64,000 nucleotides of DNA from Bacilli bacterium. GTDB lineage: Bacteria; Bacillota_I; Bacilli_A; RF39; UBA660. The stretch lies in NCBI GenBank assembly GCA_017612805.1, contig JAGAFD010000004.1, positions 1 through 64,000 of the forward strand. The letters are read 5' to 3'. Each line of letters starts with the position of its first letter. Positions within the stretch are counted from its first letter, which is position 1. Shown here piece by piece: positions 1-64,000 of this stretch. The position numbers and the translations under genes were made by a program. A model generated the notes under the pieces. The model was not told the origin of the DNA, did not search any database, and worked only from the letters and a program-made list of their open reading frames with translations.

Positions 1-55
1 AGTAATATTTATAATACAAATAATACTGATAATAATATGTACTAAATGCCCATAA

Positions 56-163
56 AATAAGGCTAAAAGCCATAATACTATATGTACCAAATATAGTGAA
101 AATATGCTCAAAAAGGGAGCATGTGGCAGTGGTAAAAAATACAAACAATGCTGTGGTAAATAA
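56..163 (+). pseudogene. SEC-C zinc motif remnant
   Basis: Read in frame to the TAA at 161-163, the sequence ends in KGACGSGKKYKQCCGK, which is the C-terminal SEC-C motif (family consensus PCPCGSGKKYKKCCG). The first zinc-binding cysteine is replaced by glycine, and an in-frame TAA lies at 53-55, so only about 35 codons are open. No start codon with a ribosome site precedes it. I read it as the decayed or frameshifted tail of a SEC-C protein whose body lies left of the window. Its function cannot be judged from here. Confidence 0.5.
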
Positions 164-187
164 ACTCGTGTAAACGAGTTTTTTCTA
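162..187 (+). terminator. Rho-independent terminator
   Basis: The arms AACTCGT and ACGAGTT enclose a short loop and are followed by a T run. It closes the SEC-C remnant upstream of add. Confidence 0.8.
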
Positions 188-214
188 TGCTATACTTATA
201 ATGGAGGATTTAAA

Positions 215-1213
215 ATGAACATTAATGATAAAATAGATCAAATGAATAACCTTGTAGAGTTGCATCTACATTTAGATGGAGCTTTATCAATTAATAATTG
301 CCGTAAACTAGCAAAGTTACAAAATATTGATATAACACAAGATGATAATGAACTTGGTAAGATGTTGATGGTGCCGGATGATTGCCATGATTTAAATGAA
401 TTTTTGACTAAGTTTGAATTTCCATTAACATTATTACAAACTAAAGAAGGTATTAAAGAATCAATTATTAATTTACAAGAAGAATTATTAGAACAAGGAG
501 TAATTTACGCTGAAATTAGATTTGCTCCACAACTCCATTTAAATAAAGGCTTAAATCAAGACGAAGTAGTTGCTGCTGCTATTGAAGGCCTTAACGCTTC
601 AAAACTAAGAAGTAATTTAATTCTTTGCTGTATGCGTGGTAATGATAATCATGATGCTAATATGGAAACTGTTAGAATTGCCAAAAAATATCTTGGTCAA
701 GGAGTATGTGCTATTGACCTAGCTGGTGCAGAAGGATTATTCCCAACTAAAATCTTTGAAGATATCTTTAAATACGCTAGAGAATTAAATATTCCTTTTA
801 CTATTCATGCAGGTGAAGCTGACGGTCCAAGTAGTGTTAGCGATGCGATTAGATTTGGTGCTAAAAGAATTGGCCATGGTGTAAGAGCTTATGAAGATTC
901 TTATATTGTTAATTTAATAAAAGATCTTGATATTACTTTAGAAGTATGTCCAACTAGTAATCTTTGCACTTGTATCTATAATCAAATTAGTGAGATGCCA
1001 ATTAAATACTTTATGGATAATGGGATTAAAATAACGATTAATACCGATGATCCAACCGTATGTAATACTAAATTAAAAGATGAACTTAAGCTAGTAGCTA
1101 ATGCTTTTAATTTAACATATGAAGATATTATTGAATTAGAAAAAAATGCTATTAATGCTTCTTTTGCAAATTCCGAGGTAAAATTGGAAGTATTAAGAAT
1201 TATTGATAATTAA
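215..1213 (+). CDS. add: adenosine deaminase
   Basis: This is a purine salvage enzyme that hydrolyses adenosine (and deoxyadenosine) to inosine and ammonia in the cytosol. The 332-residue length fits bacterial Add. Zinc ligands and active-site motifs appear in family order: HLHLDG near the N-terminus, IHAGEA in the middle, then GHGVRAYED and INTDDPTVC towards the C-terminus. The ATG is preceded by a strong GGAGG site at ideal spacing. It stands alone between two terminators. Nothing in the sequence suggests loss of activity. The related adenine deaminases share the fold, but the TDDP region fits adenosine deaminase. Confidence 0.93.
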   Translation: MNINDKIDQMNNLVELHLHLDGALSINNCRKLAKLQNIDITQDDNELGKMLMVPDDCHDLNEFLTKFEFPLTLLQTKEGIKESIINLQEELLEQGVIYAEIRFAPQLHLNKGLNQDEVVAAAIEGLNASKLRSNLILCCMRGNDNHDANMETVRIAKKYLGQGVCAIDLAGAEGLFPTKIFEDIFKYARELNIPFTIHAGEADGPSSVSDAIRFGAKRIGHGVRAYEDSYIVNLIKDLDITLEVCPTSNLCTCIYNQISEMPIKYFMDNGIKITINTDDPTVCNTKLKDELKLVANAFNLTYEDIIELEKNAINASFANSEVKLEVLRIIDN

Positions 1214-1263
1214 AAGTGGTAAAGAAAAAACATCTATTCTTGTAAAAGAAAAATAATAAGTAA

Positions 1264-1296
1264 GAAAAAAGATTCTTAATTAAGAATCTTTTTTGT
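1264..1296 (+). terminator. Rho-independent terminator after add
   Basis: A perfect inverted repeat, AAAGATTCTT then AATT then AAGAATCTTT, runs into T residues about 50 bases after the add stop. Confidence 0.85.
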
Positions 1297-1300
1297 TTTG

Positions 1301-1329
1301 TTGACAAGTTAACTATCTTAATATATAAT
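1301..1329 (+). promoter_or_regulatory. consensus sigma-A promoter of the XRE gene
   Basis: TTGACA (1301-1306) and TATAAT (1324-1329) are both perfect and separated by 17 bases. The start is about 12 bases before the GGGGG-type ribosome site of the broken XRE gene. Such a strong promoter before a disrupted regulator gene is notable. Confidence 0.85.
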
Positions 1330-1353
1330 ACGGCTTACTTAAGGGGGATTTTT

Positions 1354-1780
1354 ATGAATTTTAGTAGTATCGATGCTGAATCATATGATAAAAATACTTT
1401 TGGAAAATGTATCAGACAACAAAGAGAAGAAAATAATATGAAGTTAACGGAAGTGGCTTCAAAAGTTGGAATTACTAAAGTTTATTTATCAGATATTGAA
1501 AGAGGCAATAGAGTTGCTCCAGTAAGTAATACTAACTTAGATAAATTATATAAACTTATGAAAAGTTTTAAATATTCCTGAAGATCAAGCAGAGTTCGTA
1601 ATTGATATGGCTCATGCTAGCCGTGGTTGCCCTAAAGATATTATTGATTTTTTAGCAAAACATGCTAAAGCAAGAAGAGTATTAAGGCGTGCAATTTCAG
1701 CAGGGTTATCTGAAGAAGAATGGAATGAGTTATTAGACTATCTAGATAAAATGACTCAAAGAAAGTCTTTAAAACCATAA
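1354..1780 (+). pseudogene. XRE-family transcriptional regulator, frameshifted
   Basis: Codons from 1354 encode an N-terminal Cro/C1-type helix-turn-helix (REENNMKLTEVASKVGITK, then YLSDIERGNR). The frame hits TGA at 1579-1581. Skipping one A in the AAAA run near 1559-1563 continues a long open frame (VLNIPEDQAEF, then SAGLSEEEWNELLDYLDKM) to TAA at 1778-1780. The reconstructed 141-residue product matches the small XRE regulators whose C-terminal half follows the pattern 'LF..A...R...P.DI..'. The family often sits beside mobile elements or toxin-antitoxin genes. A +1 shift is needed, and no known programmed-shift signal is visible. The cause is either a real mutation or a homopolymer read error. 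A truncated DNA-binding protein of 75 residues could still be made. Confidence 0.75.
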
Positions 1781-1805
1781 TTGTTATCAATTAATAAAAA
1801 TATAA

Positions 1806-1830
1806 GCATTGTTTAAAACAATGTTTTTTT
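1806..1830 (+). terminator. Rho-independent terminator
   Basis: CATTGTTT and AAACAATG pair around a two-base loop and are followed by seven T residues. Confidence 0.85.
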
Positions 1831-1866
1831 ATTTATGTTATAATAAAAATGATCGGGAGGTTTATT

Positions 1867-2493
1867 ATGAAGATTAAAAATTATGATGCGGGTTTTTTAG
1901 CTGTTTTTGATGAAACCAGGGAAATATCTTTTCTAGATTTAGCTAAGATATCTGGATATCAAATAGATACTAATTTAGAACATTGTTGGGTTCTTTATTG
2001 TGTAAGGGAATTACTTAAAGATAAAAGCATTACTTTTAATTTTGACACATCTTATTACTTAGATGGTAGTATTTCTGAAATATCCTATGGATACTTTATA
2101 AATCATATAAATAGAAGAGTAATTAGATTATCCAAAGATGGAACTGTTGATAGTGATTATATAATTTTATTTGATCCTCGTTATATTGGTGCTGCTTTTT
2201 ATTATTATGCATCTATACCTGAAAAAATAAAATTAGAAGATTATTTAAGTGATGAGGATCATTATTATAAAAATTATAATGAAAAGGAAACTATTTCTAA
2301 TCAGATGTTAAATGATGATTATGTTCAAGAATATTTTGAAAAGTGTAATAGATATTGTAACTTACTAAATTATTTTTGTGATGATTCTAACAAATTAGAA
2401 GCTATATTTAAACGTTATAATGATAATATATATATTGATGATTTAGAAAGAGAAATTAGAAGGAAGAAAGCTTTAAAACCTGAATTAAAATAA
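1867..2493 (+). CDS. hypothetical protein
   Basis: The protein has 208 residues and no family I recognise. It is rich in Tyr, Asp and Asn. It has no signal peptide or transmembrane segment, and it ends in a charged helix (DLEREIRRKKALK). A run of short hydrophobic/aromatic strands (ISEISYGYFINHINRRVIRL) suggests a mixed alpha/beta cytosolic protein. The start is placed at 1867 and not at the in-frame ATG at 1849. GGGAGG lies at 1855-1860, and the TATAAT at 1839-1844 would initiate transcription too close to 1849. It is a single gene with its own terminator. Confidence 0.7.
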   Translation: MKIKNYDAGFLAVFDETREISFLDLAKISGYQIDTNLEHCWVLYCVRELLKDKSITFNFDTSYYLDGSISEISYGYFINHINRRVIRLSKDGTVDSDYIILFDPRYIGAAFYYYASIPEKIKLEDYLSDEDHYYKNYNEKETISNQMLNDDYVQEYFEKCNRYCNLLNYFCDDSNKLEAIFKRYNDNIYIDDLEREIRRKKALKPELK

Positions 2494-2495
2494 AG

Positions 2496-2519
2496 ACTTG
2501 TATTAATTACAAGTTTTTT
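2496..2519 (+). terminator. Rho-independent terminator
   Basis: ACTTGTA and TACAAGT form a stem around TTAAT, followed by six T residues. The TATAAT at 2524-2529 just after it is the -10 of the next gene. Confidence 0.85.
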
Positions 2520-2546
2520 ATGATATAATAATCTCAGGTGATAGAT

Positions 2547-2924
2547 ATGGATTTAACAAGATATAAGTCTTTAATAGAGAATCACCCTATTCATATAGCT
2601 ACTGTTAATAAGCATAATAAGCCTAATGTTTCAGTTGCGTCTGATGTAAAGGTGTTAGATGAGAATACATTAATTATATCTTGTAATGAAATGAATAATA
2701 CACAAAACAATATACAAATATATAATAATGTGGCGTTAACTTCTTTTGATAGTGAGTGGGTAGGAATACGCATGTTTGGTAAAGCATATTTTTATCGAGA
2801 TGGAAAATATTATGAATACTGTGAAAAAACTTTCTTTGCTAATAACGAAGTTACACCGTTCGGTGCCGTAAAACCTAAGGGGGCTATCGTTATTAAAATA
2901 GATAAAATTGAGAATCTAAAATAG
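2547..2924 (+). CDS. pyridoxamine 5'-phosphate oxidase-fold protein
   Basis: The 125-residue protein has the split-barrel flavin-binding fold: an N-terminal helix, then IHIATVNKHNKPNVSVASDV, a pattern typical of PNPOx-like FMN or F420-type proteins. It then has a strand pair (LIISCNEMNNTQ) and ends in VIKIDKIENL. Small members of this family bind FMN or haem and their substrates are mostly unknown. It is too short and lacks the PLP-site residues for a true PdxH, so no reaction is claimed. AGGTG at 2536-2540 fits the ATG at 2547 better than the in-frame GTG at 2538. It is monocistronic. Confidence 0.72.
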   Translation: MDLTRYKSLIENHPIHIATVNKHNKPNVSVASDVKVLDENTLIISCNEMNNTQNNIQIYNNVALTSFDSEWVGIRMFGKAYFYRDGKYYEYCEKTFFANNEVTPFGAVKPKGAIVIKIDKIENLK

Positions 2925-2948
2925 GCTCATGTTTACATGAGTTTTTAT
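2925..2948 (+). terminator. Rho-independent terminator
   Basis: The stem CTCATG/CATGAG around TTTA is followed by a T run directly after the stop codon. Confidence 0.85.
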
Positions 2949-2964
2949 TTTGCATAAAAAGATA

Positions 2965-3018
2965 TTGACACTAAATAAATTATGAGATACAATATCATTG
3001 TATTAATTAAGTAATACA
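2965..3018 (+). promoter_or_regulatory. promoter with palindromic operator for the GntR operon
   Basis: TTGACA (2965-2970) and TACAAT (2988-2993), spaced by 17 bases, form the promoter. Directly downstream, TGTATTA (2999-3005) and TAATACA (3012-3018) form a perfect 7-base inverted repeat around ATTAAG, covering the likely start point. A dyad of this kind is the expected binding site of a dimeric YtrA-type GntR regulator. Autorepression by the product of 3032-3391 is inferred. Confidence 0.7.
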
Positions 3019-3031
3019 GTGAGGTGAAATT

Positions 3032-3391
3032 ATGGATTTTACATTTGATAATAATATTCCTATTTATATTCAATTATTAGAATATATGAAGATATATCTA
3101 ATATCAGGAGTATTTAAAGCTGGTGATAAATTACCTTCAGTTAGAGATTTTGCTAATACATTTAAAGTAAATCCTAATACGATGCAAAAAGCATTAGCAG
3201 AACTTGAAAGTATGAAATTAATTTATACTGAAAGGACTAATGGTAAGTTTGTTACTAAGGACGAAAAACTAATTGAAAAATTGAAAGATGAATATGCAAT
3301 GACGCTTGCAAAAAGTTATTTTGATGGTATGAAAAAAATTGGTTTAGGAAAAGCCGATTCAATTAAATACCTAGAAAGGATAAACAATTAA
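3032..3391 (+). CDS. GntR family (YtrA-type) transcriptional regulator
   Basis: The 119-residue protein begins with the GntR winged helix (IPIYIQLLEYMK, then GDKLPSVRDFANTFKVNPN, then LIYTERTNGKFV) and has only a short helical C-terminus of about 45 residues. That is the YtrA subfamily architecture. These proteins usually repress an adjacent ABC transporter operon involved in the response to cell-wall antibiotics. Here the gene lies two bases upstream of an ABC ATPase gene, and the dyad at 2999-3018 overlaps its own start of transcription. Confidence 0.9.
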   Translation: MDFTFDNNIPIYIQLLEYMKIYLISGVFKAGDKLPSVRDFANTFKVNPNTMQKALAELESMKLIYTERTNGKFVTKDEKLIEKLKDEYAMTLAKSYFDGMKKIGLGKADSIKYLERINN

Positions 3392-3392
3392 A

Positions 3393-4088
3393 ATGAATTT
3401 AGTAGAAATTAAACATGTAAGTAAATCATTTGATAAGAAAAAAATCTTAGACGATGTAAATTTAAAAATTCCTAGTGGCAAGATTATTGGGTTATTAGGC
3501 AAGAATGGCGCTGGTAAAAGTACATTAATAAAATTAATTAATGGTTTATTAACACCTAGTGAAGGTGAAATACTATTTAAAGGTAAACCAATTGGGGTTT
3601 ATTCTAAAGCAAATATTTCTTACTTACCAGAAAGAACATATTTAGATAAAAGTATGAAAGTTAAAGATGTTATTGAATACTTTGCTGAATTCTATGAAAA
3701 CTTTGATACGGAATGTGCTTATACTTTGTTAAAAGATTTAAAATTAGATGCTGAAAAAAGAATTATTAAAATGTCTAAAGGTATGCAAGAAAAACTACAA
3801 TTAATTCTAGTAATGTCTAGAGATGCTGAACTATATATTTTAGATGAACCATTAAGTGGAGTTGATCCAGCTACTAGAGATTATATTATTGATACGATTC
3901 TTTCTAATTTTAAAGAAGGATCAAGTATTATCATTTCAACTCATTTAATTTCCGATATTGAAAGAATCTTAGATGAAGTAGTATTTATTGATGAAGGTAA
4001 AATAGTGTTAGCATCTTCTGCTGATGATTTAAGAAATAAAGAAAAATCATCAATTGATGAAGCGTTTAGGAGGATGTTTAAATGTTAG
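3393..4088 (+). CDS. ABC transporter ATP-binding protein, YtrB-like
   Basis: This is a 231-residue ABC ATPase. Walker A is GLLGKNGAGKST and the signature is the variant MSKGMQEKL in place of LSGGQ, as is usual for the YtrB/BcrA-like group. Walker B is LYILDEPLSGVD and the switch histidine lies in IISTHL. It would power the membrane protein encoded immediately downstream, which overlaps it by seven bases. The operon with a YtrA-type regulator suggests export of, or resistance to, a cell-envelope-active compound. The substrate is unknown. Confidence 0.92.
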   Translation: MNLVEIKHVSKSFDKKKILDDVNLKIPSGKIIGLLGKNGAGKSTLIKLINGLLTPSEGEILFKGKPIGVYSKANISYLPERTYLDKSMKVKDVIEYFAEFYENFDTECAYTLLKDLKLDAEKRIIKMSKGMQEKLQLILVMSRDAELYILDEPLSGVDPATRDYIIDTILSNFKEGSSIIISTHLISDIERILDEVVFIDEGKIVLASSADDLRNKEKSSIDEAFRRMFKC

Positions 4089-4867
4089 GTAAATTATTAA
4101 AATATGATTTTAAATGGATTAATAAAATTATGTATGTATATTTTATTTTATTAGCTCTTATTAGTATTGCCGTAAAAATTGTTGAAAGCTTAGATCAAAC
4201 AATCTTCTTAGTAATTGTTGATAAAGCTTTATCTTCAATGTTTATTGGATGTGCTGCATCAACCATTGTTACTTGTCTTATCCGTATCTGGGTTAGATTT
4301 ATCAATAATATTTATAAAGATGAAAGTTATTTAACACATACATTACCGGTTACTAAGAATCAAATTTTTAATGCTAAAATTATTGCTAGTATTCTATCAA
4401 TTCTAATGTCTGGAGTAGTAGTTGCAATCTGCTTTGCATTTATTTATTTAAATAGTTCAACAATTGATGCATTAAAAATAAGATATCAATCATTAGTAGA
4501 TATATATAATAGTGTTTTTGCAATTTTCTTTATTATCGGGTTAGTATTACTAGTGGTTTTTGAATCTATCTATATAATGATATCAGGTATTTTAGGAATT
4601 GTTATAGGACATCGTTTTAACAATGGTAAAATAATAGCATCTATTGGAATTGGTATTGGATGTTATTCACTATTATCCACCATGTCGTTAGTAATAATTG
4701 GTATTATTAGTAATGTAATAGATTATGATATTATTGGTAATGGTTTTCCTACGATGAACTACGTAACCGCTGTTGGTTTATCAAGTATTTTAATCTATTT
4801 AGTTTATGATATTGTGTATTATTTTATTGCAAAAAAACTATTAAATAAAGGTGTTAATGTAGATTAA
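4082..4867 (+). CDS. ABC transporter permease
   Basis: The 261-residue integral membrane protein has about six hydrophobic segments (for example MYVYFILLALISIAVKI near the N-terminus, then IIASILSILMSGVVVAICFA and IYLVYDIVYYFIA near the C-terminus). Its ATG lies inside the end of the ATPase gene and GGAGG sits just upstream, so translation is coupled. It is the membrane subunit for the ATPase at 3393. The sequence alone does not identify the substrate. Confidence 0.85.
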   Translation: MLGKLLKYDFKWINKIMYVYFILLALISIAVKIVESLDQTIFLVIVDKALSSMFIGCAASTIVTCLIRIWVRFINNIYKDESYLTHTLPVTKNQIFNAKIIASILSILMSGVVVAICFAFIYLNSSTIDALKIRYQSLVDIYNSVFAIFFIIGLVLLVVFESIYIMISGILGIVIGHRFNNGKIIASIGIGIGCYSLLSTMSLVIIGIISNVIDYDIIGNGFPTMNYVTAVGLSSILIYLVYDIVYYFIAKKLLNKGVNVD

Positions 4868-4869
4868 TA

Positions 4870-4896
4870 AAAAACTCGTAAACGTACGAGTTTTTT
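4870..4896 (+). terminator. Rho-independent terminator
   Basis: AACTCGT and ACGAGTT pair around AAACGT and are followed by six T residues. The next -10, TATAAT, is at 4922-4927. Confidence 0.85.
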
Positions 4897-4942
4897 CTAT
4901 ATTTTAAAATAGCTATTATGTTATAATTAAATAGGAGGGTTT

Positions 4943-5560
4943 ATGAAAAAAGAAGTTTTTAATAACGAACTTGAAAAATATGAAAATAAAAATATTCGAA
5001 TAAGTGCAGAAAGAATGTTGGAATTATTACCAGATTATTTTTATCATATTCCAGCTTCTTCTTCCGGAAAAAATCATCCGGCTTGTGATCAAGGTGAAGG
5101 AGGGTTAGTAAGACATACTAAATTAGCCCTTGCTTTTCTAGAATCAATGTTTGATAATCCTACTTTTTGTAATTATGATTCTAAGAAAAAAGATTTAATC
5201 CGTTTTGCACTACTTATTCATGATGGTTTAAAATCCGGTTTACCTCAAGAAGAACATACTCGTATGGATCATCCGGTATTAATGGCTAACTTCTTATTGG
5301 ATAATAAAAATACTTTACTAATTAGTGATGCAGATATTAAGTTTGTTAGCGATTTGGTTATTAGCCATATGGGCCCATGGAATCGTGATCGTGAGGGAAA
5401 AGTAATCATGCCGGTTCCTGTAACCGAAGAACAAAAATTAGTTCATTTATGTGATTATGTTGCATCTAGAAAATTTGTTGATGCTAAATTTGAAGGTTAT
5501 GAAATTGTTGATAGTAATAGAAGCCTATCATTAAATAATAAAAAAAGGAGTAAAAAATGA
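4943..5560 (+). CDS. HD-domain protein (putative phosphohydrolase)
   Basis: The 205-residue cytosolic protein has the metal-binding HD pattern. H58 lies in GGLVRHTK, the H93-D94 pair in LLIHDGLK, then H110 in RMDHP and H142 in ISHMGPW, with a late D in LCDYVAS. Such proteins cleave phosphate esters of nucleotides or nucleic acids. The particular substrate is unknown. The conserved GEGGL-VRHTK region resembles small HD proteins of Firmicutes near RNA-degradation genes. The TGA stop overlaps the ATG of the next gene, so the two are translated together. Confidence 0.8.
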   Translation: MKKEVFNNELEKYENKNIRISAERMLELLPDYFYHIPASSSGKNHPACDQGEGGLVRHTKLALAFLESMFDNPTFCNYDSKKKDLIRFALLIHDGLKSGLPQEEHTRMDHPVLMANFLLDNKNTLLISDADIKFVSDLVISHMGPWNRDREGKVIMPVPVTEEQKLVHLCDYVASRKFVDAKFEGYEIVDSNRSLSLNNKKRSKK

Positions 5561-6279
5561 AAAAAAGAATAATAATTTGGGGTGTTATTGGTGTTGTTTT
5601 AATCGTATGTGGTTTTATTTGCTACCGCGTATTCATGATTGCTAAAAACTACGTTGCTAAAGTAGATATTAATTCTAAATCAATATTTAGAGAAACAATT
5701 AATATTGAAACGGAAGCAACTAACCCAGTAAAGATTGATGATTTAAGTAGTTATTTTGTGGGGTATGAAGAAAAGAATCATCTACATATATTATATGATG
5801 AAGAAAATAAAGCTGTAGCATTTTATTCATATAGTGTTTTAGATCAATATGTTTACTCTTTAAATGAAAAATCATTTGCTTTATATAGTGAAAATGATAA
5901 TGCTACTAAAGGTTTTGCTACTACTGATGAAATGAAAACTTATTTAAAGAATAATAATATAAAAAATGACATTGATTTAATAAATCATATTAAAGAAAAT
6001 TATTACTTTAAAAGCTCATTATTTTCTTCTAATAAAGAATTAAGAATTAATAAATTATTAAATTCAATTGTTGATGTTACTTTACCACGTTTTAGTAGTA
6101 TTTCATTAATTAAAGGTTTAAAAGAAGGTTATATTTTAAATATTAATTATAGTGGTGATAAAGTTATTAAAGAAGTACATTTATTAAATGGCAAAAAGCA
6201 ATATATTATTTTATTAGCTGGTGATATTACTAGTGAAGAAATAATTGTTGAATTAGTGGAAAACATTGTATTTGAATAG
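5557..6279 (+). CDS. membrane-anchored hypothetical protein
   Basis: The 240-residue protein has a single N-terminal transmembrane segment (residues about 5-28, IIIWGVIGVVLIVCGFICYR) and a roughly 210-residue soluble part, probably outside the cell. I recognise no family in the soluble part. It begins four bases inside the HD-domain gene after a clear AAGGAG site, and the next gene starts nine bases beyond its stop, so the three form one operon. Confidence 0.7.
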   Translation: MKKRIIIWGVIGVVLIVCGFICYRVFMIAKNYVAKVDINSKSIFRETINIETEATNPVKIDDLSSYFVGYEEKNHLHILYDEENKAVAFYSYSVLDQYVYSLNEKSFALYSENDNATKGFATTDEMKTYLKNNNIKNDIDLINHIKENYYFKSSLFSSNKELRINKLLNSIVDVTLPRFSSISLIKGLKEGYILNINYSGDKVIKEVHLLNGKKQYIILLAGDITSEEIIVELVENIVFE

Positions 6280-6288
6280 GAGAATGTT

Positions 6289-6537
6289 ATGTTTCAAGGA
6301 TTGGTTGGTAAAAGAGTAAATATCTTAGTATCAACTAGAGGTGAAATGCTATTAGAATATCATGGCCTTTTAGTTGAAGAAAAAGAAGATGCTATTATCT
6401 TAGAAAATACGGAAATCAGAATGATGATGTTAAATTTCCAAAAAGGAATATTTGGTAATAACATTAATCGTTATAAAGAAGATATTAGCAGAATTGTTGT
6501 TAACAAAAAATACGTAATATCAATTGAAGCTGAATAA
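6289..6537 (+). CDS. small hypothetical protein, possible Sm-like barrel
   Basis: The 82-residue protein alternates strands and turns: GKRVNILVSTRGEMLLEYHG, then LLVEEKEDAIILENTEI, and finally KKYVISIEAE. The order helix, G-x-x-V, strand, 'G-x-L-x-x-x-D/E-A-I-I-L' resembles Sm-fold proteins, but key residues are not diagnostic. It is the third gene of the HD-domain operon, with an AGGAGA site five bases before the ATG. The function is unknown. The Sm-like idea is inference only. Confidence 0.6.
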   Translation: MFQGLVGKRVNILVSTRGEMLLEYHGLLVEEKEDAIILENTEIRMMMLNFQKGIFGNNINRYKEDISRIVVNKKYVISIEAE

Positions 6538-6566
6538 AAAAACGAGTAATTAATTACTCGTTTTCA
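6536..6566. terminator. bidirectional terminator
   Basis: ACGAGTAATT and AATTACTCGT form a perfect stem with A residues before it and T residues after it. It can end transcription from both converging genes, and it overlaps the 3' end of the minus-strand gene. Confidence 0.85.
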
Positions 6567-7237
6567 TTTTCGCTATTTTCATTATTTTCGCCATTATCCA
6601 CATTAGCGATTAAATCTTCGTCTAAGATTTGTTCAAAAGTTAAACTAGCTGTAATAGTTAATGTAGTATCATCGGTAGCAGCTAGTTCACCTACTGCGGT
6701 ATCATCATCGTCATCCATAGTTTCATCTTCACCATCATACCATTCGAAGAATACACGAATAGTGAAAGCGTCAAAACCATTGGATTCATTATCATATAAC
6801 ATATCGTTAGCTATTTCGCCATTAACTATATCTTCGTATTCTAATAAATCACCATCTTCATAATCATCAGGCAAGAAAGCATATTTAGTGATCATGATAT
6901 CTGGCATATCTTCATTGTCCATTTCAAGTTCAATTAAATATCTAAATGATACGTCAACATTCGTTGGATCGATTTCGATATCAAAGTAACCTTTGGATGT
7001 TGGTGCAATTGTATTGCTTTTAACATTATTACTTGCTTCAATGATTGGATTGAAGGTTATATTAGAACTGTTACTACTTGTAATATCAGTATTATTAACA
7101 AGCACCTGCCATTTGGCAAATAACATATCAATATTACTTTCTGTACCAGCGACATATCTAGAATATGTATTGCTGATAAAGCCAAGCGAAACCGCACATG
7201 ATATCAATAGTAGTATCAAGCATATACGTTTCTTCAT
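6554..7237 (-). CDS. TasA/camelysin-like secreted protein
   Basis: The 227-residue protein has a SipW-dependent-type signal. A hydrophobic core (residues 5-22) is followed by SNTYSRYVAGTES, and then FAKWQVLVNN starts the first strand, as in TasA and camelysin relatives. The middle (GYFDIEIDPTNVDVSFRYLI) resembles the spectator-bulge beta region of that fold, and FTIRVFFEWYDGEDE matches the conserved late-strand region. The C-terminus is extremely acidic, and the last 12 residues are mostly E and N. AGGAGG sits just upstream of the ATG. It is transcribed divergently from the fibre operon and shares a repeat-rich regulatory region (7255-7396). It is probably a minor or accessory fibre subunit. 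Confidence 0.75.
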   Translation of the reverse strand: MKKRICLILLLISCAVSLGFISNTYSRYVAGTESNIDMLFAKWQVLVNNTDITSSNSSNITFNPIIEASNNVKSNTIAPTSKGYFDIEIDPTNVDVSFRYLIELEMDNEDMPDIMITKYAFLPDDYEDGDLLEYEDIVNGEIANDMLYDNESNGFDAFTIRVFFEWYDGEDETMDDDDDTAVGELAATDDTTLTITASLTFEQILDEDLIANVDNGENNENSENENE

Positions 7238-7254
7238 AGATATACCGCCTCCTA

Positions 7255-7340
7255 ATTATAATGTAGTATATTTTACACTAACTTGCAATCTAATTTACAG
7301 TGTAAATTTGTAAAATATGTAAAAAGATGTAAAATATTAT
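7255..7340. promoter_or_regulatory. divergent regulatory region with TGTAAA array
   Basis: TGTAAA occurs on the + strand at 7301, 7309, 7318 and 7328. The first copy forms a perfect palindrome with AATTTACA (7292-7299) around G7300, and another inverted copy, TTTTACAC, lies at 7271-7278. A minus-strand -10 (TATACT) reads from 7270 to 7265. The array therefore lies between the two divergent promoters, at the -35 side of the minus one. It looks like an operator with several sites for one regulator. The regulator is not identified. Confidence 0.6.
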
Positions 7341-7366
7341 ACACTTTTTTGTTAATAGTTATTTGA

Positions 7367-7412
7367 TTGACTTACCAAACAATTTTGTTATATAATTACC
7401 TATAGTAGGGTA
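7367..7412 (+). promoter_or_regulatory. promoter and ATAGTAGGGTA leader element
   Basis: TTGACT (7367-7372) and TATAAT (7391-7396) are 18 bases apart. Six bases downstream the leader carries ATAGTAGGGTA (7402-7412). The same 11-mer occurs at 9985-9995 behind the main fibre promoter. The ATG at 7429 is 9 bases after GGTGG. Confidence 0.65.
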
Positions 7413-7428
7413 CTGGTGGTTGATACAA

Positions 7429-8151
7429 ATGAACAATGAAATCGAGGTAAGCGTATCTAAATTAAAGAGACGTAAAAAATTTATTAAAATCACTAGAATA
7501 GTATTACTACTATTACTACTATTATTGGTCTTATCTTATGTAGTAATGAACTTTATTTATAATAATGGTAACTTCAGTATTACGTTAGATAAAAACCTTT
7601 ACTTTGAAAGAGGCATCATTATATATGATGATCCTGACTACAAAGTATTTAGAACAGAGCTATATGCTAAACCGGTAGATTACTTTGATAACATATCTAA
7701 CAAATGGTTACCAGATAATCTAGAAAATACGAACGGTTCGCATAATGGTGAAAATTATTTAGCTTATACATTCTATGTTGAAAACACCGGAACTGATACT
7801 TCTGATTATTGGTCAGAAATTATTATTGACGATGTTATTAAGAATGTTGATGAAGCAGTAAGAATTCGTGTTTACAAAAACGGCAATTATATTACTTATG
7901 CTAAAATTGGTATAAATGGCCAAGCTGAAAAAGATACCATTCCATTTGTTAGAGATGATTTAGTATCTTTTGAACATCGCAAGGATTTTGCACCAGGTGA
8001 TATTGATAAATATACAATTGTAATCTGGATTGAAGGACATGACTTACAATGTACGGATAATATCTTAGGCGGCGAAATAAAAATGCATATGGAATTTAAT
8101 TCTGAATTTGTTGATATTGATCCTAAAAAATATGAAAAGAATATAGACTAA
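7429..8151 (+). CDS. membrane-anchored fibre-locus protein
   Basis: The 240-residue protein has a short basic N-terminus and one strong transmembrane segment of leucine/valine (residues about 23-46). An extracellular domain of about 190 residues follows. Residues 199-205 read IWIEGHD, the same strand motif found as IWIEGQD or close variants in the three downstream TasA-like proteins, so the domains are probably homologous. TYSYF/TYAWF is absent at the membrane exit, so this copy may stay anchored and act as a base or adaptor. The ATG at 7429 is chosen over TTG at 7420 because GGTGG at 7415-7419 abuts the latter. The product itself is unnamed. Confidence 0.7.
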   Translation: MNNEIEVSVSKLKRRKKFIKITRIVLLLLLLLLVLSYVVMNFIYNNGNFSITLDKNLYFERGIIIYDDPDYKVFRTELYAKPVDYFDNISNKWLPDNLENTNGSHNGENYLAYTFYVENTGTDTSDYWSEIIIDDVIKNVDEAVRIRVYKNGNYITYAKIGINGQAEKDTIPFVRDDLVSFEHRKDFAPGDIDKYTIVIWIEGHDLQCTDNILGGEIKMHMEFNSEFVDIDPKKYEKNID

Positions 8152-8165
8152 AAAGGGGAATGAAT

Positions 8166-8300
8166 ATGGAGGATAAAAAGGATTTCGATATTTCAAATTT
8201 AACGTTAGAAGAACTTATTGAATTATATAATGTCATTGTTTCATTCCAAAACTTTTTAGAAGAAAGTAAGATGGATGAAAGTGAGGCAGGAAATGAATAA
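8166..8300 (+). CDS. small acidic hypothetical protein (44 aa)
   Basis: This 44-residue frame starts at an ATG 8 bases after AAGGGG and ends at TAA 8298-8300, overlapping the next gene by eight bases. It is acidic and helical (LTLEELIELYNVIVSFQNFL, then EESKMDESEAG) with no membrane segment. The good ribosome site, tight spacing on both sides and amphipathic helix support a real gene. It may be a small partner of the coiled-coil protein encoded next. No family is recognised. Confidence 0.6.
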   Translation: MEDKKDFDISNLTLEELIELYNVIVSFQNFLEESKMDESEAGNE

Positions 8301-9903
8301 TTTTTTAGAGTTTATTAATAATGATATAGAAACTAAAAAAACTACTCTTCAATCAATGCCCACTAATAACAAGACCAATGTAAAAAAATATAACGCTAAG
8401 ATTGAATCAATTGAAAAGAAATATGATTATTATAAGGATGCCGTATTAAAATATATTAATGCGAAGAGTGAATCTTTTGAATGCGGTACAAGTAAAAAAG
8501 ATGATAATAAACAAAAGGAACAATTAGAAGAATATAAAAGAATATTAAAAATATTAAATCCGTCAAACACTTATGTTGAAAAACTAGGCTTTGATTCTTT
8601 ATTCTATGAAATTCATAATTATGCATCTTTTACTTTTGAAGATATTAATAATAGTATCGGTAAGTTGGTTGATATTTTTAAAAAAGCCCGTGTTAACTTA
8701 ACTGCTGAAGATTTTAAATATACTTATTTTGTTTATAAATATATGAGTGAGTTTTTAAAGGATAATTCTAATTTAGAAAACTTAAATACGATATTTGAAA
8801 AGATCTATTGGTATAATCCAAATATTATTGAACACATTGAACTTAACTTCAGAAAACTAATTGTTAAGTATCAAAAAAGTTTAGAATGTTATTTAAATGT
8901 TGAAAAGAAAAAAATTGTTTCAACAAATAAGTTTGAAGATTATGAAGATTTCTTTAAAGAGTATCAAAAATTATATAATGAAATTGAAAAAGCAAATAGT
9001 GAATCAATTGGTGATATCATTGAAATGGCTAAGAACAACGATATTGATATCAACAATTATTTTCCAGATTCTAAATTTAGAATAACTGTTTATTCAACAT
9101 TAACAATTAATGAAATTGATTATGGTGATCCGGAATCAGTTAACAAATTATTAGATACATTAAGAAGATTAAAAAATAATGTTATTGAATATTCAAATTA
9201 TTTAAAATTCAAACCATTATTTGACGATTTTAAAAATACATACGAAAAAGTTGCAGGTGTTGAAGCAAACAACCAAGCTTTAAAGAAAGTTGAAAAAGAA
9301 ATAGCTAATAAAGAAGCTAAGTTAGAAAGCATCAACAAAAAAATCTTTGGCAAATCAGGTTTTAGTTTATTTGGTAAAAAACCTGAATCAACAAAGAACT
9401 TAAAATTAGAACAAGTTAACATTGCTAAAGAATTATATACATTATATTATGAACAAGAAAAATTAAAGTTTGAAAACAAAATAATCAACATGAAAAAAGA
9501 ATCATCAATTGCAATCAGTGATGTATTAAAACTATATTATAGTTATGATTATTTCAAACGCGAAGAAATTCAAAAAGCATTTGCGTTGAAAGAATATAAT
9601 GAAATTAATGATATGTGTTATGAGTTCGATAAGTTTGCAGCTAATCCTAACAATATTATTGTTAACGGAATTGAAGCATTCAACAATGTTGATGTTGCTA
9701 ACATTATTTATAATAAATATCGTTTAGAAAACATTAACTTAGAAGAAAACGATCTTGATGAAGACAGCTTAGAAGTTGTAAAAAATAAAATCGACTTCAT
9801 GTTGAGAATCAACGCTATCGAAAACAGTAAGTCATCAATCGAAAAAATTTGGTTTATTGTTCAAAATGAAAAAATAAATGCAAAAGAGGCAAAGTCAGAA
9901 TAA
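8293..9903 (+). CDS. large helical cytosolic protein
   Basis: The 536-residue protein is almost entirely alpha-helical, rich in K, E, N and Y, with no signal peptide or transmembrane segment. Coiled-coil potential is clear around residues 315-360 (NNQALKKVEKEIANKEAKLE) and near the N-terminus. A glycine/phenylalanine hinge (FGKSGFSLFGKKP) interrupts the second coil. I recognise no family. It is co-translated with the 44-residue gene and ends just before the main fibre promoter, so it may be a cytosolic scaffold of the same system. The start at 8293 is used because AGGCAGG lies immediately upstream. Confidence 0.65.
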   Translation: MNNFLEFINNDIETKKTTLQSMPTNNKTNVKKYNAKIESIEKKYDYYKDAVLKYINAKSESFECGTSKKDDNKQKEQLEEYKRILKILNPSNTYVEKLGFDSLFYEIHNYASFTFEDINNSIGKLVDIFKKARVNLTAEDFKYTYFVYKYMSEFLKDNSNLENLNTIFEKIYWYNPNIIEHIELNFRKLIVKYQKSLECYLNVEKKKIVSTNKFEDYEDFFKEYQKLYNEIEKANSESIGDIIEMAKNNDIDINNYFPDSKFRITVYSTLTINEIDYGDPESVNKLLDTLRRLKNNVIEYSNYLKFKPLFDDFKNTYEKVAGVEANNQALKKVEKEIANKEAKLESINKKIFGKSGFSLFGKKPESTKNLKLEQVNIAKELYTLYYEQEKLKFENKIINMKKESSIAISDVLKLYYSYDYFKREEIQKAFALKEYNEINDMCYEFDKFAANPNNIIVNGIEAFNNVDVANIIYNKYRLENINLEENDLDEDSLEVVKNKIDFMLRINAIENSKSSIEKIWFIVQNEKINAKEAKSE

Positions 9904-9919
9904 TCTTTTGCATTTTTTT
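9877..9919 (+). terminator. Rho-independent terminator with 5' arm in coding sequence
   Basis: AAATGCAAAAGA (9877-9887 region, in the last codons of the preceding gene) pairs with TCTTTTGCATTT (9904-9915), and seven T residues follow. Confidence 0.75.
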
Positions 9920-9978
9920 ATTCAACAAAATTCGACTTTTTAATTGACAATTCAACGGCTTTCATATAAAATTATAAT
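9920..9978 (+). promoter_or_regulatory. main fibre operon promoter with Spo0A-box-like repeats
   Basis: ATTCAACAAA (9920-9929) matches 9 of 10 positions of the reverse 0A-box consensus ATTCGACAAA. ATTCGACTTT (9930-9939) keeps the TTCGAC core, and ATTCAAC recurs at 9950-9956. The starts are 9920, 9930 and 9950, multiples of one helical turn. TTGACA lies at 9944-9949 and TATAAT at 9973-9978, a 23-base spacer, which recalls the Spo0A-activated spoIIG promoter with its over-long spacer. An alternative -10 (TAAAAT, 9967-9972) gives a normal 17-base spacer. Control by Spo0A is inference. Confidence 0.55.
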
Positions 9979-9984
9979 TGTATG

Positions 9985-10032
9985 ATAGTAGGGTAGTATA
10001 TGTAAGGTAATTACAATATATATTTTACATAT
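9985..10032 (+). promoter_or_regulatory. leader element and hairpin of fibre mRNA
   Basis: ATAGTAGGGTA (9985-9995) repeats the leader element of 7402-7412. After it, ATATGTAA (9998-10005) and TTACATAT (10025-10032) can pair as an 8-base stem, and an inner palindrome GTAATTAC lies at 10007-10014. There is no T run, so it is not a terminator. It could stabilise the abundant mRNA or be a DNA operator. Confidence 0.5.
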
Positions 10033-10051
10033 CAAGCGAAAGGAAGAGAGT

Positions 10052-11665
10052 ATGAATAATAAGGAAAATACTAAATCAAAAAAGATTAAAAAACTGATTG
10101 CTATTTGCTTGATTTGTTCAATAATTTTTATTGCAGCAACTTATGCATGGTTCATAGGTATGAGAACTGTTAATGTTTCAAGCTTTGAAATCGACATAGC
10201 AAGTACAGATAGTTTACTTTTATCTCTAGATGGAAGTAAATGGGATACTACAGTAACAATTAATAGTAGTAACTTCACATCAGTATCTTATACTGGAAAT
10301 GTTAACAACTGGGCAGGACTTGGAACAGGAAGAACTGTTACTGGTTTAAAACCAATTTCTAGTATTGGAGAAATTGATACAACATCATCAACAATGAAGA
10401 TGTTTGAAAAAGGAAGTTTAACTGCTACACCTGGAGGATATCGATTATTAGCTAGTCGTATTCACAACTATCAATCTAATCAAGATTATGCTAATGCAGT
10501 AAATGCATATGGATTTAATACTGAAAATGGTGGATATGTTGCATTCGACTTATTCGTTAAAAACTTCTCTGGTGCTGCTTACTATACTGAAGATAATATA
10601 TTAAATGAAGAAGCAATTTACTTAACAACTGATTCAGAAGTAACTGTTGGTTCTACTGGTGTACAAGATGCTGGTATTGAAAACTCAGTTCGTGTAGCAT
10701 TTGCACAAATTGGTCGTGTAAATGGTAGAACAACTGATGTTGATACAATTACTGGTATTAAATGTTTACCTGGACAAAATTCTCCAGTAACTGGAATTTG
10801 TCGTGTTGCACAAATTTGGGAACCAAATGATACTGAACACGTAGCTGCAGCTATTAGTTATTATGATACTTCTTGTAGATTAAGACCTAACGCTGTATCT
10901 CCTGCTACTGATCCTACTGATATTACTTCTGCTGCTTCTTATACTTCTGGTAGTCATTGTGGAACAGTTGCAAACGGAACTGCTCGTAACACATATGCTA
11001 TTGGTCGTGTAGTTGATATTGCTGACCGCGTAGATGTATACGATGGTGCTCAATACAACGGATATACTAAAACAACAAGAGAAACATATACTGGTGCTCA
11101 ACCATTATATGCTTATGATTATTTCACAGATACTGAAAAAGATTTAGCAGGAATGCAAAGACCTGTATTCATAACTTTAGCTCCAAATAGTATTACAAAA
11201 ATTAGAGTATACATTTGGATCGAAGGTCAAGATGTTGATAACTATGATTTCTCATCTATTGGAAAACAAATAAAAGTTCAATTCGGATTCACTAAAGAAA
11301 GATTTACTGATGAAGAAGCACAAGGACAAGATGGTCCATACATGCCAACTGGTGATACTACTAAACCTGTATTTGCTGGTGTAGAAAGCACACTTGCATT
11401 AAGTACTGCTGAAGTTGCAAGTTATGATCCACTTGATGGTGTAACAGTTAGCGATGTAGGTGCTGAAACAACTGAAGAAGCATGTACTGCTAATGCTGGA
11501 ACATGGGATTCTCAAAATACAAAATGTATGTATGACTTAACTACTAAGATTCAAGTAACTAATCCAGTTACAGCTACTCCTGGTACTTACGTAGTTCGTT
11601 ATTTAGTAAGTGACTGGCAAGGAAATTATGCTGAAGCGTTTACTACCGTAACGGTAAGTAATTAA
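10052..11665 (+). CDS. TasA-like major fibre subunit with C-terminal Ig-like domain
   Basis: The 537-residue secreted protein has a SipW-dependent-type signal (hydrophobic 13-30, then TYAWFIG at 30-36). A large TasA/camelysin-like domain follows, with IWIEGQD at 388-394 and then KQIKVQFGFTKERF. The last 100 residues (DTTKPVFAGVESTLAL to YVVRYLVSDWQGNYAEAF) form a DUF5011/Ig-like domain of the kind found on bacterial surface proteins. Two Cys-rich stretches (IKCLPGQ...TGICR and EACTANAGTW...KCMYD) may form disulfides. It is 15 bases upstream of a close paralogue. It comes first in the operon, next to a regulated promoter, so it is probably the most expressed subunit. Confidence 0.78.
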   Translation: MNNKENTKSKKIKKLIAICLICSIIFIAATYAWFIGMRTVNVSSFEIDIASTDSLLLSLDGSKWDTTVTINSSNFTSVSYTGNVNNWAGLGTGRTVTGLKPISSIGEIDTTSSTMKMFEKGSLTATPGGYRLLASRIHNYQSNQDYANAVNAYGFNTENGGYVAFDLFVKNFSGAAYYTEDNILNEEAIYLTTDSEVTVGSTGVQDAGIENSVRVAFAQIGRVNGRTTDVDTITGIKCLPGQNSPVTGICRVAQIWEPNDTEHVAAAISYYDTSCRLRPNAVSPATDPTDITSAASYTSGSHCGTVANGTARNTYAIGRVVDIADRVDVYDGAQYNGYTKTTRETYTGAQPLYAYDYFTDTEKDLAGMQRPVFITLAPNSITKIRVYIWIEGQDVDNYDFSSIGKQIKVQFGFTKERFTDEEAQGQDGPYMPTGDTTKPVFAGVESTLALSTAEVASYDPLDGVTVSDVGAETTEEACTANAGTWDSQNTKCMYDLTTKIQVTNPVTATPGTYVVRYLVSDWQGNYAEAFTTVTVSN

Positions 11666-11680
11666 TAGAAAGGAAATAAT

Positions 11681-13375
11681 ATGGCAAAGAATAATAATAA
11701 GAGAAAAAAGAGAATATTACACTTAGCAATAATATTCACATTTACCGCTATTGTTTTTGGAGCTGCAACCTATGCATGGTTCATAGGTATGAGAACTGTT
11801 AATGTTAATCCATTCGAAGTTCAAATAGCTGCTACTGAAGATTTAGCATTATCGCTAGATGGAGTTCATTGGAGTGACACTGTTTCTATTAATGGTAGCA
11901 ACTTTAGAAATCCTGCTGCTGAATCTCCAGCACAAAATACTTTAGATGCTCAAAATAACCCATACAGTACCAATACCAATACTTGGGCTGGACGTGGATT
12001 AATTCCAATGTCATCTATTGGTGTTATTAACAAAGCAACAAGCCGTTTAACATTATTTGAAAAAGGTAGTTTAACTCAAACTACTGGTGGATATCGTTTA
12101 ATGGCTAGTAGAGTAAATAATGACTCTACTACTCCTGATGGATATGTTGCATTCGACTTATTTATCAAAAACTCTTCTGGTGAAGAATACTATGCAACTG
12201 ATAATCCTCTAAATGAAGAAGCAATTTATTTAACAAATGATTCAAAAGTACAAGTTGGATCTACTGGTGTTGCTAATACTGGTATTGAAAATTCTGTACG
12301 TGTAGCATTTGCACAAATTGGTCGTGTTATTTCAACGACAACTGATGCTAGTACAATTCAAGGTATTACTTGTTCAAATACTTCAACAAGTGGAGAAAAT
12401 CCAACTCCTATTGTAACTGGTATTTGTCGTACTGCTCAAATTTGGGAACCAAATGATACTAATCACGTAGTAGATGCATTAAGCTGGTATAATACTACAT
12501 GTAAAGCTAGAACTGGTGCTCAAACAAATTTAGCTGCATCTTATGGTGGCGTTTGTGGTACTGTTGTTAATGGTCAAGCTTATCCAACATATGCTATTGG
12601 TAAAGCTATTGAAGCTGTTAATGCTGTAGACGTATATGATGGTTCAGCATTTAACGGATATACTGCTGATATTGCTGCTGATGAAGCTACAGCAATTAGT
12701 ACTGAAGAAGGAAATACTGGTAAGTACTTATATGCTTATCCATATTTCACAGATACAATGAAATTAAAAACTGGTGTTGAACGCCCTGCATTTATTACTT
12801 TAGCTCCAAATAGTATTACTAAAGTTAGAGTATACATTTATATTGAAGGACAAGATATCGATAATTACGATTTTGCATCAATTGGTAAACAAATTAAAGT
12901 TAACTTTGGATTCACTAAAGAAAGATTCACTGAAGATGATATTAACTATCAAGGTCCAGTACTTAACAGAGGTGAAGGACCTAACCAAACTAGAGCTCAA
13001 ATTATTGAAGCATTAGAAGAAGAATTAGGTGATACTGCTACTGAAGCACAAATCATGGCTAAATTAAAAACAATCGATAAGACTGCTCCAGTTATCACAT
13101 TAAGTGGATCACAAAATCAAACTATAACTGCTGGTGGTACATTTACACAACCAACAATTACAGCGATTACTGATAACTTAACACCTTATACTCATAATAC
13201 AGAAAATGATGCTGATGAATGGGTTGGACCAACTGGTTCAAATATCAAAGCTTCAATTACTGGTACAGTAAATAATACTGTTCCTGGTACTTATAGAATA
13301 TTATATGAAGTTGCCGATGAAGCTGGTAACGTTGCTACAGAAACTGTAACAGTTGTTGTAACACCAAGCGAATAA
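11681..13375 (+). CDS. TasA-like major fibre subunit 2 with Ig-like domain
   Basis: This 564-residue paralogue of the preceding gene shares long blocks with it: ATYAWFIGMRTVNV at the signal exit, GGYRLMASRV, GYVAFDLFIKNSSGEEYY, IENSVRVAFAQIGRV, AQIWEPNDT and FITLAPNSITKVRVYI, then IYIEGQD at 386-392. Its C-terminal Ig-like domain starts at DKTAPVITLSGSQNQTI and is more canonical than that of the first copy. A linker with MAKLKTIDK precedes it. The two probably co-assemble or alternate in one fibre. Tandem duplication followed by divergence of the tip domain is inferred. Confidence 0.78.
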   Translation: MAKNNNKRKKRILHLAIIFTFTAIVFGAATYAWFIGMRTVNVNPFEVQIAATEDLALSLDGVHWSDTVSINGSNFRNPAAESPAQNTLDAQNNPYSTNTNTWAGRGLIPMSSIGVINKATSRLTLFEKGSLTQTTGGYRLMASRVNNDSTTPDGYVAFDLFIKNSSGEEYYATDNPLNEEAIYLTNDSKVQVGSTGVANTGIENSVRVAFAQIGRVISTTTDASTIQGITCSNTSTSGENPTPIVTGICRTAQIWEPNDTNHVVDALSWYNTTCKARTGAQTNLAASYGGVCGTVVNGQAYPTYAIGKAIEAVNAVDVYDGSAFNGYTADIAADEATAISTEEGNTGKYLYAYPYFTDTMKLKTGVERPAFITLAPNSITKVRVYIYIEGQDIDNYDFASIGKQIKVNFGFTKERFTEDDINYQGPVLNRGEGPNQTRAQIIEALEEELGDTATEAQIMAKLKTIDKTAPVITLSGSQNQTITAGGTFTQPTITAITDNLTPYTHNTENDADEWVGPTGSNIKASITGTVNNTVPGTYRILYEVADEAGNVATETVTVVVTPSE

Positions 13376-13404
13376 TAAAATAAGTACATTTATAATCAAC
13401 AATT

Positions 13405-13438
13405 ATTAAGGAATAGTCGCTTTTGATTATTCCTTAAT
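13405..13438 (+). terminator. weak terminator or attenuator hairpin inside the fibre operon
   Basis: ATTAAGGAATA (13405-13415) and TATTCCTTAAT (13428-13438) pair over 11 bases, but only TTATTAATGG follows, with no long T run. Its position between the two major and the minor subunits suggests partial termination or 3'-end protection of the upstream mRNA. Confidence 0.55.
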
Positions 13439-13456
13439 TTATTAATGGAGGACTTT

Positions 13457-14542
13457 ATGGAAACGGAAAATGAAAATAAAAGTAAAAATAAATTTCCTTT
13501 TTTCAAAATCAGAAAAAAGACCGTTATTATACTTCTAATCACGTTTTTTGTTACTGCTGTATTACTTGCAGCAACCTATGCATGGTTTTCAGCTTCATTA
13601 AACGTTAAAGTAAAGTTCTTTGATTTAAAAGTTTCAACCGATACCGGATTATTTATTTCCCTAGATGGTATTACTTTTTCCGATTCGATTGAAGTGTCCC
13701 TTGATTCAGTAATTAGAGATTTAAAAGCAACTTATCCTAATCACACTAATCAATGGGCAATAAATGGATTATGGTCAGTTTCAACCAATGGTATTCCTGA
13801 TCCTAATTCAAGTAAATTTGCCGTTTATGCTGGCGGTATGCGTAAGTATACTGACCGTGCTCGTAAAGGACAAAGATATTTAAATACTTATTTACTAGAT
13901 GAAAGTGAACCTAGTGAAGCTAACAAATATGTAGCATTTGATATATTCTTAAAAAATGCTTCTGGTTCACCAAAAAAAGATAATTTATACTTAAGTCCAA
14001 TGACCTACATTGGTTTTGATTCTACAGCATCACAAGAAACAATAGAAAATATGCAAGATATTTTAAATACTTTGCGTTTAGGAATTGTTAAAATTGGTGA
14101 AACATCAACTAAATCAGATGTTAAAACTATTCAAAACCTACAATGCAATAATGAATGCATGTCAGTGATTTATGAACCATACAGTTTGGATCATAATGAG
14201 GAATCGGTTAATGCGGTTGCTGGATTTAATATTAATATTGAAGATCAGACGTATGTTCCTACTTATGGGGTAATCAAAGAAGGAAGATATCTAGATCATA
14301 AGAGTGGATTTGTTAATTCGGGGGTTAATTTAGATACAGAACATTTTGCCTTACAACATACCATTTTTGAAAAGGATTTTGAAGATCCAATCTTCCAAGT
14401 ACCTAATGGTATAACGAAAGCCAGAGTTTATTTATGGATTGAAGGGCAAGATGTTGATGCTTTAGAGGTTTTCTCAGAAGGAGCTCCAATATATCTAAAT
14501 TTAGAGTTTGATAAGGACTTGGCTGGTTACGAAGGATTCTAG
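13457..14542 (+). CDS. TasA-like fibre subunit (third paralogue)
   Basis: The 361-residue protein is related to the two before it. A basic N-terminus is followed by a hydrophobic segment ending in AATYAWFSAS, then a strand region KFFDLKVSTDTGLFISLDG, KYVAFDIFLKNASGSP, and LWIEGQDVD at 326-334. It lacks the C-terminal Ig-like domain, so it is the bare TasA-like core. The ATG at 13457 follows GGAGG at 13448-13452; the in-frame ATG at 13445 overlaps that site and is rejected. It is a likely minor subunit or adaptor. Confidence 0.75.
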   Translation: METENENKSKNKFPFFKIRKKTVIILLITFFVTAVLLAATYAWFSASLNVKVKFFDLKVSTDTGLFISLDGITFSDSIEVSLDSVIRDLKATYPNHTNQWAINGLWSVSTNGIPDPNSSKFAVYAGGMRKYTDRARKGQRYLNTYLLDESEPSEANKYVAFDIFLKNASGSPKKDNLYLSPMTYIGFDSTASQETIENMQDILNTLRLGIVKIGETSTKSDVKTIQNLQCNNECMSVIYEPYSLDHNEESVNAVAGFNINIEDQTYVPTYGVIKEGRYLDHKSGFVNSGVNLDTEHFALQHTIFEKDFEDPIFQVPNGITKARVYLWIEGQDVDALEVFSEGAPIYLNLEFDKDLAGYEGF

Positions 14543-14553
14543 GAGGATTTAAT

Positions 14554-17500
14554 ATGAAAGTATTGAAAAATAAATATTTTATTATTTCCTTAGTTGCAAT
14601 TTCACTTGCAGCAGTACTTTCATATGTCATTCCTAGTCTTGCTCGATATAAAAATCGCAATATTTATGAACCTAATATAGTTTGGGATGGTACCGTTGCT
14701 ACAAGATATAAAAATGGTAGCGGTACTTCTTCCGATCCTTATATAATTGCTAATGGTAAAGAATTAGCATTTTTTGCGTTAGAGTTACAAACCGTTGATT
14801 ATCAAGATACTTATTTTAAACTAGCTAACGATATTGTTATTAATAGGGGTATGTTTAGATATGAAGATAATCAATTAAAATATGTTTTGGATGATGTTAC
14901 TTATTATATTGATCCAACTAATAATAATTATTATGATACTGCCACATTTGATAATGAAGCAATTGGTACTATTAATCTGCTTGGTAACTTAAGTAACTTT
15001 AAAGGACATTTAGATGGCAACTTCAAAACTATTTTTGGTTATTATAATACAACGGCGTTATTTAATAGTATTAACGGTGAAGTAACATCTTTATATTTAG
15101 AAAATGCGCTAGTAAATAGTGCTACTAGTAATGCTATCTTAGCTAATAGTATTACTAATAGTACCATTAAAAATATTTTAGTTGGTGGCTTAATTATTAC
15201 ACCAACTTATAATGGTAATGAAACTAATCATTTACAAATTTTAAGCGATTATGAAAATATGACTAATACTAAAGTAGCTGGTATTGCAAATGAAATTATT
15301 AATTCAACTGCTACTAATATTATTAATCATGCTAATTTATATGGTTCTTATTTAGGAAGCGGCTTATTTAATAATGTTAATACAACAACGTTAAAGAACA
15401 GTTACAATACTGGTGAAATAGCTACTTATTTAAGTACTACGATTGGCTTAGTAAATGGTACTACAACAATAGATAATATTTATAATACTAGTTCTTTAGA
15501 TAATTTATTTGGTTATTTTATTGATGCTGACATTACTTTGGATAATGCCTTTACTACCAATACTCATGCAATGCTACGAAATAGTGCTACATCAACGCTT
15601 GCTGCAACCAGTATTTATTCTATTAATCTTGATACTTCTTTAAATGGTACACAAGTAACAATGAATGATTTAATAAATAAAAATTTCTTAACTGGTTATG
15701 TTCCATACACTAAAATTGCTAACATTAATGCCAATAATGATAATGTATGGTTATTTAATGGGGTTGATCTACCGGTATTATATTTTGATGATATTAATAC
15801 AACTTATGCAACGTTACACATAAATAATAATAAATGGGATAGTTATACGGAAATTATTAATTCTAAATCATTTAATAATAATATTTCATTTGTTATTACC
15901 GATAAAGATAACTTACATCCAACAACTAAATACTATTATTTATCAAATTTAGAAGAAGTTATGGAATATAGTGATTTAGATAATGTTTCTTGGACTTTAT
16001 ATGATAGTGTAGTATCTATTCAAAATGAAGGTAAATACATTATCTATGTTAAATTAGTAGATACTAATAATAATGTTAATTATATTAACTCGGATTTATT
16101 AATAATTGATAAAACTGGTCCTTCTATTGATATTAACTTAAATAATAATCATTATAGCAGTTTAACTAGTGGTGATGCATTCTTTAATAATTCCCTTTCT
16201 ATTCCAATAAGTGCTACTGATAGTTTAACGGGAGTTAATAGTATTGAATATTATTTAAGTAACAGTATTATTGCAGATTTATCAACGGTTAATTGGAGTA
16301 ATTATACTTCTAGTATAAGCATTTCTAATCTAGGTGAATATGTATTATATGTCAAAGCAACTGATAAAATTGGTAATATTAGCTATGCTTCAACCCCAAA
16401 AATTATTTATAATGGATATGTAATTGATAATTTTAAACCATTTGGATTTAATAGTGGTTCAAACATCACTAATAAATCAAAAATATCATTTGATATTCGT
16501 TATGATAATGGAATGAGTGATAATGTAATTCATTATCTTGTATCTAACTCACGATTACCAGATAATACTGCAATAACTTTAAAAACAAATAATAAAGTTT
16601 ATCGTTATGTAACTGATAGTAATAGTGGAACTTATGTTGATAACTTATACCGTTATCCACTATCACAATTTAATGAATTAGGTAAATCGTTAAATAGTTA
16701 TTATAATGAAACAACGGTAACTAGTGAATTATATTCATTTATTATCGATTTTGCCGATACCAATATCCTAAATAACATTAGTAATTTAGCTATTTCAATG
16801 CTTGGTATTAAAAACAATAATGTTGTAAGACCGGCAATGTTTAATCAATCATTTAATATTTCTACTAGTCTTTTAGATAAAATAACTCATAGTGTTTCTA
16901 CAACCTTTAATACCACTATTGCAGTTAATAGTAATAGTACTTATGAAATACCAATTAGCAGTGTTGTTGATTATAAAAGTAATTATGATACTACTTTCAA
17001 TGATAAAACTATTGGTATTGCCATTAAAATTGTAGATCAAAGTGGTAATAATGTTGGCAACCAATTCTTTAAAAATATGAAATTTAGTATGGACAATAAT
17101 AATTATTATCCTGATTTAGGTAATGTTATTCATATTAATTTAAATCAAAATACTTCAATTAATAAAGTATTAACCGTAACTACTAATGCTGGAAACAGTT
17201 TAGAAAGCGGAACATATAATTTAGTTATTTATGGTTATGTTGCTAATGATGGAATATATTCTAATGATGTAACTAACTCCATTATTATTCCTCTTTCAAT
17301 CAATAATGAAAAAACTTATACTAACTATAGTTATGATGTAAGTGTTAATAATGATGATTTAATAATTAATAAAGGTGATACTGCTAATTTAGCCTTTGAT
17401 TTTACGGTAGTTGGTATTGCATCACCAAATATTAAAGTTTCATTGTTTAAAAAGGCTAATTTAACAGCTTATAATCAAACTTATAATCAAGTTAATATGT

Positions 17501-17697
17501 CTTTATATACTTCTGCTACCCTAGATAATTATCAAGGTAACAAGTATTATGCAACACGTAATGCTCTAACTAATAATACATTTACTTATAGTGTTAATAC
17601 TACATCATTAGATCGTCAATCATATAAATTAGTGTTTGAATTATATGATGGTACTACTAAAGTTGATGAAATTAGTAAGTACTTTATAGTAAGATAG
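14554..17697 (+). CDS. large adhesin-like surface protein
   Basis: The 1047-residue protein has an N-terminal hydrophobic segment (8-28) ending IPSLARYKNRN, resembling the SipW-type signals nearby. Residues about 55-330 start with GSGTSSDPYIIANGKELAFF and continue with YFKLANDIVINRG and FKGHLDGNFKTIFGYY, the pattern of right-handed beta-helix/GLUG-like bacterial adhesins. Residues about 430-640 contain Ig-like modules (LIIDKTGPSIDINLNN, then LSIPISATDSLTGVNSIEYY). The rest is Asn/Thr/Ser rich and beta-predicted. No LPxTG motif is present. It follows the third subunit by 11 bases and is probably displayed on or anchors the fibre. Confidence 0.7.
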   Translation: MKVLKNKYFIISLVAISLAAVLSYVIPSLARYKNRNIYEPNIVWDGTVATRYKNGSGTSSDPYIIANGKELAFFALELQTVDYQDTYFKLANDIVINRGMFRYEDNQLKYVLDDVTYYIDPTNNNYYDTATFDNEAIGTINLLGNLSNFKGHLDGNFKTIFGYYNTTALFNSINGEVTSLYLENALVNSATSNAILANSITNSTIKNILVGGLIITPTYNGNETNHLQILSDYENMTNTKVAGIANEIINSTATNIINHANLYGSYLGSGLFNNVNTTTLKNSYNTGEIATYLSTTIGLVNGTTTIDNIYNTSSLDNLFGYFIDADITLDNAFTTNTHAMLRNSATSTLAATSIYSINLDTSLNGTQVTMNDLINKNFLTGYVPYTKIANINANNDNVWLFNGVDLPVLYFDDINTTYATLHINNNKWDSYTEIINSKSFNNNISFVITDKDNLHPTTKYYYLSNLEEVMEYSDLDNVSWTLYDSVVSIQNEGKYIIYVKLVDTNNNVNYINSDLLIIDKTGPSIDINLNNNHYSSLTSGDAFFNNSLSIPISATDSLTGVNSIEYYLSNSIIADLSTVNWSNYTSSISISNLGEYVLYVKATDKIGNISYASTPKIIYNGYVIDNFKPFGFNSGSNITNKSKISFDIRYDNGMSDNVIHYLVSNSRLPDNTAITLKTNNKVYRYVTDSNSGTYVDNLYRYPLSQFNELGKSLNSYYNETTVTSELYSFIIDFADTNILNNISNLAISMLGIKNNNVVRPAMFNQSFNISTSLLDKITHSVSTTFNTTIAVNSNSTYEIPISSVVDYKSNYDTTFNDKTIGIAIKIVDQSGNNVGNQFFKNMKFSMDNNNYYPDLGNVIHINLNQNTSINKVLTVTTNAGNSLESGTYNLVIYGYVANDGIYSNDVTNSIIIPLSINNEKTYTNYSYDVSVNNDDLIINKGDTANLAFDFTVVGIASPNIKVSLFKKANLTAYNQTYNQVNMSLYTSATLDNYQGNKYYATRNALTNNTFTYSVNTTSLDRQSYKLVFELYDGTTKVDEISKYFIVR

Positions 17698-17706
17698 GTG
17701 ATTAGC

Positions 17707-18234
17707 ATGAAGAAAAAGATAATTATTATATCAATTGCAGCAATTTTAATTCTTTTAATTGCTGGAGCAACCTATTCTTATTTTGTCTCAAATACGAATA
17801 TGACTAGTGTTGATCAACATATTGCCAAATTTATTTTTAATAGTGATTCACTAGATCACTTAGAGATTCCTTTAAGTGGTTTAAAGCCTGGCGATGTTAA
17901 AGAATACAGTTTTGAAGTAAGTAATAATACTGATCATGTAATTAGTGATGTTAATATTAGTTATACTTTATCGCTTTTAACACCACATTACATGCCATTA
18001 GTAATTGAATTATATAAAGATGAAACTTTATTAATGACTTGTGATGAATCATATAGTCGTAATAATCAAAATGAATTAGTATGTAATACAACTACTCAAG
18101 AATTAGATTATCATGAAGAAGTAAATGATAATTATACTTTAAAAATTACTTTTGATAGTAATTATAATTCTTTAGATTATGCTAATTTAATTGATTATTT
18201 AAATATTGAAATAAGAAGTTATCAGAAAGTATAG
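17707..18234 (+). CDS. small TasA-like subunit
   Basis: The 175-residue protein has a signal segment IIIISIAAILILLIAGATYSYF (SipW-type exit TYSYF). A single beta-rich domain follows. KFIFNSDSLDHLEIPLSGLK and EYSFEVSNNTDHVISDVNIS have the look of the TasA core, in which a 'GD-x-x-E-x-x-F-x-V-x-N' strand is common. The ATG at 17707 lies behind AGGTGATT; the in-frame GTG at 17698 is part of that site. It is a minor fibre component by context. Confidence 0.72.
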   Translation: MKKKIIIISIAAILILLIAGATYSYFVSNTNMTSVDQHIAKFIFNSDSLDHLEIPLSGLKPGDVKEYSFEVSNNTDHVISDVNISYTLSLLTPHYMPLVIELYKDETLLMTCDESYSRNNQNELVCNTTTQELDYHEEVNDNYTLKITFDSNYNSLDYANLIDYLNIEIRSYQKV

Positions 18235-18242
18235 GTGATTAT

Positions 18243-19121
18243 ATGTCTTCTAATATGAAGAAAATTATCATTATATTTATCATAGTAATAGCAATATTAG
18301 TATGTTCATTATCAACTTATGCTATCTATGCTAAAGATTCAATTTATAATTATTATCTTGAATCTAAAGGCTTTTATTTAACTAGTGATAGCTTAGGCAA
18401 TGACCTACTTAATACTAATACGCTTTGGGATGGTAATAGTATTCATTTAAGTGTTAATAATTACACTTCAAATAATAATATTACTGACTATGATATAAGA
18501 TATACGATATCTTGTGAATTATTAGATAATGTAACAGGTACTTGTACATTTAACGGTACTAATAATAGTTCCCTAAACTTAACGTTATCACATAATGAAT
18601 CATGTTTTAATAACTTAGATCAAGTTGATGTTTCAAATCTTAATAAAACGGATTGTGAACTAGGTGGTTATACATGGGTAAATAATAAAGTTAATCAAGA
18701 TGTATATTTTAATTTAAATATTGATAATAGTATTACTGATGTAAGGGTTAAAATAACTTTAAGAGCAACATCACCATATCAAAAAACATTAACCGGAATT
18801 TATCGCTTACATAAAGCTGAATTAAATACTGGTAGTTTAACAAAAAGTATTAATCCTAATAATTTATATAATGATTTAATAATCACTAATTCTTATAATA
18901 CTGATAAGTGTGTTAGAGTGACATTTGATAGTTCTAAAAGAGTATTAGATGACCATATAAATATTGCCTCATCACTTAGTGATAACAATAATTATATTAA
19001 TGATTTTAAAGTATTAGTTCCGGGATTAAGTAATAAAAAGATCTCATTATATAATAAACAAAATATATTAAATGATGACTATAATGATATTGACATTGAA
19101 GAATCAACTGGCTGTGTTTAG
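18243..19121 (+). CDS. minor secreted subunit of the fibre locus
   Basis: The 292-residue protein has a hydrophobic N-terminus (5-24) ending LSTYAIYAKDSI, similar to the SipW-type signals of its neighbours. It continues as a beta-rich, Asn-rich exported domain. Six or so cysteines (CELLDN, GTCTF, ESCFNN, TDCELGG, DKCVRV, TGCV) could form disulfides, and an oxidising outer surface fits this. The AGGTGATTAT site and the 8-base gap from the previous stop place it in the same operon, as the last gene before the next promoter. The specific role is unknown. Confidence 0.65.
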   Translation: MSSNMKKIIIIFIIVIAILVCSLSTYAIYAKDSIYNYYLESKGFYLTSDSLGNDLLNTNTLWDGNSIHLSVNNYTSNNNITDYDIRYTISCELLDNVTGTCTFNGTNNSSLNLTLSHNESCFNNLDQVDVSNLNKTDCELGGYTWVNNKVNQDVYFNLNIDNSITDVRVKITLRATSPYQKTLTGIYRLHKAELNTGSLTKSINPNNLYNDLIITNSYNTDKCVRVTFDSSKRVLDDHINIASSLSDNNNYINDFKVLVPGLSNKKISLYNKQNILNDDYNDIDIEESTGCV

Positions 19122-19149
19122 AGTTGAAAAATAAAATTGATTATGATAC

Positions 19150-19155
19150 TATAAT
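19150..19155 (+). promoter_or_regulatory. probable -10 for the SipW-like gene
   Basis: TATAAT lies 25 bases before the ATG at 19181, with a GGCGGTG ribosome site between. The best -35, TTGAAA at 19124-19129, is 20 bases upstream, so the promoter is weak or factor-dependent. Confidence 0.45.
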
Positions 19156-19180
19156 TTTAGAATAGATTAGGCGGTGCCAA

Positions 19181-19720
19181 ATGAAGGTATTTAAAACAAT
19201 TAAAACAGTTATTATAAGCATATTAATCCTATTATTCTTAGGATTCACAATATTTTTAACAATCCTAGTATTTAATAATAATAAATACGGATTATCACAA
19301 TTTGATGAAACAACGATCTTAGTTATTAAGAAAAGTTTTGCATCAGAAAATTATAAAAAAGGTGACTTAGTAATTGTTGAATCCAAACCAATTAAAGATT
19401 ATAAAATAGGTGAAGATGTCTTTACTTATCATTTAGATGGTCAAGGTGGTGTTAACATCAACTTTGGTCGTATTGGTCAAGTACATGAACAAGATAAAGC
19501 TATCACTTATGAAAATGGTGAAACATACTCAGAGGAATTTATCATGGGTGTTGGTACTAAAAAGTATGAAAAGATTGGTACTTATTATGGAATAATTATG
19601 TCTAAATGGGGCTTCTTATTTGTCATTTTAATTCCAAACTTCTTCATTTTCGTATATCAATTATATACTTTAATTATTGAAATTAAATTTAGAAAAGATG
19701 ATGAACCACAAAACGCTTAA
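19181..19720 (+). CDS. SipW-like signal peptidase homologue, probably inactive
   Basis: The 179-residue protein has SipW topology: an N-terminal membrane segment (10-32), an external domain and a C-terminal membrane segment (145-165). KKGDLVIVES (59-68) matches the 'GD-x-V' strand after the catalytic serine. The serine position may survive as S52 in KKSFAS, but the SGSMEP box is not intact. Where active relatives have the histidine of THRVI or THEVV, this protein reads NFGRIG (94-99), so the general base is missing, and no TKGDxN motif follows. It is therefore likely a pseudo-peptidase with a binding or chaperone role. It has its own promoter and terminator. Confidence 0.65.
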   Translation: MKVFKTIKTVIISILILLFLGFTIFLTILVFNNNKYGLSQFDETTILVIKKSFASENYKKGDLVIVESKPIKDYKIGEDVFTYHLDGQGGVNINFGRIGQVHEQDKAITYENGETYSEEFIMGVGTKKYEKIGTYYGIIMSKWGFLFVILIPNFFIFVYQLYTLIIEIKFRKDDEPQNA

Positions 19721-19735
19721 TAAGCGTTTTTTTTC
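19711..19735 (+). terminator. Rho-independent terminator
   Basis: AAACGCTTA and TAAGCGTTT pair and are followed by eight T residues. The 5' arm overlaps the last codons of the SipW-like gene. Confidence 0.85.
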
Positions 19736-19788
19736 TTTGCAAAAATGTTGGTTTGTGGTAAAATTATGTATATAAAATAGATAGTAGG
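19736..19788 (+). promoter_or_regulatory. promoter of the signal peptidase/AAA+ operon
   Basis: TTTGCA (19736-19741) and TAAAAT (19759-19764) are 17 bases apart. An alternative -10, TATAAA, starts at 19771. ATAGTAGG (19781-19788) follows it, resembling the leader element of the other fibre promoters, and also serves as the ribosome site. Confidence 0.5.
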
Positions 19789-19795
19789 TTTTAAT

Positions 19796-21826
19796 ATGAA
19801 GAGCAAAAAATTATCAACAAAATTAATCGATATTATCTTAAATATTGTGATGATTTTTTGTGCTTTTTTTTTGTTGATATCTATTTATAACTTTGTTCAA
19901 GTAAAAGTACTAAAAAATGATTATTCTAACCTATTTGGTTATGCTTTATTTGAAGTAGAAACTGGTAGTATGAAACCAACCATTAATCCTGGTGATTGGA
20001 TTATTGTAAAAGCTACTCAAGATATTAAAGTAAATGATATCGTAACTTATAAACAAGGCAAAAACTTTATTACTCATCGTGTAATTGAATCTTATAAAGG
20101 AACTTATGTCACAAAAGGTGATAATAATAATACCAAAGATAAAGCAATCGATCAAAGTCAAATTATTGGTCGTAAAGTAAAAATTTTACCAAGATTTGGC
20201 ATTATTAAAAAGACTGTTTTAAATCCTGTAGTTATCATTGTTGTATTAATAACGATTGCCCTTTTAAGTTTATATATTAAGATGAGCCAAAAAGAAGATA
20301 AGAAACCATTTAAATTATTTAAAGATAAACCTAAAAAAGAAAAGGCCGTAAAAGATAACATTTCTAAACAAATTGATGATTTTAAAGACGATGAGGTACC
20401 TAATAAAGAAATTAATCCGGTTAATGAAGAAGAAATTAGTAAAACTAGAATGTTTAGAATAATTAGTGTTAATGATGATGATTATGACACAGTTGATGCT
20501 GATAATATAGCTGATGTTAAAGAATTAGAAAAAGCATTAAATAGTGATGATCTTGATGAAATGGAAAAACAAGAAGAAAGTATGACTAAAATGTTTAGAA
20601 TAATCCATGTTGAAGAAGATCCTGAAGACGAAATAATTATTCCAGAAGCAGAAATTGAAGAAGAAAAACCTACAGAAGAAGAAAAGAAACCTAAAAAGAA
20701 AACCGACATTAAATTAGAAGCTCTAGAAATAGAAGAAGTTAAAACTGAAACCAAAATAACGAAAGATTATATAACTAATTTAATAACGGCTAAAAAAGCC
20801 AAGAATGTTTTAGATAAAGCTTTCTTTATTAAAAAAATTATCTATGATGAAATAATTAATGTTTTATTACAAGATGAAAGAGTTTATATAATTAAATCTT
20901 CTTTAAGAACTGAATACATGAATAAATATTTAACTATTAGATACTTTGGCTTAGATGAAGAAAGAGCTAATACTGTTAAATTATTAAAAGAATATCATGA
21001 TAAATTAACTAAACAATTTATTCGCGATGAACGTAAAAGAAATATTATTGATGCTTATACTAATTGCTTCTTACTAATTAATAAGATTGAAAACAAAAAG
21101 AATCTTGATTTAAAAGAAGAATTAAATAAGTTATTTATTGATTATCCAGCAAGTTATATTAATAATATGGCTTTAAATATTAATAACATTATTAATTTTG
21201 CTAATCAAAACCTACAAGATATCTTAGAAAAATTTGAATCAAATAGTTTTTCTGTATCATATAACAAATTTAATAATGAACCACATTTAATTGGTACTTA
21301 TCTAGAACATAATATCAATTTTAGTAAAGTGTATAGTGATTATATTGTTGATAAAACTTATAATGAAGGCGTTATTTCAGAAGATAAATTAGCTATTTTA
21401 GTAAATATGCTATTATGTCGTATCATCAATGATTTAAATAATCGTAACTTTAATGATAAATACTTTATTTATATTCCTAAAGATTTATATGATAAAGATA
21501 AAAAATTAGATCATATCGCATCTTTATTTGATAATGATTATGCTAAATCACATATTTATATAACTACTACTATTTCTAATATGCTAAGAAATAAAGATGA
21601 TATTAAAAGATTAAAGAAAAAAGGTTATCAATTTGCCGTAATCTTTAATCAAAGTATTAATCTAGCTAATGAAGATTTAGGATACTTATATATGGCAGAT
21701 TATTATTTTGTTGATGAAAATATTGATTTTAAAGCAATCAAGAAAACTTTACCTAAAGATATTGTTAAGAAAACTATTAACGACAATATAACTAAACGTT
21801 TAGGAAATATCGGAGGTGACCTATAA
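19796..21826 (+). CDS. SipW-type signal peptidase fused to a large cytosolic domain
   Basis: The first 165 residues are a complete ER/SipW-type signal peptidase: membrane segment 12-35, TGSMKP with catalytic S58, THRVI with H94, TKGDNNN with D109 and D115, then a second membrane segment (144-161). Unlike SipW (about 190 aa), about 510 further residues follow on the cytosolic side. The linker (165-310) is charged and carries two copies of a MFRII motif (219-223 and 266-270), each followed by an acidic stretch. The last 350 residues are helical with no recognised family. Its stop overlaps the start of the AAA+ ATPase gene by one base, suggesting that the cytosolic part works with that ATPase. 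It processes or assembles TasA-like proteins by inference. Confidence 0.72.
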   Translation: MKSKKLSTKLIDIILNIVMIFCAFFLLISIYNFVQVKVLKNDYSNLFGYALFEVETGSMKPTINPGDWIIVKATQDIKVNDIVTYKQGKNFITHRVIESYKGTYVTKGDNNNTKDKAIDQSQIIGRKVKILPRFGIIKKTVLNPVVIIVVLITIALLSLYIKMSQKEDKKPFKLFKDKPKKEKAVKDNISKQIDDFKDDEVPNKEINPVNEEEISKTRMFRIISVNDDDYDTVDADNIADVKELEKALNSDDLDEMEKQEESMTKMFRIIHVEEDPEDEIIIPEAEIEEEKPTEEEKKPKKKTDIKLEALEIEEVKTETKITKDYITNLITAKKAKNVLDKAFFIKKIIYDEIINVLLQDERVYIIKSSLRTEYMNKYLTIRYFGLDEERANTVKLLKEYHDKLTKQFIRDERKRNIIDAYTNCFLLINKIENKKNLDLKEELNKLFIDYPASYINNMALNINNIINFANQNLQDILEKFESNSFSVSYNKFNNEPHLIGTYLEHNINFSKVYSDYIVDKTYNEGVISEDKLAILVNMLLCRIINDLNNRNFNDKYFIYIPKDLYDKDKKLDHIASLFDNDYAKSHIYITTTISNMLRNKDDIKRLKKKGYQFAVIFNQSINLANEDLGYLYMADYYFVDENIDFKAIKKTLPKDIVKKTINDNITKRLGNIGGDL

Positions 21827-23376
21827 TGAATACATTTTTTAGATTCTTTTATGAATTCGTATCAATCTTTATAGGTGGTATCACTGATATCTTTAAAGGT
21901 ATTTATAAAGGTATTACTAAGATGTTTAATATCTTTAGTTATAAAAAAATATTACAAAGTTATGGTAGTGCATTTAATGTTGGTGAATGGATTTTAGCTA
22001 TCCTAACGATTGTATTATTAACATCAATTGTTATTGCTTTCTTAATTTTAGTAATATCACGTTTAAGAAAATATTTAAGATTAAGAAGACAAAAACTTAA
22101 TCAAGATGAATTATTAGATGAAATTGATAATTTAAATAATAAAGTTCGTAAATTAATGAAAGAAAAAGATGAATTAATGGCGATGAAAGTTTCACAATTA
22201 GGTTTAAGTCCTGATGGTGAAGAAGGAACCGGTGAAGGTACTGATGCTGGTGATGCATCTGATTCTGAAGATCCTGATAAAGATAAAAATGCTGGAAATA
22301 TTCGTTTCCCTAAACTTAATCGTATTGATCAAGAAATGGAAGGATTTAAAGCTAAGAATTATAATAATAACTTCACATTAGAAGAATTAATTGATAATTT
22401 TAGATGCTTTGCTGCTTCCCAATTACATCTATATTATAATGAATCATTATTAAGAGCATTCTTTGGTGGACTTGCTTGTTCTAAATTAATCATCTTACAA
22501 GGTATTTCTGGTACTGGTAAAACTTCTCTTGCATATGCTTGGGGAAAATTTGTTAAACATAATTCATGTATTGCATCAGTACAACCATCTTGGCGTGATA
22601 AAACAGAATTACTTGGTTACTTTAACGAATTCACCAAAAAGTTCAATGAAAGTAACGTATTAGAAGAATTATATATTTCACGTTTTGATGATGATGTTCA
22701 TACCGTTATCCTAGATGAAATGAACATTGCTCGTGTAGAATACTATTTCGCAGAAATGTTATCAGTTTTGGAAGTTCCAAACCGTAATGAATGGGTAATT
22801 GAACTAGTAACAACTACTTGGTTAGATGACCCTAAACTATTAGATCATGGTAAATTAAAATTACCATCTAACTTATGGTATATCGGAACTATCAACAACG
22901 ATGACTCTACCTTCATGGTAACCGATAAAGTATACGATAGAGCAATGCCTATCGATATCAATGAAAAAATTGATCCATTCGCTTGTCGTGAACAAGAAGC
23001 AATGGATATTAACTGTAGTTATGTTGAAAACTTATTTAATAATGCTATTCAAGAACATGCCGTATCTGAAAAAGGTATTAACATTATTAATAAACTAGAT
23101 GATTATGTTATTCAACATTTCCGTATTGCGTTTGGTAATCGTATTATGAAACAATTAAAAGCATTCGTTCCAGTATATGTTGCATGTGGTGGCGATGAAG
23201 TTTCTGGTATCGATTATTTCTTAGCAAAAAAGGTATTAAGAAAATTTGAACAATTAAACTTAATCTTAATTCGTGATGAAATTGATGGTTTCATCAAATA
23301 TTTAAACAAAGAATTTGGTACTGGTAATATGAAAGAATGTATTGAATTCCTAGAAAGACTTAAAAAATCAGCTTAA
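21826..23376 (+). CDS. membrane-anchored McrB-family AAA+ ATPase
   Basis: The 516-residue protein has an amphipathic N-terminus and a transmembrane segment (55-78). A coiled coil (90-125) and an acidic, Gly-rich linker (130-155) follow. The AAA+ module has Walker A GISGTGKTS (226-234) and Walker B VILDEMN (294-300) followed by IARVEYYFAEMLSVLE, the signature of McrB-type ATPases. Its sensor strand is IGTINND (353-359), and DKVYDRA (367-373) stands where McrB has its ALRRRF element. McrB normally carries an N-terminal DNA-binding domain, which is absent here and replaced by a membrane anchor. It lies in one operon with signal peptidases and a DUF2357 protein. Role proposed: ATP-driven remodelling at the membrane during fibre export. 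Confidence 0.8.
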   Translation: MNTFFRFFYEFVSIFIGGITDIFKGIYKGITKMFNIFSYKKILQSYGSAFNVGEWILAILTIVLLTSIVIAFLILVISRLRKYLRLRRQKLNQDELLDEIDNLNNKVRKLMKEKDELMAMKVSQLGLSPDGEEGTGEGTDAGDASDSEDPDKDKNAGNIRFPKLNRIDQEMEGFKAKNYNNNFTLEELIDNFRCFAASQLHLYYNESLLRAFFGGLACSKLIILQGISGTGKTSLAYAWGKFVKHNSCIASVQPSWRDKTELLGYFNEFTKKFNESNVLEELYISRFDDDVHTVILDEMNIARVEYYFAEMLSVLEVPNRNEWVIELVTTTWLDDPKLLDHGKLKLPSNLWYIGTINNDDSTFMVTDKVYDRAMPIDINEKIDPFACREQEAMDINCSYVENLFNNAIQEHAVSEKGINIINKLDDYVIQHFRIAFGNRIMKQLKAFVPVYVACGGDEVSGIDYFLAKKVLRKFEQLNLILIRDEIDGFIKYLNKEFGTGNMKECIEFLERLKKSA

Positions 23377-23394
23377 TAAAAGAAGGTGTTATGA

Positions 23395-24525
23395 ATGGTT
23401 AAAAAGATTTGTTTATCAGTTGATAAAGAGACCAAAGATCAAACTGATAATTTTAATCGACATAATAAATCTAAATTAGATTATGAATCTTCATATAATG
23501 GTAACCTTAATTCATTGGAATGGTTAGAAATCATTGAAGAAGTAGTACCATATTTAGATAATATCGTTCGTGCACCAAAAGTATCTTTAGTTGGTGAAAC
23601 TGAAGTTCGAAAAATTGAAAAAGCTAAAAAAACAAGTGTTGATACCGTTAAGGATTTATCAAAACATACCGATTACATCGATAAAGTTGATCCTAAAACT
23701 GGTGATGTTCTTCCCTCAAAACTATTAGTTAGTTTTAGGGAAGATACTTTTAACACTTATGAAAATCGTTTTATTTATACATTAATATTAAATCTGTTAA
23801 GGTTTATTACTGAAAAAGAAGAAGAACTAAAAAGTTATAAACCCAAAACTAATAAAGAATTAAGTTATACAGCTACTACTTCTAATGGTAAAGAAAAAGT
23901 AGAAATAAATCTCTCAATTAATACTAGACCTACTGGAAAACCGGGTGGTAGTAGTGATATTGATAAAACACTAAGTAATATTAAAAAAAGGATGGCAAAA
24001 ATCAAGAAATTTATTAATGCTTGGTTAGCATCAGAATTAATTGTATCGTTAGAAAAACAACATGCAATTTTAGTAATGCCTCCGGTTAAAAAAACAAATC
24101 TTATTTTAAAAAATCCTAACTTCAAAATGGCGACTAAGCTATGGGATTTCTTATATAGTGTTAATGAACAAAAGAATAAAAAGTCTAGTGGCCTTAGTTC
24201 TAAGGGTGATGATTTATTAAAATATGTTTTAGATTCATCATTCTTAATGGATTACTATGTTTTAGATGCCATTTCGGTTGATAAAAACGAACAAAAAGAT
24301 AAACTATGTAAGTATGCATTGTTAATTATAATGAATCAAGTACAAACAGCCGTTAATATTTTGTTAGAAAATGGTATTAAAATTAGTGAAGAAGAATTAT
24401 TAAGATTATTAAGTACGGAATTAACTAAGAAGAAAAATGTTAATCAAATTGGTAGTTCCGATATTAAGAAAAAGTTCCAAAAAGAAATGGATGATTACTT
24501 AAGTAGAACTACTAAGTACTTATAG
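23395..24525 (+). CDS. DUF2357/McrC-like partner of the AAA+ ATPase
   Basis: This 376-residue cytosolic protein carries LLVSFREDTFNTYENRFIY (about 110-128), the 'T-x-ENRF' motif of the DUF2357/McrC N-terminal family whose members pair with McrB-like ATPases. The usual PD-(D/E)xK nuclease signature is not visible in the C-terminal half, which is helical (KKRMAKIKKFINAWLASE, LLRLLSTELTKKK). In McrBC the C subunit binds the hexameric ATPase and stimulates it. A corresponding regulatory or bridging job is inferred here. It starts 18 bases after the ATPase stop and ends 8 bases before the sipW gene. Confidence 0.65.
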   Translation: MVKKICLSVDKETKDQTDNFNRHNKSKLDYESSYNGNLNSLEWLEIIEEVVPYLDNIVRAPKVSLVGETEVRKIEKAKKTSVDTVKDLSKHTDYIDKVDPKTGDVLPSKLLVSFREDTFNTYENRFIYTLILNLLRFITEKEEELKSYKPKTNKELSYTATTSNGKEKVEINLSINTRPTGKPGGSSDIDKTLSNIKKRMAKIKKFINAWLASELIVSLEKQHAILVMPPVKKTNLILKNPNFKMATKLWDFLYSVNEQKNKKSSGLSSKGDDLLKYVLDSSFLMDYYVLDAISVDKNEQKDKLCKYALLIIMNQVQTAVNILLENGIKISEEELLRLLSTELTKKKNVNQIGSSDIKKKFQKEMDDYLSRTTKYL

Positions 24526-24533
24526 GAGGATAT

Positions 24534-25100
24534 ATGAAGAAATTAAAAGAAAATAAAATATTTAAAGTTGTATCAATTATTTTCAAAACCATTATTTTTA
24601 TTTTATTAGCTGGTTTTGTATTATGTGTTTGCTTACAACGTTTTAGTAATAATCGTTTGTCAATCTTTAACTATCGTATGTTTACGGTAATTTCAGGATC
24701 AATGGAACCATTATATAAGATTGGAGACGTATTAATTGCTAAAGAAGTTGATCCAACATCAATTAAAGTTGGTGATAACATTAGTTATTTAGGTAAAACT
24801 AACAACTTTGCTAATAAAGTTGTTACCCATGAAGTTGTTGGTATTGATAAAAGTGATAATGGAAAGTTAATTTTTCATACTAAAGGTTTAGCTAATATTG
24901 TTGAAGATCCAGTTGTCTCTGAAGATCAATTATATGGTAAAGTAATTTATAAAACCTTTTTGATTTCACTAGTATATAAGATAGTTAGTACTAATATTGG
25001 TTTTTATTTATTTATAATAATTCCAATATTATATATTATATCTTCAGAAATAATTTCAGTAATGTTAGACAAAGAGGAAAAAAGAAGAGCACAAGAATAA
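24534..25100 (+). CDS. sipW: SipW-type signal peptidase I
   Basis: The 188-residue membrane serine protease of the ER/SipW class removes signals of TasA-like substrates at the outer face. Membrane segments lie at 12-35 and about 153-175. The catalytic serine is S56 in VISGSMEPLYKIGD, and the histidine general base is H99 in KVVTHEVVG. The third motif reads TKGLANIVED instead of the usual TKGDAN, so the first aspartate is lost and D125 may substitute. It is preceded by the DUF2357 gene and followed by a TasA-like gene in the same transcript. The context of SipW-type signals around it supports the assignment. Confidence 0.85.
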   Translation: MKKLKENKIFKVVSIIFKTIIFILLAGFVLCVCLQRFSNNRLSIFNYRMFTVISGSMEPLYKIGDVLIAKEVDPTSIKVGDNISYLGKTNNFANKVVTHEVVGIDKSDNGKLIFHTKGLANIVEDPVVSEDQLYGKVIYKTFLISLVYKIVSTNIGFYLFIIIPILYIISSEIISVMLDKEEKRRAQE

Positions 25101-25113
25101 GGATGTGATTTAA

Positions 25114-26331
25114 ATGAAGGAGCGTTATAAGAGATATCTAAAAATATACTTGATACCTATCTTTTTTATCGCTACTTCTTTTATTTTTACCACATTTGCT
25201 TGGTTTGCATATTCCGGTTTAAGTAGAGTATCAACTGAAATTGATGTTAAGGCTTGGTATATTGAATTAAAAAAAGATGGACAGACGGTATCAAATGATA
25301 TTGTTATTACTCTTGATAATGTTTATCCAGGAATGGATCCAGTTGATGAAAAGGTTAGTATTCAAAATAAAGGTGATTCTGACGCCAAACTAACTTATGA
25401 AATATCTTCAATACGCTTAATGGATACGGTTATAGATAGTGCTAGTTATACCAGTGATGAATTAAACGATCGCCTATCCCACGATTATCCTTTTCATGTT
25501 AATGTTAATTTAAGTAAGAATTATGTATTACATAATAATGATTCTTCCATGTTTGAAGTATCGGTTTCATGGCCACTAGATTCCCTAAATGATGCCCTTG
25601 ATTCAACTTGGGGTAATGATGCATATACCTTTATTCAAGGCGAAAAAGCTCATAAAGCAAGTGATCCTGATTATAACATGCGTCCCGTTGTACAAATAAT
25701 TATTAGTGTTACTGCGGAACAATACATAGAAGAATCAACGGCTAGTGATACGAAGTATAATTTGGGTGATACGATTTTATATGATGTTGTTGCTAATCAA
25801 AAATGTAATGCGGTTAGTTCAACATGTATTAGTACTACGGTTATTGATTATAATTCTAAATTAAGTGATACCACGGTTACTCTATTGCCTTCCCTTTATA
25901 ATACGTTTAGTGAAGGAACTTATGGCAATTACAGTACGGCACTAACTACTGCTACTGCCACATGGTCTGCTAACACTAGAATGTTAGAAGCAAGTGATTT
26001 ATTAAAAATTATTTCGCTTGATGTGGTAAATTCAGCATTAACCGCAAGTAATATTTCACCACAAATTATTGGTAATTTAAGTTATGGAACAAGAATGACT
26101 ACTGAAATTGCTCGTGCCATTACTTTAAACGGTAAGTATGAGTTCTTAAATAACAAATATCCATTTTTAGATCATTCGGGATGTTTTTGGACCAGTACTA
26201 ATTATAATGAATTAAATGGCTTTGCTCTTGCCAAAAAAGATGCTAATAAATCGGAAATATTAGGTACTACCAAAAGTACTACTTGTAAATATATTCCGGT
26301 AATTATCGCACCAAAAGCTAATATTAATTAA
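25114..26331 (+). CDS. TasA-like secreted protein
   Basis: The 405-residue protein has a SipW-type signal (IYLIPIFFIATSFIFTTFAWFAYS, read as a hydrophobic segment from about residue 12 with the TFAWF exit). The first domain (EIDVKAWYIELKKDGQTV, then ITLDNVYPGMDPVDEKVSI, QNKGDSDAKLTYEIS) fits the TasA/camelysin core. The C-terminal 120 residues contain four cysteines (NQKCN, STCIS, SGCFW, TTCKY) and the segment DHSGCFWTSTNYNELNGFAL, which resembles a C-type lectin-like or sulfatase-modifying-factor fold end, though weakly. It is the last gene of the peptidase/AAA+ operon. Confidence 0.7.
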   Translation: MKERYKRYLKIYLIPIFFIATSFIFTTFAWFAYSGLSRVSTEIDVKAWYIELKKDGQTVSNDIVITLDNVYPGMDPVDEKVSIQNKGDSDAKLTYEISSIRLMDTVIDSASYTSDELNDRLSHDYPFHVNVNLSKNYVLHNNDSSMFEVSVSWPLDSLNDALDSTWGNDAYTFIQGEKAHKASDPDYNMRPVVQIIISVTAEQYIEESTASDTKYNLGDTILYDVVANQKCNAVSSTCISTTVIDYNSKLSDTTVTLLPSLYNTFSEGTYGNYSTALTTATATWSANTRMLEASDLLKIISLDVVNSALTASNISPQIIGNLSYGTRMTTEIARAITLNGKYEFLNNKYPFLDHSGCFWTSTNYNELNGFALAKKDANKSEILGTTKSTTCKYIPVIIAPKANIN

Positions 26332-26362
26332 GTATTTAGTTATGTAAACTAGATACTTTTTT
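26330..26362 (+). terminator. Rho-independent terminator
   Basis: AAGTATTTAGTT pairs imperfectly with AACTAGATACTT and seven T residues follow. It ends the fibre locus. The next -10, TATACT, lies at 26389-26394. Confidence 0.75.
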
Positions 26363-26413
26363 TAACTAATTTAAAAGTTATTATATGCTATACTATTTAT
26401 AGAAGGTGATTAT

Positions 26414-27322
26414 ATGGAAAAATTTGATATTGTGATTGTTGGAGCAGGTCCAGCTGGCCTAACAGCGGCAATATATGGTAAAAGAGCTAATAAAAGTGTT
26501 TTAGTACTTGAAGCTAAAAATTATGGTGGCCAAATTGTTGGGACCTTAGATATTGAAAATTATCCTGCAACACCCCATATTAATGGGATTGATCTAGCTA
26601 CTAATATGTATAATCAAGCTAAAGAATTAGGAGCTCAAATTCGTTTTGAAAAAGTTATTGAAGTTACAGACAATTTAAATGTAATCACCACTAAGAATAC
26701 ATATGAGGCGCGAGCAGTAATTATTGCTACTGGTTCGGATTATCGTAAATTAGGTTTAGAAAATGAAGATCGTCTTTTAGGTAAAGGGGTGTCTTATTGT
26801 GCTACTTGTGATGGCAATTTCTTTAAAAATAAAGAAGTAGCTGTTGTTGGTGGGGGAAATTCGGCTTTAGAAGAAGCATTATATTTAAGTGATATCTGTT
26901 CTAAAGTATATTTAATTCATCGTCGTGATGCTTTTAGAGCAGAAGAAGTAACAATTAATAAAGTTAATAATAAATCTAATATTGAAAAAATATATAATAC
27001 TAATGTAACAAAGATTAATGGTAATGAGTTTTTAGAAAGTATTACTATTAAGAATAATGATGGTGTTGAAACAATTTTAAATGTTAGTGGTTTATTTATC
27101 GCTGTTGGTCATATCCCCGAAAACCAAAATTTTGCTAAATTAATTGATTTAGATGATTATGGTTATATTGTTGCTGGTGAAGATTGTAATACTAAAGTTC
27201 CTGGTATTTTTGTTGCTGGGGACTGTCGTACAAAAGATTTAAGACAATTAGTAACAGCTACATCTGATGGGGCAATTGCTGCAGTTAATGCCATAAAATT
27301 TATTAAAGATAAGGAAAGTTAA
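26414..27322 (+). CDS. trxB: thioredoxin-disulfide reductase
   Basis: The 302-residue FAD/NADPH enzyme reduces thioredoxin in the cytosol. FAD binding is shown by GAGPAGLTAAIYGKRA (10-25), the redox-active dithiol is C129-A-T-C132, NADPH binding is by VVGGGNSALEEALYL, and the C-terminal FAD contact is GIFVAGDCRTKDLRQ. Length and motif order match bacterial TrxB. An AGAAGGTGAT site precedes the ATG. The next gene starts two bases after the stop and is co-transcribed. Confidence 0.95.
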   Translation: MEKFDIVIVGAGPAGLTAAIYGKRANKSVLVLEAKNYGGQIVGTLDIENYPATPHINGIDLATNMYNQAKELGAQIRFEKVIEVTDNLNVITTKNTYEARAVIIATGSDYRKLGLENEDRLLGKGVSYCATCDGNFFKNKEVAVVGGGNSALEEALYLSDICSKVYLIHRRDAFRAEEVTINKVNNKSNIEKIYNTNVTKINGNEFLESITIKNNDGVETILNVSGLFIAVGHIPENQNFAKLIDLDDYGYIVAGEDCNTKVPGIFVAGDCRTKDLRQLVTATSDGAIAAVNAIKFIKDKES

Positions 27323-27324
27323 TT

Positions 27325-28245
27325 ATGGCGGAATTCAATTATGAAGAAAAAACCTTACTTAATTTAAAAGAAAAGTATGAACAATTGATTAAACTAAGTT
27401 ATAGTCGTTATAACGTTCATACACCAATTGACAGTTACTATAATCATTTATATGAAGTAGAAGCTATGTTAAGTAAAATATATAAAAAACCAGTTATAAC
27501 GCCGCAATTAGAAGAAAAAGGGCGCCGTTTATTTAATATTGAGTTTAAACAAGAAGAATTACCGGTTAATAAAGATATTATTGATGATTTAAAGACGCCA
27601 CTAACTTTCTATTCGGATGAAGAAATAGAAACCCTTTTAAATTGGACTACCAATAATACAAGAAATAATATTAAAAATTCTAATTTTGGTGATGATCAAG
27701 ATTTAGATGGTGTTTGTGGTTTTGCCCAATTTTCTTCTTTATATCCACTAGAAGAACTAGAATTAAAGATAACAATTAATAATGCCGCTAGTTTTACGAA
27801 TAATAAAATCCGTCATGCTTTTGGAACGGTTTCTTTTCCAACCATTATTGATGAAGAGATTAAAGAAGTTACCTATTTAATTGATTTGACTTATTCTCAA
27901 TTCTTTTTATTAAATAAATGTGTAGAAAATTGTTATTTAAAAGGGGAACATCCATCAGCCGGTTATTTTATTAAAAATGATCCAAAAAGATTAAAAGCTG
28001 CTAAAGAATTACTAGAAAAAGGATATATTAAAGCAACTGAAGAAAACTTAAAAGATGTATTCTATGGCTTGTATTTAAGTACATTTGATAAAAAGGATGT
28101 AAAACAAGCTGAAATAGATTTTGAAAAGCTTGATTTATTAAAAATTATTAATGAAGAACAAGAAGTTTTTGATTATAACCCTGAAGAATTTAGAATATGG
28201 GGATTTATCTTAGATATTGAGGATTCATATATCGAAAAATTATAA
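27325..28245 (+). CDS. hypothetical protein with possible Cys-His-Asp triad
   Basis: The 306-residue cytosolic protein has no signal or membrane segment and no named family that I recognise. A possible papain/transglutaminase-like arrangement is visible: C131 in DLDGVCGFAQFS at the start of a helix, H164 in KIRHAFGTV at the start of a strand, and D187 in EVTYLIDLTYSQFF on the next strand. The spacing of these (33 and 23 residues) is plausible for such folds, including arylamine acetyltransferase and effector-type proteases. Direct coupling to trxB could mean that its thiol needs a reduced state. Enzymatic activity is a guess. Confidence 0.65.
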   Translation: MAEFNYEEKTLLNLKEKYEQLIKLSYSRYNVHTPIDSYYNHLYEVEAMLSKIYKKPVITPQLEEKGRRLFNIEFKQEELPVNKDIIDDLKTPLTFYSDEEIETLLNWTTNNTRNNIKNSNFGDDQDLDGVCGFAQFSSLYPLEELELKITINNAASFTNNKIRHAFGTVSFPTIIDEEIKEVTYLIDLTYSQFFLLNKCVENCYLKGEHPSAGYFIKNDPKRLKAAKELLEKGYIKATEENLKDVFYGLYLSTFDKKDVKQAEIDFEKLDLLKIINEEQEVFDYNPEEFRIWGFILDIEDSYIEKL

Positions 28246-28247
28246 TG

Positions 28248-28276
28248 TTTACAAACAAACTAAGTAATAGTATTAT
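28248..28276 (+). promoter_or_regulatory. promoter of lipoprotein gene
   Basis: TTTACA (28248-28253) and TATTAT (28271-28276) are 17 bases apart. GGAGGAG lies 9 bases before the ATG at 28299. Confidence 0.6.
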
Positions 28277-28298
28277 ATTACTTATGGAGGAGTAGTAT

Positions 28299-28871
28299 AT
28301 GAGAAGTAAATTATTTTTAATCATTAGTTTATGTGCTTGCTTGCTATTAGTAACTGGTTGTGAAAATCCAGTTAAGAAAGCCGTTGATAATGTCAAAAAT
28401 AAGGTAGAAGAACAAGTTGAAAATACGGTTGAAGAAAAAGGTAAAGAAATTATTGAAGACGTTAAAAACGAAACTAAGAAAGCAACTAATAAAGTTACTG
28501 GTTCTGATAAGTTATCTTGTACCATGTCTCAAGCTGAAGGAAGCATGTCTATGAATATGAAATTAGATATGGATTACGATTCAGTTAAGAATGTTCCTAA
28601 AAACATTTCTGTAACTATGGACATGAATGTTGGTAGTGAAGTTGTAGAAACTATTAAAGATCAAGATCTTTGTTCTACATTCGCTGATAACAATGATTTA
28701 TCAGGAAAATGTACTTCATCAATTAATGGCGGTATTATTAGTTTAAAATACGAAATTGATGAATCAGAAATGGCTAAATTAATTGATGACGAAAATTACA
28801 ACGCAGAAGAAATTAAATCAATTAGTGATTTAAAGAAAGCATTTGAAGATCAAGGCTTTACTTGTAAATAG
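28299..28871 (+). CDS. lipoprotein of unknown function
   Basis: The 190-residue protein has a lipoprotein signal (LACLLLVTGC-type lipobox, cysteine at residue 21). A long charged amphipathic helix follows (KKAVDNVKNKVEEQVENTV and onward, residues 24-66), then a beta domain with two probable disulfides (C76/C129/C141 and a C-terminal TCK). The Lys/Glu coiled-coil stalk holds the domain away from the membrane. It is monocistronic, with its own promoter and terminator. No family is recognised. Confidence 0.75.
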   Translation: MRSKLFLIISLCACLLLVTGCENPVKKAVDNVKNKVEEQVENTVEEKGKEIIEDVKNETKKATNKVTGSDKLSCTMSQAEGSMSMNMKLDMDYDSVKNVPKNISVTMDMNVGSEVVETIKDQDLCSTFADNNDLSGKCTSSINGGIISLKYEIDESEMAKLIDDENYNAEEIKSISDLKKAFEDQGFTCK

Positions 28872-28893
28872 AGATTTATATCTCTATTTTTTT
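28867..28893 (+). terminator. Rho-independent terminator
   Basis: AATAGAGAT and ATCTCTATT pair around TTAT and seven T residues follow. Confidence 0.85.
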
Positions 28894-28897
28894 GCAT

Positions 28898-28922
28898 AAA
28901 AAAAGAAGTATTACTACTTCTT
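28898..28922 (-). terminator. Rho-independent terminator of the DUF308 gene
   Basis: AAGAAGTA (28903-28910) and TACTTCTT (28915-28922) pair. On the minus strand the stem is followed by T residues (complement of 28898-28904). It includes the stop codon of the minus-strand gene. Confidence 0.8.
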
Positions 28923-29495
28923 AACGATTTCATATTCTGCTTCTTTAACTTCAATAGTAGTTTGTTCTGGTTTTACAAATTGATAACATATGTAACCAGC
29001 TATTTCTAATGCACCAAAGATTATTAAGATAACCCCAAATCCAATGATTGCTAAGTTTTGATAGCAGATAGTAAATACTCCAGCACCAATTAATAAAACC
29101 GCCATAACTAATAGGGGAATAAACATTTTAGTTTTTAAAACTTTAAAGGCATTAATAAAACGATTAATTCCCATGAATGCTACTATGATACCTAAACCAA
29201 TACGAAGCGCTTGTTCAATATATTCATAGAACAAGATACAGGCTAATCCTAATAATAATGAGATAATTGCTACTACGATATCCCATTTACCACTTTTTTC
29301 TTGATATTTTTTAGAAAAATAAACCCATGTAAATTTAATAACTGCAACAACAATTAATAAACCACCAATTACATAAGAAATAAACTTTTGTGATTCATCA
29401 GGATAACTTACAAGTAATACGCCTAGGGTTAATATTAAGATTGCATATATTAAACTTAAAACACTTCCATAATTCTTAATTTCAATTTTTTTCAT
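28914..29495 (-). CDS. DUF308/HdeD-like membrane protein
   Basis: The 193-residue protein has six evenly spaced transmembrane segments in pairs (for example VLSLIYAILILTLGVLLVSYP, WDIVVAIISLLLGLACILF, ILIIFGALEIAGYI). That is the arrangement of the DUF308/HdeD family of small membrane proteins, whose role is not firmly known (acid resistance in E. coli HdeD). The ATG at 29495 (minus) follows AAGAGG, so the extra eight codons upstream are unlikely. It is a single gene, with a minus-strand TATAAT just upstream near 29519. Confidence 0.8.
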   Translation of the reverse strand: MKKIEIKNYGSVLSLIYAILILTLGVLLVSYPDESQKFISYVIGGLLIVVAVIKFTWVYFSKKYQEKSGKWDIVVAIISLLLGLACILFYEYIEQALRIGLGIIVAFMGINRFINAFKVLKTKMFIPLLVMAVLLIGAGVFTICYQNLAIIGFGVILIIFGALEIAGYICYQFVKPEQTTIEVKEAEYEIVKK

Positions 29496-29555
29496 TTTCG
29501 ACCTCTTTTCTAGAATCATTATACAATTATTTGTGTATTTTTAGCAAGTCTATGC

Positions 29556-29561
29556 TATAAT
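29556..29561 (+). promoter_or_regulatory. -10 element
   Basis: TATAAT, preceded by TGC (extended -10-like), lies 18 bases before the ATG at 29580, with GAGGTAAGG as the ribosome site. It is divergent from the DUF308 gene. Confidence 0.6.
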
Positions 29562-29579
29562 GAAAATAGAGGTAAGGCT

Positions 29580-29891
29580 ATGAAAGAGATAAAGAAGTTT
29601 TTTGAATATTTGAATTATTATGTTAAGAATTTTAAGGATTTAGATCGTAAAACTAAAGAAAAAAGTATTTTAGTAATTATTTATGTTATTTTCTTTACCA
29701 TTTTACTAAAATTTCCAATTTTATTAGTTCGAGAAACAATTCTTTACTTTATGACAATTTATGAAATACCTAATATTACGATGGTTGATATTATTTCAAG
29801 AATTGTTGTGGAAGTAGTTTATTTAATTGTTGTACTTGTTTATTTCCCTAAAAACTTTAATAAAAGGCTTATCAAAACAATTAAAAATTAG
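29580..29891 (+). CDS. small two-TM hypothetical protein
   Basis: The 103-residue protein has a charged N-terminal helix, two transmembrane segments (about 31-54 and 74-93) and a short basic tail (KNFNKRLIKTIKN). No family is recognised. It is followed after 15 bases by another hypothetical gene, with a GAAAAGAGG site between, so the pair are co-transcribed. Confidence 0.65.
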   Translation: MKEIKKFFEYLNYYVKNFKDLDRKTKEKSILVIIYVIFFTILLKFPILLVRETILYFMTIYEIPNITMVDIISRIVVEVVYLIVVLVYFPKNFNKRLIKTIKN

Positions 29892-29906
29892 AAAAGAGGA
29901 ATATAT

Positions 29907-30527
29907 ATGTCAAAAATAGCTAATGAAATACTATTACAATTAGAAAGAAAATATCCTAATCATACACTATTAAATAATCAACCAATATTAAGATTCTTAC
30001 TTGAAAAGAGTATTGAAGATGTACTAGATAATGATATGTTAATCAATAATAATGACCAAGCAATAAGTGCTACGGTTGATGATAGTGATGTTGAAAAATT
30101 AAAGGTTAATATTAAATTATCTGATAATATGGTGTTATATATAGCTTGTGATAATGAAAAACTATTATGTACAATTCCTGACATGATGGTTGATAATAAA
30201 CCAGTTATTTCGATTTATGAAAAAAGTGGTCTTATTGCTAATGATGTTAATTATATTAAAGATGAAAAAAAGGTATCAGAGTTCCGTTCTTTTGATTCAA
30301 TGAATGTTATTTATAAGGCTTCTAAGAGCGTTGATGATAAAGAATTATATAACGGTTCAGTGTCACCAGCCCATTCTTCATTTGGTGGTAAAGAAGTTTA
30401 TGTTTTAGCTAATAATATGATTGGAAAAAGTAGGATTGTAAATTATCCAACAACCAGTATTAATAATGAATTTTTGTTTAATCAAATTGAAGGACTTGAA
30501 GTAAAAGAAATAAAAAATACAATTTAA
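29907..30527 (+). CDS. hypothetical cytosolic protein
   Basis: The 206-residue protein is soluble, acidic and without signal or membrane segments. I recognise no family with confidence. It shows a helical N-terminus (ANEILLQLERKYPNHTLLNN) followed by a beta-rich middle (LKVNIKLSDNMVLYIACDN) and a region rich in short turns. It is the second gene of a two-gene operon ending at a strong terminator. Confidence 0.65.
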   Translation: MSKIANEILLQLERKYPNHTLLNNQPILRFLLEKSIEDVLDNDMLINNNDQAISATVDDSDVEKLKVNIKLSDNMVLYIACDNEKLLCTIPDMMVDNKPVISIYEKSGLIANDVNYIKDEKKVSEFRSFDSMNVIYKASKSVDDKELYNGSVSPAHSSFGGKEVYVLANNMIGKSRIVNYPTTSINNEFLFNQIEGLEVKEIKNTI

Positions 30528-30557
30528 ACGATTTTTATTGAAAAAATCGTTTTTTTG
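30526..30557 (+). terminator. Rho-independent terminator
   Basis: AAACGATTTTT and AAAAATCGTTT pair around ATTG and are followed by T residues. Confidence 0.85.
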
Positions 30558-30595
30558 TTGTATTATTTTAAAAGTTTTGAAAGAAGTTGTTTAAT

Positions 30596-32395
30596 ATGGA
30601 TAAAATTATTAATATTGCCGTTGTTGCCCATGTTGATGCTGGTAAATCAACATTAGTTGATGCCCTATTGGATCAATGCGGTGTTTTTGACGAAAGATCC
30701 GAAAAAGTCGATTGTGTAATGGATAGTAATGATATTGAAAGAGAAAGAGGTATCACTATCTATTCTAAAAACTGTGCTATTCGTTATAAAGATTATAAAA
30801 TTAATATTGTAGATACTCCCGGTCATGCGGACTTTTCATCAGAAGTAGAACGTGTTATTAAGACAGTTGATACCGTTATTTTGTTAGTTGATAGTCAAGA
30901 AGGCCCAATGCCACAAACAAGATTTGTTTTAAAGAAAGCTTTAGAACAAAACTTAAGACCAATCCTATTTATTAACAAAATTGATAAAAAAGATGCTCGT
31001 GCTGAAAAAGTAGTTGATATGACTTTCGATTTATTTATGGAATTAAATGCTACTGATGAACAATTAGACTTCCCAATTATATATGGGATTGCTAAACAAG
31101 GTGTTTCTACTTTTGATTTAAATAATACTGATTGTGATATGACTCCACTTTTAGATACAATTATTAAACAAGTAGAGCCATTTAAAGGTGATGAAAATGA
31201 TAATCTTCAATTACAAATTTCTAACTTAGGTTATGATGAATATATTGGCCGTTTAGGTATTGGTCGTATTACTAAAGGTAAGATTAAAGCTAACGAACTA
31301 GTTTCATTAGTAAAAAATGATGGAAAAATCGAATCATTTAAAGTAACTAAGTTATTTGTTAATGAAGGTTTAAATAAAGTTGAAAAAGATGTTGCTTATT
31401 ATGGTGATATCGTAACTATCGCTGGATGTCCGGATATTTCGATTGGTGATACAATTAATACTAAAGATCAAATTGATCCATTAGAACCAATCTATATTGA
31501 AAAGCCAACTCTTTCAATGAACTTCTTAGTTAATAACTCACCATTTGTTGGTCGCTCTGGTAAATTATTAACTAATCGTCATATTAAAGAAAGATTAGAA
31601 AAAGAACTAGAAACTAACGTTGGTCTAGAAGTAGAACCACTTCCAAATCAAGATGGTTTCAAAGTATCTGGTCGTGGTGAATTACATTTATCAATATTAC
31701 TTGAAAACATGCGCCGTGAAGGTTATGAATTATCAGTTTCTAAACCTGAAGTATTAATGCATGAAGAAAATGGTGTCAAGATGGAGCCATTTGAACACGT
31801 TATTGTTAATGTTCCAGAAATATATCAAGGTACTATTATTAATGATATTCAAGAACGTAAAGGTGTTTTAGAAGTAGTTTCATCTGAAAACGGTGAAGCT
31901 CACCTAGAATTTAGTGCACCTACCCGTGGTTTAATTGGTTATCGTTCAGCATTTATTACGAATACTAAAGGCGAAGGAACAATGATTCGTTCATTTGATC
32001 AATATAAACCATATGTTGGTGAAATATCTCATCGTAAAAATGGTGTTATGGTTTCTATGGAAAACGGAAAAGCTTTAGGTTATTCATTATTCAACTTATC
32101 TGATCGTGGTCAATTATTTATTGAACCAGCAACAGAAGTATATGTTGGTATGATTATTGGTCTACATAATCGTGATAATGACTTAGATGTTAATCCATGT
32201 AAGAATAAAAATTTAACTAATACGCGTGCATCTGGTACCGACGAAGCTATTCAATTAACTAAACCTAGAACATTTACTTTAGAAGAAGCTTTAGAGTTTA
32301 TTGCAGAAGATGAATATGTTGAAGTAACACCTGATGATATTCGTTTAAGAAAGAAAGTATTAGATCCTAAAGAAAGATTTAAATTAAATCGTTAA
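30596..32395 (+). CDS. typA: ribosome-associated GTPase TypA/BipA
   Basis: The 599-residue translational GTPase of the EF-G/LepA class is involved in ribosome assembly and stress. G1 is AHVDAGKST (the family commonly has HVDHGKTT), switch I has RERGITI, G3 is DTPGHADFSSEVERV, and G4 is NKIDKK. The C-terminal domain has ISHRKNGVMVSMENGKALGY, typical of BipA. The ATG at 30596 is taken because it is preceded by AAGAAG at usable distance and matches the usual N-terminus; the in-frame TTG at 30587 is less likely. It is monocistronic. Confidence 0.93.
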   Translation: MDKIINIAVVAHVDAGKSTLVDALLDQCGVFDERSEKVDCVMDSNDIERERGITIYSKNCAIRYKDYKINIVDTPGHADFSSEVERVIKTVDTVILLVDSQEGPMPQTRFVLKKALEQNLRPILFINKIDKKDARAEKVVDMTFDLFMELNATDEQLDFPIIYGIAKQGVSTFDLNNTDCDMTPLLDTIIKQVEPFKGDENDNLQLQISNLGYDEYIGRLGIGRITKGKIKANELVSLVKNDGKIESFKVTKLFVNEGLNKVEKDVAYYGDIVTIAGCPDISIGDTINTKDQIDPLEPIYIEKPTLSMNFLVNNSPFVGRSGKLLTNRHIKERLEKELETNVGLEVEPLPNQDGFKVSGRGELHLSILLENMRREGYELSVSKPEVLMHEENGVKMEPFEHVIVNVPEIYQGTIINDIQERKGVLEVVSSENGEAHLEFSAPTRGLIGYRSAFITNTKGEGTMIRSFDQYKPYVGEISHRKNGVMVSMENGKALGYSLFNLSDRGQLFIEPATEVYVGMIIGLHNRDNDLDVNPCKNKNLTNTRASGTDEAIQLTKPRTFTLEEALEFIAEDEYVEVTPDDIRLRKKVLDPKERFKLNR

Positions 32396-32430
32396 AATCA
32401 CTTTTAAGTGATTTTTTTTATGGTATAATA
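32395..32430 (+). terminator. terminator followed by -10 of the serpin gene
   Basis: AAATCACTT and AAGTGATTT pair and are followed by eight T residues. TATAAT follows at 32424-32429 and GAAGGAG precedes the ATG at 32452. Confidence 0.85.
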
Positions 32431-32451
32431 AAAAGTAGAAGGAGAATAAAA

Positions 32452-34059
32452 ATGGAAGAAGAAAAAAAGAAAAAGTTTAATCCACTACCGCTAATTATTG
32501 GTGGCGTAGTAATAGTTATCTTAGTGATAATTTTAATTGTTGTGATTGTATTAGGCGCATTCTTTGGTTTAAGATTAAGTAAATCTAAACATACAGGAAC
32601 TAAAACTAATATTATTGAAGTAAATAAATATGCTGAGTATAGTTTAACTGGTAATAAAATTGAAGCATTTGATATTTATTTCTTACAATTAGAAAATAAT
32701 AAAAAGAACACTGTTTATAGTCCACTTTCAATTAAGTATGCTTTAGAAATGCTTAATGAAGGAACTGCGGCTGATTCTAAAAAGCAAATCACTAATATTT
32801 TAGGAACATATCAAAACAAAGAATATAAAAACAGTTCTAATATGTCATTTGCTAATGCTATGTTCATTAAAGATACTTACAAGAACAGTATCAAAGAAGC
32901 TTATACTAAAACCTTATCAACTAAATATAATGCTAATGTTGTATATGATTCATTTAAAAGCCCAAATGCTTTAAATTCATGGGTAAGTGATAAAACATTT
33001 AAGTTAATTGATCATTTATATGATGATATTTCTGATAAAGATTTTATCCTATTAAATGCTTTAGCAATTGATATGGAATGGAAGAATAAAATTCAAAGCG
33101 AAAAAGAAGATTATGAAGTAATTTATGAACACGAAAAATTTAGTAAAGGTATTGGTGCTCTTAATTGTGCTGATTATACTGGTCTAGATTTTAGTGGTGT
33201 TTCATACCAAGTTAAGTCTGCTGAAATTGGTGCTGTAGCTAATAAATATGATATAGTTAAAACTTTAGGAAAAGATACTATAAAAAAGACGGTTAAAGAA
33301 GAATATCAAAAATGGGTTAAAGAAATGCAAGATAATGAATATGAAGATGTTATTTCTTATTGCCCTAAATATAATGATGATGCTGATTTAGAAAAATATG
33401 TAACTGAAATTAATAAAAACTATAAACAAATTAGTAGTTCTACCGACTTTAGTTATTTAGTTGATGATAATATTAAAGTATTTGCTAAAGATTTAAAAAC
33501 TTATAATGGTACAACTCTACAATATGTTGGTATTATGCCAACTAAAACATCTTTAGATAGCTATATTAAAACTATTAAAGCTGATGACTTAAATAATATT
33601 GTAAGTAGTTTAAAAGATGTTAAGATAGAAAACTTTAAAGAAGGTACTATTACGGAAATTAAAGGATTTATTCCAATGTTTAACTATGATTATCAATTAG
33701 AATTAATCAAAGATTTAAAAACATTGAGTATTACTGATATCTTTGATTCAGGAAAAGCTAATCTTTCAAAAATGACTAAAGAAAAAGCTTATATTTCTGA
33801 TGCCATTCATAAAGCTACTATTGAATTCTCTAATGATGGTATTAAAGCTGCTGCCGTAACTGCTCTTGGTGGTAAAGGCGCAATCGATGAATGCTTTAAC
33901 TATCAATTTGAAGTTCCTGTTGAGGTAATTGATTTAACATTCAATAAACCATTTATGTATATCATTCGTGATAAAGCTACTAACGAAGTATGGTTTATGG
34001 GAACTGTTTATGAACCAATTAAATATGTTTCTTACTTTGATTTAGAAGATTATGAATAA
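32452..34059 (+). CDS. membrane-anchored serpin family protein
   Basis: The 535-residue protein has a basic N-terminus, one transmembrane segment (about 14-40) and a complete serpin domain outside. Serpin hallmarks: NTVYSPLSIKYALEMLNEG (strand/helix B region), SMSFANAMF-type region NMSFANAMFIKD, LNALAIDMEW, and the C-terminal TFNKPFMYIIRDK with VWFMGTVYEP. The reactive-loop hinge DGIKAAAVTA (462-471) keeps the small-residue pattern of inhibitory serpins. Serpins trap serine or cysteine proteases by a suicide mechanism, and the anchor would keep it on the cell surface. An insertion of about 80 charged residues (about 220-310) enlarges the domain. The target is unknown. Confidence 0.82.
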   Translation: MEEEKKKKFNPLPLIIGGVVIVILVIILIVVIVLGAFFGLRLSKSKHTGTKTNIIEVNKYAEYSLTGNKIEAFDIYFLQLENNKKNTVYSPLSIKYALEMLNEGTAADSKKQITNILGTYQNKEYKNSSNMSFANAMFIKDTYKNSIKEAYTKTLSTKYNANVVYDSFKSPNALNSWVSDKTFKLIDHLYDDISDKDFILLNALAIDMEWKNKIQSEKEDYEVIYEHEKFSKGIGALNCADYTGLDFSGVSYQVKSAEIGAVANKYDIVKTLGKDTIKKTVKEEYQKWVKEMQDNEYEDVISYCPKYNDDADLEKYVTEINKNYKQISSSTDFSYLVDDNIKVFAKDLKTYNGTTLQYVGIMPTKTSLDSYIKTIKADDLNNIVSSLKDVKIENFKEGTITEIKGFIPMFNYDYQLELIKDLKTLSITDIFDSGKANLSKMTKEKAYISDAIHKATIEFSNDGIKAAAVTALGGKGAIDECFNYQFEVPVEVIDLTFNKPFMYIIRDKATNEVWFMGTVYEPIKYVSYFDLEDYE

Positions 34060-34061
34060 TT

Positions 34062-34088
34062 AAAACATCTGCTTAGTCAGATGTTTTT
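34062..34088 (+). terminator. Rho-independent terminator
   Basis: AACATCTG and CAGATGTT pair around CTTAGT and a T run follows. Confidence 0.85.
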
Positions 34089-34090
34089 AC

Positions 34091-34151
34091 TTGTAAAATA
34101 AATATTTTTTAGTATAATAACATTGTTTTTATTTTTAAAAATTGTTATACT
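34091..34151 (+). promoter_or_regulatory. tandem promoters of lysS
   Basis: The upstream promoter has TTGTAA (34091-34096) and TATAAT (34113-34118), 16 bases apart. The downstream one has TTGTTT (34123-34128) and TATACT (34146-34151), 17 bases apart. No T-box or riboswitch-like structure fits in this short leader. Confidence 0.55.
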
Positions 34152-34173
34152 TTTTAAAGAAAAGAGTGGTTGT

Positions 34174-35643
34174 ATGGAAAAAGTTTATTCCGAACAAGAA
34201 ATGGTAAGAAGAAATAAAGTAGAAGAAATTAAAAACTACTGTAATCCTTATCCTGAAAAATTTGAAAGAACTCATACGTTAAAAGATGCTAAAGTATTAG
34301 CTGATGGTACTCCTAATGTAAGAATTGCGGGACGTATAGTTTTTGCACGTAAAATGGGTAAATTATCATTTGTAAGAATTAGAGATTTAGAAGCTGATAT
34401 GCAACTTGAAATCAAAGTTGATTCGGTTGGTGAAGAAAAGTATGAATTCTTTAAAAAATTAGTTGATACCGGAGATTTTATTGGTGCTGAAGGAGAAATC
34501 TTTACTACTCAAACTGGTGAAAAAACCTTACGCGTTAATACCTTTGAATTCTTAGGTAAAGCCTTAAGACCACTTCCAGAAAAATTCCATGGCTTACAAG
34601 ATACTGAAATTAAGTATCGTCAAAGATATACTGATTTAATTACTAATGAAGAATCTAGAAAAGTTTTTTTAGGAAGAAGTAAAGTTTATGCTTTCTTACA
34701 TAAATTCTTTGGTGAAAATGGTTTCTTAGAAGTTGAAACACCAATTGTACAAACTGCTGTATCTGGTGCAACTGCTAAACCATTCTTTACGCATCATAAT
34801 GCTTTAGATTTAGATTGTAATTTAAGAATTGCTCCCGAATGTTATTTAAAAGAATGTATTGCTGGTGGCTTTGATCGTGTTTATGAACTTGCTAAATGTT
34901 TTAGAAATGAAGGCATGGATCCACAACATTTACAAGAATTTACGCAAGTAGAATATTATGTTGCTTATTGGAACTTTGAAGATAATATTGTTTTCTTTAC
35001 TAAATTTATTCAAGAATTATTTAATTATGTTTTAGGAACTAATATTATTAGTTATCAAGGAAAAGAAATTGATTTTGGTGGTACTTGGAAAAGAGTAGAT
35101 TATTGCCAAGAATTAATTAATGTTTTAGGTTTTGATGCATTAAAGATTGAAACTGTCGATGAATTAAAGAAAAAAGTTGTAGAAGCTGGTTTATTCAGTT
35201 ATGGCGATATGGAAGAATATAAATCAATTGGGCAAGTAATTGACTTCTTATATAAGAAAAAGATTAGAGCTAATATTACCCAACCAACGGTTATTTATAA
35301 TTATCCAGCAGTATTAAAACCACTTGCTAGAAGAAATGATGCAGATAAAACTCGTACTGATGTATTCCAAGTAGTTGTATGTGGTACGGAATTATGTAAT
35401 GCTTATTCTGAACTTGTTAATCCATTTGAACAAAGAGCTTCTTTTGAAGAACAATTAAAAGCCAAAGAAGATGGCGACGATGAAGCAATGGATTTAGATG
35501 AAAACTACTTAATGAGTATGGAACAAGGTATGCCACCTATAAGTGGACTTGGATTTGGTATTGATCGTTTAATCATGTTAATGTTCGATCAAGAGTCAGT
35601 TCGCGATGTTGTTTTATTCCCTATGATGAAACCGCAAGATTAG
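34174..35643 (+). CDS. lysS: lysyl-tRNA synthetase, class II
   Basis: The 489-residue enzyme charges tRNA-Lys. An N-terminal OB-fold anticodon domain (VRIAGRIVFARKMGKLSFV, FVRIRDLEADMQLEI) is followed by the class II catalytic core. Motif 1 is VFLGRSKVYAFLHKFFGENG and motif 2 is CFRNEGMDPQHLQEFTQVE. Motif 3 is SGLGFGIDRLIMLMF. Motif 2 and the preceding NLRIAPECYLKECIAGGF differ from typical bacterial LysRS, pointing to a divergent lineage or transfer. The start at 34174 follows AGAGTGG; upstream in-frame codons overlap the promoter and are rejected. Confidence 0.9.
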   Translation: MEKVYSEQEMVRRNKVEEIKNYCNPYPEKFERTHTLKDAKVLADGTPNVRIAGRIVFARKMGKLSFVRIRDLEADMQLEIKVDSVGEEKYEFFKKLVDTGDFIGAEGEIFTTQTGEKTLRVNTFEFLGKALRPLPEKFHGLQDTEIKYRQRYTDLITNEESRKVFLGRSKVYAFLHKFFGENGFLEVETPIVQTAVSGATAKPFFTHHNALDLDCNLRIAPECYLKECIAGGFDRVYELAKCFRNEGMDPQHLQEFTQVEYYVAYWNFEDNIVFFTKFIQELFNYVLGTNIISYQGKEIDFGGTWKRVDYCQELINVLGFDALKIETVDELKKKVVEAGLFSYGDMEEYKSIGQVIDFLYKKKIRANITQPTVIYNYPAVLKPLARRNDADKTRTDVFQVVVCGTELCNAYSELVNPFEQRASFEEQLKAKEDGDDEAMDLDENYLMSMEQGMPPISGLGFGIDRLIMLMFDQESVRDVVLFPMMKPQD

Positions 35644-35646
35644 ACA

Positions 35647-35684
35647 AAAAAGACTAGTAATAGTCTTTTTTATTGTGATATAAT
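35647..35684 (+). terminator. terminator followed by -10 of the transporter gene
   Basis: AAAAAGACTA and TAGTCTTTTT pair around GTAA. TATAAT at 35679-35684 and AGGAGG at 35691-35696 precede the next ATG. Confidence 0.8.
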
Positions 35685-35701
35685 TGTGATAGGAGGTAAT
35701 T

Positions 35702-37117
35702 ATGAAAAAGAAAATAGAAACTGCTGAAAAGAAAAATAGTTTATTCTTTGCAGTAGGTGTAGTTCTTTTACTAGCTATCGTATTAACATGGGTAGTAAAA
35801 GGTGGAGCATTCCAAGGTAGTGAATTTGCTGCTAGCGACTATACACGTTTAGGATTACATGATATCTTTACTATTCCTTTTTATAGTATTTATTATTTCG
35901 TAGTTCAAATCACTTTCTTATTATCAATTGCTGTGTTCTATGGTGTTGTTAGTAAAACAAGTGGTTATAAAACATTAGTTAGCAAATTTGCTAAATTCTT
36001 AAACGGAAAGGAAATTGTATTTGCTTTAATCATTTCTGCATTAATCACAATTTTTGCATCATTTAGTTCTCAATGGTTAATTTGCTTATTCTTTATTCCA
36101 TTCTTTATTTCTGTATTTGCAGAAATGAAAATGGATAAAGTAGCTGCTTTTGCAATTAGTTTTGGTGCAATTTTAGTTGGTGTATTAGGTGCTACATATG
36201 GTACAGAAGTATTAACATTCTTCTCATACTATGCAGGAGCTAATATTACAGATTTAATGTATATTAAAGTAATTATCCTAGTATTAGGCTTTATTGGATT
36301 TAATGTATTTACTGTTTTAAGACTATTAAGTGTTAAAAAGAAAAATAATGCATTAGAATTAGTTGACCCTATTAAAGATGAAACTGATTATAAAACAACC
36401 AATCCATGGCCTATTTATGTTACATTTATTTTAGTATTTGTAATTATGGTATTAGGATTTGTTAATTGGAATTTATTCCATGAAACAACCATCTTTACTG
36501 ATTTATTAACTAAGATTAATGAAGTAAAGATTGGTAAAGAATTTTTTATCTTTAAAAATATTTTAGGTAATGTTTCTGCATTTGGTGCTTTCCCACTTGA
36601 AAGTGGTGTAGTTATTACATTTGTAGCAACATTAATTATGGGTATCATCTATCGTATTAAAGCAGAAAAATTTGTTGAAAGTGCGATTGATGGTATTAAA
36701 GCATTTATTAAACCAATTGCATTAGTAGTATTAGCTTACTCAGTATTTGTAATTATTTACATGAGTCCATTTGTTCCAACAGTTGTTAATGCAATCATGG
36801 ATGTTGATAGTAAACTTGCTCCATTCCTAGCTTCTGTATGTGGTATGTTTGCATCTATCTTTAATGTAGATTATGGATATGCTGCTTATTCATTAGGATC
36901 ATATTTTGCAAGTATTTATCCAAAAGATGTTAGTGCAATTAGTATTGTATTAACTACTATCTATGGTTTAATGATGTTTGTAGCTCCTACTAGTTTAGGT
37001 TTAATCTTCGGATTACAATATACTGGTATTTCTTACAAAACATGGTTAAAACATATTTGGAAATTTGCTCTAATTATGTTTGTAATTCTAGAAATTATTT
37101 ATTTCATAATTTTATAG
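35702..37117 (+). CDS. YfcC/AbgT-like transporter
   Basis: The 471-residue polytopic membrane protein has about 11-12 hydrophobic segments, starting with NSLFFAVGVVLLLAIVLTWV and ending with FALIMFVILEIIYFIIL. The N-terminal 'TW(V)VKGGAFQ' and the hairpin-like FASFSSQWLICLFFIPFF are reminiscent of the ion-transporter superfamily members YfcC (arginine/ornithine or C4-dicarboxylate-like) and AbgT. The substrate cannot be told from the sequence. It is monocistronic, between terminators. Confidence 0.6.
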   Translation: MKKKIETAEKKNSLFFAVGVVLLLAIVLTWVVKGGAFQGSEFAASDYTRLGLHDIFTIPFYSIYYFVVQITFLLSIAVFYGVVSKTSGYKTLVSKFAKFLNGKEIVFALIISALITIFASFSSQWLICLFFIPFFISVFAEMKMDKVAAFAISFGAILVGVLGATYGTEVLTFFSYYAGANITDLMYIKVIILVLGFIGFNVFTVLRLLSVKKKNNALELVDPIKDETDYKTTNPWPIYVTFILVFVIMVLGFVNWNLFHETTIFTDLLTKINEVKIGKEFFIFKNILGNVSAFGAFPLESGVVITFVATLIMGIIYRIKAEKFVESAIDGIKAFIKPIALVVLAYSVFVIIYMSPFVPTVVNAIMDVDSKLAPFLASVCGMFASIFNVDYGYAAYSLGSYFASIYPKDVSAISIVLTTIYGLMMFVAPTSLGLIFGLQYTGISYKTWLKHIWKFALIMFVILEIIYFIIL

Positions 37118-37120
37118 TAA

Positions 37121-37178
37121 ACTAGAAGACCACATGGTCTTCTTTTAGTTTGTCAAACAAAATAAAATATAATATAAT
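37121..37178 (+). promoter_or_regulatory. terminator and strong promoter of the glycolytic operon
   Basis: AGAAGACC and GGTCTTCT pair as a terminator (37123-37147). TTGTCA (37150-37155) and TATAAT (37173-37178), exactly 17 bases apart, then form a strong promoter 16 bases before the pgk ATG. Confidence 0.8.
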
Positions 37179-37193
37179 TAGGGTGGTGATAAT

Positions 37194-38378
37194 ATGAAGA
37201 CAATTGAACAAATGGATTTAGATAATAAACGTGTAATATTAAGATGTGACTTTAATGTACCTATGACTTTAGGTAAGATTAATGATGACACTAAAATTCA
37301 AAAATCATTAAAAACTATTCAATATTTAATTGATCATAATTGTCGTATTGTAATTATGTCTCATTTAGGTAAAATTAAATTTGAAGATGACTTGCCAAAA
37401 AATTCTTTGGCACCAGTTTGTACCCGTTTATCCGAGTTATTAAATCGCCCTGTCAAATTTAGTCCTAAAACTCGTGGTGTTGAATTAGATACAATGGTAG
37501 CAGGGTTACAACCTGGCGAAGTATTATTAATGGAAAATACGCGTTATGAGGATTTACCATTTAAATTAGAAAGCAAAAACGATGCGGGGTTAGCCGACTA
37601 TTGGAGTAGTTTTGGCGATATCTTTGTTATGGATGCCTTTGCATCATCACATCGTAAACATGCATCGACGAATGGTATTGCTAAATTATTACCAACCTGT
37701 ATTGGTTATTTAGTAATGGAAGAAGTAGAAAACTTAGATAAATACATTATTAACCCTAAAAAGCCATTCTCGGTATTAATGGGTGGCGCTAAGGTTGATG
37801 ATAAATTAGATTTAATTGAAGCCATGTTAAAAAAATGTGATTATTTAGTTTTAACGGGTGGTTTAGCTAATACTTGTTTAAGAACATTAGGATTTAATGT
37901 TGGTGAATCATTAGTTTCATTAAATCAAGATATTATTGAACGACTAAAAAAGATATTATATGATTATAAAGATAAAATTATTTTACCTCTTGATGTAATT
38001 GTGGGTAACACTTATGATTCTTCTTATGTTGATTATAAGTTGATTGATCAAATAAGTGTTGATGATGTTATTGGTGATGTTGGTAATAAGACTATTGAAA
38101 AAATAAAAGAATTAGTAGCAATATCAAATACTATCTTTGTAAATGGTACAGTTGGTAAATATGAAGATATGCGTTTTGCTAACGGTACTAAAGATTTATT
38201 TAATGTATTAAAAGAATCAAATAAAATTGTTGTTATTGGTGGTGGCGATACTTCCGCTGCAATCAATACTTTAGGATTTAATGGCTGTTTTAATTATGTA
38301 TCAAGTGGTGGGGGAGCTACTTTAGAATACTTAACTTTAGGACACATGAAATCCTTTGAAGATATAAAGGGTGATTAA
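37194..38378 (+). CDS. pgk: phosphoglycerate kinase
   Basis: The 394-residue glycolytic enzyme transfers phosphate from 1,3-bisphosphoglycerate to ADP. N-terminal substrate-site motifs RCDFNVPM (19-26) and MSHLGK are present, as are the hinge PFSVLMGGAKVDDKL and nucleotide-site GGGDTSAAI near the C-terminus. GGGTGGTGAT precedes the ATG. The tpiA gene follows after two bases, so the two enzymes are made together. Confidence 0.96.
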   Translation: MKTIEQMDLDNKRVILRCDFNVPMTLGKINDDTKIQKSLKTIQYLIDHNCRIVIMSHLGKIKFEDDLPKNSLAPVCTRLSELLNRPVKFSPKTRGVELDTMVAGLQPGEVLLMENTRYEDLPFKLESKNDAGLADYWSSFGDIFVMDAFASSHRKHASTNGIAKLLPTCIGYLVMEEVENLDKYIINPKKPFSVLMGGAKVDDKLDLIEAMLKKCDYLVLTGGLANTCLRTLGFNVGESLVSLNQDIIERLKKILYDYKDKIILPLDVIVGNTYDSSYVDYKLIDQISVDDVIGDVGNKTIEKIKELVAISNTIFVNGTVGKYEDMRFANGTKDLFNVLKESNKIVVIGGGDTSAAINTLGFNGCFNYVSSGGGATLEYLTLGHMKSFEDIKGD

Positions 38379-38380
38379 AG

Positions 38381-39091
38381 GTGAAATACATCGTATCTAA
38401 TTTAAAAGCAAATTTTACTTTAAAAGATATGGAAGTTTATAATAAAGCACTAAGTAGTATTAAGACTTCATTAGATGTAATTGTATGTCCATCATATATT
38501 TATTTAAATATGTTAAGCGATAATGTTAGTATTGGTGCTCAAGATGTATCGCAATTTAAAAAAGGAGCTTATACTGGCGAAATAACAGCCAAGCAATTAG
38601 CATCGATTGGTTGCAAGTATGTTATCGTTGGTCATTATGAAAGAAAGAAATATTTTCATGATACTAACCAAGTATTAATTGAAAAGATAAATAATGTAAT
38701 TGATAATAAAATGAAAGCTATCTATTGTATTGGTGAATCATGTACCGAATTAAAAAATAATGAGGTTCTTGCATCCCTTGAATATCAAATTGAAAGTGTT
38801 TTAGGTAGTTTAGATAAAGAAACATTAGCTAATGTAATTATTGCTTATGAACCTAAGTGGGCAATTGGTACTAATGAGCTTCCTACTACTAAAGCCATCA
38901 TTAATACGGTTAAATATATCAAAAAACATATTAAGAACAAATATAGAGTTGAATTAGATGTTTTATATGGTGGAAGTATTAATGAAGATAATATTAAGAA
39001 CATTAAAACAATTAAAGAAATTGATGGTATTATGATTGGCGCTTCTAGTTTAAATGTTAATTCTTTAATTAGTATTTTAAATAAGCTATAA
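38381..39091 (+). CDS. tpiA: triosephosphate isomerase, divergent
   Basis: The 236-residue TIM barrel interconverts dihydroxyacetone phosphate and glyceraldehyde 3-phosphate. The catalytic lysine is in SNLKANF (canonical GNWKMN), the histidine in VIVGHYERKKYF (canonical GHSERR), and the glutamate in AYEPKWAIGTN, with the phosphate loop at LYGGSINEDN. The key residues are kept, but the surroundings are unusual and it is about 15 residues shorter than common TpiA. The start is GTG at 38381, with AGG upstream, two bases after pgk. Confidence 0.9.
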   Translation: MKYIVSNLKANFTLKDMEVYNKALSSIKTSLDVIVCPSYIYLNMLSDNVSIGAQDVSQFKKGAYTGEITAKQLASIGCKYVIVGHYERKKYFHDTNQVLIEKINNVIDNKMKAIYCIGESCTELKNNEVLASLEYQIESVLGSLDKETLANVIIAYEPKWAIGTNELPTTKAIINTVKYIKKHIKNKYRVELDVLYGGSINEDNIKNIKTIKEIDGIMIGASSLNVNSLISILNKL

Positions 39092-39092
39092 T

Positions 39093-39147
39093 TTGACAAT
39101 AATTGACAATATAAGACAAAATATCTGCTGGTATTTTGTCTTATTTT
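39093..39147 (+). terminator. TTGACAATA repeats and terminator upstream of spo0A
   Basis: TTGACAATAA (39093) and TTGACAATAT (39103), then AAGACAAAAT (39113), repeat at ten-base spacing. The AAGACAAAATA part also pairs with TATTTTGTCTT (39131-39142 region) as a terminator stem followed by T residues. A TATAAT at 39152-39157 is the likely -10 of spo0A. Confidence 0.6.
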
Positions 39148-39187
39148 TATTTATAATGAAAACGTGCGCTAGATTGTTAGGAAAAAA

Positions 39188-39940
39188 ATGCAAGAAAAAA
39201 TTAGTTTAATGATTATTGATGATAATCAAAGTGTATTAGATAGTTTTAGTAAGTATTTTGAAAATCATGAAGTATTTAAAATTGTTAGTAGTTTTAATAA
39301 TGGTAGTGATGCCCAAAAAGCAATCGAGAAAGGTTTATATGCTGATATCTTAATAAGTGATATTATCTTAAATGATATCGATGGAATTGATTTAATTGAA
39401 AAAGCATATCAATCCAAGAACTTTAATAATATTGTAGTTGTATCTAGTTTAAAAAATGAATATCTTTTAAAGAAAGTTAATTCATATAACGTTAGTTATT
39501 ACATGTTAAAACCAATTGATTTTAGTATTATTGAAAAAAGATTATTGGAATGTATGTCATTATCCAAAACATTATATGATTTAGATGGTATTCTGTCATT
39601 AAAGATTTCTAAATTATTACATGACTTAGGAGTTCCATCACATATCAAAGGATACCAATATATTAGAGAAAGTATTGCTCTTTTATATAAAGACCCACAT
39701 ATTAATGGAATCACTAAGGAATTATATCCAAAAGTTGCCCAAACTTATGAAACAACCTCTTCAAGAGTTGAACGAGCTATTCGTCATGCAATTGAAGTAT
39801 CATGGTCAAGAGGCGATTATGATTTAATGGAAGATTTATTTGGTCATAGTGTTGATTATGATCGCGCTAAACCTACTAATTCTGAATTTATTGCAACGAT
39901 TACTGATAAACTGAGATTAGATAAGGAAATATATATCTAA
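39188..39940 (+). CDS. spo0A: sporulation response regulator Spo0A
   Basis: The 250-residue two-domain response regulator is the master switch of sporulation and biofilm in Bacillota. The receiver domain has the acidic pair D11-D12 in IIDDNQ, phosphoacceptor D58 in LISDIIL, and K in YYMLKPIDF. The C-terminal effector domain (about 135-250) reads LHDLGVPSHIKGYQYIRESI, then SRVERAIRHAIEVSWSRGDY and AKPTNSEFIATITDKLRL, which is near-invariant Spo0A sequence. It binds 0A boxes (TGTCGAA). It sits between tpiA and gpmI, not in the usual spoIVB-spo0A context. TTAGGA is its ribosome site. It implies that the organism, or a recent ancestor, sporulates. Confidence 0.95.
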   Translation: MQEKISLMIIDDNQSVLDSFSKYFENHEVFKIVSSFNNGSDAQKAIEKGLYADILISDIILNDIDGIDLIEKAYQSKNFNNIVVVSSLKNEYLLKKVNSYNVSYYMLKPIDFSIIEKRLLECMSLSKTLYDLDGILSLKISKLLHDLGVPSHIKGYQYIRESIALLYKDPHINGITKELYPKVAQTYETTSSRVERAIRHAIEVSWSRGDYDLMEDLFGHSVDYDRAKPTNSEFIATITDKLRLDKEIYI

Positions 39941-39947
39941 TCTTTTT
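39914..39947 (+). terminator. Rho-independent terminator of spo0A
   Basis: AGATTAGAT (39914-39922, in the last codons) pairs with ATCTAATCT (39935-39943), and a T run follows. Confidence 0.75.
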
Positions 39948-39992
39948 AATTTAGCTAATTTATGATATCATAGTAAATGAATGGGTGATTAA

Positions 39993-41486
39993 ATGAAAAA
40001 AGTATTAACTTTAATCCTTGATGGATATGGCTATCGTACTGAAACTAAAGGTAATGCAATATGGTCAGCTAATCCCAATAACTTTAAAGAATTCTTTCAA
40101 AAATATCCTCATGCTTTACTTGAAGCATCAGGTACGCCAATTGGTTTAGAAAAAGATCAATTTGGTAATAGTGAAATTGGCCACATGACGATTGGGGCTG
40201 GAAGAATTATTAAGTCACCAAAAAAACTAGCTGATGAATATTTAAATAGTAATGAAATTGATAATATTATAAAAGCGATTGATCCTAATAAACGTGTTCA
40301 TTTAATGGGTTTATTTAGTAATGGATTAGTTCATAGTGATATTAATCATTTCAAAATAGTTTTTTATAAATTAAAAGAATATGGTTTTAAAAATGTTTAT
40401 TTTCATTTAATAACGGATGGTAGAGATACTGATCCAAAAGCATTTAACACTTTTTATGACGAATTAAATAATTGGTTTAAAGAAACCGGCATTGGTAAAG
40501 TAGCAACAATTTGTGGAAGATATTATGCAATGGATCGTGATAAGAAATGGGACCGTACCGTTTATTATTACAATTTAATAACTAATGGTGCTGGATATCA
40601 TGGTAATGATCCAATGGATGTAGTTAATGCTTTATATGAACAAGGCATTACTGATGAATTCTTAAAACCAATCATTGTTGATAAAGAAGGTATAATTAAA
40701 GATGATGATGTCTTATTCTGGATGAATTATCGTACTGATCGTGCTAAACAAATTATTTCATCATTAGTAAATAAAAACTTTAGTCAATTTAATGTTCACT
40801 ATTATACCAATTTAAAAGTATATACGTTGGTACAAATTGATAAAGATATTAAAACAACCGTTTTAAATGAAGGACATATTGTTAATAATCCATTAGGCAG
40901 GTACTTAAGTGACCTAGGATTAACACAAGCAAGGGTGGCCGAAACTGAAAAATATGCTCATGTTACATATTTCTTTGATGGTGAATATGATGGTTCTATT
41001 GAAGGCTGTGATAAGTTTTTAATCCCATCACCTAAAGTAGCGACATATGATTTAAAACCTGAAATGAGTATTGTTGATGTAACGAAGCGAGTTATTGATT
41101 GCATGGATAAAGATTACGATTTTATACTTTGTAACTTTGCTAATCCGGATATGGTTGGTCATACTGGTAATTTTGATGCAACGGTAAAAGCGATTATGGC
41201 AGTGGATATTTGTTTAGGCAAATTAATTGAAAAAGCTGAAGAAAACTTCTATACCATTGTATTGTTAGCAGATCATGGTAATGCTGATACCATGATTGAT
41301 GAAGAAGGTAATCCAGTTACTACGCATTCAATGGAAAGAGTACCATTTGTAATAATGGATAATAAAGTTAAACTAAAAGGCTATGGAACAATCGCAGACG
41401 TTGCACCAACCATTTTAACTTACATGAATATTGCTATTCCAAAAGAAATGAATGAAAAAGGTAGTTTAATAATAAAAGACAAGTAA
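39993..41486 (+). CDS. gpmI: 2,3-bisphosphoglycerate-independent phosphoglycerate mutase
   Basis: The 497-residue manganese-dependent mutase interconverts 3- and 2-phosphoglycerate in glycolysis. It belongs to the alkaline phosphatase superfamily. The metal site starts at LILDGYG, the phosphoryl-accepting serine is in FGNSEIGHMTIGAGR, and other metal ligands lie in ITDGRDTDP, ANPDMVGHTG and LADHGNAD. Manganese-type iPGM is often pH-sensitive and tied to spore metabolism in Bacillus. GGGTGATT precedes the ATG. Confidence 0.95.
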   Translation: MKKVLTLILDGYGYRTETKGNAIWSANPNNFKEFFQKYPHALLEASGTPIGLEKDQFGNSEIGHMTIGAGRIIKSPKKLADEYLNSNEIDNIIKAIDPNKRVHLMGLFSNGLVHSDINHFKIVFYKLKEYGFKNVYFHLITDGRDTDPKAFNTFYDELNNWFKETGIGKVATICGRYYAMDRDKKWDRTVYYYNLITNGAGYHGNDPMDVVNALYEQGITDEFLKPIIVDKEGIIKDDDVLFWMNYRTDRAKQIISSLVNKNFSQFNVHYYTNLKVYTLVQIDKDIKTTVLNEGHIVNNPLGRYLSDLGLTQARVAETEKYAHVTYFFDGEYDGSIEGCDKFLIPSPKVATYDLKPEMSIVDVTKRVIDCMDKDYDFILCNFANPDMVGHTGNFDATVKAIMAVDICLGKLIEKAEENFYTIVLLADHGNADTMIDEEGNPVTTHSMERVPFVIMDNKVKLKGYGTIADVAPTILTYMNIAIPKEMNEKGSLIIKDK

Positions 41487-41497
41487 TTGTCTTTTTT
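41474..41497 (+). terminator. Rho-independent terminator of gpmI
   Basis: AAAAGACAA and TTGTCTTTT pair around GTAA at the stop codon, followed by T residues. Confidence 0.85.
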
Positions 41498-41517
41498 ATT
41501 TTTTTGCAAGAAATCGC

Positions 41518-41675
41518 TTGCATTTCATAAGATTTAATGATAATATTGACTATGTATGACTGCTATGATGTGCGAGGTTGCTGATACGCTAGGTTAAGTT
41601 GTTTAATAAAATCTAGAATCAGGTAATTCGTTACGGATGCGAGTCTATACTAGATATAGGCGAAAGGAGAACATG
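41518..41675 (+). promoter_or_regulatory. promoters and structured leader of the S10 operon
   Basis: TTGCAT (41518-41523) and TAATAT (41541-41546) are 17 bases apart. A second promoter has an extended -10, TGCTATGAT (41561-41569). The transcribed leader starts with GTGCGAGGTTGCTGA, which resembles the conserved rpsJ leader of Bacilli, and carries small hairpins (GTAA/TTAC near 41628-41639, CTATA/TATAG at 41645-41659) just before the AAAGGAG site. It is probably an autoregulatory r-protein leader (L4-type in relatives). That role is inferred. Confidence 0.55.
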
Positions 41676-41679
41676 AAAT

Positions 41680-41988
41680 ATGGCAAATAACAAGGTTCGT
41701 ATTAATTTAAAAGCTTATGATCATCGTGCTTTAGATCTAGCTTGTTCAAAAATTATCGAAACTGTTAAAAGAACTGGAGGCGTTGTTTCTGGCCCAGTAC
41801 CTCTTCCTACTGAAGTTGAAAAAATTACAGTATTAAGAGCTGTTCACAAATACAAAGATAGCCGTGAACAATTTGAAAGTCGTACTCATAAGAGATTAAT
41901 CGACATCAAAGAACCAAGCAAAGAAACAATCGAAGCGTTAACTCATTTAGATTTACCATCAGGTGTTAACATCGATATCAAATTATAA
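41680..41988 (+). CDS. rpsJ: 30S ribosomal protein S10
   Basis: The 102-residue protein is the first gene of the long S10-spc-alpha transcript and also a transcription-antitermination factor (NusE) in bacteria. It begins [19 protein letters not shown], has [20 protein letters not shown] in the middle and ends [15 protein letters not shown], all typical. AAAGGAG precedes the ATG. Confidence 0.97.
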
Positions 41989-42015
41989 TAAGAAAAAATT
42001 TTGGAGGGAAAAATA

Positions 42016-42858
42016 ATGAAAGGAATCTTAGGACGCAAAATTGGAATGACTCAAGTATTTACTAAAGAAGGTAAATTAATTCCTGTTACAGTTGTTGAAG
42101 TATTACCTAACGTAGTAACTCAAGTTAAAACAACTGAAACTGATGGATATGATGCTATTCAATTAGGCGTAGTTGACAAAAAAGAAAAAAATGCAACAAA
42201 AGCAAGTATTGGTCATGCTAAAAAGGCTAATACAAATCCTAAGCGCTACTTAAAAGAAATTAGAAACGCAGAAGGAACTTATAATTTAGGAGATACAATC
42301 ACTGCTTCAATTTTCGAAGCTGGTGAATATGTAGACGTTACTGGTACTACTAAAGGACATGGTACTCAAGGTGTTATTAAAAGACACGGACAACATTCAG
42401 GACCAAGTGCACACGGTTCTAGATATCATAGAAGACCAGGTTCTATGGGTACTTTAAGACCAATGAGAGTTTTAAAGGGTAAAAAATTACCAGGACATAT
42501 GGGTGTTGAAACAGTTACAATTCAAAACCTAGAAATCATTGAAGTAAATGCTAACGAAAATTACATTTTAGTTAGTGGAAATATTCCAGGTGCAAAAGAA
42601 TCTTTAGTTTTAATTAAATCAGCAGTTAAAAAAGATAAAAAGAATGCTGAAGAAATTTTAAATTATGTTGAAGAAACTGTTGTAGATGAAGTTGTTGAAG
42701 AAACTCCTGCCGAAGATGCAGTAGTAGAAGAAGTAACTGAAGAAGCTACACCAGAAACAGAAGAAGCTCCTGTAGAAGAAGAAGCTACTGAAGAAGTAGT
42801 TGAAGAACCTGCTACAGAAGAAGAAAGCACTAATGAAGCTTCAAACGAAGGAGAATAG
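42016..42858 (+). CDS. rplC: 50S ribosomal protein L3 with acidic C-terminal extension
   Basis: This 280-residue L3 has the usual core of about 209 residues ([53 protein letters not shown]). A tail of about 65 residues dominated by E, V, A and T then follows (from about residue 215, for example [20 protein letters not shown]). The tail is not part of the conserved protein. The ATG at 42016 follows GGAGG; the frame extended to 42001 would swallow that site. The tail's codons are uniform with the core, so it is not obviously a fusion. Confidence 0.95.
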
Positions 42859-42862
42859 TTAG

Positions 42863-43486
42863 ATGGCAAAGATTAAAGTTAAAAATATTAAAAATGAAGA
42901 TTTAAAAGATATCACATTAGCTGATAACGTTTGGAATATTGAAGTAAACGATATTGTTCTTAAAAAAGCTATCGATTTACAAATGGCTGCTATGCGTCAA
43001 GGTACTCGTTCTACTAAAGGACGTTCAGATGTATCTGGCGGTGGTAGAAAACCATGGAAACAAAAAGGAACTGGACGTGCTCGTCAAGGTTCAACAAGAG
43101 CAACTCAATGGGTTGGTGGAGGAGTATATGGTGGTGTAACTAACCAAGACTTCTCATTCAAAATGAATAAAAAGGAAAGAACATTAGCATTAAAGAGTGC
43201 TTTAACTTACAAATTCAAAGATAAAGAATTAGTTGTACTTGATAGTGCTGAAATGAAGACTTTAAAAACTAAAGACTTCAAGAAAATGTTAGAAACATTA
43301 AATTTAACTGGTAAAGTTTTATTTGTTACTGAAAACGAATCAGAAAACTTATACATGGCTTCAAGAAATTTAGGTTATGCCTATGCTATTATGGCTAACG
43401 AAATTAACTGCTTAGACATTGTTAACTCAGACATCTTAGTAGTTGAAGAAGCTGCTGTTAAATATATTGAGGAGGTGCTTAAATAA
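42863..43486 (+). CDS. rplD: 50S ribosomal protein L4
   Basis: This 207-residue primary 23S-binding protein may bind its own leader to repress the S10 operon, as in relatives. The exit-tunnel loop is seen as [20 protein letters not shown] followed by GTGRARQGS. The GGAGA ribosome site lies inside the end of rplC, four bases before the stop. Confidence 0.96.
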
Positions 43487-43761
43487 TGAAAGATTATACT
43501 GATATTATTATTGCACCAGTTATTACTGAAAAAGCTGCTTATGCTACTGAAAACAATGTTTATACATTTAAAGTAAGTAAAGATGCTAACAAAATTGAAA
43601 TTAAAAAAGCAATTGAAGCTGCTTTTAAAGTAAATGTTGTTAAAGTAAATACATTAATTACTAAAGCCAAAGATAAAAGAGTTGGCAAATATACAGGTAA
43701 AACAAAAACTTATAAGAAAGCTATCGTCACTTTAAAAGATGGCGACAAGATTGAATTCTAG
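43486..43761 (+). CDS. rplW: 50S ribosomal protein L23
   Basis: The 91-residue protein lies at the peptide-exit site and docks SRP and trigger factor. Typical elements are [36 protein letters not shown] and [14 protein letters not shown]. Its ATG overlaps the rplD stop by one base behind GGAGGTG. Confidence 0.96.
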
Positions 43762-43776
43762 AAAGAGGTGTAATTT

Positions 43777-44610
43777 ATGGCAATTAAGAAATATAAACCA
43801 ACGACTAATGGTCGCCGCGGTATGACAACATTAGCTAACGAAGAAATTACAACTTCTACTCCAGAAAAATCATTACTTGTTAAGAAAAGTAAAACTGGTG
43901 GCCGTAACAACCAAGGACATATGACTGTTCGTCATATTGGTGGCGGTGCTAAACAAAAATACCGTGTTATCGATTTCAAAAGAGATAAATTAAATGTAAC
44001 TGGTAAAGTTGCTACAATTGAATACGATCCAAATCGTAACGCAAACATTGCATTAATCAATTATCGTGATGGTGAAAAAAGATACATCATTGCTCCTAAA
44101 GATTTAAAAGTTGGTGCAATTATTGAAAATGGTCCAGAAGCAGATATCAAAATTGGTAATGCTCTACCATTAAAAAACATTCCAGTTGGTACAACTGTTC
44201 ACTGTGTTGAATTAAAACCAGGTAAAGGTGCAGAAATTGCTCGTTCAGCTGGTACTAGTGCTCAAATCTTAGGCCGTGAAGATAAATATGTATTATTAAG
44301 ACTTCAATCAGGCGAAGTAAGAAAAGTATTAGGTGTATGTTATGCAACAGTTGGTACTGTTGGTAATGAAGACTATGAATTAGTTAATTTAGGTAAAGCT
44401 GGTCGTACTCGTCATATGGGTATTCGTCCAACTAACCGTGGTTCTGTAATGAACCCTAATGACCACCCACATGGTGGTGGAGAAGGACGTGCTCCTATCG
44501 GACGTAAAGCTCCAGTTACACCTTGGGGTAAAAAAGCTCTTGGTCTTAAAACTCGTAAGAGCAAAAAAGCTTCTAACAAGTTAATTGTTACAAGTAGGAA
44601 AGGTAAATAG
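43777..44610 (+). CDS. rplB: 50S ribosomal protein L2
   Basis: The 277-residue peptidyl-transferase-centre protein begins [16 protein letters not shown] and has [19 protein letters not shown]. It ends with the invariant [18 protein letters not shown] region holding the key histidine. Length and order are normal. GAGGTG precedes the ATG. Confidence 0.97.
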
Positions 44611-44619
44611 GTGATTGAT

Positions 44620-44883
44620 ATGGCAAGAAGTTTAAAAAAGGGTCCATATGTATTTGACCGTTTATTAAAGAAGATTCAATCTTTAAATGAAAATAATAAA
44701 AAAGAGGTTGTAAAGACTTATTCTCGTCGTTCAACTATTTATCCAGATTTCATTGGACACACTATCGCAGTTCATAACGGAAAAGAATTTATTCCGGTAT
44801 ATATAACTGAAGATATGGTTGGACATAAGCTTGGTGAATTTGCGTTAACTCGTAAATTTGGTGGCCATGCTGGACAAAAGTAG
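44620..44883 (+). CDS. rpsS: 30S ribosomal protein S19
   Basis: The 87-residue S19 begins [11 protein letters not shown] and ends [15 protein letters not shown]. The start is ATG 44620 behind AGGTGAT. The in-frame GTG at 44611 belongs to that ribosome site and would add three residues not found in the family. Confidence 0.96.
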
Positions 44884-44900
44884 GAAGGTAAGGTTAAGAA

Positions 44901-45248
44901 ATGGAAACTTATGCAATACATAAAGGAGCCATGATTGCTCCACGTAAAGCAAGAATGACCTTAGATTTAATTCGTGGTAAAGATGTTAAGACTGCTGCAA
45001 ACATTTTAGCAGTAACTAACACTAAAGCTAGTAGAATGATTGAAAAGGTTTTAAAATCTGCTGTTGCTAATGCTGTTAATAATAACGGTGCTAAAGAAGA
45101 TGAATTATTCATTTCTGAATGCTTTATCAATCCTGGTCAAGTTTTAAAAAGATATAAAATTGGATCAAGAAGTCGTGTAAACAGAAATGATCATCGTACA
45201 AGTCACATTACTGTTAAAGTAAGTGATGGAAAAAAGGAGGCAAAATAA
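44901..45248 (+). CDS. rplV: 50S ribosomal protein L22
   Basis: The 115-residue L22 has [20 protein letters not shown] at the start and the extended tunnel hairpin [20 protein letters not shown] near the end. An AGGTAAGG site precedes the ATG. The GGAGG for rpsC lies in its last codons. Confidence 0.95.
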
Positions 45249-45249
45249 T

Positions 45250-45930
45250 ATGGGACAAAAAGTTAGTCCAATAGGATTCAGAGTTGGCGTTAACAAAGAC
45301 TGGGAATCTAAATGGTATGCTGAAGGTTCAGAATTTGGAACATTATTAAATAAAGATGTTAAAATTCGTAAATATATTGCTAAAAGATTAAAAGATGCCG
45401 CAGTTGCCTCTGTAATTATTGAAAGAAATAATAAGAAAACTAACGTTACTATCAATACTGCTAAACCTGGTGTAGTTATCGGACAAGGTGGTAAAGATAT
45501 CGAAGTAATGAAGAAAGAAATTTCTAAATTAGTAGATGAAGATGTTTATGTATCTATCGTAGAAGTTAAAAACCCAGATTTAAATGCACAAATCGTAGCT
45601 GATCAAATTGCTGGTCAAATTGAAAATCGTGCTAACTATAAAAGTGCACAAAAAAGAGCTATTAGAAACGTATTAAAAGCTGGTGCAAAAGGTATTAAGA
45701 CTATGGTTTCAGGTCGTTTAAACGGTGCTGAAATGGCTCGTACTGAATTCTACACAGAAGGTACAGTTCCTCTACATACAATTCGTGCTGACATTGATTA
45801 TGCTGTAAGTGAAGCAACTACTACTTATGGTAAGATTGGTGTTAAAGTATGGATTTATAAAGGAGAAATTCTTCCATCTAAAAAAGCAGTGAAGGGAGAA
45901 GACAAAAATGTTAATTCCAAAAAGAACTAA
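45250..45930 (+). CDS. rpsC: 30S ribosomal protein S3
   Basis: The 226-residue S3 begins [20 protein letters not shown] and has a KH domain ([18 protein letters not shown]) followed by [19 protein letters not shown]. The ATG at 45250 follows AAGGAGG. An upstream in-frame start at 45223 would overlap rplV and lacks a site. Its end overlaps the rplP start by 23 bases. Confidence 0.96.
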
Positions 45931-46339
45931 ATATCGTAAAGTTCATCGTATTCCATATGATGGTCATGCAAGAGGTAATACTGAACTTCATTTTGGTGAA
46001 TATGGACTTCAAGCTAAAGAAGGTGCTTGGATTTCAGGAAGACAAATTGAAGCTGCTCGTATTGCGATGACACGTTATATGAAACGTGGTGGTAAAGTAT
46101 GGATTAATATTTTCCCACACATGCCTAGAACTAAAAAACCTTTAGAACAACGTCAAGGTACTGGTAAAGGTCCAGTTGATGAATATGTAGCAGTAGTAAA
46201 AGCTGGTAAGATTATGTTTGAAATTGCAGGTGTATCTGAAGAAGTTGCAAGAGAAGCTTTAAGACTTGCATCACATAAATTGCCTATTACTACTAAATTC
46301 GTAAAAAAAGAAGAAAGTGGTGAACTAAATGAAGGTTAG
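45908..46339 (+). CDS. rplP: 50S ribosomal protein L16
   Basis: The 143-residue L16 begins [14 protein letters not shown] and has the RMRGKA-like stretch [20 protein letters not shown] and [14 protein letters not shown]. The ATG lies 23 bases inside rpsC behind GGGAGAAG, so translation is coupled. Confidence 0.96.
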
Positions 46340-46535
46340 TGAATTAAGAAAACTATCTGATAAAGATTTAGTTAAGAAAATTCAAGAATCTAAAAAAGAA
46401 TTATTCGACCTTAGATTAAAACAATCTACTGGTAGTTTAGATAAACCTTCAAAGGTTCGCGAATTAAGAAAAGACGTAGCTAGAATGAATACAATTCTTA
46501 ACGAAAGAAAAAATGAAGTTGGAGGCGATAAATAA
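46329..46535 (+). CDS. rpmC: 50S ribosomal protein L29
   Basis: The 68-residue helical protein near the tunnel exit begins [18 protein letters not shown], with [20 protein letters not shown] in the middle. It overlaps rplP by 11 bases and rpsQ by one base. Confidence 0.95.
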
Positions 46536-46795
46536 TGGCAGAAGAAAAAAGAACTGAGTTAATTGGAAAAGTTGTAAGTGCTAAATGTGATAAAACGATC
46601 ACTGTATTAGTTGAAACTTATAAAAAACATCCATTATACAAAAAACGTGTTAAATACTCTAAAAAGTATGCTGCTCATGATGAAAAGAATATCGCAAAAG
46701 AAGGAGATACAGTTAGAATCATTTCTACTAAACCGTTATCTAAATCTAAAAGATATGAATTAGTAGAAGTTGTTGAATCTGCTGTAATTCTATAG
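46535..46795 (+). CDS. rpsQ: 30S ribosomal protein S17
   Basis: The 86-residue OB-fold protein contains [20 protein letters not shown], then [19 protein letters not shown] and [27 protein letters not shown] precedes the ATG that overlaps the rpmC stop. Confidence 0.96.
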
Positions 46796-46808
46796 GAGGT
46801 ACCAAACT

Positions 46809-47177
46809 ATGTTAATGCAAGAATCTAAATTAAAAGTTGCTGATAACTCTGGTGCACGTGAATTATTAATTATCCGTGTATTAGGTGGATCAACTGTTAA
46901 ATATGCTAACATTGGTGATATCGTTGTTGGTACTGTTAAGAAAACTATTCCTAATAGTAATATTAAAAAAGGAAAAGTTGTTAAAGCTGTTATTGTTAGA
47001 TCTGTTGAAGGTGTTAGAAGAAAAGATGGTTCTTATATCAAATTTGATGATAATGCATGTGTATTAATTAAGGATGATAAATCACCAATTGGTACTCGTG
47101 TATTAGGACCAGTTGCTCGTGAGTTACGTGATAAAGATTTCATGAAAATCGTATCACTTGCTAACGAAGTACTTTAG
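46809..47177 (+). CDS. rplN: 50S ribosomal protein L14
   Basis: The 122-residue protein begins [20 protein letters not shown] and ends [19 protein letters not shown], matching L14 throughout. AGGAGG precedes the ATG. Confidence 0.97.
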
Positions 47178-47188
47178 GAGGTTAATGT

Positions 47189-47497
47189 ATGAAGATTAAA
47201 GTTGGAGATCAAGTACTAGTTATTGCTGGTAAAGATAAAGGTAAATCTGGAAAAGTTATCAGTACTAATAAAAAAGACCATAAAGTAGTTGTTGAAAATA
47301 TCAACATGCATAAAAAACACCAAAAACCAAATAACACTAACGAAAAAGGAAGTATCATTGATATTGCACTTCCAATCGATGTTTCAAACGTTAAGAAAAT
47401 AGATAAAGCTACAAAAGAAAAAACTGCTAAAAAAGAAACAAAAAAAGTAGAAGAAAAGAAAGCTACTAAAAAAACTACAAAGAAAGAAACTAAATAA
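47189..47497 (+). CDS. rplX: 50S ribosomal protein L24 with lysine-rich tail
   Basis: The KOW domain (MKIKVGDQVLVIAGKDKGKS, GKVISTNKKDHKVVVENINM) is followed by KHQKPNNTNEKGSI and the conserved PIDVSNV, which normally ends near residue 72-75. Here about 30 more residues, almost all K, E, T and A, follow (for example KETKKVEEKKATKKTTKK). Total length is 102 residues. The tail is of low complexity and absent from typical L24. Confidence 0.95.
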   Translation: MKIKVGDQVLVIAGKDKGKSGKVISTNKKDHKVVVENINMHKKHQKPNNTNEKGSIIDIALPIDVSNVKKIDKATKEKTAKKETKKVEEKKATKKTTKKETK

Positions 47498-47511
47498 GGA
47501 GGGATTAAATA

Positions 47512-48051
47512 ATGAGTAATTTTAAAGATTTATATAATAAAACTATTAAAGCTAATCTTAAAAAACAATTTGGTTATACTTCAGATATGCAAATCCCTCG
47601 CCTAGAAAAGATTGTTATCAACATGGGTGTTGGAGAAGGAGCTCAAGATTCTAAATATATTGAAGCTGCTGTTGAAGATTTAAGTAACATTGCAATGCAA
47701 AAAGCAGTAGTTACTAAAGCTCATAAATCTGTTGCTGGATTTAAAATTCGTGAAGGACAATCAATTGGTACTAAAGTAACTCTTCGTGGTGAAAATATGT
47801 ACATTTTCTTAGAAAAATTAATTCGTGCTGCACTACCTCGTACTCGTGATTTTAGAGGTGTTTCTAAAACTGCATTCGATGGTAAAGGAAATTATACTTT
47901 AGGTATTAAAGAACAATTAATTTTCCCAGAAATTGATTATGATAAAGTATTACGTGTTCGTGGTATGGATATCGTATTTGTTACAACTGCAAAAACTAAT
48001 GAGGAAGCATTCGCACTATTAAGTGAATTTGGAATGCCTTTCAGAAAGTAA
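47512..48051 (+). CDS. rplE: 50S ribosomal protein L5
   Basis: The 179-residue 5S-rRNA-binding protein contains [18 protein letters not shown], then [40 protein letters not shown] and [21 protein letters not shown] precedes the ATG. Confidence 0.97.
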
Positions 48052-48069
48052 AAGGAGGGTATATAAATT

Positions 48070-48255
48070 ATGGCAAAGAAAAGTATGGTTATTAAGGCTC
48101 ATCGCCCTCAAAAATTTAGCACTCGTGAATATACTCGTTGTGAAAGATGTGGTAGACCTCATGGTGTATTAAGAAAATATAAATTATGCCGTATTTGTTT
48201 TAGAGAATTAGCTTCTAAAGGACAAATACCTGGTGTTACAAAATCTAGTTGGTAA
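48070..48255 (+). CDS. rpsN: 30S ribosomal protein S14 type Z (zinc-binding)
   Basis: The 61-residue C+ form of S14 carries the zinc ribbon cysteines C-x-x-C in [10 protein letters not shown] and C-x-x-C in [10 protein letters not shown], and ends with the typical [17 protein letters not shown] precedes the ATG. Confidence 0.96.
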
Positions 48256-48267
48256 GGAGGAATTTGA

Positions 48268-48663
48268 ATGGTTAATGATAGAATAGCTGATATGCTTACA
48301 AGAATTCGTAATGCAAATCAAATGAAAGATAAAACTGTTGTTGTTTTAGGTTCTAAAATGACTGAAGGTATTTCAGCAATCTTAAAACGTGAAGGTTTTA
48401 TTGAAGATTATGAATATGAAAAAAATACAAATGGCGATCTTATCACTATTACATTAAAATATGGTGAAAAGAAAGAACGTGTAATCAATGGTTTAAGACG
48501 TATCTCTAAATCTGGTTTACGTGTTTACGCTAAAAAAGAAGAAATTCCTCGTGTATTAAATGGATTAGGAATTGCAATTATTTCTACTTCTCAAGGTCTT
48601 ATGACTGATAAGGAAGCTAGAGAAGCTGGAATCGGAGGTGAAGTACTTGCTTACATTTGGTAG
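48268..48663 (+). CDS. rpsH: 30S ribosomal protein S8
   Basis: The 131-residue protein begins [20 protein letters not shown] and ends [27 protein letters not shown], as in S8. AAGGAGGAA precedes the ATG. Its stop codon lies inside the hairpin that may position the rplF ribosome site. Confidence 0.97.
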
Positions 48664-48675
48664 CAAGTAAAACCT
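48634..48675 (+). promoter_or_regulatory. hairpin-spaced ribosome binding site of rplF
   Basis: No Shine-Dalgarno sequence lies within 20 bases of the rplF ATG. GGAGGTG (48634-48640) is 35 bases upstream. TACTTGCT (48644-48651) and AGCAAGTA (48662-48669) form a perfect 8-base stem between them, which would shorten the effective spacing to about 11 bases and contains the rpsH stop. Confidence 0.5.
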
Positions 48676-49215
48676 ATGAGTAGAATTGGTAATAGAGAAC
48701 TTTTAATTCCTGCTGGTGTTACTGTTGAAGTAGCAAATAATGTTGTAACTGTTAAAGGATCTAAAGGGGAATTAACTTTTCCATATTCAAAATTAATTAC
48801 TGTTAAAGTTGAAGATGGTAAAGTTACTACACAAAGAATTAATGAAACTAAAGAAGCAAAACAATTACATGGTACTACTAATGCTTGCATTAATAACATG
48901 ATAATTGGTGTTTCAAAAGGTTATGAAAAAGAATTAGAAGCTGCTGGTGTTGGTTATAAATTCCAAGTTAGTGGTAATAAGATTACTGTTAATGCTGGTT
49001 ATAGTCATACAGTAGTAGTTGATGTACCAGCTAATTTAAAAGTTGAAAGTATTTCTAATACTGAAATTAAAATTAGTGGTATTGATAAACAAAAAGTTTC
49101 TGAATTTGCGGCTAATGTTCGTAAAATAAGAGAACCAGAACCATATAAAGGTAAAGGTATCCATTATAAAGGTGAACATATTCGTCGTAAAGAAGGTAAG
49201 AAAGCTGCTAAATAG
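48676..49215 (+). CDS. rplF: 50S ribosomal protein L6
   Basis: The 179-residue protein begins MSRIGNRELLIPAGVTVEV and has SKGYEKELEAAGVGYKFQVS. It ends PEPYKGKGIHYKGEHIRRKE, all typical of L6. It starts 12 bases after rpsH without an adjacent ribosome site (see the hairpin entry), so initiation is probably coupled to rpsH translation. Confidence 0.97.
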   Translation: MSRIGNRELLIPAGVTVEVANNVVTVKGSKGELTFPYSKLITVKVEDGKVTTQRINETKEAKQLHGTTNACINNMIIGVSKGYEKELEAAGVGYKFQVSGNKITVNAGYSHTVVVDVPANLKVESISNTEIKISGIDKQKVSEFAANVRKIREPEPYKGKGIHYKGEHIRRKEGKKAAK

Positions 49216-49232
49216 GTAAGGAGTAAGAGAAT

Positions 49233-49589
49233 ATGATAAAAAAAGAATCAAAAAATGTTGCTCGTTTAAGAAGACATACTCGTGTTCGTAACAAAGTTAC
49301 TGGTACAGCAGAATGTCCTAGATTAAACGTATTTAGATCTAATAGTCACATCTTTGCTCAAGTTATTAATGATGAAAACGGTACTACTTTAGTAAGCTCT
49401 TCTTCATTAGAACTTAAGTTAAACAATGGTGGAAACGTTGAAGGCGCTAAAGCTGTTGGAAAAGATATTGCTGAAAAATGTAAAAAAGCTAAAATTAAAA
49501 CTGTAGTATTTGACCGTGGTGGTTATTTATATCATGGACGCGTTGCTGCTCTTGCTGATGCTGCTCGTGAAAATGGATTGGAATTATAG
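49233..49589 (+). CDS. rplR: 50S ribosomal protein L18
   Basis: The 118-residue 5S-rRNA-binding protein contains [28 protein letters not shown], then [12 protein letters not shown] and [30 protein letters not shown] precedes the ATG. Confidence 0.96.
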
Positions 49590-49600
49590 GAGGTTTACGT

Positions 49601-50131
49601 ATGTATAATAAGAAACAAAATGATGCAAAAAAAGATAATGCAAACAATGTTAAGAAAAATATGCTTGAATCTCAAGTAATTTCTATTGGCCGTGTAACTA
49701 AAGTTACTAAAGGTGGTAGACATTTCCGTTTTGCTGCTACTGTTGTAGTAGGAAATCGTAAAGGTTTAGTTGGTATTGGTACTGGTAAATCAAACGAAGT
49801 ACAAGAAGCTATTCGTAAAGCTGAATTAGCAGCTAATAAGAATGTTATTCGTATTGCTTTAATTGATAACCGTACTATTCCACATGAAGCTACTGCTAAA
49901 GTTGGTCGTGCTGTAGTTTTACTTAAACCTGCAAAAGAAGGTTATGGAATTGTTGCTGGTGGTGCTGCTCGTGCTATCCTTGAATTAGCTGGTGTTAAAG
50001 ATATCGTTGCTAAATCATTAGGATCAAACACAAAATTAAATGTTGCTAAAGCTACATTAGATGCATTACAAATGCAAAAATCTCCAGCTCGTGTTGCAGC
50101 TTTAAGAGGAAAGAAAGTGGAGGAGTTATAA
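49601..50131 (+). CDS. rpsE: 30S ribosomal protein S5
   Basis: The 176-residue protein has an Asn/Lys-rich N-terminus followed by [20 protein letters not shown], then [19 protein letters not shown] and [25 protein letters not shown] precedes the ATG. The next gene is rplO directly; L30 (rpmD), which normally lies between them, is missing. Confidence 0.97.
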
Positions 50132-50132
50132 T

Positions 50133-50576
50133 ATGAAATTAGAAAGTTTAACAAAAGCTCCAGAAGCTAAAGCTAAAAAAAGAGTTGGTAGAGGACCAGG
50201 AAGCGGTTTAGGAAAAACTTCTGGTCGTGGACAAAAAGGTCAAAAATCACGTTCAGGTGCAAGTATTCCAGCTTGGTTCCAAGGTGGACAAACACCACTT
50301 TATAGACGTATTCCTAAACGTGGATTTAACAATGCTAGATTCACAATTAGATATGCAACTATTAATGTTAGTGATTTAGATAAATTCTTTAAAGATGGTG
50401 ATACTGTTACACCAGAAATCTTAAAAGAAAGAAATATTATTAAAAAACAATTAAACGGAGTTAAAGTTTTAGGAAATGGTGAATTAAAGAAGAAATTAAC
50501 TGTTAAAGCTAATATCTTCTCTACAGCTGCTATTTCTAAAATAGAAGGTGCTGGCGGAAAAGCTGAGGTGATTTAG
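50133..50576 (+). CDS. rplO: 50S ribosomal protein L15
   Basis: The 147-residue protein contains [20 protein letters not shown], then [20 protein letters not shown] and [16 protein letters not shown]. It starts one base after the rpsE stop, with GGAGGAG in the last codons of rpsE. Its stop abuts the secY ATG. Confidence 0.96.
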
Positions 50577-51836
50577 ATGTTTAAATTGGTTAAGCAATTA
50601 TTTTCTAAATCAAATAAAGACCTACGTAAACGTATTTTAATTACGTTGATCGGTTTAGGAGTTTTCTGCTTAGGTACTAACATTACTATTCCTTGGGCTA
50701 AAACCATTTATGAAGAATTAGGTTTCTTAGAAATCTTCAACTTAATGAGTGGTGGCGGTTTAAAACAATTCTCAATCTTTGCATTAGGAGTATCTCCTTA
50801 TATTACTGCATCAATTATTACGCAATTATTACAAATGGATATTCTTCCTTATTTCAAAGAATTAAAAGAACAAGGTTATACTGGTCGTCAAAAGATCAAT
50901 CGTATTACTAGATATTTAGGTATTGTGTTTGCCTTTGCTCAATCATATGCATTTACAATCTTCTATATGGGTAATACTGATGTATTAGTAATGTTAAAAA
51001 CATCATTAGTAATGACAGCAGGTACTGCATTACTATTGTGGATTGGTGATGAAATTACAAATAAGGGAATCGGTAATGGTCAATCATTAATGATCATGGC
51101 TGGTATTATCCAATCAACACCAGCAATGTTTAAAACTGCATTTGCAAGTTTTGTAACAGCAAGTAAGTATAGCACTATAGTTGGTAGTTTACTATTTGCT
51201 TTATTTATAATTATTTATTTAGTAGTTATAATTGGTATTGTTTGGATTGAACTTGCGGAAAGAAGAATCCCTATTCAATATGCTAACCATACAACTAGCG
51301 CTTATGGTGGAAGACAAAACTTCTTACCAGTTAAAATTAACTCTGCCGGAGTTATGCCAGTTATTTTTGCATCAATCATTGTAACTATTCCAGTTACTGT
51401 TGCTCAATTTGCAAAAAAGCAAGCAATCATTGATTTCATGCAAAAATGGATTAGCAATACATCTATTACTGGATTTATCTTATATATTGCATTAATATTC
51501 TTCTTTGGATATTTCTATACATATTTATCAATGAATCCAGAAGAAATGAGTAAAAACTTAAATGAAAGTGGTGGATACATTCCTGGTGTTAGACCTGGAA
51601 CTGACACTTCTTCATATATCACTAAAATCTTAGGAAGACTAACGGTTGTTGGTTCATTATTCTTAAGTATTTTAGCTGGTCTTCCAATTGTTTATGGTGC
51701 AATCTTCAAATTACCACAATCAGTTACTTTAGGTGGTACTGGTTTATTAATCGTAGTTGGTGTTGCAATCGAAACATATAAACAAATTGAAAGTAACTTA
51801 GTAAGTAAAAACTATACTAAGAAAAGGGTACGATAA
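50577..51836 (+). CDS. secY: preprotein translocase subunit SecY
   Basis: The 419-residue channel subunit of the Sec translocon has about ten transmembrane segments. Family features: KRILITLIGLGVFCLGTNI at TM1, SGGGLKQFSIFALGVSPYIT with the plug region, the cytosolic loop AERRIPIQYANHTT, PVKINSAGVMPVIFASIIV, and PGTDTSSYITKILGRLTVVG. It exports most secreted proteins of this window. It overlaps adk by one base. Confidence 0.96.
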   Translation: MFKLVKQLFSKSNKDLRKRILITLIGLGVFCLGTNITIPWAKTIYEELGFLEIFNLMSGGGLKQFSIFALGVSPYITASIITQLLQMDILPYFKELKEQGYTGRQKINRITRYLGIVFAFAQSYAFTIFYMGNTDVLVMLKTSLVMTAGTALLLWIGDEITNKGIGNGQSLMIMAGIIQSTPAMFKTAFASFVTASKYSTIVGSLLFALFIIIYLVVIIGIVWIELAERRIPIQYANHTTSAYGGRQNFLPVKINSAGVMPVIFASIIVTIPVTVAQFAKKQAIIDFMQKWISNTSITGFILYIALIFFFGYFYTYLSMNPEEMSKNLNESGGYIPGVRPGTDTSSYITKILGRLTVVGSLFLSILAGLPIVYGAIFKLPQSVTLGGTGLLIVVGVAIETYKQIESNLVSKNYTKKRVR

Positions 51837-52489
51837 TGATTAATGTAATCCTTATCGCTCCCCCTTTCGCTGGAAAGGGAACAATTAGTGAATATTTAGT
51901 TAAAACGCTTGGTTATTCACATATATCAACTGGTGATTTGCTTCGTAATGAAATTAATAAGAATTCCGAAATTGGTAAAGCTGTTAAAAACATCATGAGT
52001 CAAGGAAAATTTGTTAGTGATGATATAATCTTTACCGTTTTAGAAGAAGAACTATCAGATAATAAAGAATCTTTAATATTTGATGGTAATCCTAGAAATA
52101 TTAAACAAGCAGAAATGTTACTTAACTTATTTAAGAAGAAGGACATTACAAATTATTGTGTAATAACCTTGGATATTAAAAAGGAAGATCTTTTAAAAAG
52201 AGTTATGGGACGTCGTATATGTCCAAAGTGTGGACGTACTTATAATTTGAATTATAAAGAGATGCTACCTTTAGATGGCAATTTATGTATTGATTGTAAA
52301 ATGCCTTTAATCATTCGTGATGACGATAATATTAATACCTTTAATACCCGTTATCAAACATATTTAGATAACACTTATCCTGTTATTGAATATTTTCAAA
52401 TGAATGATGTTACGGTATTTGAAATTGATGCAAGTAATGATTTAGCAGTAATTTTTGAAGAAGTTAAAAAGATAGTAAGTGATAATTAA
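51836..52489 (+). CDS. adk: adenylate kinase with zinc LID and unusual P-loop
   Basis: The 217-residue enzyme interconverts ATP + AMP and 2 ADP. The P-loop reads APPFAGKGT (residues 8-16) in place of GPPGAGKGT, and the AMP site reads DGNPRN in place of DGFPRT, so two hallmark glycines and a phenylalanine are changed. The Lys of GKGT, the Arg of MGRRICPKCG and the RDDDN motif remain. The LID holds four cysteines (CPKCG and CIDC), typical of Gram-positive zinc forms. Its position after secY and before map is classical. I expect an active but divergent enzyme. Confidence 0.92.
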   Translation: MINVILIAPPFAGKGTISEYLVKTLGYSHISTGDLLRNEINKNSEIGKAVKNIMSQGKFVSDDIIFTVLEEELSDNKESLIFDGNPRNIKQAEMLLNLFKKKDITNYCVITLDIKKEDLLKRVMGRRICPKCGRTYNLNYKEMLPLDGNLCIDCKMPLIIRDDDNINTFNTRYQTYLDNTYPVIEYFQMNDVTVFEIDASNDLAVIFEEVKKIVSDN

Positions 52490-53235
52490 TGATAAGTATT
52501 AAAAGTGAAAGAGAAATTAATTTAATTAAAGAATCTGGACATTTAAATTATTTAACCCATGAATTATTAAAAAAACATCTTAAACCTGGAATTACTACTA
52601 ATGAATTAGACAAAATTGCTTATGACTTCATAACTAAGAATGGTGGTTATCCATCATGCTTAAATTATGAAGGATTTCCAAAAAGTATATGCGTATCAAT
52701 TAATGATGAAGTGGTTCATGGCATTCCATCTAATCGCAAGATTAAGAATGGGGATGTAGTTTCAATTGATTTTTGCGTATTACTAAATGGATATCATTCC
52801 GATAGTGCTAGAACTTATATTGTTGGTGATACTACTGAAGAAGTTAAAGACTTAGTAAAAAATACTGAAGAAGCTTTATATGTAGGTTTGCAACAAATTA
52901 AGGAAGGTGCTAAAATAGGAGACGTTGGTGCAGCTATCCAAGAATATGCTGAAGCTCATGGCTTAGGCGTTGTTCGTGAACTTGTTGGTCACGGTATTGG
53001 AACAGAAATGCACGAAGATCCGGATGTTCCTAATTATGGAACTAAAGGAACTGGTAAAACATTAAAAGCCGGAATGGTTATTGCAGTTGAACCAATGATC
53101 ACATTAGGAGATTACCATGTTGGTATCCTAGAAGATGATTGGACAATTGTAACCCAAGATGGTTTACCATCTGCTCATTTTGAACATACAGTTGTGGTTA
53201 CTAAAGATGGTTATGAAATTTTAACGAAAGAGTGA
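52489..53235 (+). CDS. map: methionine aminopeptidase type I
   Basis: The 248-residue enzyme removes initiator methionine. The five metal ligands of the pita-bread fold are seen: D in [16 protein letters not shown] (two aspartates), H in [15 protein letters not shown] in VIAVEPMI, and the late E in [18 protein letters not shown] carries the substrate-site histidine. The start overlaps the adk stop by one base, and the TGA stop is followed by infA after four bases. Confidence 0.96.
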
Positions 53236-53239
53236 TTTT

Positions 53240-53464
53240 ATGGCAAAGGATAATCAAGAAAAAATTGAAGTAGAAGGTAAAGTTATTGATGTTATCAAAG
53301 GCGGCGACTACTTAGTCGAATTACCAAACGGTCATACTGTACAAGCCTACGTTTCTGGTAAAATGCGTGTTAACATGATACGTATCTTACCAGGTGATAC
53401 AGTTACAATTGAATTATCGCCTTATGACTTAACACGTGGGCGCATTACATGGAACAAAAGATAA
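53240..53464 (+). CDS. infA: translation initiation factor IF-1
   Basis: The 74-residue OB-fold factor occupies the ribosomal A site during initiation. It contains [40 protein letters not shown] and [20 protein letters not shown]. It starts with GAGTGATTTTATG, sharing bases with the map stop, a weak ribosome site consistent with coupling. Confidence 0.97.
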
Positions 53465-53476
53465 TGGAGGTAAATT

Positions 53477-53590
53477 ATGAAAGTAAGATCATCAGTTAAG
53501 AAAATTTGTGACAAATGTAAAGTAATAAAAAGAAAAGGTAAAATAATGGTTATTTGTGAAAATCCAAAACACAAACAAATTCAAGGTTAA
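53477..53590 (+). CDS. rpmJ: 50S ribosomal protein L36
   Basis: The 37-residue zinc-ribbon protein begins [20 protein letters not shown]. Ligands are C11, C14, C27 and H32, which is the C+ form. It follows infA by 12 bases with GGAGG upstream and precedes rpsM, its universal position. Confidence 0.95.
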
Positions 53591-53604
53591 TATAGGAGGT
53601 AAAT

Positions 53605-53979
53605 ATGGCACGTATTAAAAATATTGAATTACCTGCAAATAAACATATTTGTATTGGTTTAACAGCAATTTATGGTATTGGTAGAAGCTTAGGCGAAACT
53701 ATCTGTAAAGATGCAAAAGTTGAAAAAACAAAATTAGTTAAAGATTTAACTGAAGATGAAGTAACAGCTTTAAGAAAAGAAGTAGAAAAATATACTGTTG
53801 AAGGTGACTTACGTAGAGATGTTCAAATGAACATTAAAGGTAAAATGGAAATCAATAGTTATCAAGGTACTAGACATAAAAAAGGACTACCTGTTCGTGG
53901 ACAAAGAACTTCAAGAAATGCAAGAACTCGTAAGGGTAGAGGAAAAGTTGTTGCTAATAAGAAGAAAGCAACTAAATAG
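53605..53979 (+). CDS. rpsM: 30S ribosomal protein S13
   Basis: The 124-residue protein contains ARIKNIELPANKHICIGLTA, GIGRSLGETICKDAKV and YQGTRHKKGLPVRGQRTSRN-ARTRKG. The P-site-facing basic tail is present. TAGGAGGT precedes the ATG. Confidence 0.97.
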   Translation: MARIKNIELPANKHICIGLTAIYGIGRSLGETICKDAKVEKTKLVKDLTEDEVTALRKEVEKYTVEGDLRRDVQMNIKGKMEINSYQGTRHKKGLPVRGQRTSRNARTRKGRGKVVANKKKATK

Positions 53980-53994
53980 TAGGAGGAATTAATA

Positions 53995-54378
53995 ATGGCT
54001 TATAATAGAAGAAAAAGAAAAGTTAAAAAGAATATTCCGGTAGCTACTGCACATATTCATGCTACATATAATAATACAATCGTTTCAATTTGTGATGTAG
54101 ATGGTAACGTAATTAGTTGGGCATCTGCAGGTACAATTGGTTATAAAGGTAGTAAGAAGAAAACTCCTTTTGCTGCGCAAATGAGTGCTGAAGCTGCTGG
54201 TAAAGCTGCAATGGATCAAGGCGTTAAAGAAGTTGAAGTATTTGTTAAAGGTTTAGGAGCTGGTCGTGAAAGTGCAATTCGTTCTTTACAATCTGTTGGA
54301 TTAAATGTAACTGCAATCAATGATGAAACACCAGTACCACACAATGGTTGTCGTCCACCTAAACGTCCAAGAAATTAA
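53995..54378 (+). CDS. rpsK: 30S ribosomal protein S11
   Basis: The 127-residue protein contains [16 protein letters not shown]-type [18 protein letters not shown], then [20 protein letters not shown] and [15 protein letters not shown] at the end. AGGAGG precedes the ATG. Confidence 0.97.
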
Positions 54379-54401
54379 TTAAAAAGAGAGGGTATTTTAG
54401 T

Positions 54402-55346
54402 ATGATAAGTTTTGAAAAACCAGAATATAAAATAACTGAATATGTTGAAAGTAATCATTATGGAAAGTTTGAATTAGAACCACTTGAAAGAGGATTTGGT
54501 GATACATTAGGTAATGCACTTCGTCGTGTTATGTTATCTAGCTTACCAGGTAGTGCAATCACTTCTGTTAAGATTGATGGTGTATTACATGAATTCCAAA
54601 AAATTGAAGGCGTTGTTGAAGACGTAACTAGTATTGTTTTAGCTTTAAAAAGCGTTGTAATTAAAAAACATTGTGAAGGTGAAAAAACAATTCACTTATC
54701 AGCTTCAAAAGAAGGACCAGTTACTGCTGGTGATATCGATAAAGATGCTGATATTGAAATCGTTAATCCTGATTTAGTAATTTGTAACCTTGTTAAAGGT
54801 GGCAAAATCGATATGGAAATGACTGTTAATAGTGGTCGTGGCTATGTTGATGCTAAAGAAAATCAAAAATTATTAGGAGAAAATAAAGTTGGCGTTATTG
54901 CTATTGACTCTTTATATTCTCCAATTGAAAGAGTTAGTTATGAAAAAGACAATGCGCGTGTTGGTCATAATGAAAACTTTGATAAATTAATTTTAAGTGT
55001 ATGGACTAATGGATCAATTACTCCAGAAGAAGCTATTGCACTTGCTAGTCGTATTTTAATCGAACATTTAAATATTGTTGCTGATTTAAATGATATTAGC
55101 GATGTAACTGGTTTAATTGCTGAAAAGAAAGTTGATACTGTAGCTAAAACATTAGAAACTCCTATTGAAGAAATTGAATTCTCAGTAAGAGCATATAACT
55201 GTTTAAAACGTGTTGGTATTCATACTGTTCAAGATTTAGTAGACAGACGTGAATCAGACGTTACTAAAATTAGAAATTTAGGTAAAAAATCTCTTAAGGA
55301 AGTATTAGACAAAGTAAAAGAAATGGGACTTAGTTTCCGCGATTAA
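54402..55346 (+). CDS. rpoA: RNA polymerase alpha subunit
   Basis: The 314-residue subunit dimerises to nucleate RNA polymerase. The N-terminal domain has EPLERGFGDTLGNALRRVML, HEFQKIEGVVEDVTSI and the late EAIALASRILIEHL. The C-terminal domain (about 245-314) has the helix-hairpin-helix SVRAYNCLKRVGIHTVQDLV then NLGKKSLKEVLDKVKEMG that binds UP elements and regulators. GAGAGGG precedes the ATG. Confidence 0.97.
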   Translation: MISFEKPEYKITEYVESNHYGKFELEPLERGFGDTLGNALRRVMLSSLPGSAITSVKIDGVLHEFQKIEGVVEDVTSIVLALKSVVIKKHCEGEKTIHLSASKEGPVTAGDIDKDADIEIVNPDLVICNLVKGGKIDMEMTVNSGRGYVDAKENQKLLGENKVGVIAIDSLYSPIERVSYEKDNARVGHNENFDKLILSVWTNGSITPEEAIALASRILIEHLNIVADLNDISDVTGLIAEKKVDTVAKTLETPIEEIEFSVRAYNCLKRVGIHTVQDLVDRRESDVTKIRNLGKKSLKEVLDKVKEMGLSFRD

Positions 55347-55365
55347 TTAGAAGGAGGTACACAAG

Positions 55366-55710
55366 ATGGCTATATATAATAAAGTTGGAAAAAATAAAGC
55401 TATGCGTAGAACTATTTTAGCTGGTTTAACTAAAACAGTTATTATGAACGGTTATGTAGTTACTACTGATGCTAGAGCTAAAGAAGTAAGAAAATTTGTT
55501 GATAAAATGATTACTTATGGTAAAAAGGGTACTTTAGTTTCTAGAAGAAAAGCATTAGCATTTGTAAATAATGATACTGAAGTTGTTAATAAAGTATTTA
55601 ATGAATTAGCAAAAACTTATGAAACTAGAAATGGTGGATACACTAGAATAATTAAATTAAACGAAAGAGTTGGCGATGATGCGTTAACTTCAAGATTAGA
55701 ACTTGTATAA
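55366..55710 (+). CDS. rplQ: 50S ribosomal protein L17
   Basis: The 114-residue protein is the last gene of the operon. It contains NKAMRRTILAGLTKTVIMNG, TDARAKEVRKFVDKMITYGK and TRIIKLNERVGDDAL. AAGGAGGT precedes the ATG. Confidence 0.96.
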   Translation: MAIYNKVGKNKAMRRTILAGLTKTVIMNGYVVTTDARAKEVRKFVDKMITYGKKGTLVSRRKALAFVNNDTEVVNKVFNELAKTYETRNGGYTRIIKLNERVGDDALTSRLELV

Positions 55711-55721
55711 GTTCTTTTTTT
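55698..55721 (+). terminator. terminator of the ribosomal operon
   Basis: AGAACTT (in the rplQ 3' end) and AAGTTCT pair around GTAT and are followed by seven T residues. Confidence 0.85.
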
Positions 55722-55760
55722 GTTGATTATAAAAGTAACATAAGTAACCAAATATTTCAT

Positions 55761-55789
55761 TTGTAATCTGAAGCATTTTTTGCTATAAT
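55761..55789 (+). promoter_or_regulatory. promoter of cdaA-cdaR
   Basis: TTGTAA (55761-55766) and the extended -10 TGCTATAAT (55781-55789) are 17 bases apart. AAAGGAGAG precedes the ATG at 55818. Confidence 0.7.
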
Positions 55790-55817
55790 AAAAACTGAAC
55801 ATAAAGGAGAGTGTAAT

Positions 55818-56645
55818 ATGACTCTAGCTACTATTTGGTCAGTTATTACGAAGATAATTGATATCTCATTAGTATGGTTAATGTTTTATTATATATTAAA
55901 GAATATTAAGGGAAATGTTAAACTAGTATTAATCTTAAAAGGAATTATTGTAATCTTAATTATTAAGTTATTAAGTTCAATTTTAAATCTATACACTGTA
56001 GGTTTATTACTTGAATACGTTATAGAATGGGGACCTTTAGCCTTAATTGTTATCTTCCAACCAGAAATTCGTGGTGTTCTAGAAAGTTTAGGAAGAAGTC
56101 AATTATTAGGTCGTCATAAAGTATTAACTTTCGATGAACGTGAACGTGTTGTTTATGAAATCATGGAAGCTGTTGAATACTTAAAGAGAAATCGTATTGG
56201 TGCCTTAATTGTTATTGAAAGAAATGTATCTTTACAAGATTACATTACTCCAGCAACAAAGGTATATGCCGATTTAACTAGTTCTCTTTTAGGAACAATT
56301 TTCTTCCCTAATAGTCCATTACATGATGGTGGGGTAATTATCCAAGGAGACCGTATTACCTGTGCCGGAGCGGTATTTAAAACTAGTATGGACCCAACTA
56401 TTAATAAAAGATTAGGTACTCGTCATCGTGCAGCTTTAGGTATTGCTGAAGAAACAGATGCATTAGCTTTAGTTGTATCTGAGGAAACTGGACGTTTAAG
56501 TATCGCATCTAATAACGAATTAAAATATAACTTAACATTAGAAGATTTCCGTATGGCTTTAGTTGAAGAATTAAAACCACAAGCTGAAATGTTCTATGAT
56601 GCCGATGAAGAAACGGAAAAGGAAGCTGGTGATATCAATGAGTAA
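55818..56645 (+). CDS. cdaA: diadenylate cyclase CdaA
   Basis: The 275-residue membrane enzyme makes the essential messenger c-di-AMP from two ATP. Three N-terminal membrane segments (about 10-80) precede the DAC domain. The active-site motifs are D170-G171-G172 (usual DGA) and R202-H203-R204 in RLGTRHRAALGIAE, with SEETGRLSIA nearby. CdaR is encoded directly downstream with an eight-base overlap, as in most Bacillota, while glmM is not next to them here. Confidence 0.95.
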   Translation: MTLATIWSVITKIIDISLVWLMFYYILKNIKGNVKLVLILKGIIVILIIKLLSSILNLYTVGLLLEYVIEWGPLALIVIFQPEIRGVLESLGRSQLLGRHKVLTFDERERVVYEIMEAVEYLKRNRIGALIVIERNVSLQDYITPATKVYADLTSSLLGTIFFPNSPLHDGGVIIQGDRITCAGAVFKTSMDPTINKRLGTRHRAALGIAEETDALALVVSEETGRLSIASNNELKYNLTLEDFRMALVEELKPQAEMFYDADEETEKEAGDINE

Positions 56646-58020
56646 GATATTAAAAGCGATATGGAAAATCTTAAAGGCATTCTATAATGTATTTGATAAA
56701 TTATTTATTGTTCCAGTAAGTCGTGTTGTTTATGAATTAAGTAAAAAGATTAAAGCTAATACTAACCGTTTTGAAAAAATCTTAAATAAACCATTAACTT
56801 TATTATATTTATCTTTAGGATTAGCTATTTTATTCTTCTATTTAGTAGATAATAAAGTAATCAGTTTAGTAGAAACTGAAGCTGAAATCTTAGTAAATGT
56901 TCCTGTTAACGTTGAATATAATAAGGAAGCTTATGTAGTTGAAGGGGTTCCAGAAACAGTTGATATTACGCTTATTGGTCGTAAGAGTGACTTATATTTA
57001 TCTAAACAATTAGGTGAACATGAGGTAGTACTTGATTTAACTGATTATAAAGCTAGCAAAAATCCTTATAAAGTTAAACTTATGTATACCCAAACGATTG
57101 ATAATTTAAGCTATAAACTAGATCCACAAACTGTATCAGTTACGATTTCGGAAAAAGTAGCTACATTAAAAACAGTTACTTATGATTTAATGAATCAAGA
57201 TAAACTAGATGCTAAATTAAGTGTTGATTCAGTATCATTAAATAAAACAGAAGTAGTTGTTAAAGGTAGTCAAGAAACAATCGATAAGATTGCAACTATT
57301 AAAGCTTTAGTTGATTTAAGTGATAAATCATTTGTTAAAGAAGGAACATACAACGTTGATAATGTTTCATTAGTTGCATATGACGATAATGGAGCAATTA
57401 TTAAGGGTGTTGAAATCGTTCCAGAAAGTATTTCTGCTACTGTTAAATTAGATTCTTATAATATTAAGGTTCCACTAAATGTGTTGACAACTGGTAACTT
57501 ATTAACCGGTAAAGCTATTTCATCAATTTCAATTAATGGTCAATCTGATTATTCAATTAATATTTATGGTGATCAACAAGCACTAGATTCAATTACTAGT
57601 GTACCAGTAACAATTGATGTTAATGATCAAGGTAATAGTGGTTCTAAAACTTATAATGTTACTATTTCTAAACCAACTGGTGTTCGTTACATGAGTGAAA
57701 CTAGTGCTTCTATTGTTGTTAACTTTGGTGATGAAAAACAACGTTTAATTGAAAGAGTACCACTTTCATTAACTAAGAACTTAGATTCTGGTTTAGCAGC
57801 TAACGTTAAAACATATTCTGATCGTACGGTAGATATCCAAATTAAAGGTGTTCAATCCGTAATTGATAACATTAAACCGGAAAACATTACTACTTACATC
57901 GATTTATCTGGTTATACGGTTGGTGAACATGAAGTTAATGTTTATGTTGAAAACACCGATCCAAGAGTTCAATATGTGGTTACTAAACCAATTAAGGTAA
58001 TTATTAGTAATGCTAAATAA
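56638..58020 (+). CDS. cdaR: CdaR, YbbR-domain regulator of CdaA
   Basis: This 460-residue extracellular protein is tethered by one N-terminal membrane segment (about 54-73, LTLLYLSLGLAILFFYLVDN). Repeated YbbR domains follow, each with a pattern like VPVNVEYNKEAYVVEGVPET-V and a late 'TVSVTI' strand. At least four copies are visible (for example VPLNVLTTG, VPLSLTKNLDSGLAANVKTY). It modulates c-di-AMP synthesis. The ATG at 56638 is taken from the cdaA overlap and GGTGATAT site. Confidence 0.93.
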   Translation: MSKILKAIWKILKAFYNVFDKLFIVPVSRVVYELSKKIKANTNRFEKILNKPLTLLYLSLGLAILFFYLVDNKVISLVETEAEILVNVPVNVEYNKEAYVVEGVPETVDITLIGRKSDLYLSKQLGEHEVVLDLTDYKASKNPYKVKLMYTQTIDNLSYKLDPQTVSVTISEKVATLKTVTYDLMNQDKLDAKLSVDSVSLNKTEVVVKGSQETIDKIATIKALVDLSDKSFVKEGTYNVDNVSLVAYDDNGAIIKGVEIVPESISATVKLDSYNIKVPLNVLTTGNLLTGKAISSISINGQSDYSINIYGDQQALDSITSVPVTIDVNDQGNSGSKTYNVTISKPTGVRYMSETSASIVVNFGDEKQRLIERVPLSLTKNLDSGLAANVKTYSDRTVDIQIKGVQSVIDNIKPENITTYIDLSGYTVGEHEVNVYVENTDPRVQYVVTKPIKVIISNAK

Positions 58021-58050
58021 AACACATTGTTCACACAATGTGTTTTTTTC
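58019..58050 (+). terminator. Rho-independent terminator
   Basis: AACACATTG and CAATGTGTT pair and are followed by a T run. Confidence 0.85.
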
Positions 58051-58099
58051 TTGCATTAAATTTTATTAAAATGCTATAATAAAGAAGATAGTAGAGGTG
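58051..58099 (+). promoter_or_regulatory. promoter of the surface-protein gene
   Basis: TTGCAT (58051-58056) and the extended -10 TGCTATAAT (58072-58080) are 18 bases apart. ATAGTAGAGGTG (58088-58099) follows, resembling the ATAGTAGGG leader element of the fibre promoters and including the ribosome site. Confidence 0.6.
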
Positions 58100-58104
58100 T
58101 GTTT

Positions 58105-60780
58105 ATGAAGAAAGCTTTGCTTATTGCATCCCGTGTCTTATTTGCGGTGGTGCTTGCATTCTGTATATTTAAAACATGTAGTATTTTAGCAGATACTTCA
58201 ATATTCCAAATAACTAAGATTGAAGTTAAAGATAAATCTGAAGGAGTAGTTGTTAATAGTGTTGGTTTGTCCGAAGGACAACTCCAAAACGATATTATTT
58301 TCTCAGCTAAAGATGATTATATCAAGTATAACATCACAATCAAAAATACCTCTAATGACGATTATACAATTAAATCAATAACGGATAACAATGATTCTAC
58401 TAATCTTGAATATACTTATGAAGATTTAACAAATGTAGTAGTAGAATCGAAAACTGAAAAAACCTTTGAATTACAAATCAAATATATAGAACAAACAACT
58501 GGCTTAAATATTTCTAATAAACCAGTAAGCTTAACATTAACTTATGAAAAAAGTGATGGAACTACTGGAAGCGAAATTATTACTAATAATGATGGAACCT
58601 CATCAACAACCCCAGCTAGTGATGTAACCGAGATTGATGATGAAGATATCGTAAATCCAAATACTGGTGATAACATTAATAAATATATAATAATTGGATT
58701 ATTATCTTTAGTTGGTTTAATAATTTCAATAACTAAAGAAAAACAATTATTTAAAACATTAGTAGTTATTGGCTTATTTGCAACACTAGCAATTCCATTT
58801 GGAACAAAAGCTGATACCGAAGCATTTATTATTAAATTTACAACCAATAAAGTTCAAAATACATCTACCGAATTACTTAGTGGACCAGATTTAAATTTAA
58901 TGATGTTTAAATTATGTACCGGAAATGATAATTTGATTAAAAAATATCCTATTTCAAATGATGATTATTTTTATATAAATAATCCTGATGAACCCGGTCA
59001 TATGAATGTTAGTTGCAATGCAACGCACTTTGTTAGAGCAACAAAAGAACAATATGATGCTATTAAAGATTCTTTAACGGAAAAAAATATTATATCTATT
59101 TCTGATGTGGACTTGGAAGCTTATATGTGGTATGACGAAAGTACAACAACCTTATATTATTATTCTTCAGCAATTGCATTATTATTAAATGAAGATTCTT
59201 CCGCAATGTTTGGTAGTATGGAAAATTTTACGGAATTAGATTTAAGCGAATTTGATACTATTAATGTTACAGATATAAAAAGAATGTTCTCTGCTCTACA
59301 TAATGTAAAGGCCATTAATTTAGGTAATAACTTTGATACATCCAAAGTAACAGATATGTCAGAATTCTGTTACGAATGTTTTCGATTACAAGAAATAGAT
59401 TTAGGAGACAAATTTGATACATCAAACGTAACTGATATGTCTGATATGTTTGCTAATGCAAGCAGTTTAATAAATCTAGATTTGGGTGACAAATTTGATA
59501 CATCAAAGGTAACGGATATGTCAGACATGTTTACTCTTACTACTTCCTTAACTAGTTTGAATCTTGGCAATAAGTTTGATACATCAAATGTAACAAATAT
59601 GAACTTTATGTTTGCTCAGACTGGTCTTGTTGAATTAAACTTAGGTAATAAATTTGACACTTCCAAAGTAACTGATATGTCTTATATGTTTAATGAATCT
59701 TATCATCTAAAAACTATTTACACAAAATATGATTTTGATTTTTCATCTAACCCGGATGTTGAAGAAATGTTTAGCTATGCTGATAGTTTAGTTGGTGGGG
59801 GTGGCGTAACATATTATGATCATGCAGATTATAACAATTCTAAATATGCTCGCATTGCTGGCGGATTCTTTACTTTCATACCAAATGATGAGGAAACTTA
59901 TAGTGAAATAATAAGTGGCCCAGAGCTAAATCTATTAATGCATAAGTTATCAACTGGTGAGGATGATTTAGAGATGGTCATTGGGGAAAATTCTTGGGGA
60001 AATTTGGATATTCATTATGAATATAACAATAATGAGTCAGATTATTGGTTTAATAATTATGTTGAATACATTAAGTATGCTCCTAAAGGGAAATATAATG
60101 ATGTTAAAGATAATCTGACTGCTAACAACTTGATATCTACACCGGATTCTGATTATCCATCATATATGTGGTTTGAACCTAGTTCCGGAACGATTTATAT
60201 TTACACTGAGGCAAATCAATTATTAATGAGTGAAAATGCTTCGTTCATGTTTGCAAATTTATCTGGCCTTTATGATTTGGATATGTCCATGTTTGATACT
60301 AGAAATGTAACAAATATGAATGGTATGTTTACTCAAACGGAAAGTTTAAGTACATTAAATCTTGGAAATAGTTATGATACATCAAAAGTAACTAATATGA
60401 ACTCTATGTTCTATTATGTTCCTGTAGAGGAATTACATCTTGGTGATAAATTTGATACATCAAAAGTTACCAATATGTCAAATATGTTTGGCTTTATGGA
60501 ATGCTTAGAAGTATTAGATTTAGGTGATAAATTTGATACATCAAAAGTAACTGATATGTCATATATGTTTACTATGATGGCAAACTTATCCAAAATCTAT
60601 GTTTCAGCTGATTTTGATTTATCATCATTAGAAAATAGTAATAGCATGTTTGAAGAATGCACTAGTATTGTTGGTGAATCAGGTACGGAGTTTAATTATG
60701 ACTATATGGATGCAACTTATGCTCGTATTGATGATCCAGAACATGACCGACCTGGATACTTTACTTTAAGACAAAACTAA
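58105..60780 (+). CDS. chimeric DUF285/BspA-type surface protein
   Basis: The 891-residue exported protein has a signal segment (about 5-30) and a first beta domain to about 180. NPNTGDN (184-190) plus a hydrophobic stretch (194-209) and KEKQ follow, which looks like an LPxTG-type sorting signal but in the middle of the protein. A second signal-like segment (217-236, VVIGLFATLAIPFGTKAD) then leads to two blocks of DUF285-type repeats, with units such as FDTSKVTDMSYMF. Each block is headed by a related SGPxLNLxM-LxTG sequence, so the block was duplicated. DUF285 repeats occur in adhesive BspA-like proteins. The start at 58105 follows AGAGGTG. Confidence 0.75.
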   Translation: MKKALLIASRVLFAVVLAFCIFKTCSILADTSIFQITKIEVKDKSEGVVVNSVGLSEGQLQNDIIFSAKDDYIKYNITIKNTSNDDYTIKSITDNNDSTNLEYTYEDLTNVVVESKTEKTFELQIKYIEQTTGLNISNKPVSLTLTYEKSDGTTGSEIITNNDGTSSTTPASDVTEIDDEDIVNPNTGDNINKYIIIGLLSLVGLIISITKEKQLFKTLVVIGLFATLAIPFGTKADTEAFIIKFTTNKVQNTSTELLSGPDLNLMMFKLCTGNDNLIKKYPISNDDYFYINNPDEPGHMNVSCNATHFVRATKEQYDAIKDSLTEKNIISISDVDLEAYMWYDESTTTLYYYSSAIALLLNEDSSAMFGSMENFTELDLSEFDTINVTDIKRMFSALHNVKAINLGNNFDTSKVTDMSEFCYECFRLQEIDLGDKFDTSNVTDMSDMFANASSLINLDLGDKFDTSKVTDMSDMFTLTTSLTSLNLGNKFDTSNVTNMNFMFAQTGLVELNLGNKFDTSKVTDMSYMFNESYHLKTIYTKYDFDFSSNPDVEEMFSYADSLVGGGGVTYYDHADYNNSKYARIAGGFFTFIPNDEETYSEIISGPELNLLMHKLSTGEDDLEMVIGENSWGNLDIHYEYNNNESDYWFNNYVEYIKYAPKGKYNDVKDNLTANNLISTPDSDYPSYMWFEPSSGTIYIYTEANQLLMSENASFMFANLSGLYDLDMSMFDTRNVTNMNGMFTQTESLSTLNLGNSYDTSKVTNMNSMFYYVPVEELHLGDKFDTSKVTNMSNMFGFMECLEVLDLGDKFDTSKVTDMSYMFTMMANLSKIYVSADFDLSSLENSNSMFEECTSIVGESGTEFNYDYMDATYARIDDPEHDRPGYFTLRQN

Positions 60781-60806
60781 AACACATTGAAAACCAATGT
60801 GTTTTT
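60780..60806. terminator. bidirectional terminator
   Basis: AACACATTG (60781-60789) and CAATGTGTT (60795-60803) pair, with A residues before and T residues after. It serves both converging genes. Confidence 0.75.
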
Positions 60807-61008
60807 ATTTGTGCTCTTCAAAATGCATTATGTATAAACCAATATTGATTAATCCACATACACCAACTAAGATATAAATGGCACTTTCAATTAAACCAAT
60901 ACTACCAAATAAGAAGTTAACTAGATTAAAATCAAATAATCCAACTAAGCCCCAATTGATGGCACCAATAATGGTAAATACTAAACATGTTTTTTCTAAT
61001 GTCTCCAT
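60805..61008 (-). CDS. DUF378 (YuzA-like) membrane protein
   Basis: The 67-residue protein has two transmembrane segments with the DUF378 pattern (ETLEKTCLVFTIIGAINWGL, then VGLFDFNLVNFLFG and AIYILVGVCGL). The cellular role of the family is unknown. The minus-strand ATG at 61008 follows AGAGGAT; the frame could be extended by 19 codons, but that part lacks a ribosome site and family similarity. Confidence 0.8.
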   Translation of the reverse strand: METLEKTCLVFTIIGAINWGLVGLFDFNLVNFLFGSIGLIESAIYILVGVCGLINIGLYIMHFEEHK

Positions 61009-61107
61009 ACAATCCTCTTTTCTACTAATAGTATGGTTAGTTTTTAAAAATCTATTCATATTCAATATTTTTTCAAATATATTTAATTAGAAAAGGAAAA
61101 TGGTGAT

Positions 61108-62085
61108 ATGAAAAAGTATTTATTATTAATGATAATCCCACTATTATTAACCGCGTGTGGTACCAAGAAAAATGTTAAAGTGGATAAGTTTATAAAAAAA
61201 GTGAATAATAGTGAAGCTTACAGCATTAAAGGTGCTATGGAAATATATAACGAAGAAGATACATATACTTATTCTTTAAATGTATTATATAAAGAACCGG
61301 ATATGTATAAAGTCACGCTAATTAATCAAAACAATAACCATGAACAAGTTATTTTAAAAAATAGTGATGGTGTATATGTAGTAACTCCTGCTTTAAATAA
61401 AAGTTTTAAATTTCAAAGTACTTGGCCAGATAATTCTAGTCAAGCATATATTCTTAAATCTTTAGTTAAAGACATTAAAACTGGTTATGAGGTTTTAAAA
61501 AAAGATAGAGAGATAATTATTAAAACCAAAGTTAATTATCCAAATAATGGTGATTTAACAAATCAAGAAATATATTTTGATAACAATTATAATTTATCTA
61601 AAGTTGTAGTAAAAGATAATGAAAATAATGCTAAGATTAAAGTTATCTTTAAAGATGTTGATTTAAATGATCGTATTCGTGATGAAGAATTTTATTTAAA
61701 TAGTTTAATAAAAGAAGTTGAAAGTGAACAAAGCACGGGAACATTAGATGATTTTATTTATCCTTTATATATTCCTACTAATACCTTTTTAAATACTAAA
61801 GAAACAATTGATACAGATAATGGCAAAAGGAATATTTTAACTTTTAATGGCGATAAAAATTTTACTTTAATTGAAGAAGTAGCAGCAATTAATCCTGAAC
61901 TTGAAATTATTCCGGTATTTGGTGATCCAATGTTTATTAATGATTCAATTGGCGCTTTAGGTAGCAATTCGTTATATTGGACAAGTAATAACATTGATTA
62001 TTATTTAACGAGTAATGATCTAGAACAAACTGATTTAATAACCATTGCTAATTCCCTTGGTAATACAATTCTAGTTGGAAAGTAA
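61108..62085 (+). CDS. LolA/GerS-like lipoprotein
   Basis: The 325-residue lipoprotein has lipobox LLTAC (cysteine at 17). An all-beta half-barrel-like region follows: VDKFIKKVNNSEAYSIKGAM, YSLNVLYKEPDMYKVTLIN and QVILKNSDGVYVVTPALNKS. This matches the Firmicutes LolA-like group that includes Clostridioides GerS and Bacillus YdcC, which are linked to spore cortex or germination. A DUF4367-like C-terminal part (about 215-325) with GALGSNSLYWTSNNIDYYL seems appended. With Spo0A and a CtpB-like protease in the window a sporulation role is plausible. Motif evidence is moderate. Confidence 0.7.
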   Translation: MKKYLLLMIIPLLLTACGTKKNVKVDKFIKKVNNSEAYSIKGAMEIYNEEDTYTYSLNVLYKEPDMYKVTLINQNNNHEQVILKNSDGVYVVTPALNKSFKFQSTWPDNSSQAYILKSLVKDIKTGYEVLKKDREIIIKTKVNYPNNGDLTNQEIYFDNNYNLSKVVVKDNENNAKIKVIFKDVDLNDRIRDEEFYLNSLIKEVESEQSTGTLDDFIYPLYIPTNTFLNTKETIDTDNGKRNILTFNGDKNFTLIEEVAAINPELEIIPVFGDPMFINDSIGALGSNSLYWTSNNIDYYLTSNDLEQTDLITIANSLGNTILVGK

Positions 62086-62116
62086 TATTGCTTTTCAACT
62101 TATTTTTTTGTATAAT
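62074..62116 (+). terminator. terminator and -10 of the next gene
   Basis: GTTGGAAAG (62074-62082) and CTTTTCAAC (62091-62099) pair with one G-T and are followed by T residues. TATAAT follows at 62111-62116. Confidence 0.65.
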
Positions 62117-62133
62117 GATTTTAGGTGAATAAA

Positions 62134-62631
62134 ATGGCAAAAGGATATGTGGCAGAAGAACAAAAAGAGGTTTATAAATTAGTAATGATCGTAATGATCG
62201 TAATTGCAGTACTAAGTTTAGTTTATTTATTTAGTCGTGCGTTTATATCAAAAGATCTATTTAAGAGTAAAGAAGAAACTAAGTCAACTACTGAAACTAA
62301 AATACCAGAATTCAATTATTCTAAAATCATTGTTGGTGAATTATTAAATCGTCCATATGATGAGTATTATGTAATTGCATTTGATAATACTGGTGATTTA
62401 GCATTTGACTACAATAATATGATTAGTGCTTATAATGGAAAAACTAAATTATATACATTGGATTTAAATGATGGCTTTAATAAAAAGTTCGCTAGTGATA
62501 AAAGTAACCCACAAGCAACTAGTATTGAAGAATTAGCGTTTGGCGAAATAACTTTATTAAAAGTTAAGAATGGTAAAATCGTTAAATATTTAGAAGACAA
62601 GAATGATATTCGTAGTGAATTAAAAATTTAA
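62134..62631 (+). CDS. membrane-anchored thioredoxin-fold-like protein
   Basis: The 165-residue protein has a transmembrane segment (about 16-38) and a roughly 120-residue external domain. YYVIAFDNTGDLAFDYNNMI, then KTKLYTLDLNDGFNKKF and EITLLKVKNGKIVKYLEDK follow the beta-alpha-beta order of thioredoxin-like domains. No C-x-x-C is present, so no redox activity is expected. The ATG at 62134 follows AGGTGA; GTG 62125 is part of that site. It is 20 bases upstream of the S41 protease gene and shares its transcript. Confidence 0.6.
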   Translation: MAKGYVAEEQKEVYKLVMIVMIVIAVLSLVYLFSRAFISKDLFKSKEETKSTTETKIPEFNYSKIIVGELLNRPYDEYYVIAFDNTGDLAFDYNNMISAYNGKTKLYTLDLNDGFNKKFASDKSNPQATSIEELAFGEITLLKVKNGKIVKYLEDKNDIRSELKI

Positions 62632-62651
62632 AAAAATAAAAAGGTGATATT

Positions 62652-63830
62652 ATGGACAAAAGAGTATTTAAGCTAACTGAAGTAATTGTAGTGGTAATTA
62701 TCACTGCCGTATTATCAGCTATTGTTACTGGTTTTGTTTCATATAATGCCTTAGTTAATTTTAAAAAAGTTTCATATGTTAATTTAACTAATGATAAAGA
62801 CTTACAAGAATTTATTGAAGTATATGCAGAATTAGTAACTGATTATTATAAAGATGTTGATCGTAAGGAATTACTTGATAGCGCAATTACTGCTATGACT
62901 ACTTATTTAGATGAAAAATATACTATGCGTTTATCTAAAGAAGATGCTACTACTTTATTTGATTCATTAAGTGGCCAATATCAAGGCGTTGGTATTGAAA
63001 TATTACCTGATCGATCAATTAATACCGTATTTGAGAATTCACCAGCCGCTGAAGCAGGAATTCAAAAAGGTGATATTATTATTAAAGTTAATAACGAAGA
63101 TGTAACTGATTATGAATCTTCTGAGGTAGCTGCTTTAATTAAGAGTAATAAAAACGGTGATAAGGTTAGTATTACGGTTAAACGTAGTGGCAAAGAAAAA
63201 ACTTTTGAAGTAAAATTATCAAATGTTAATATTCCATCTGTTTATTCAAGTATTGAAGACGGAACCCACATTGGTTACATTTATATAAATGCTTTTAATA
63301 ATAATACATATTTTCAATTCAGAGAAAAATTAGAGGAACTAGAAAAGAAAAATATTACTTCTTTAATTATTGATGTTCGTAGTAATGGCGGTGGTTATTT
63401 AATTAGTGCCAAGCAAATTGCTAGTTTATTTATTGAACAAGGTAAAGTTATATATTCCCTAGCTGACAAGAATGCTAAGATTGAATATAAAGATGAGACT
63501 AAAGAATCAAGAAGTTATCCAATTGTAGTTTTAATTAACGGAAACAGTGCATCTGCAAGTGAAATTCTAACTGCGGCTTTAATCGATAGCTATGGAGCAA
63601 CTACTGTTGGTAAAACATCATTTGGTAAAGGCAAAGTGCAACAAACTAAAGAATTAAACGATGGTTCAACATTAAAATATACTTCGGCTAATTGGTTAAG
63701 ACCAAATGGGGAATGTATTGATGAAGTTGGAATCAAACCAGATTATGAAGTTGATGTTGTATTACAAGATGGTAAAGTAATTGATGCCCAATATAATAAA
63801 GCAGTCGAAATTTTAAAGAAAGCTAAATAA
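62652..63830 (+). CDS. S41 C-terminal processing peptidase (CtpA/CtpB family)
   Basis: The 392-residue secreted/anchored serine protease has an N-terminal membrane segment (11-30). A PDZ domain (about 112-190, GVGIEILPDRSINTVFENSP) is followed by the S41 catalytic domain. Catalytic S301 lies in GNSASASEIL and K326 in TSFGKGKVQ, with DVRSNGGGYL forming the oxyanion region. In Bacillus, CtpB activates a sporulation sigma-factor protease. Others process cell-wall enzymes. Which role applies here is not shown by the sequence. Confidence 0.93.
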   Translation: MDKRVFKLTEVIVVVIITAVLSAIVTGFVSYNALVNFKKVSYVNLTNDKDLQEFIEVYAELVTDYYKDVDRKELLDSAITAMTTYLDEKYTMRLSKEDATTLFDSLSGQYQGVGIEILPDRSINTVFENSPAAEAGIQKGDIIIKVNNEDVTDYESSEVAALIKSNKNGDKVSITVKRSGKEKTFEVKLSNVNIPSVYSSIEDGTHIGYIYINAFNNNTYFQFREKLEELEKKNITSLIIDVRSNGGGYLISAKQIASLFIEQGKVIYSLADKNAKIEYKDETKESRSYPIVVLINGNSASASEILTAALIDSYGATTVGKTSFGKGKVQQTKELNDGSTLKYTSANWLRPNGECIDEVGIKPDYEVDVVLQDGKVIDAQYNKAVEILKKAK

Positions 63831-63860
63831 AAGAGAAAGTGTAAATAACTTTTTCTTTTT
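63829..63860 (+). terminator. Rho-independent terminator
   Basis: AAAGAGAAAGT pairs with ACTTTTTCTTT (one mismatch) around GTAAATA and a T run follows. TATAAT of the next gene is at 63886-63891. Confidence 0.75.
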
Positions 63861-63914
63861 TATTTTCTTTTTTTAAATAATAGGGTATAATAAAAAACGA
63901 AAGACGGGATCGTA

Positions 63915-64000
63915 TGAGTAAAATTAAGGTAGGCGACAAGCTAACGATCCACTGTTATAAACATGATGGCAAAATTCATCGCACATGTGACGAGGCCGTT
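63915..64000 (+). CDS. DUF402 domain protein, 5' partial
   Basis: The first 28 codons (MSKIKVGDKLTIHCYKHDGK, then IHRTCDEAV) run off the right edge. 'VGDKL-x-I-x-CYKHDGK-x-HR' is the N-terminal signature of DUF402 proteins, a family of nucleotide or nucleoside-tri/diphosphatase-like (FomD/YgaC) enzymes. ACGGGATCG is a weak ribosome site, and TATAAT lies 24 bases upstream. Confidence 0.7.

Follow-up and report, generated by a model that had tools for sequence, protein, structure and literature searches.

Why should a gene pair resembling the restriction system McrBC sit in the middle of a cluster coding for exported, fibre-like proteins and signal peptidases of the SipW family? The question is raised by a 64,000-nucleotide stretch of contig JAGAFD010000004.1 (hereafter the window) from a gut-type Bacilli bacterium whose genome (1.05 Mb) is 94% complete. 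The original prediction saw in this cluster a candidate new system, in which a membrane-anchored complex derived from McrBC serves TasA-like surface fibres. The claim to novelty does not hold, as such systems were named CoCoPALM in 2024 by Bell et al., i.e., NxD McrB GTPases with an FtsB-like transmembrane/coiled-coil domain and linked signal peptidase and pilus-assembly genes, which the main text of that paper treats in one paragraph without cargo (PMC11090510). No later description of CoCoPALM was found in the literature searched, and searches joining TasA, SipW and McrB returned only unrelated work. Going by that main text, a membrane McrBC machine for surface proteins is not new as an idea, and the window system is a variant of this named, undescribed kind. 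The best reading of the evidence presented here is a role in the processing or assembly of surface proteins, not in DNA restriction.

All ORFs of the cluster (6554-26331) are open, and all except one flanking gene are on the forward strand. This flanking gene (6554-7237, reverse strand) codes for an exported protein with the SipW-type signal peptide NTYS↓RY, and most loci that include the flank have it at the edge of the cluster, likewise in antisense. The next gene codes for a membrane-anchored exported protein, a candidate fibre base, with a single transmembrane (TM) segment and no cleavage motif (7420-8151), homologues of which are 42-64% identical across loci and also occur in the type 2 loci described below. 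It is followed by a gene (8275-9903) whose product is a conserved cytosolic coiled-coil member of the cluster with no Pfam or other known family. Three fibre-like exported subunits with TYA↓WF signal peptides come after these, of which the first (10052-11665) carries a weak C-terminal Ig-like domain and the second (11681-13375) a C-terminal Ig-like domain matching PF16403 (4e-9), the third lying at 13445-14542. Further along are a large exported protein of 1047 aa with weak Ig-like repeats (14554-17697), a TasA/camelysin-like exported subunit of the Peptidase_M73 family (17698-18234) and an exported protein with a TYA↓IY signal peptide (18243-19121), and the last gene of the cluster (25114-26331) codes for an exported subunit with a TFA↓WF signal peptide. 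The 7420, 8275 and exported genes recur near the ATPase gene in related loci. Elsewhere in the window we noted by eye a serpin-like membrane-anchored protein (32452-34059) and a BspA-like surface protein (58099-60780) with an NPNTG-TM-positive stretch that resembles a sortase signal and lies in mid-protein.

SipW-style signal peptides (TYA↓WF, TFA↓WF, TYS↓YF, TYS↓RY, TYA↓IY) are common to the exported proteins, an aromatic residue at P2' being a SipW-specific feature of TasA (PMC10269814), and the fibre-like family shares with the 7420 product a C-terminal WIEGxD region. The expectation of many TasA-type proteins proved overstated: only the 17698 product matches the TasA family (PF12389, 3.6e-6, above the family cut-off) and the main fibre-like subunits have no such match. 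Of the traits of a TasA/camelysin operon, the cluster has the SipW-type peptidase and, in 17698 only, the TasA-family subunit. Against the PDB, the profiles built for 17698, for the 10052/11681/13445 family and for 7420 hit no TasA structure, nor did the model of the 13445 product (all-beta, pLDDT 81) give a significant match among PDB structures. A TasA fold for the main fibre subunits is unsupported by profile or by fold, the latter judged from this one model.

Two of the three predicted SipW homologues stand as peptidases, i.e., the domain encoded at 19796-20330 (TIGR02228, 2.6e-21; Ser in GSM, His in THR) and the product of 24534-25100 (TIGR02228, 5.8e-25), both of which keep the catalytic Ser and His. 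The third (19181-19720) has the SipW fold and two TM segments; at the Ser position (SGSM) and the His position (THR/THQ) the catalytic residues are absent throughout its family, and judging from this alignment it is a pseudo-peptidase. With its profile, SipW-like proteins of type 2 loci are found, such as one of 221 aa in L118 (6e-14). The 19796 gene fuses its peptidase to a separate domain of ca. 345 aa (20789-21826), here called X, and the peptidase domain is followed by a second TM segment and a basic linker, so that X should be cytosolic. SipW and X are fused in the window's lineage, X being a separate gene of ca. 330 aa in more distant loci (many labelled Clostridia), and in both lineages X or SipW-X directly precedes the ATPase gene. 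At the level of gene organization, this fused/split pattern ties the peptidase to the ATPase by the Rosetta-stone principle.

The ATPase itself (21826-23376) has an amphipathic N terminus, a TM segment (residues 56-74), a coiled-coil-like region and an AAA+ domain with the motifs GISGTGKT, ILDEMN and GTINNDDST, the last being the NxD motif, followed by D or E as it should be in CoCoPALM. Both motifs on which the prediction relied are present, VILDEMN-IARVEYYF (Walker B region) here and TYENRF in the neighbouring DUF2357 protein, and the McrB assignment is independently backed by NCBIfam McrB (2e-5) and by a profile whose sole PDB matches are McrB chains (2e-5 to 3e-5). McrB uses GTP, which leaves the ATP drive of the original prediction putative. 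All type 1 (window-type) members checked carry GTINNDDST (or NDEST) and most relatives GTANxDDST, i.e., the ATPase is of the NxD type and does not have the NxxD signature of restriction McrB. Residues 57-110 give a weak FtsL-type match (E 0.024), and the FtsB-like TM and coiled coil fused to McrB that characterize CoCoPALM are found in this protein. Full-length relatives were not found on phages or plasmids.

The partner gene (23395-24525) codes for a DUF2357 protein (McrC N-terminal domain; PF09823, 1.1e-13; YENRF). In an alignment of 18 diverse members no Asp or Glu is invariant after E123, which excludes a conserved PD-(D/E)xK site; the nuclease that typifies the McrC partner in McrBC is not seen in this protein. 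The only match to the PDB was a chance coiled-coil one, and residues 165-214 give a weak coiled-coil-like match, a possible counterpart of the coiled coils fused to McrC homologues in CoCoPALM.

The packing of these genes is as tight as predicted, with a 1-base overlap between the 19796 and 21826 genes and then gaps of 18, 8 and 13 bases through 26331. A search of genome contigs with the ATPase gave 452 relatives, and the best 80 of these 452 loci, with ATPases 57-87% identical over the full length, were examined. Where the contig was long enough, SipW-X or X precedes the ATPase in 79/79 and DUF2357 follows it in 77/77; among the same best 80, the gene after DUF2357 codes for SipW in 74 of 75 and the one after that for an exported subunit (69/72), and the median gaps are 3 and 14 bases. 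Across these ca. 80 loci, the gene order is conserved far beyond chance. The prediction passes its own refuting check: the ATPase/DUF2357 pair is never apart from SipW and exported genes in the best 80 loci, and in an unbiased class-wide survey of DUF2357 almost every pair had SipW, exported or EAL genes for neighbours, a single one looking like canonical McrBC. The signal peptidase association of CoCoPALM is thus found here; the HEPN/nuclease partner of CoCoNuT is not, no methyltransferase, HEPN or other nuclease being recognised among the cluster proteins.

What X contributes is best approached through its predicted structure, a confident model (pLDDT 90.1) consisting of a helical bundle and an EAL-like alpha/beta domain. 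Nearly all of the 50 PDB matches listed by Foldseek are EAL domains, including FimX and LapD (best 9.6e-5), with moderate TM-scores of about 0.3-0.5 and rmsd mostly >6 Å, and the C-terminal half of the 19796 product (X) is accordingly predicted to have the EAL (c-di-GMP receptor) fold. By sequence, the X profile found nothing in the PDB and had no significant match to EAL profiles (P 0.058; P 0.018 against the EALs of the clusters), and Pfam EAL is detected in 1/49 members of the family (0.014), i.e., X does not belong to EAL by sequence or catalytic motif. As Pfam detects no GGDEF or EAL in the window genome, c-di-GMP binding by X is disfavoured in this organism and X would serve there as a signal-free scaffold.

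Relatives outside the window type were sought in a phylum search (ATPase family in 86/392 genomes) and an independent DUF2357 survey (62/198 genomes of the class), and sister loci of 5-20 kb were sorted into six types. Type 1 is the window type, with SipW in 7/7 loci. Type 2 has the order SipW-AAA-DUF2357-SipW, to which anchor and fibre genes are added (SipW 43/45, EAL genes 21/45). Type 3 (L121, L122, L125, L226, L231) consists of a giant surface protein of 2000-2800 aa, a degenerate GGDEF-EAL protein, AAA and DUF2357 (EAL 5/5); the giant protein of L121, the one scanned, has cadherin-like repeats. In type 4 (L126, L130-L138, L232), AAA-DUF2357-AAA tandems adjoin single-TM surface proteins of 600-1800 aa, some with transglutaminase or adhesin-type domains. 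Both AAA domains of a locus are identical to each other in L126, L131 and L132, which suggests gene conversion. Type 5 (SipW 12/14) groups exported proteins and a SipW-like protein with an AAA, DUF2357 and an ABC transporter, the AAA being multi-TM in L139-L148, L235 and L236, and type 6 has a multi-TM AAA of ca. 900 aa and DUF2357. McrB-like proteins of about 900 aa were seen in L146, L150 and L151; at least a dozen TM segments are predicted in that of L150, and the McrB-like/DUF2357 pair of L146 directly adjoins a type 5 cluster. As types 3, 4 and 6 are without SipW, this peptidase is not obligatory for the machine. In the ATPase tree, types 1, 4, 5 and 6 each form one group, type 3 falls inside type 2, and L238, a locus with an EAL gene, splits off beside type 1, at its base. 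L237 is the sole locus with a full-length-type DUF2357 match (2.8e-68) outside a surface-gene context.

The GGDEF-EAL gene of type 3 lies immediately before that of the ATPase in each of the five loci, at a distance of -1 to 24 bases, which is the very position occupied by X, and the EAL motif of its product is degenerate, the EAL, N, E and K residues being lost. In type 2, most of the EAL proteins of ca. 460 aa keep EALLR and have DDFG altered to DGFG or less, a sequence pattern that would be expected of a receptor, not an enzyme, comparable to the degenerate EAL receptors BpfD/LapD (PMC11395469). EAL genes occur in 26/50 type 2/3 loci against ca. 5% expected per random 20-kb stretch, a rough expectation derived from the EAL-positive genomes of the class, each of which holds a few EAL genes in 1-3 Mb; related genomes are not independent. 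GGDEF matches in 18/20 relatives were not accepted as evidence of c-di-GMP synthesis, many being proteins of ca. 680 aa, a length that would fit GdpP, an enzyme of c-di-AMP whose GGDEF is degenerate. The EAL genes of the sister loci and the predicted fold of X, neither of which figures in the original prediction, suggest that a surface machine of McrBC type carries a LapD-like switch, and since sister lineages hold a degenerate GGDEF-EAL in the slot of X, the ancestral input was probably c-di-GMP via a LapD/FimX-like receptor.

We thus consider it reasonably likely that a nuclease-free, membrane-anchored machine of the McrBC (CoCoPALM) type runs a dedicated surface-fibre system, in the following manner. 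The SipW enzymes would remove signal peptides of the TYA↓WF type from the exported subunits, while the AAA+ protein would form a hexamer on the inner membrane face, with DUF2357 inserted as an activating stalk, as in McrC. This ring would dock on the EAL-like X, covalently joined to the signal peptidase in the window organism, and nucleotide hydrolysis would gate either processing or the step in which subunits are released and polymerise onto the 7420 product as their membrane anchor. Gene linkage and nuclease loss are well supported by the sequence comparisons; what we infer is how the machine is gated and that c-di-GMP had a part in its history. The predicted membrane-anchored complex serving surface fibres therefore stands as far as the fixed linkage (best 80 loci and class survey) carries it, its TasA-like character being borne out only in part and the evidence fitting export, processing and polymerisation of the subunits alike.

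Could the pair instead be a Type IV restriction or other anti-phage system (McrBC/CoCoNuT) that lies among surface genes by happenstance? AAA+ and DUF2357 are homologous to McrB and McrC, and PADLOC has a defence candidate, PDC-M26A, that hits the AAA domain at 6.5e-35, PDC-M26 itself not being found in the literature searched. However, PADLOC has no match for DUF2357, SipW-X, 8275 or 18243, the linkage to SipW and exported genes is fixed across divergent lineages with a conservation that looks vertical, and the cluster has no recognised methyltransferase or nuclease. On the loss of nuclease residues, this linkage and the lack of full-length copies on phages or plasmids, we reject defence as the main explanation and consider it very unlikely; more probably, the motor powers or regulates how surface fibres are built. 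It is also conceivable that an ordinary SipW/TasA locus has merely acquired an independent neighbour by chance, given that no ATPase takes part when SipW of Bacillus processes TasA. The near-invariant neighbours and near-zero gaps of the best 80 of 452 loci, together with the recurrence of the pairing in types 2 and 5, make this extremely improbable.

Two further alternatives concern how the machine works. Instead of gating the peptidase, AAA+ and DUF2357 could act in quality control, extracting uncleaved, stalled subunits or TM remnants from the membrane. AAA+ rings commonly unfold or extract substrates, and in types 3 and 4, which lack SipW, the same machine goes with single-TM surface proteins of very large size. 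Yet the X-SipW fusion points to the peptidase as the docking site, and we know of no polypeptide threading by McrB rings; we regard extraction as unlikely. The other alternative, compatible with the rest of the fibre-machine reading, is that X converged on an EAL-like alpha/beta fold and is an adaptor only, with no c-di-GMP history in the window type. The failure of sequence profiles to detect EAL and the lack of Pfam GGDEF/EAL in the window genome fit such a convergence, whereas the predominance of EAL domains among the top structural matches listed and the EAL genes in the same slot of sister loci render it rather doubtful.

Should the fibre-machine reading be correct, a defence engine would have come to regulate how the cell surface is assembled, with a second-messenger (c-di-GMP) input. 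The CoCoPALM systems, named but not described so far, would gain a first mechanism that can be tested, and a surface-fibre locus common among the uncultured Bacilli of the gut would be explained. It would also warn against calling McrB/DUF2357 pairs restriction systems, PADLOC listing a homologue as a defence candidate. More tentatively, and with the balance slightly against it, the loci may represent a whole class of nucleotide-driven, McrBC-derived membrane machines of Bacillota, ancestrally gated by c-di-GMP via a LapD-like degenerate EAL protein and controlling signal-peptidase processing and assembly of fibres or giant adhesins, in which case restriction machinery would have been turned into secretion control.

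Among known systems, E. coli McrBC (Type IV restriction) shares with the window system the AAA+ fold, the Walker motifs and the DUF2357 partner, from which the latter differs by NxD in place of NxxD, a membrane anchor, surface-protein neighbours and no recognised nuclease or DNA-binding domain. To our knowledge, the tapA-sipW-tasA operon of Bacillus has no ATPase, DUF2357 or EAL gene. That of B. subtilis is similar in its SipW peptidase, camelysin/TasA-family subunit and aromatic P2' (rule in PMC10269814), and differs in that the main subunits of the window are without a TasA match. Lap/Bpf (LapD, LapG, LapA; PMC11395469) and FimX resemble it in tying a degenerate membrane EAL protein to a protease and adhesin, or to pilus assembly; compared with Lap/Bpf, the window system has no c-di-GMP enzymes by Pfam, its SipW is a signal peptidase and an NTPase that would form a ring is present. 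CoCoPALM, as outlined in the main text of Bell et al. (PMC11090510), is alike in its NxD McrB fused to a TM/coiled-coil region, its McrC homologue and its linked signal peptidase genes, and beyond that text the present loci add exported cargo, a pseudo-SipW, the SipW-X fusion, an EAL-like X and the link to GGDEF-EAL proteins.
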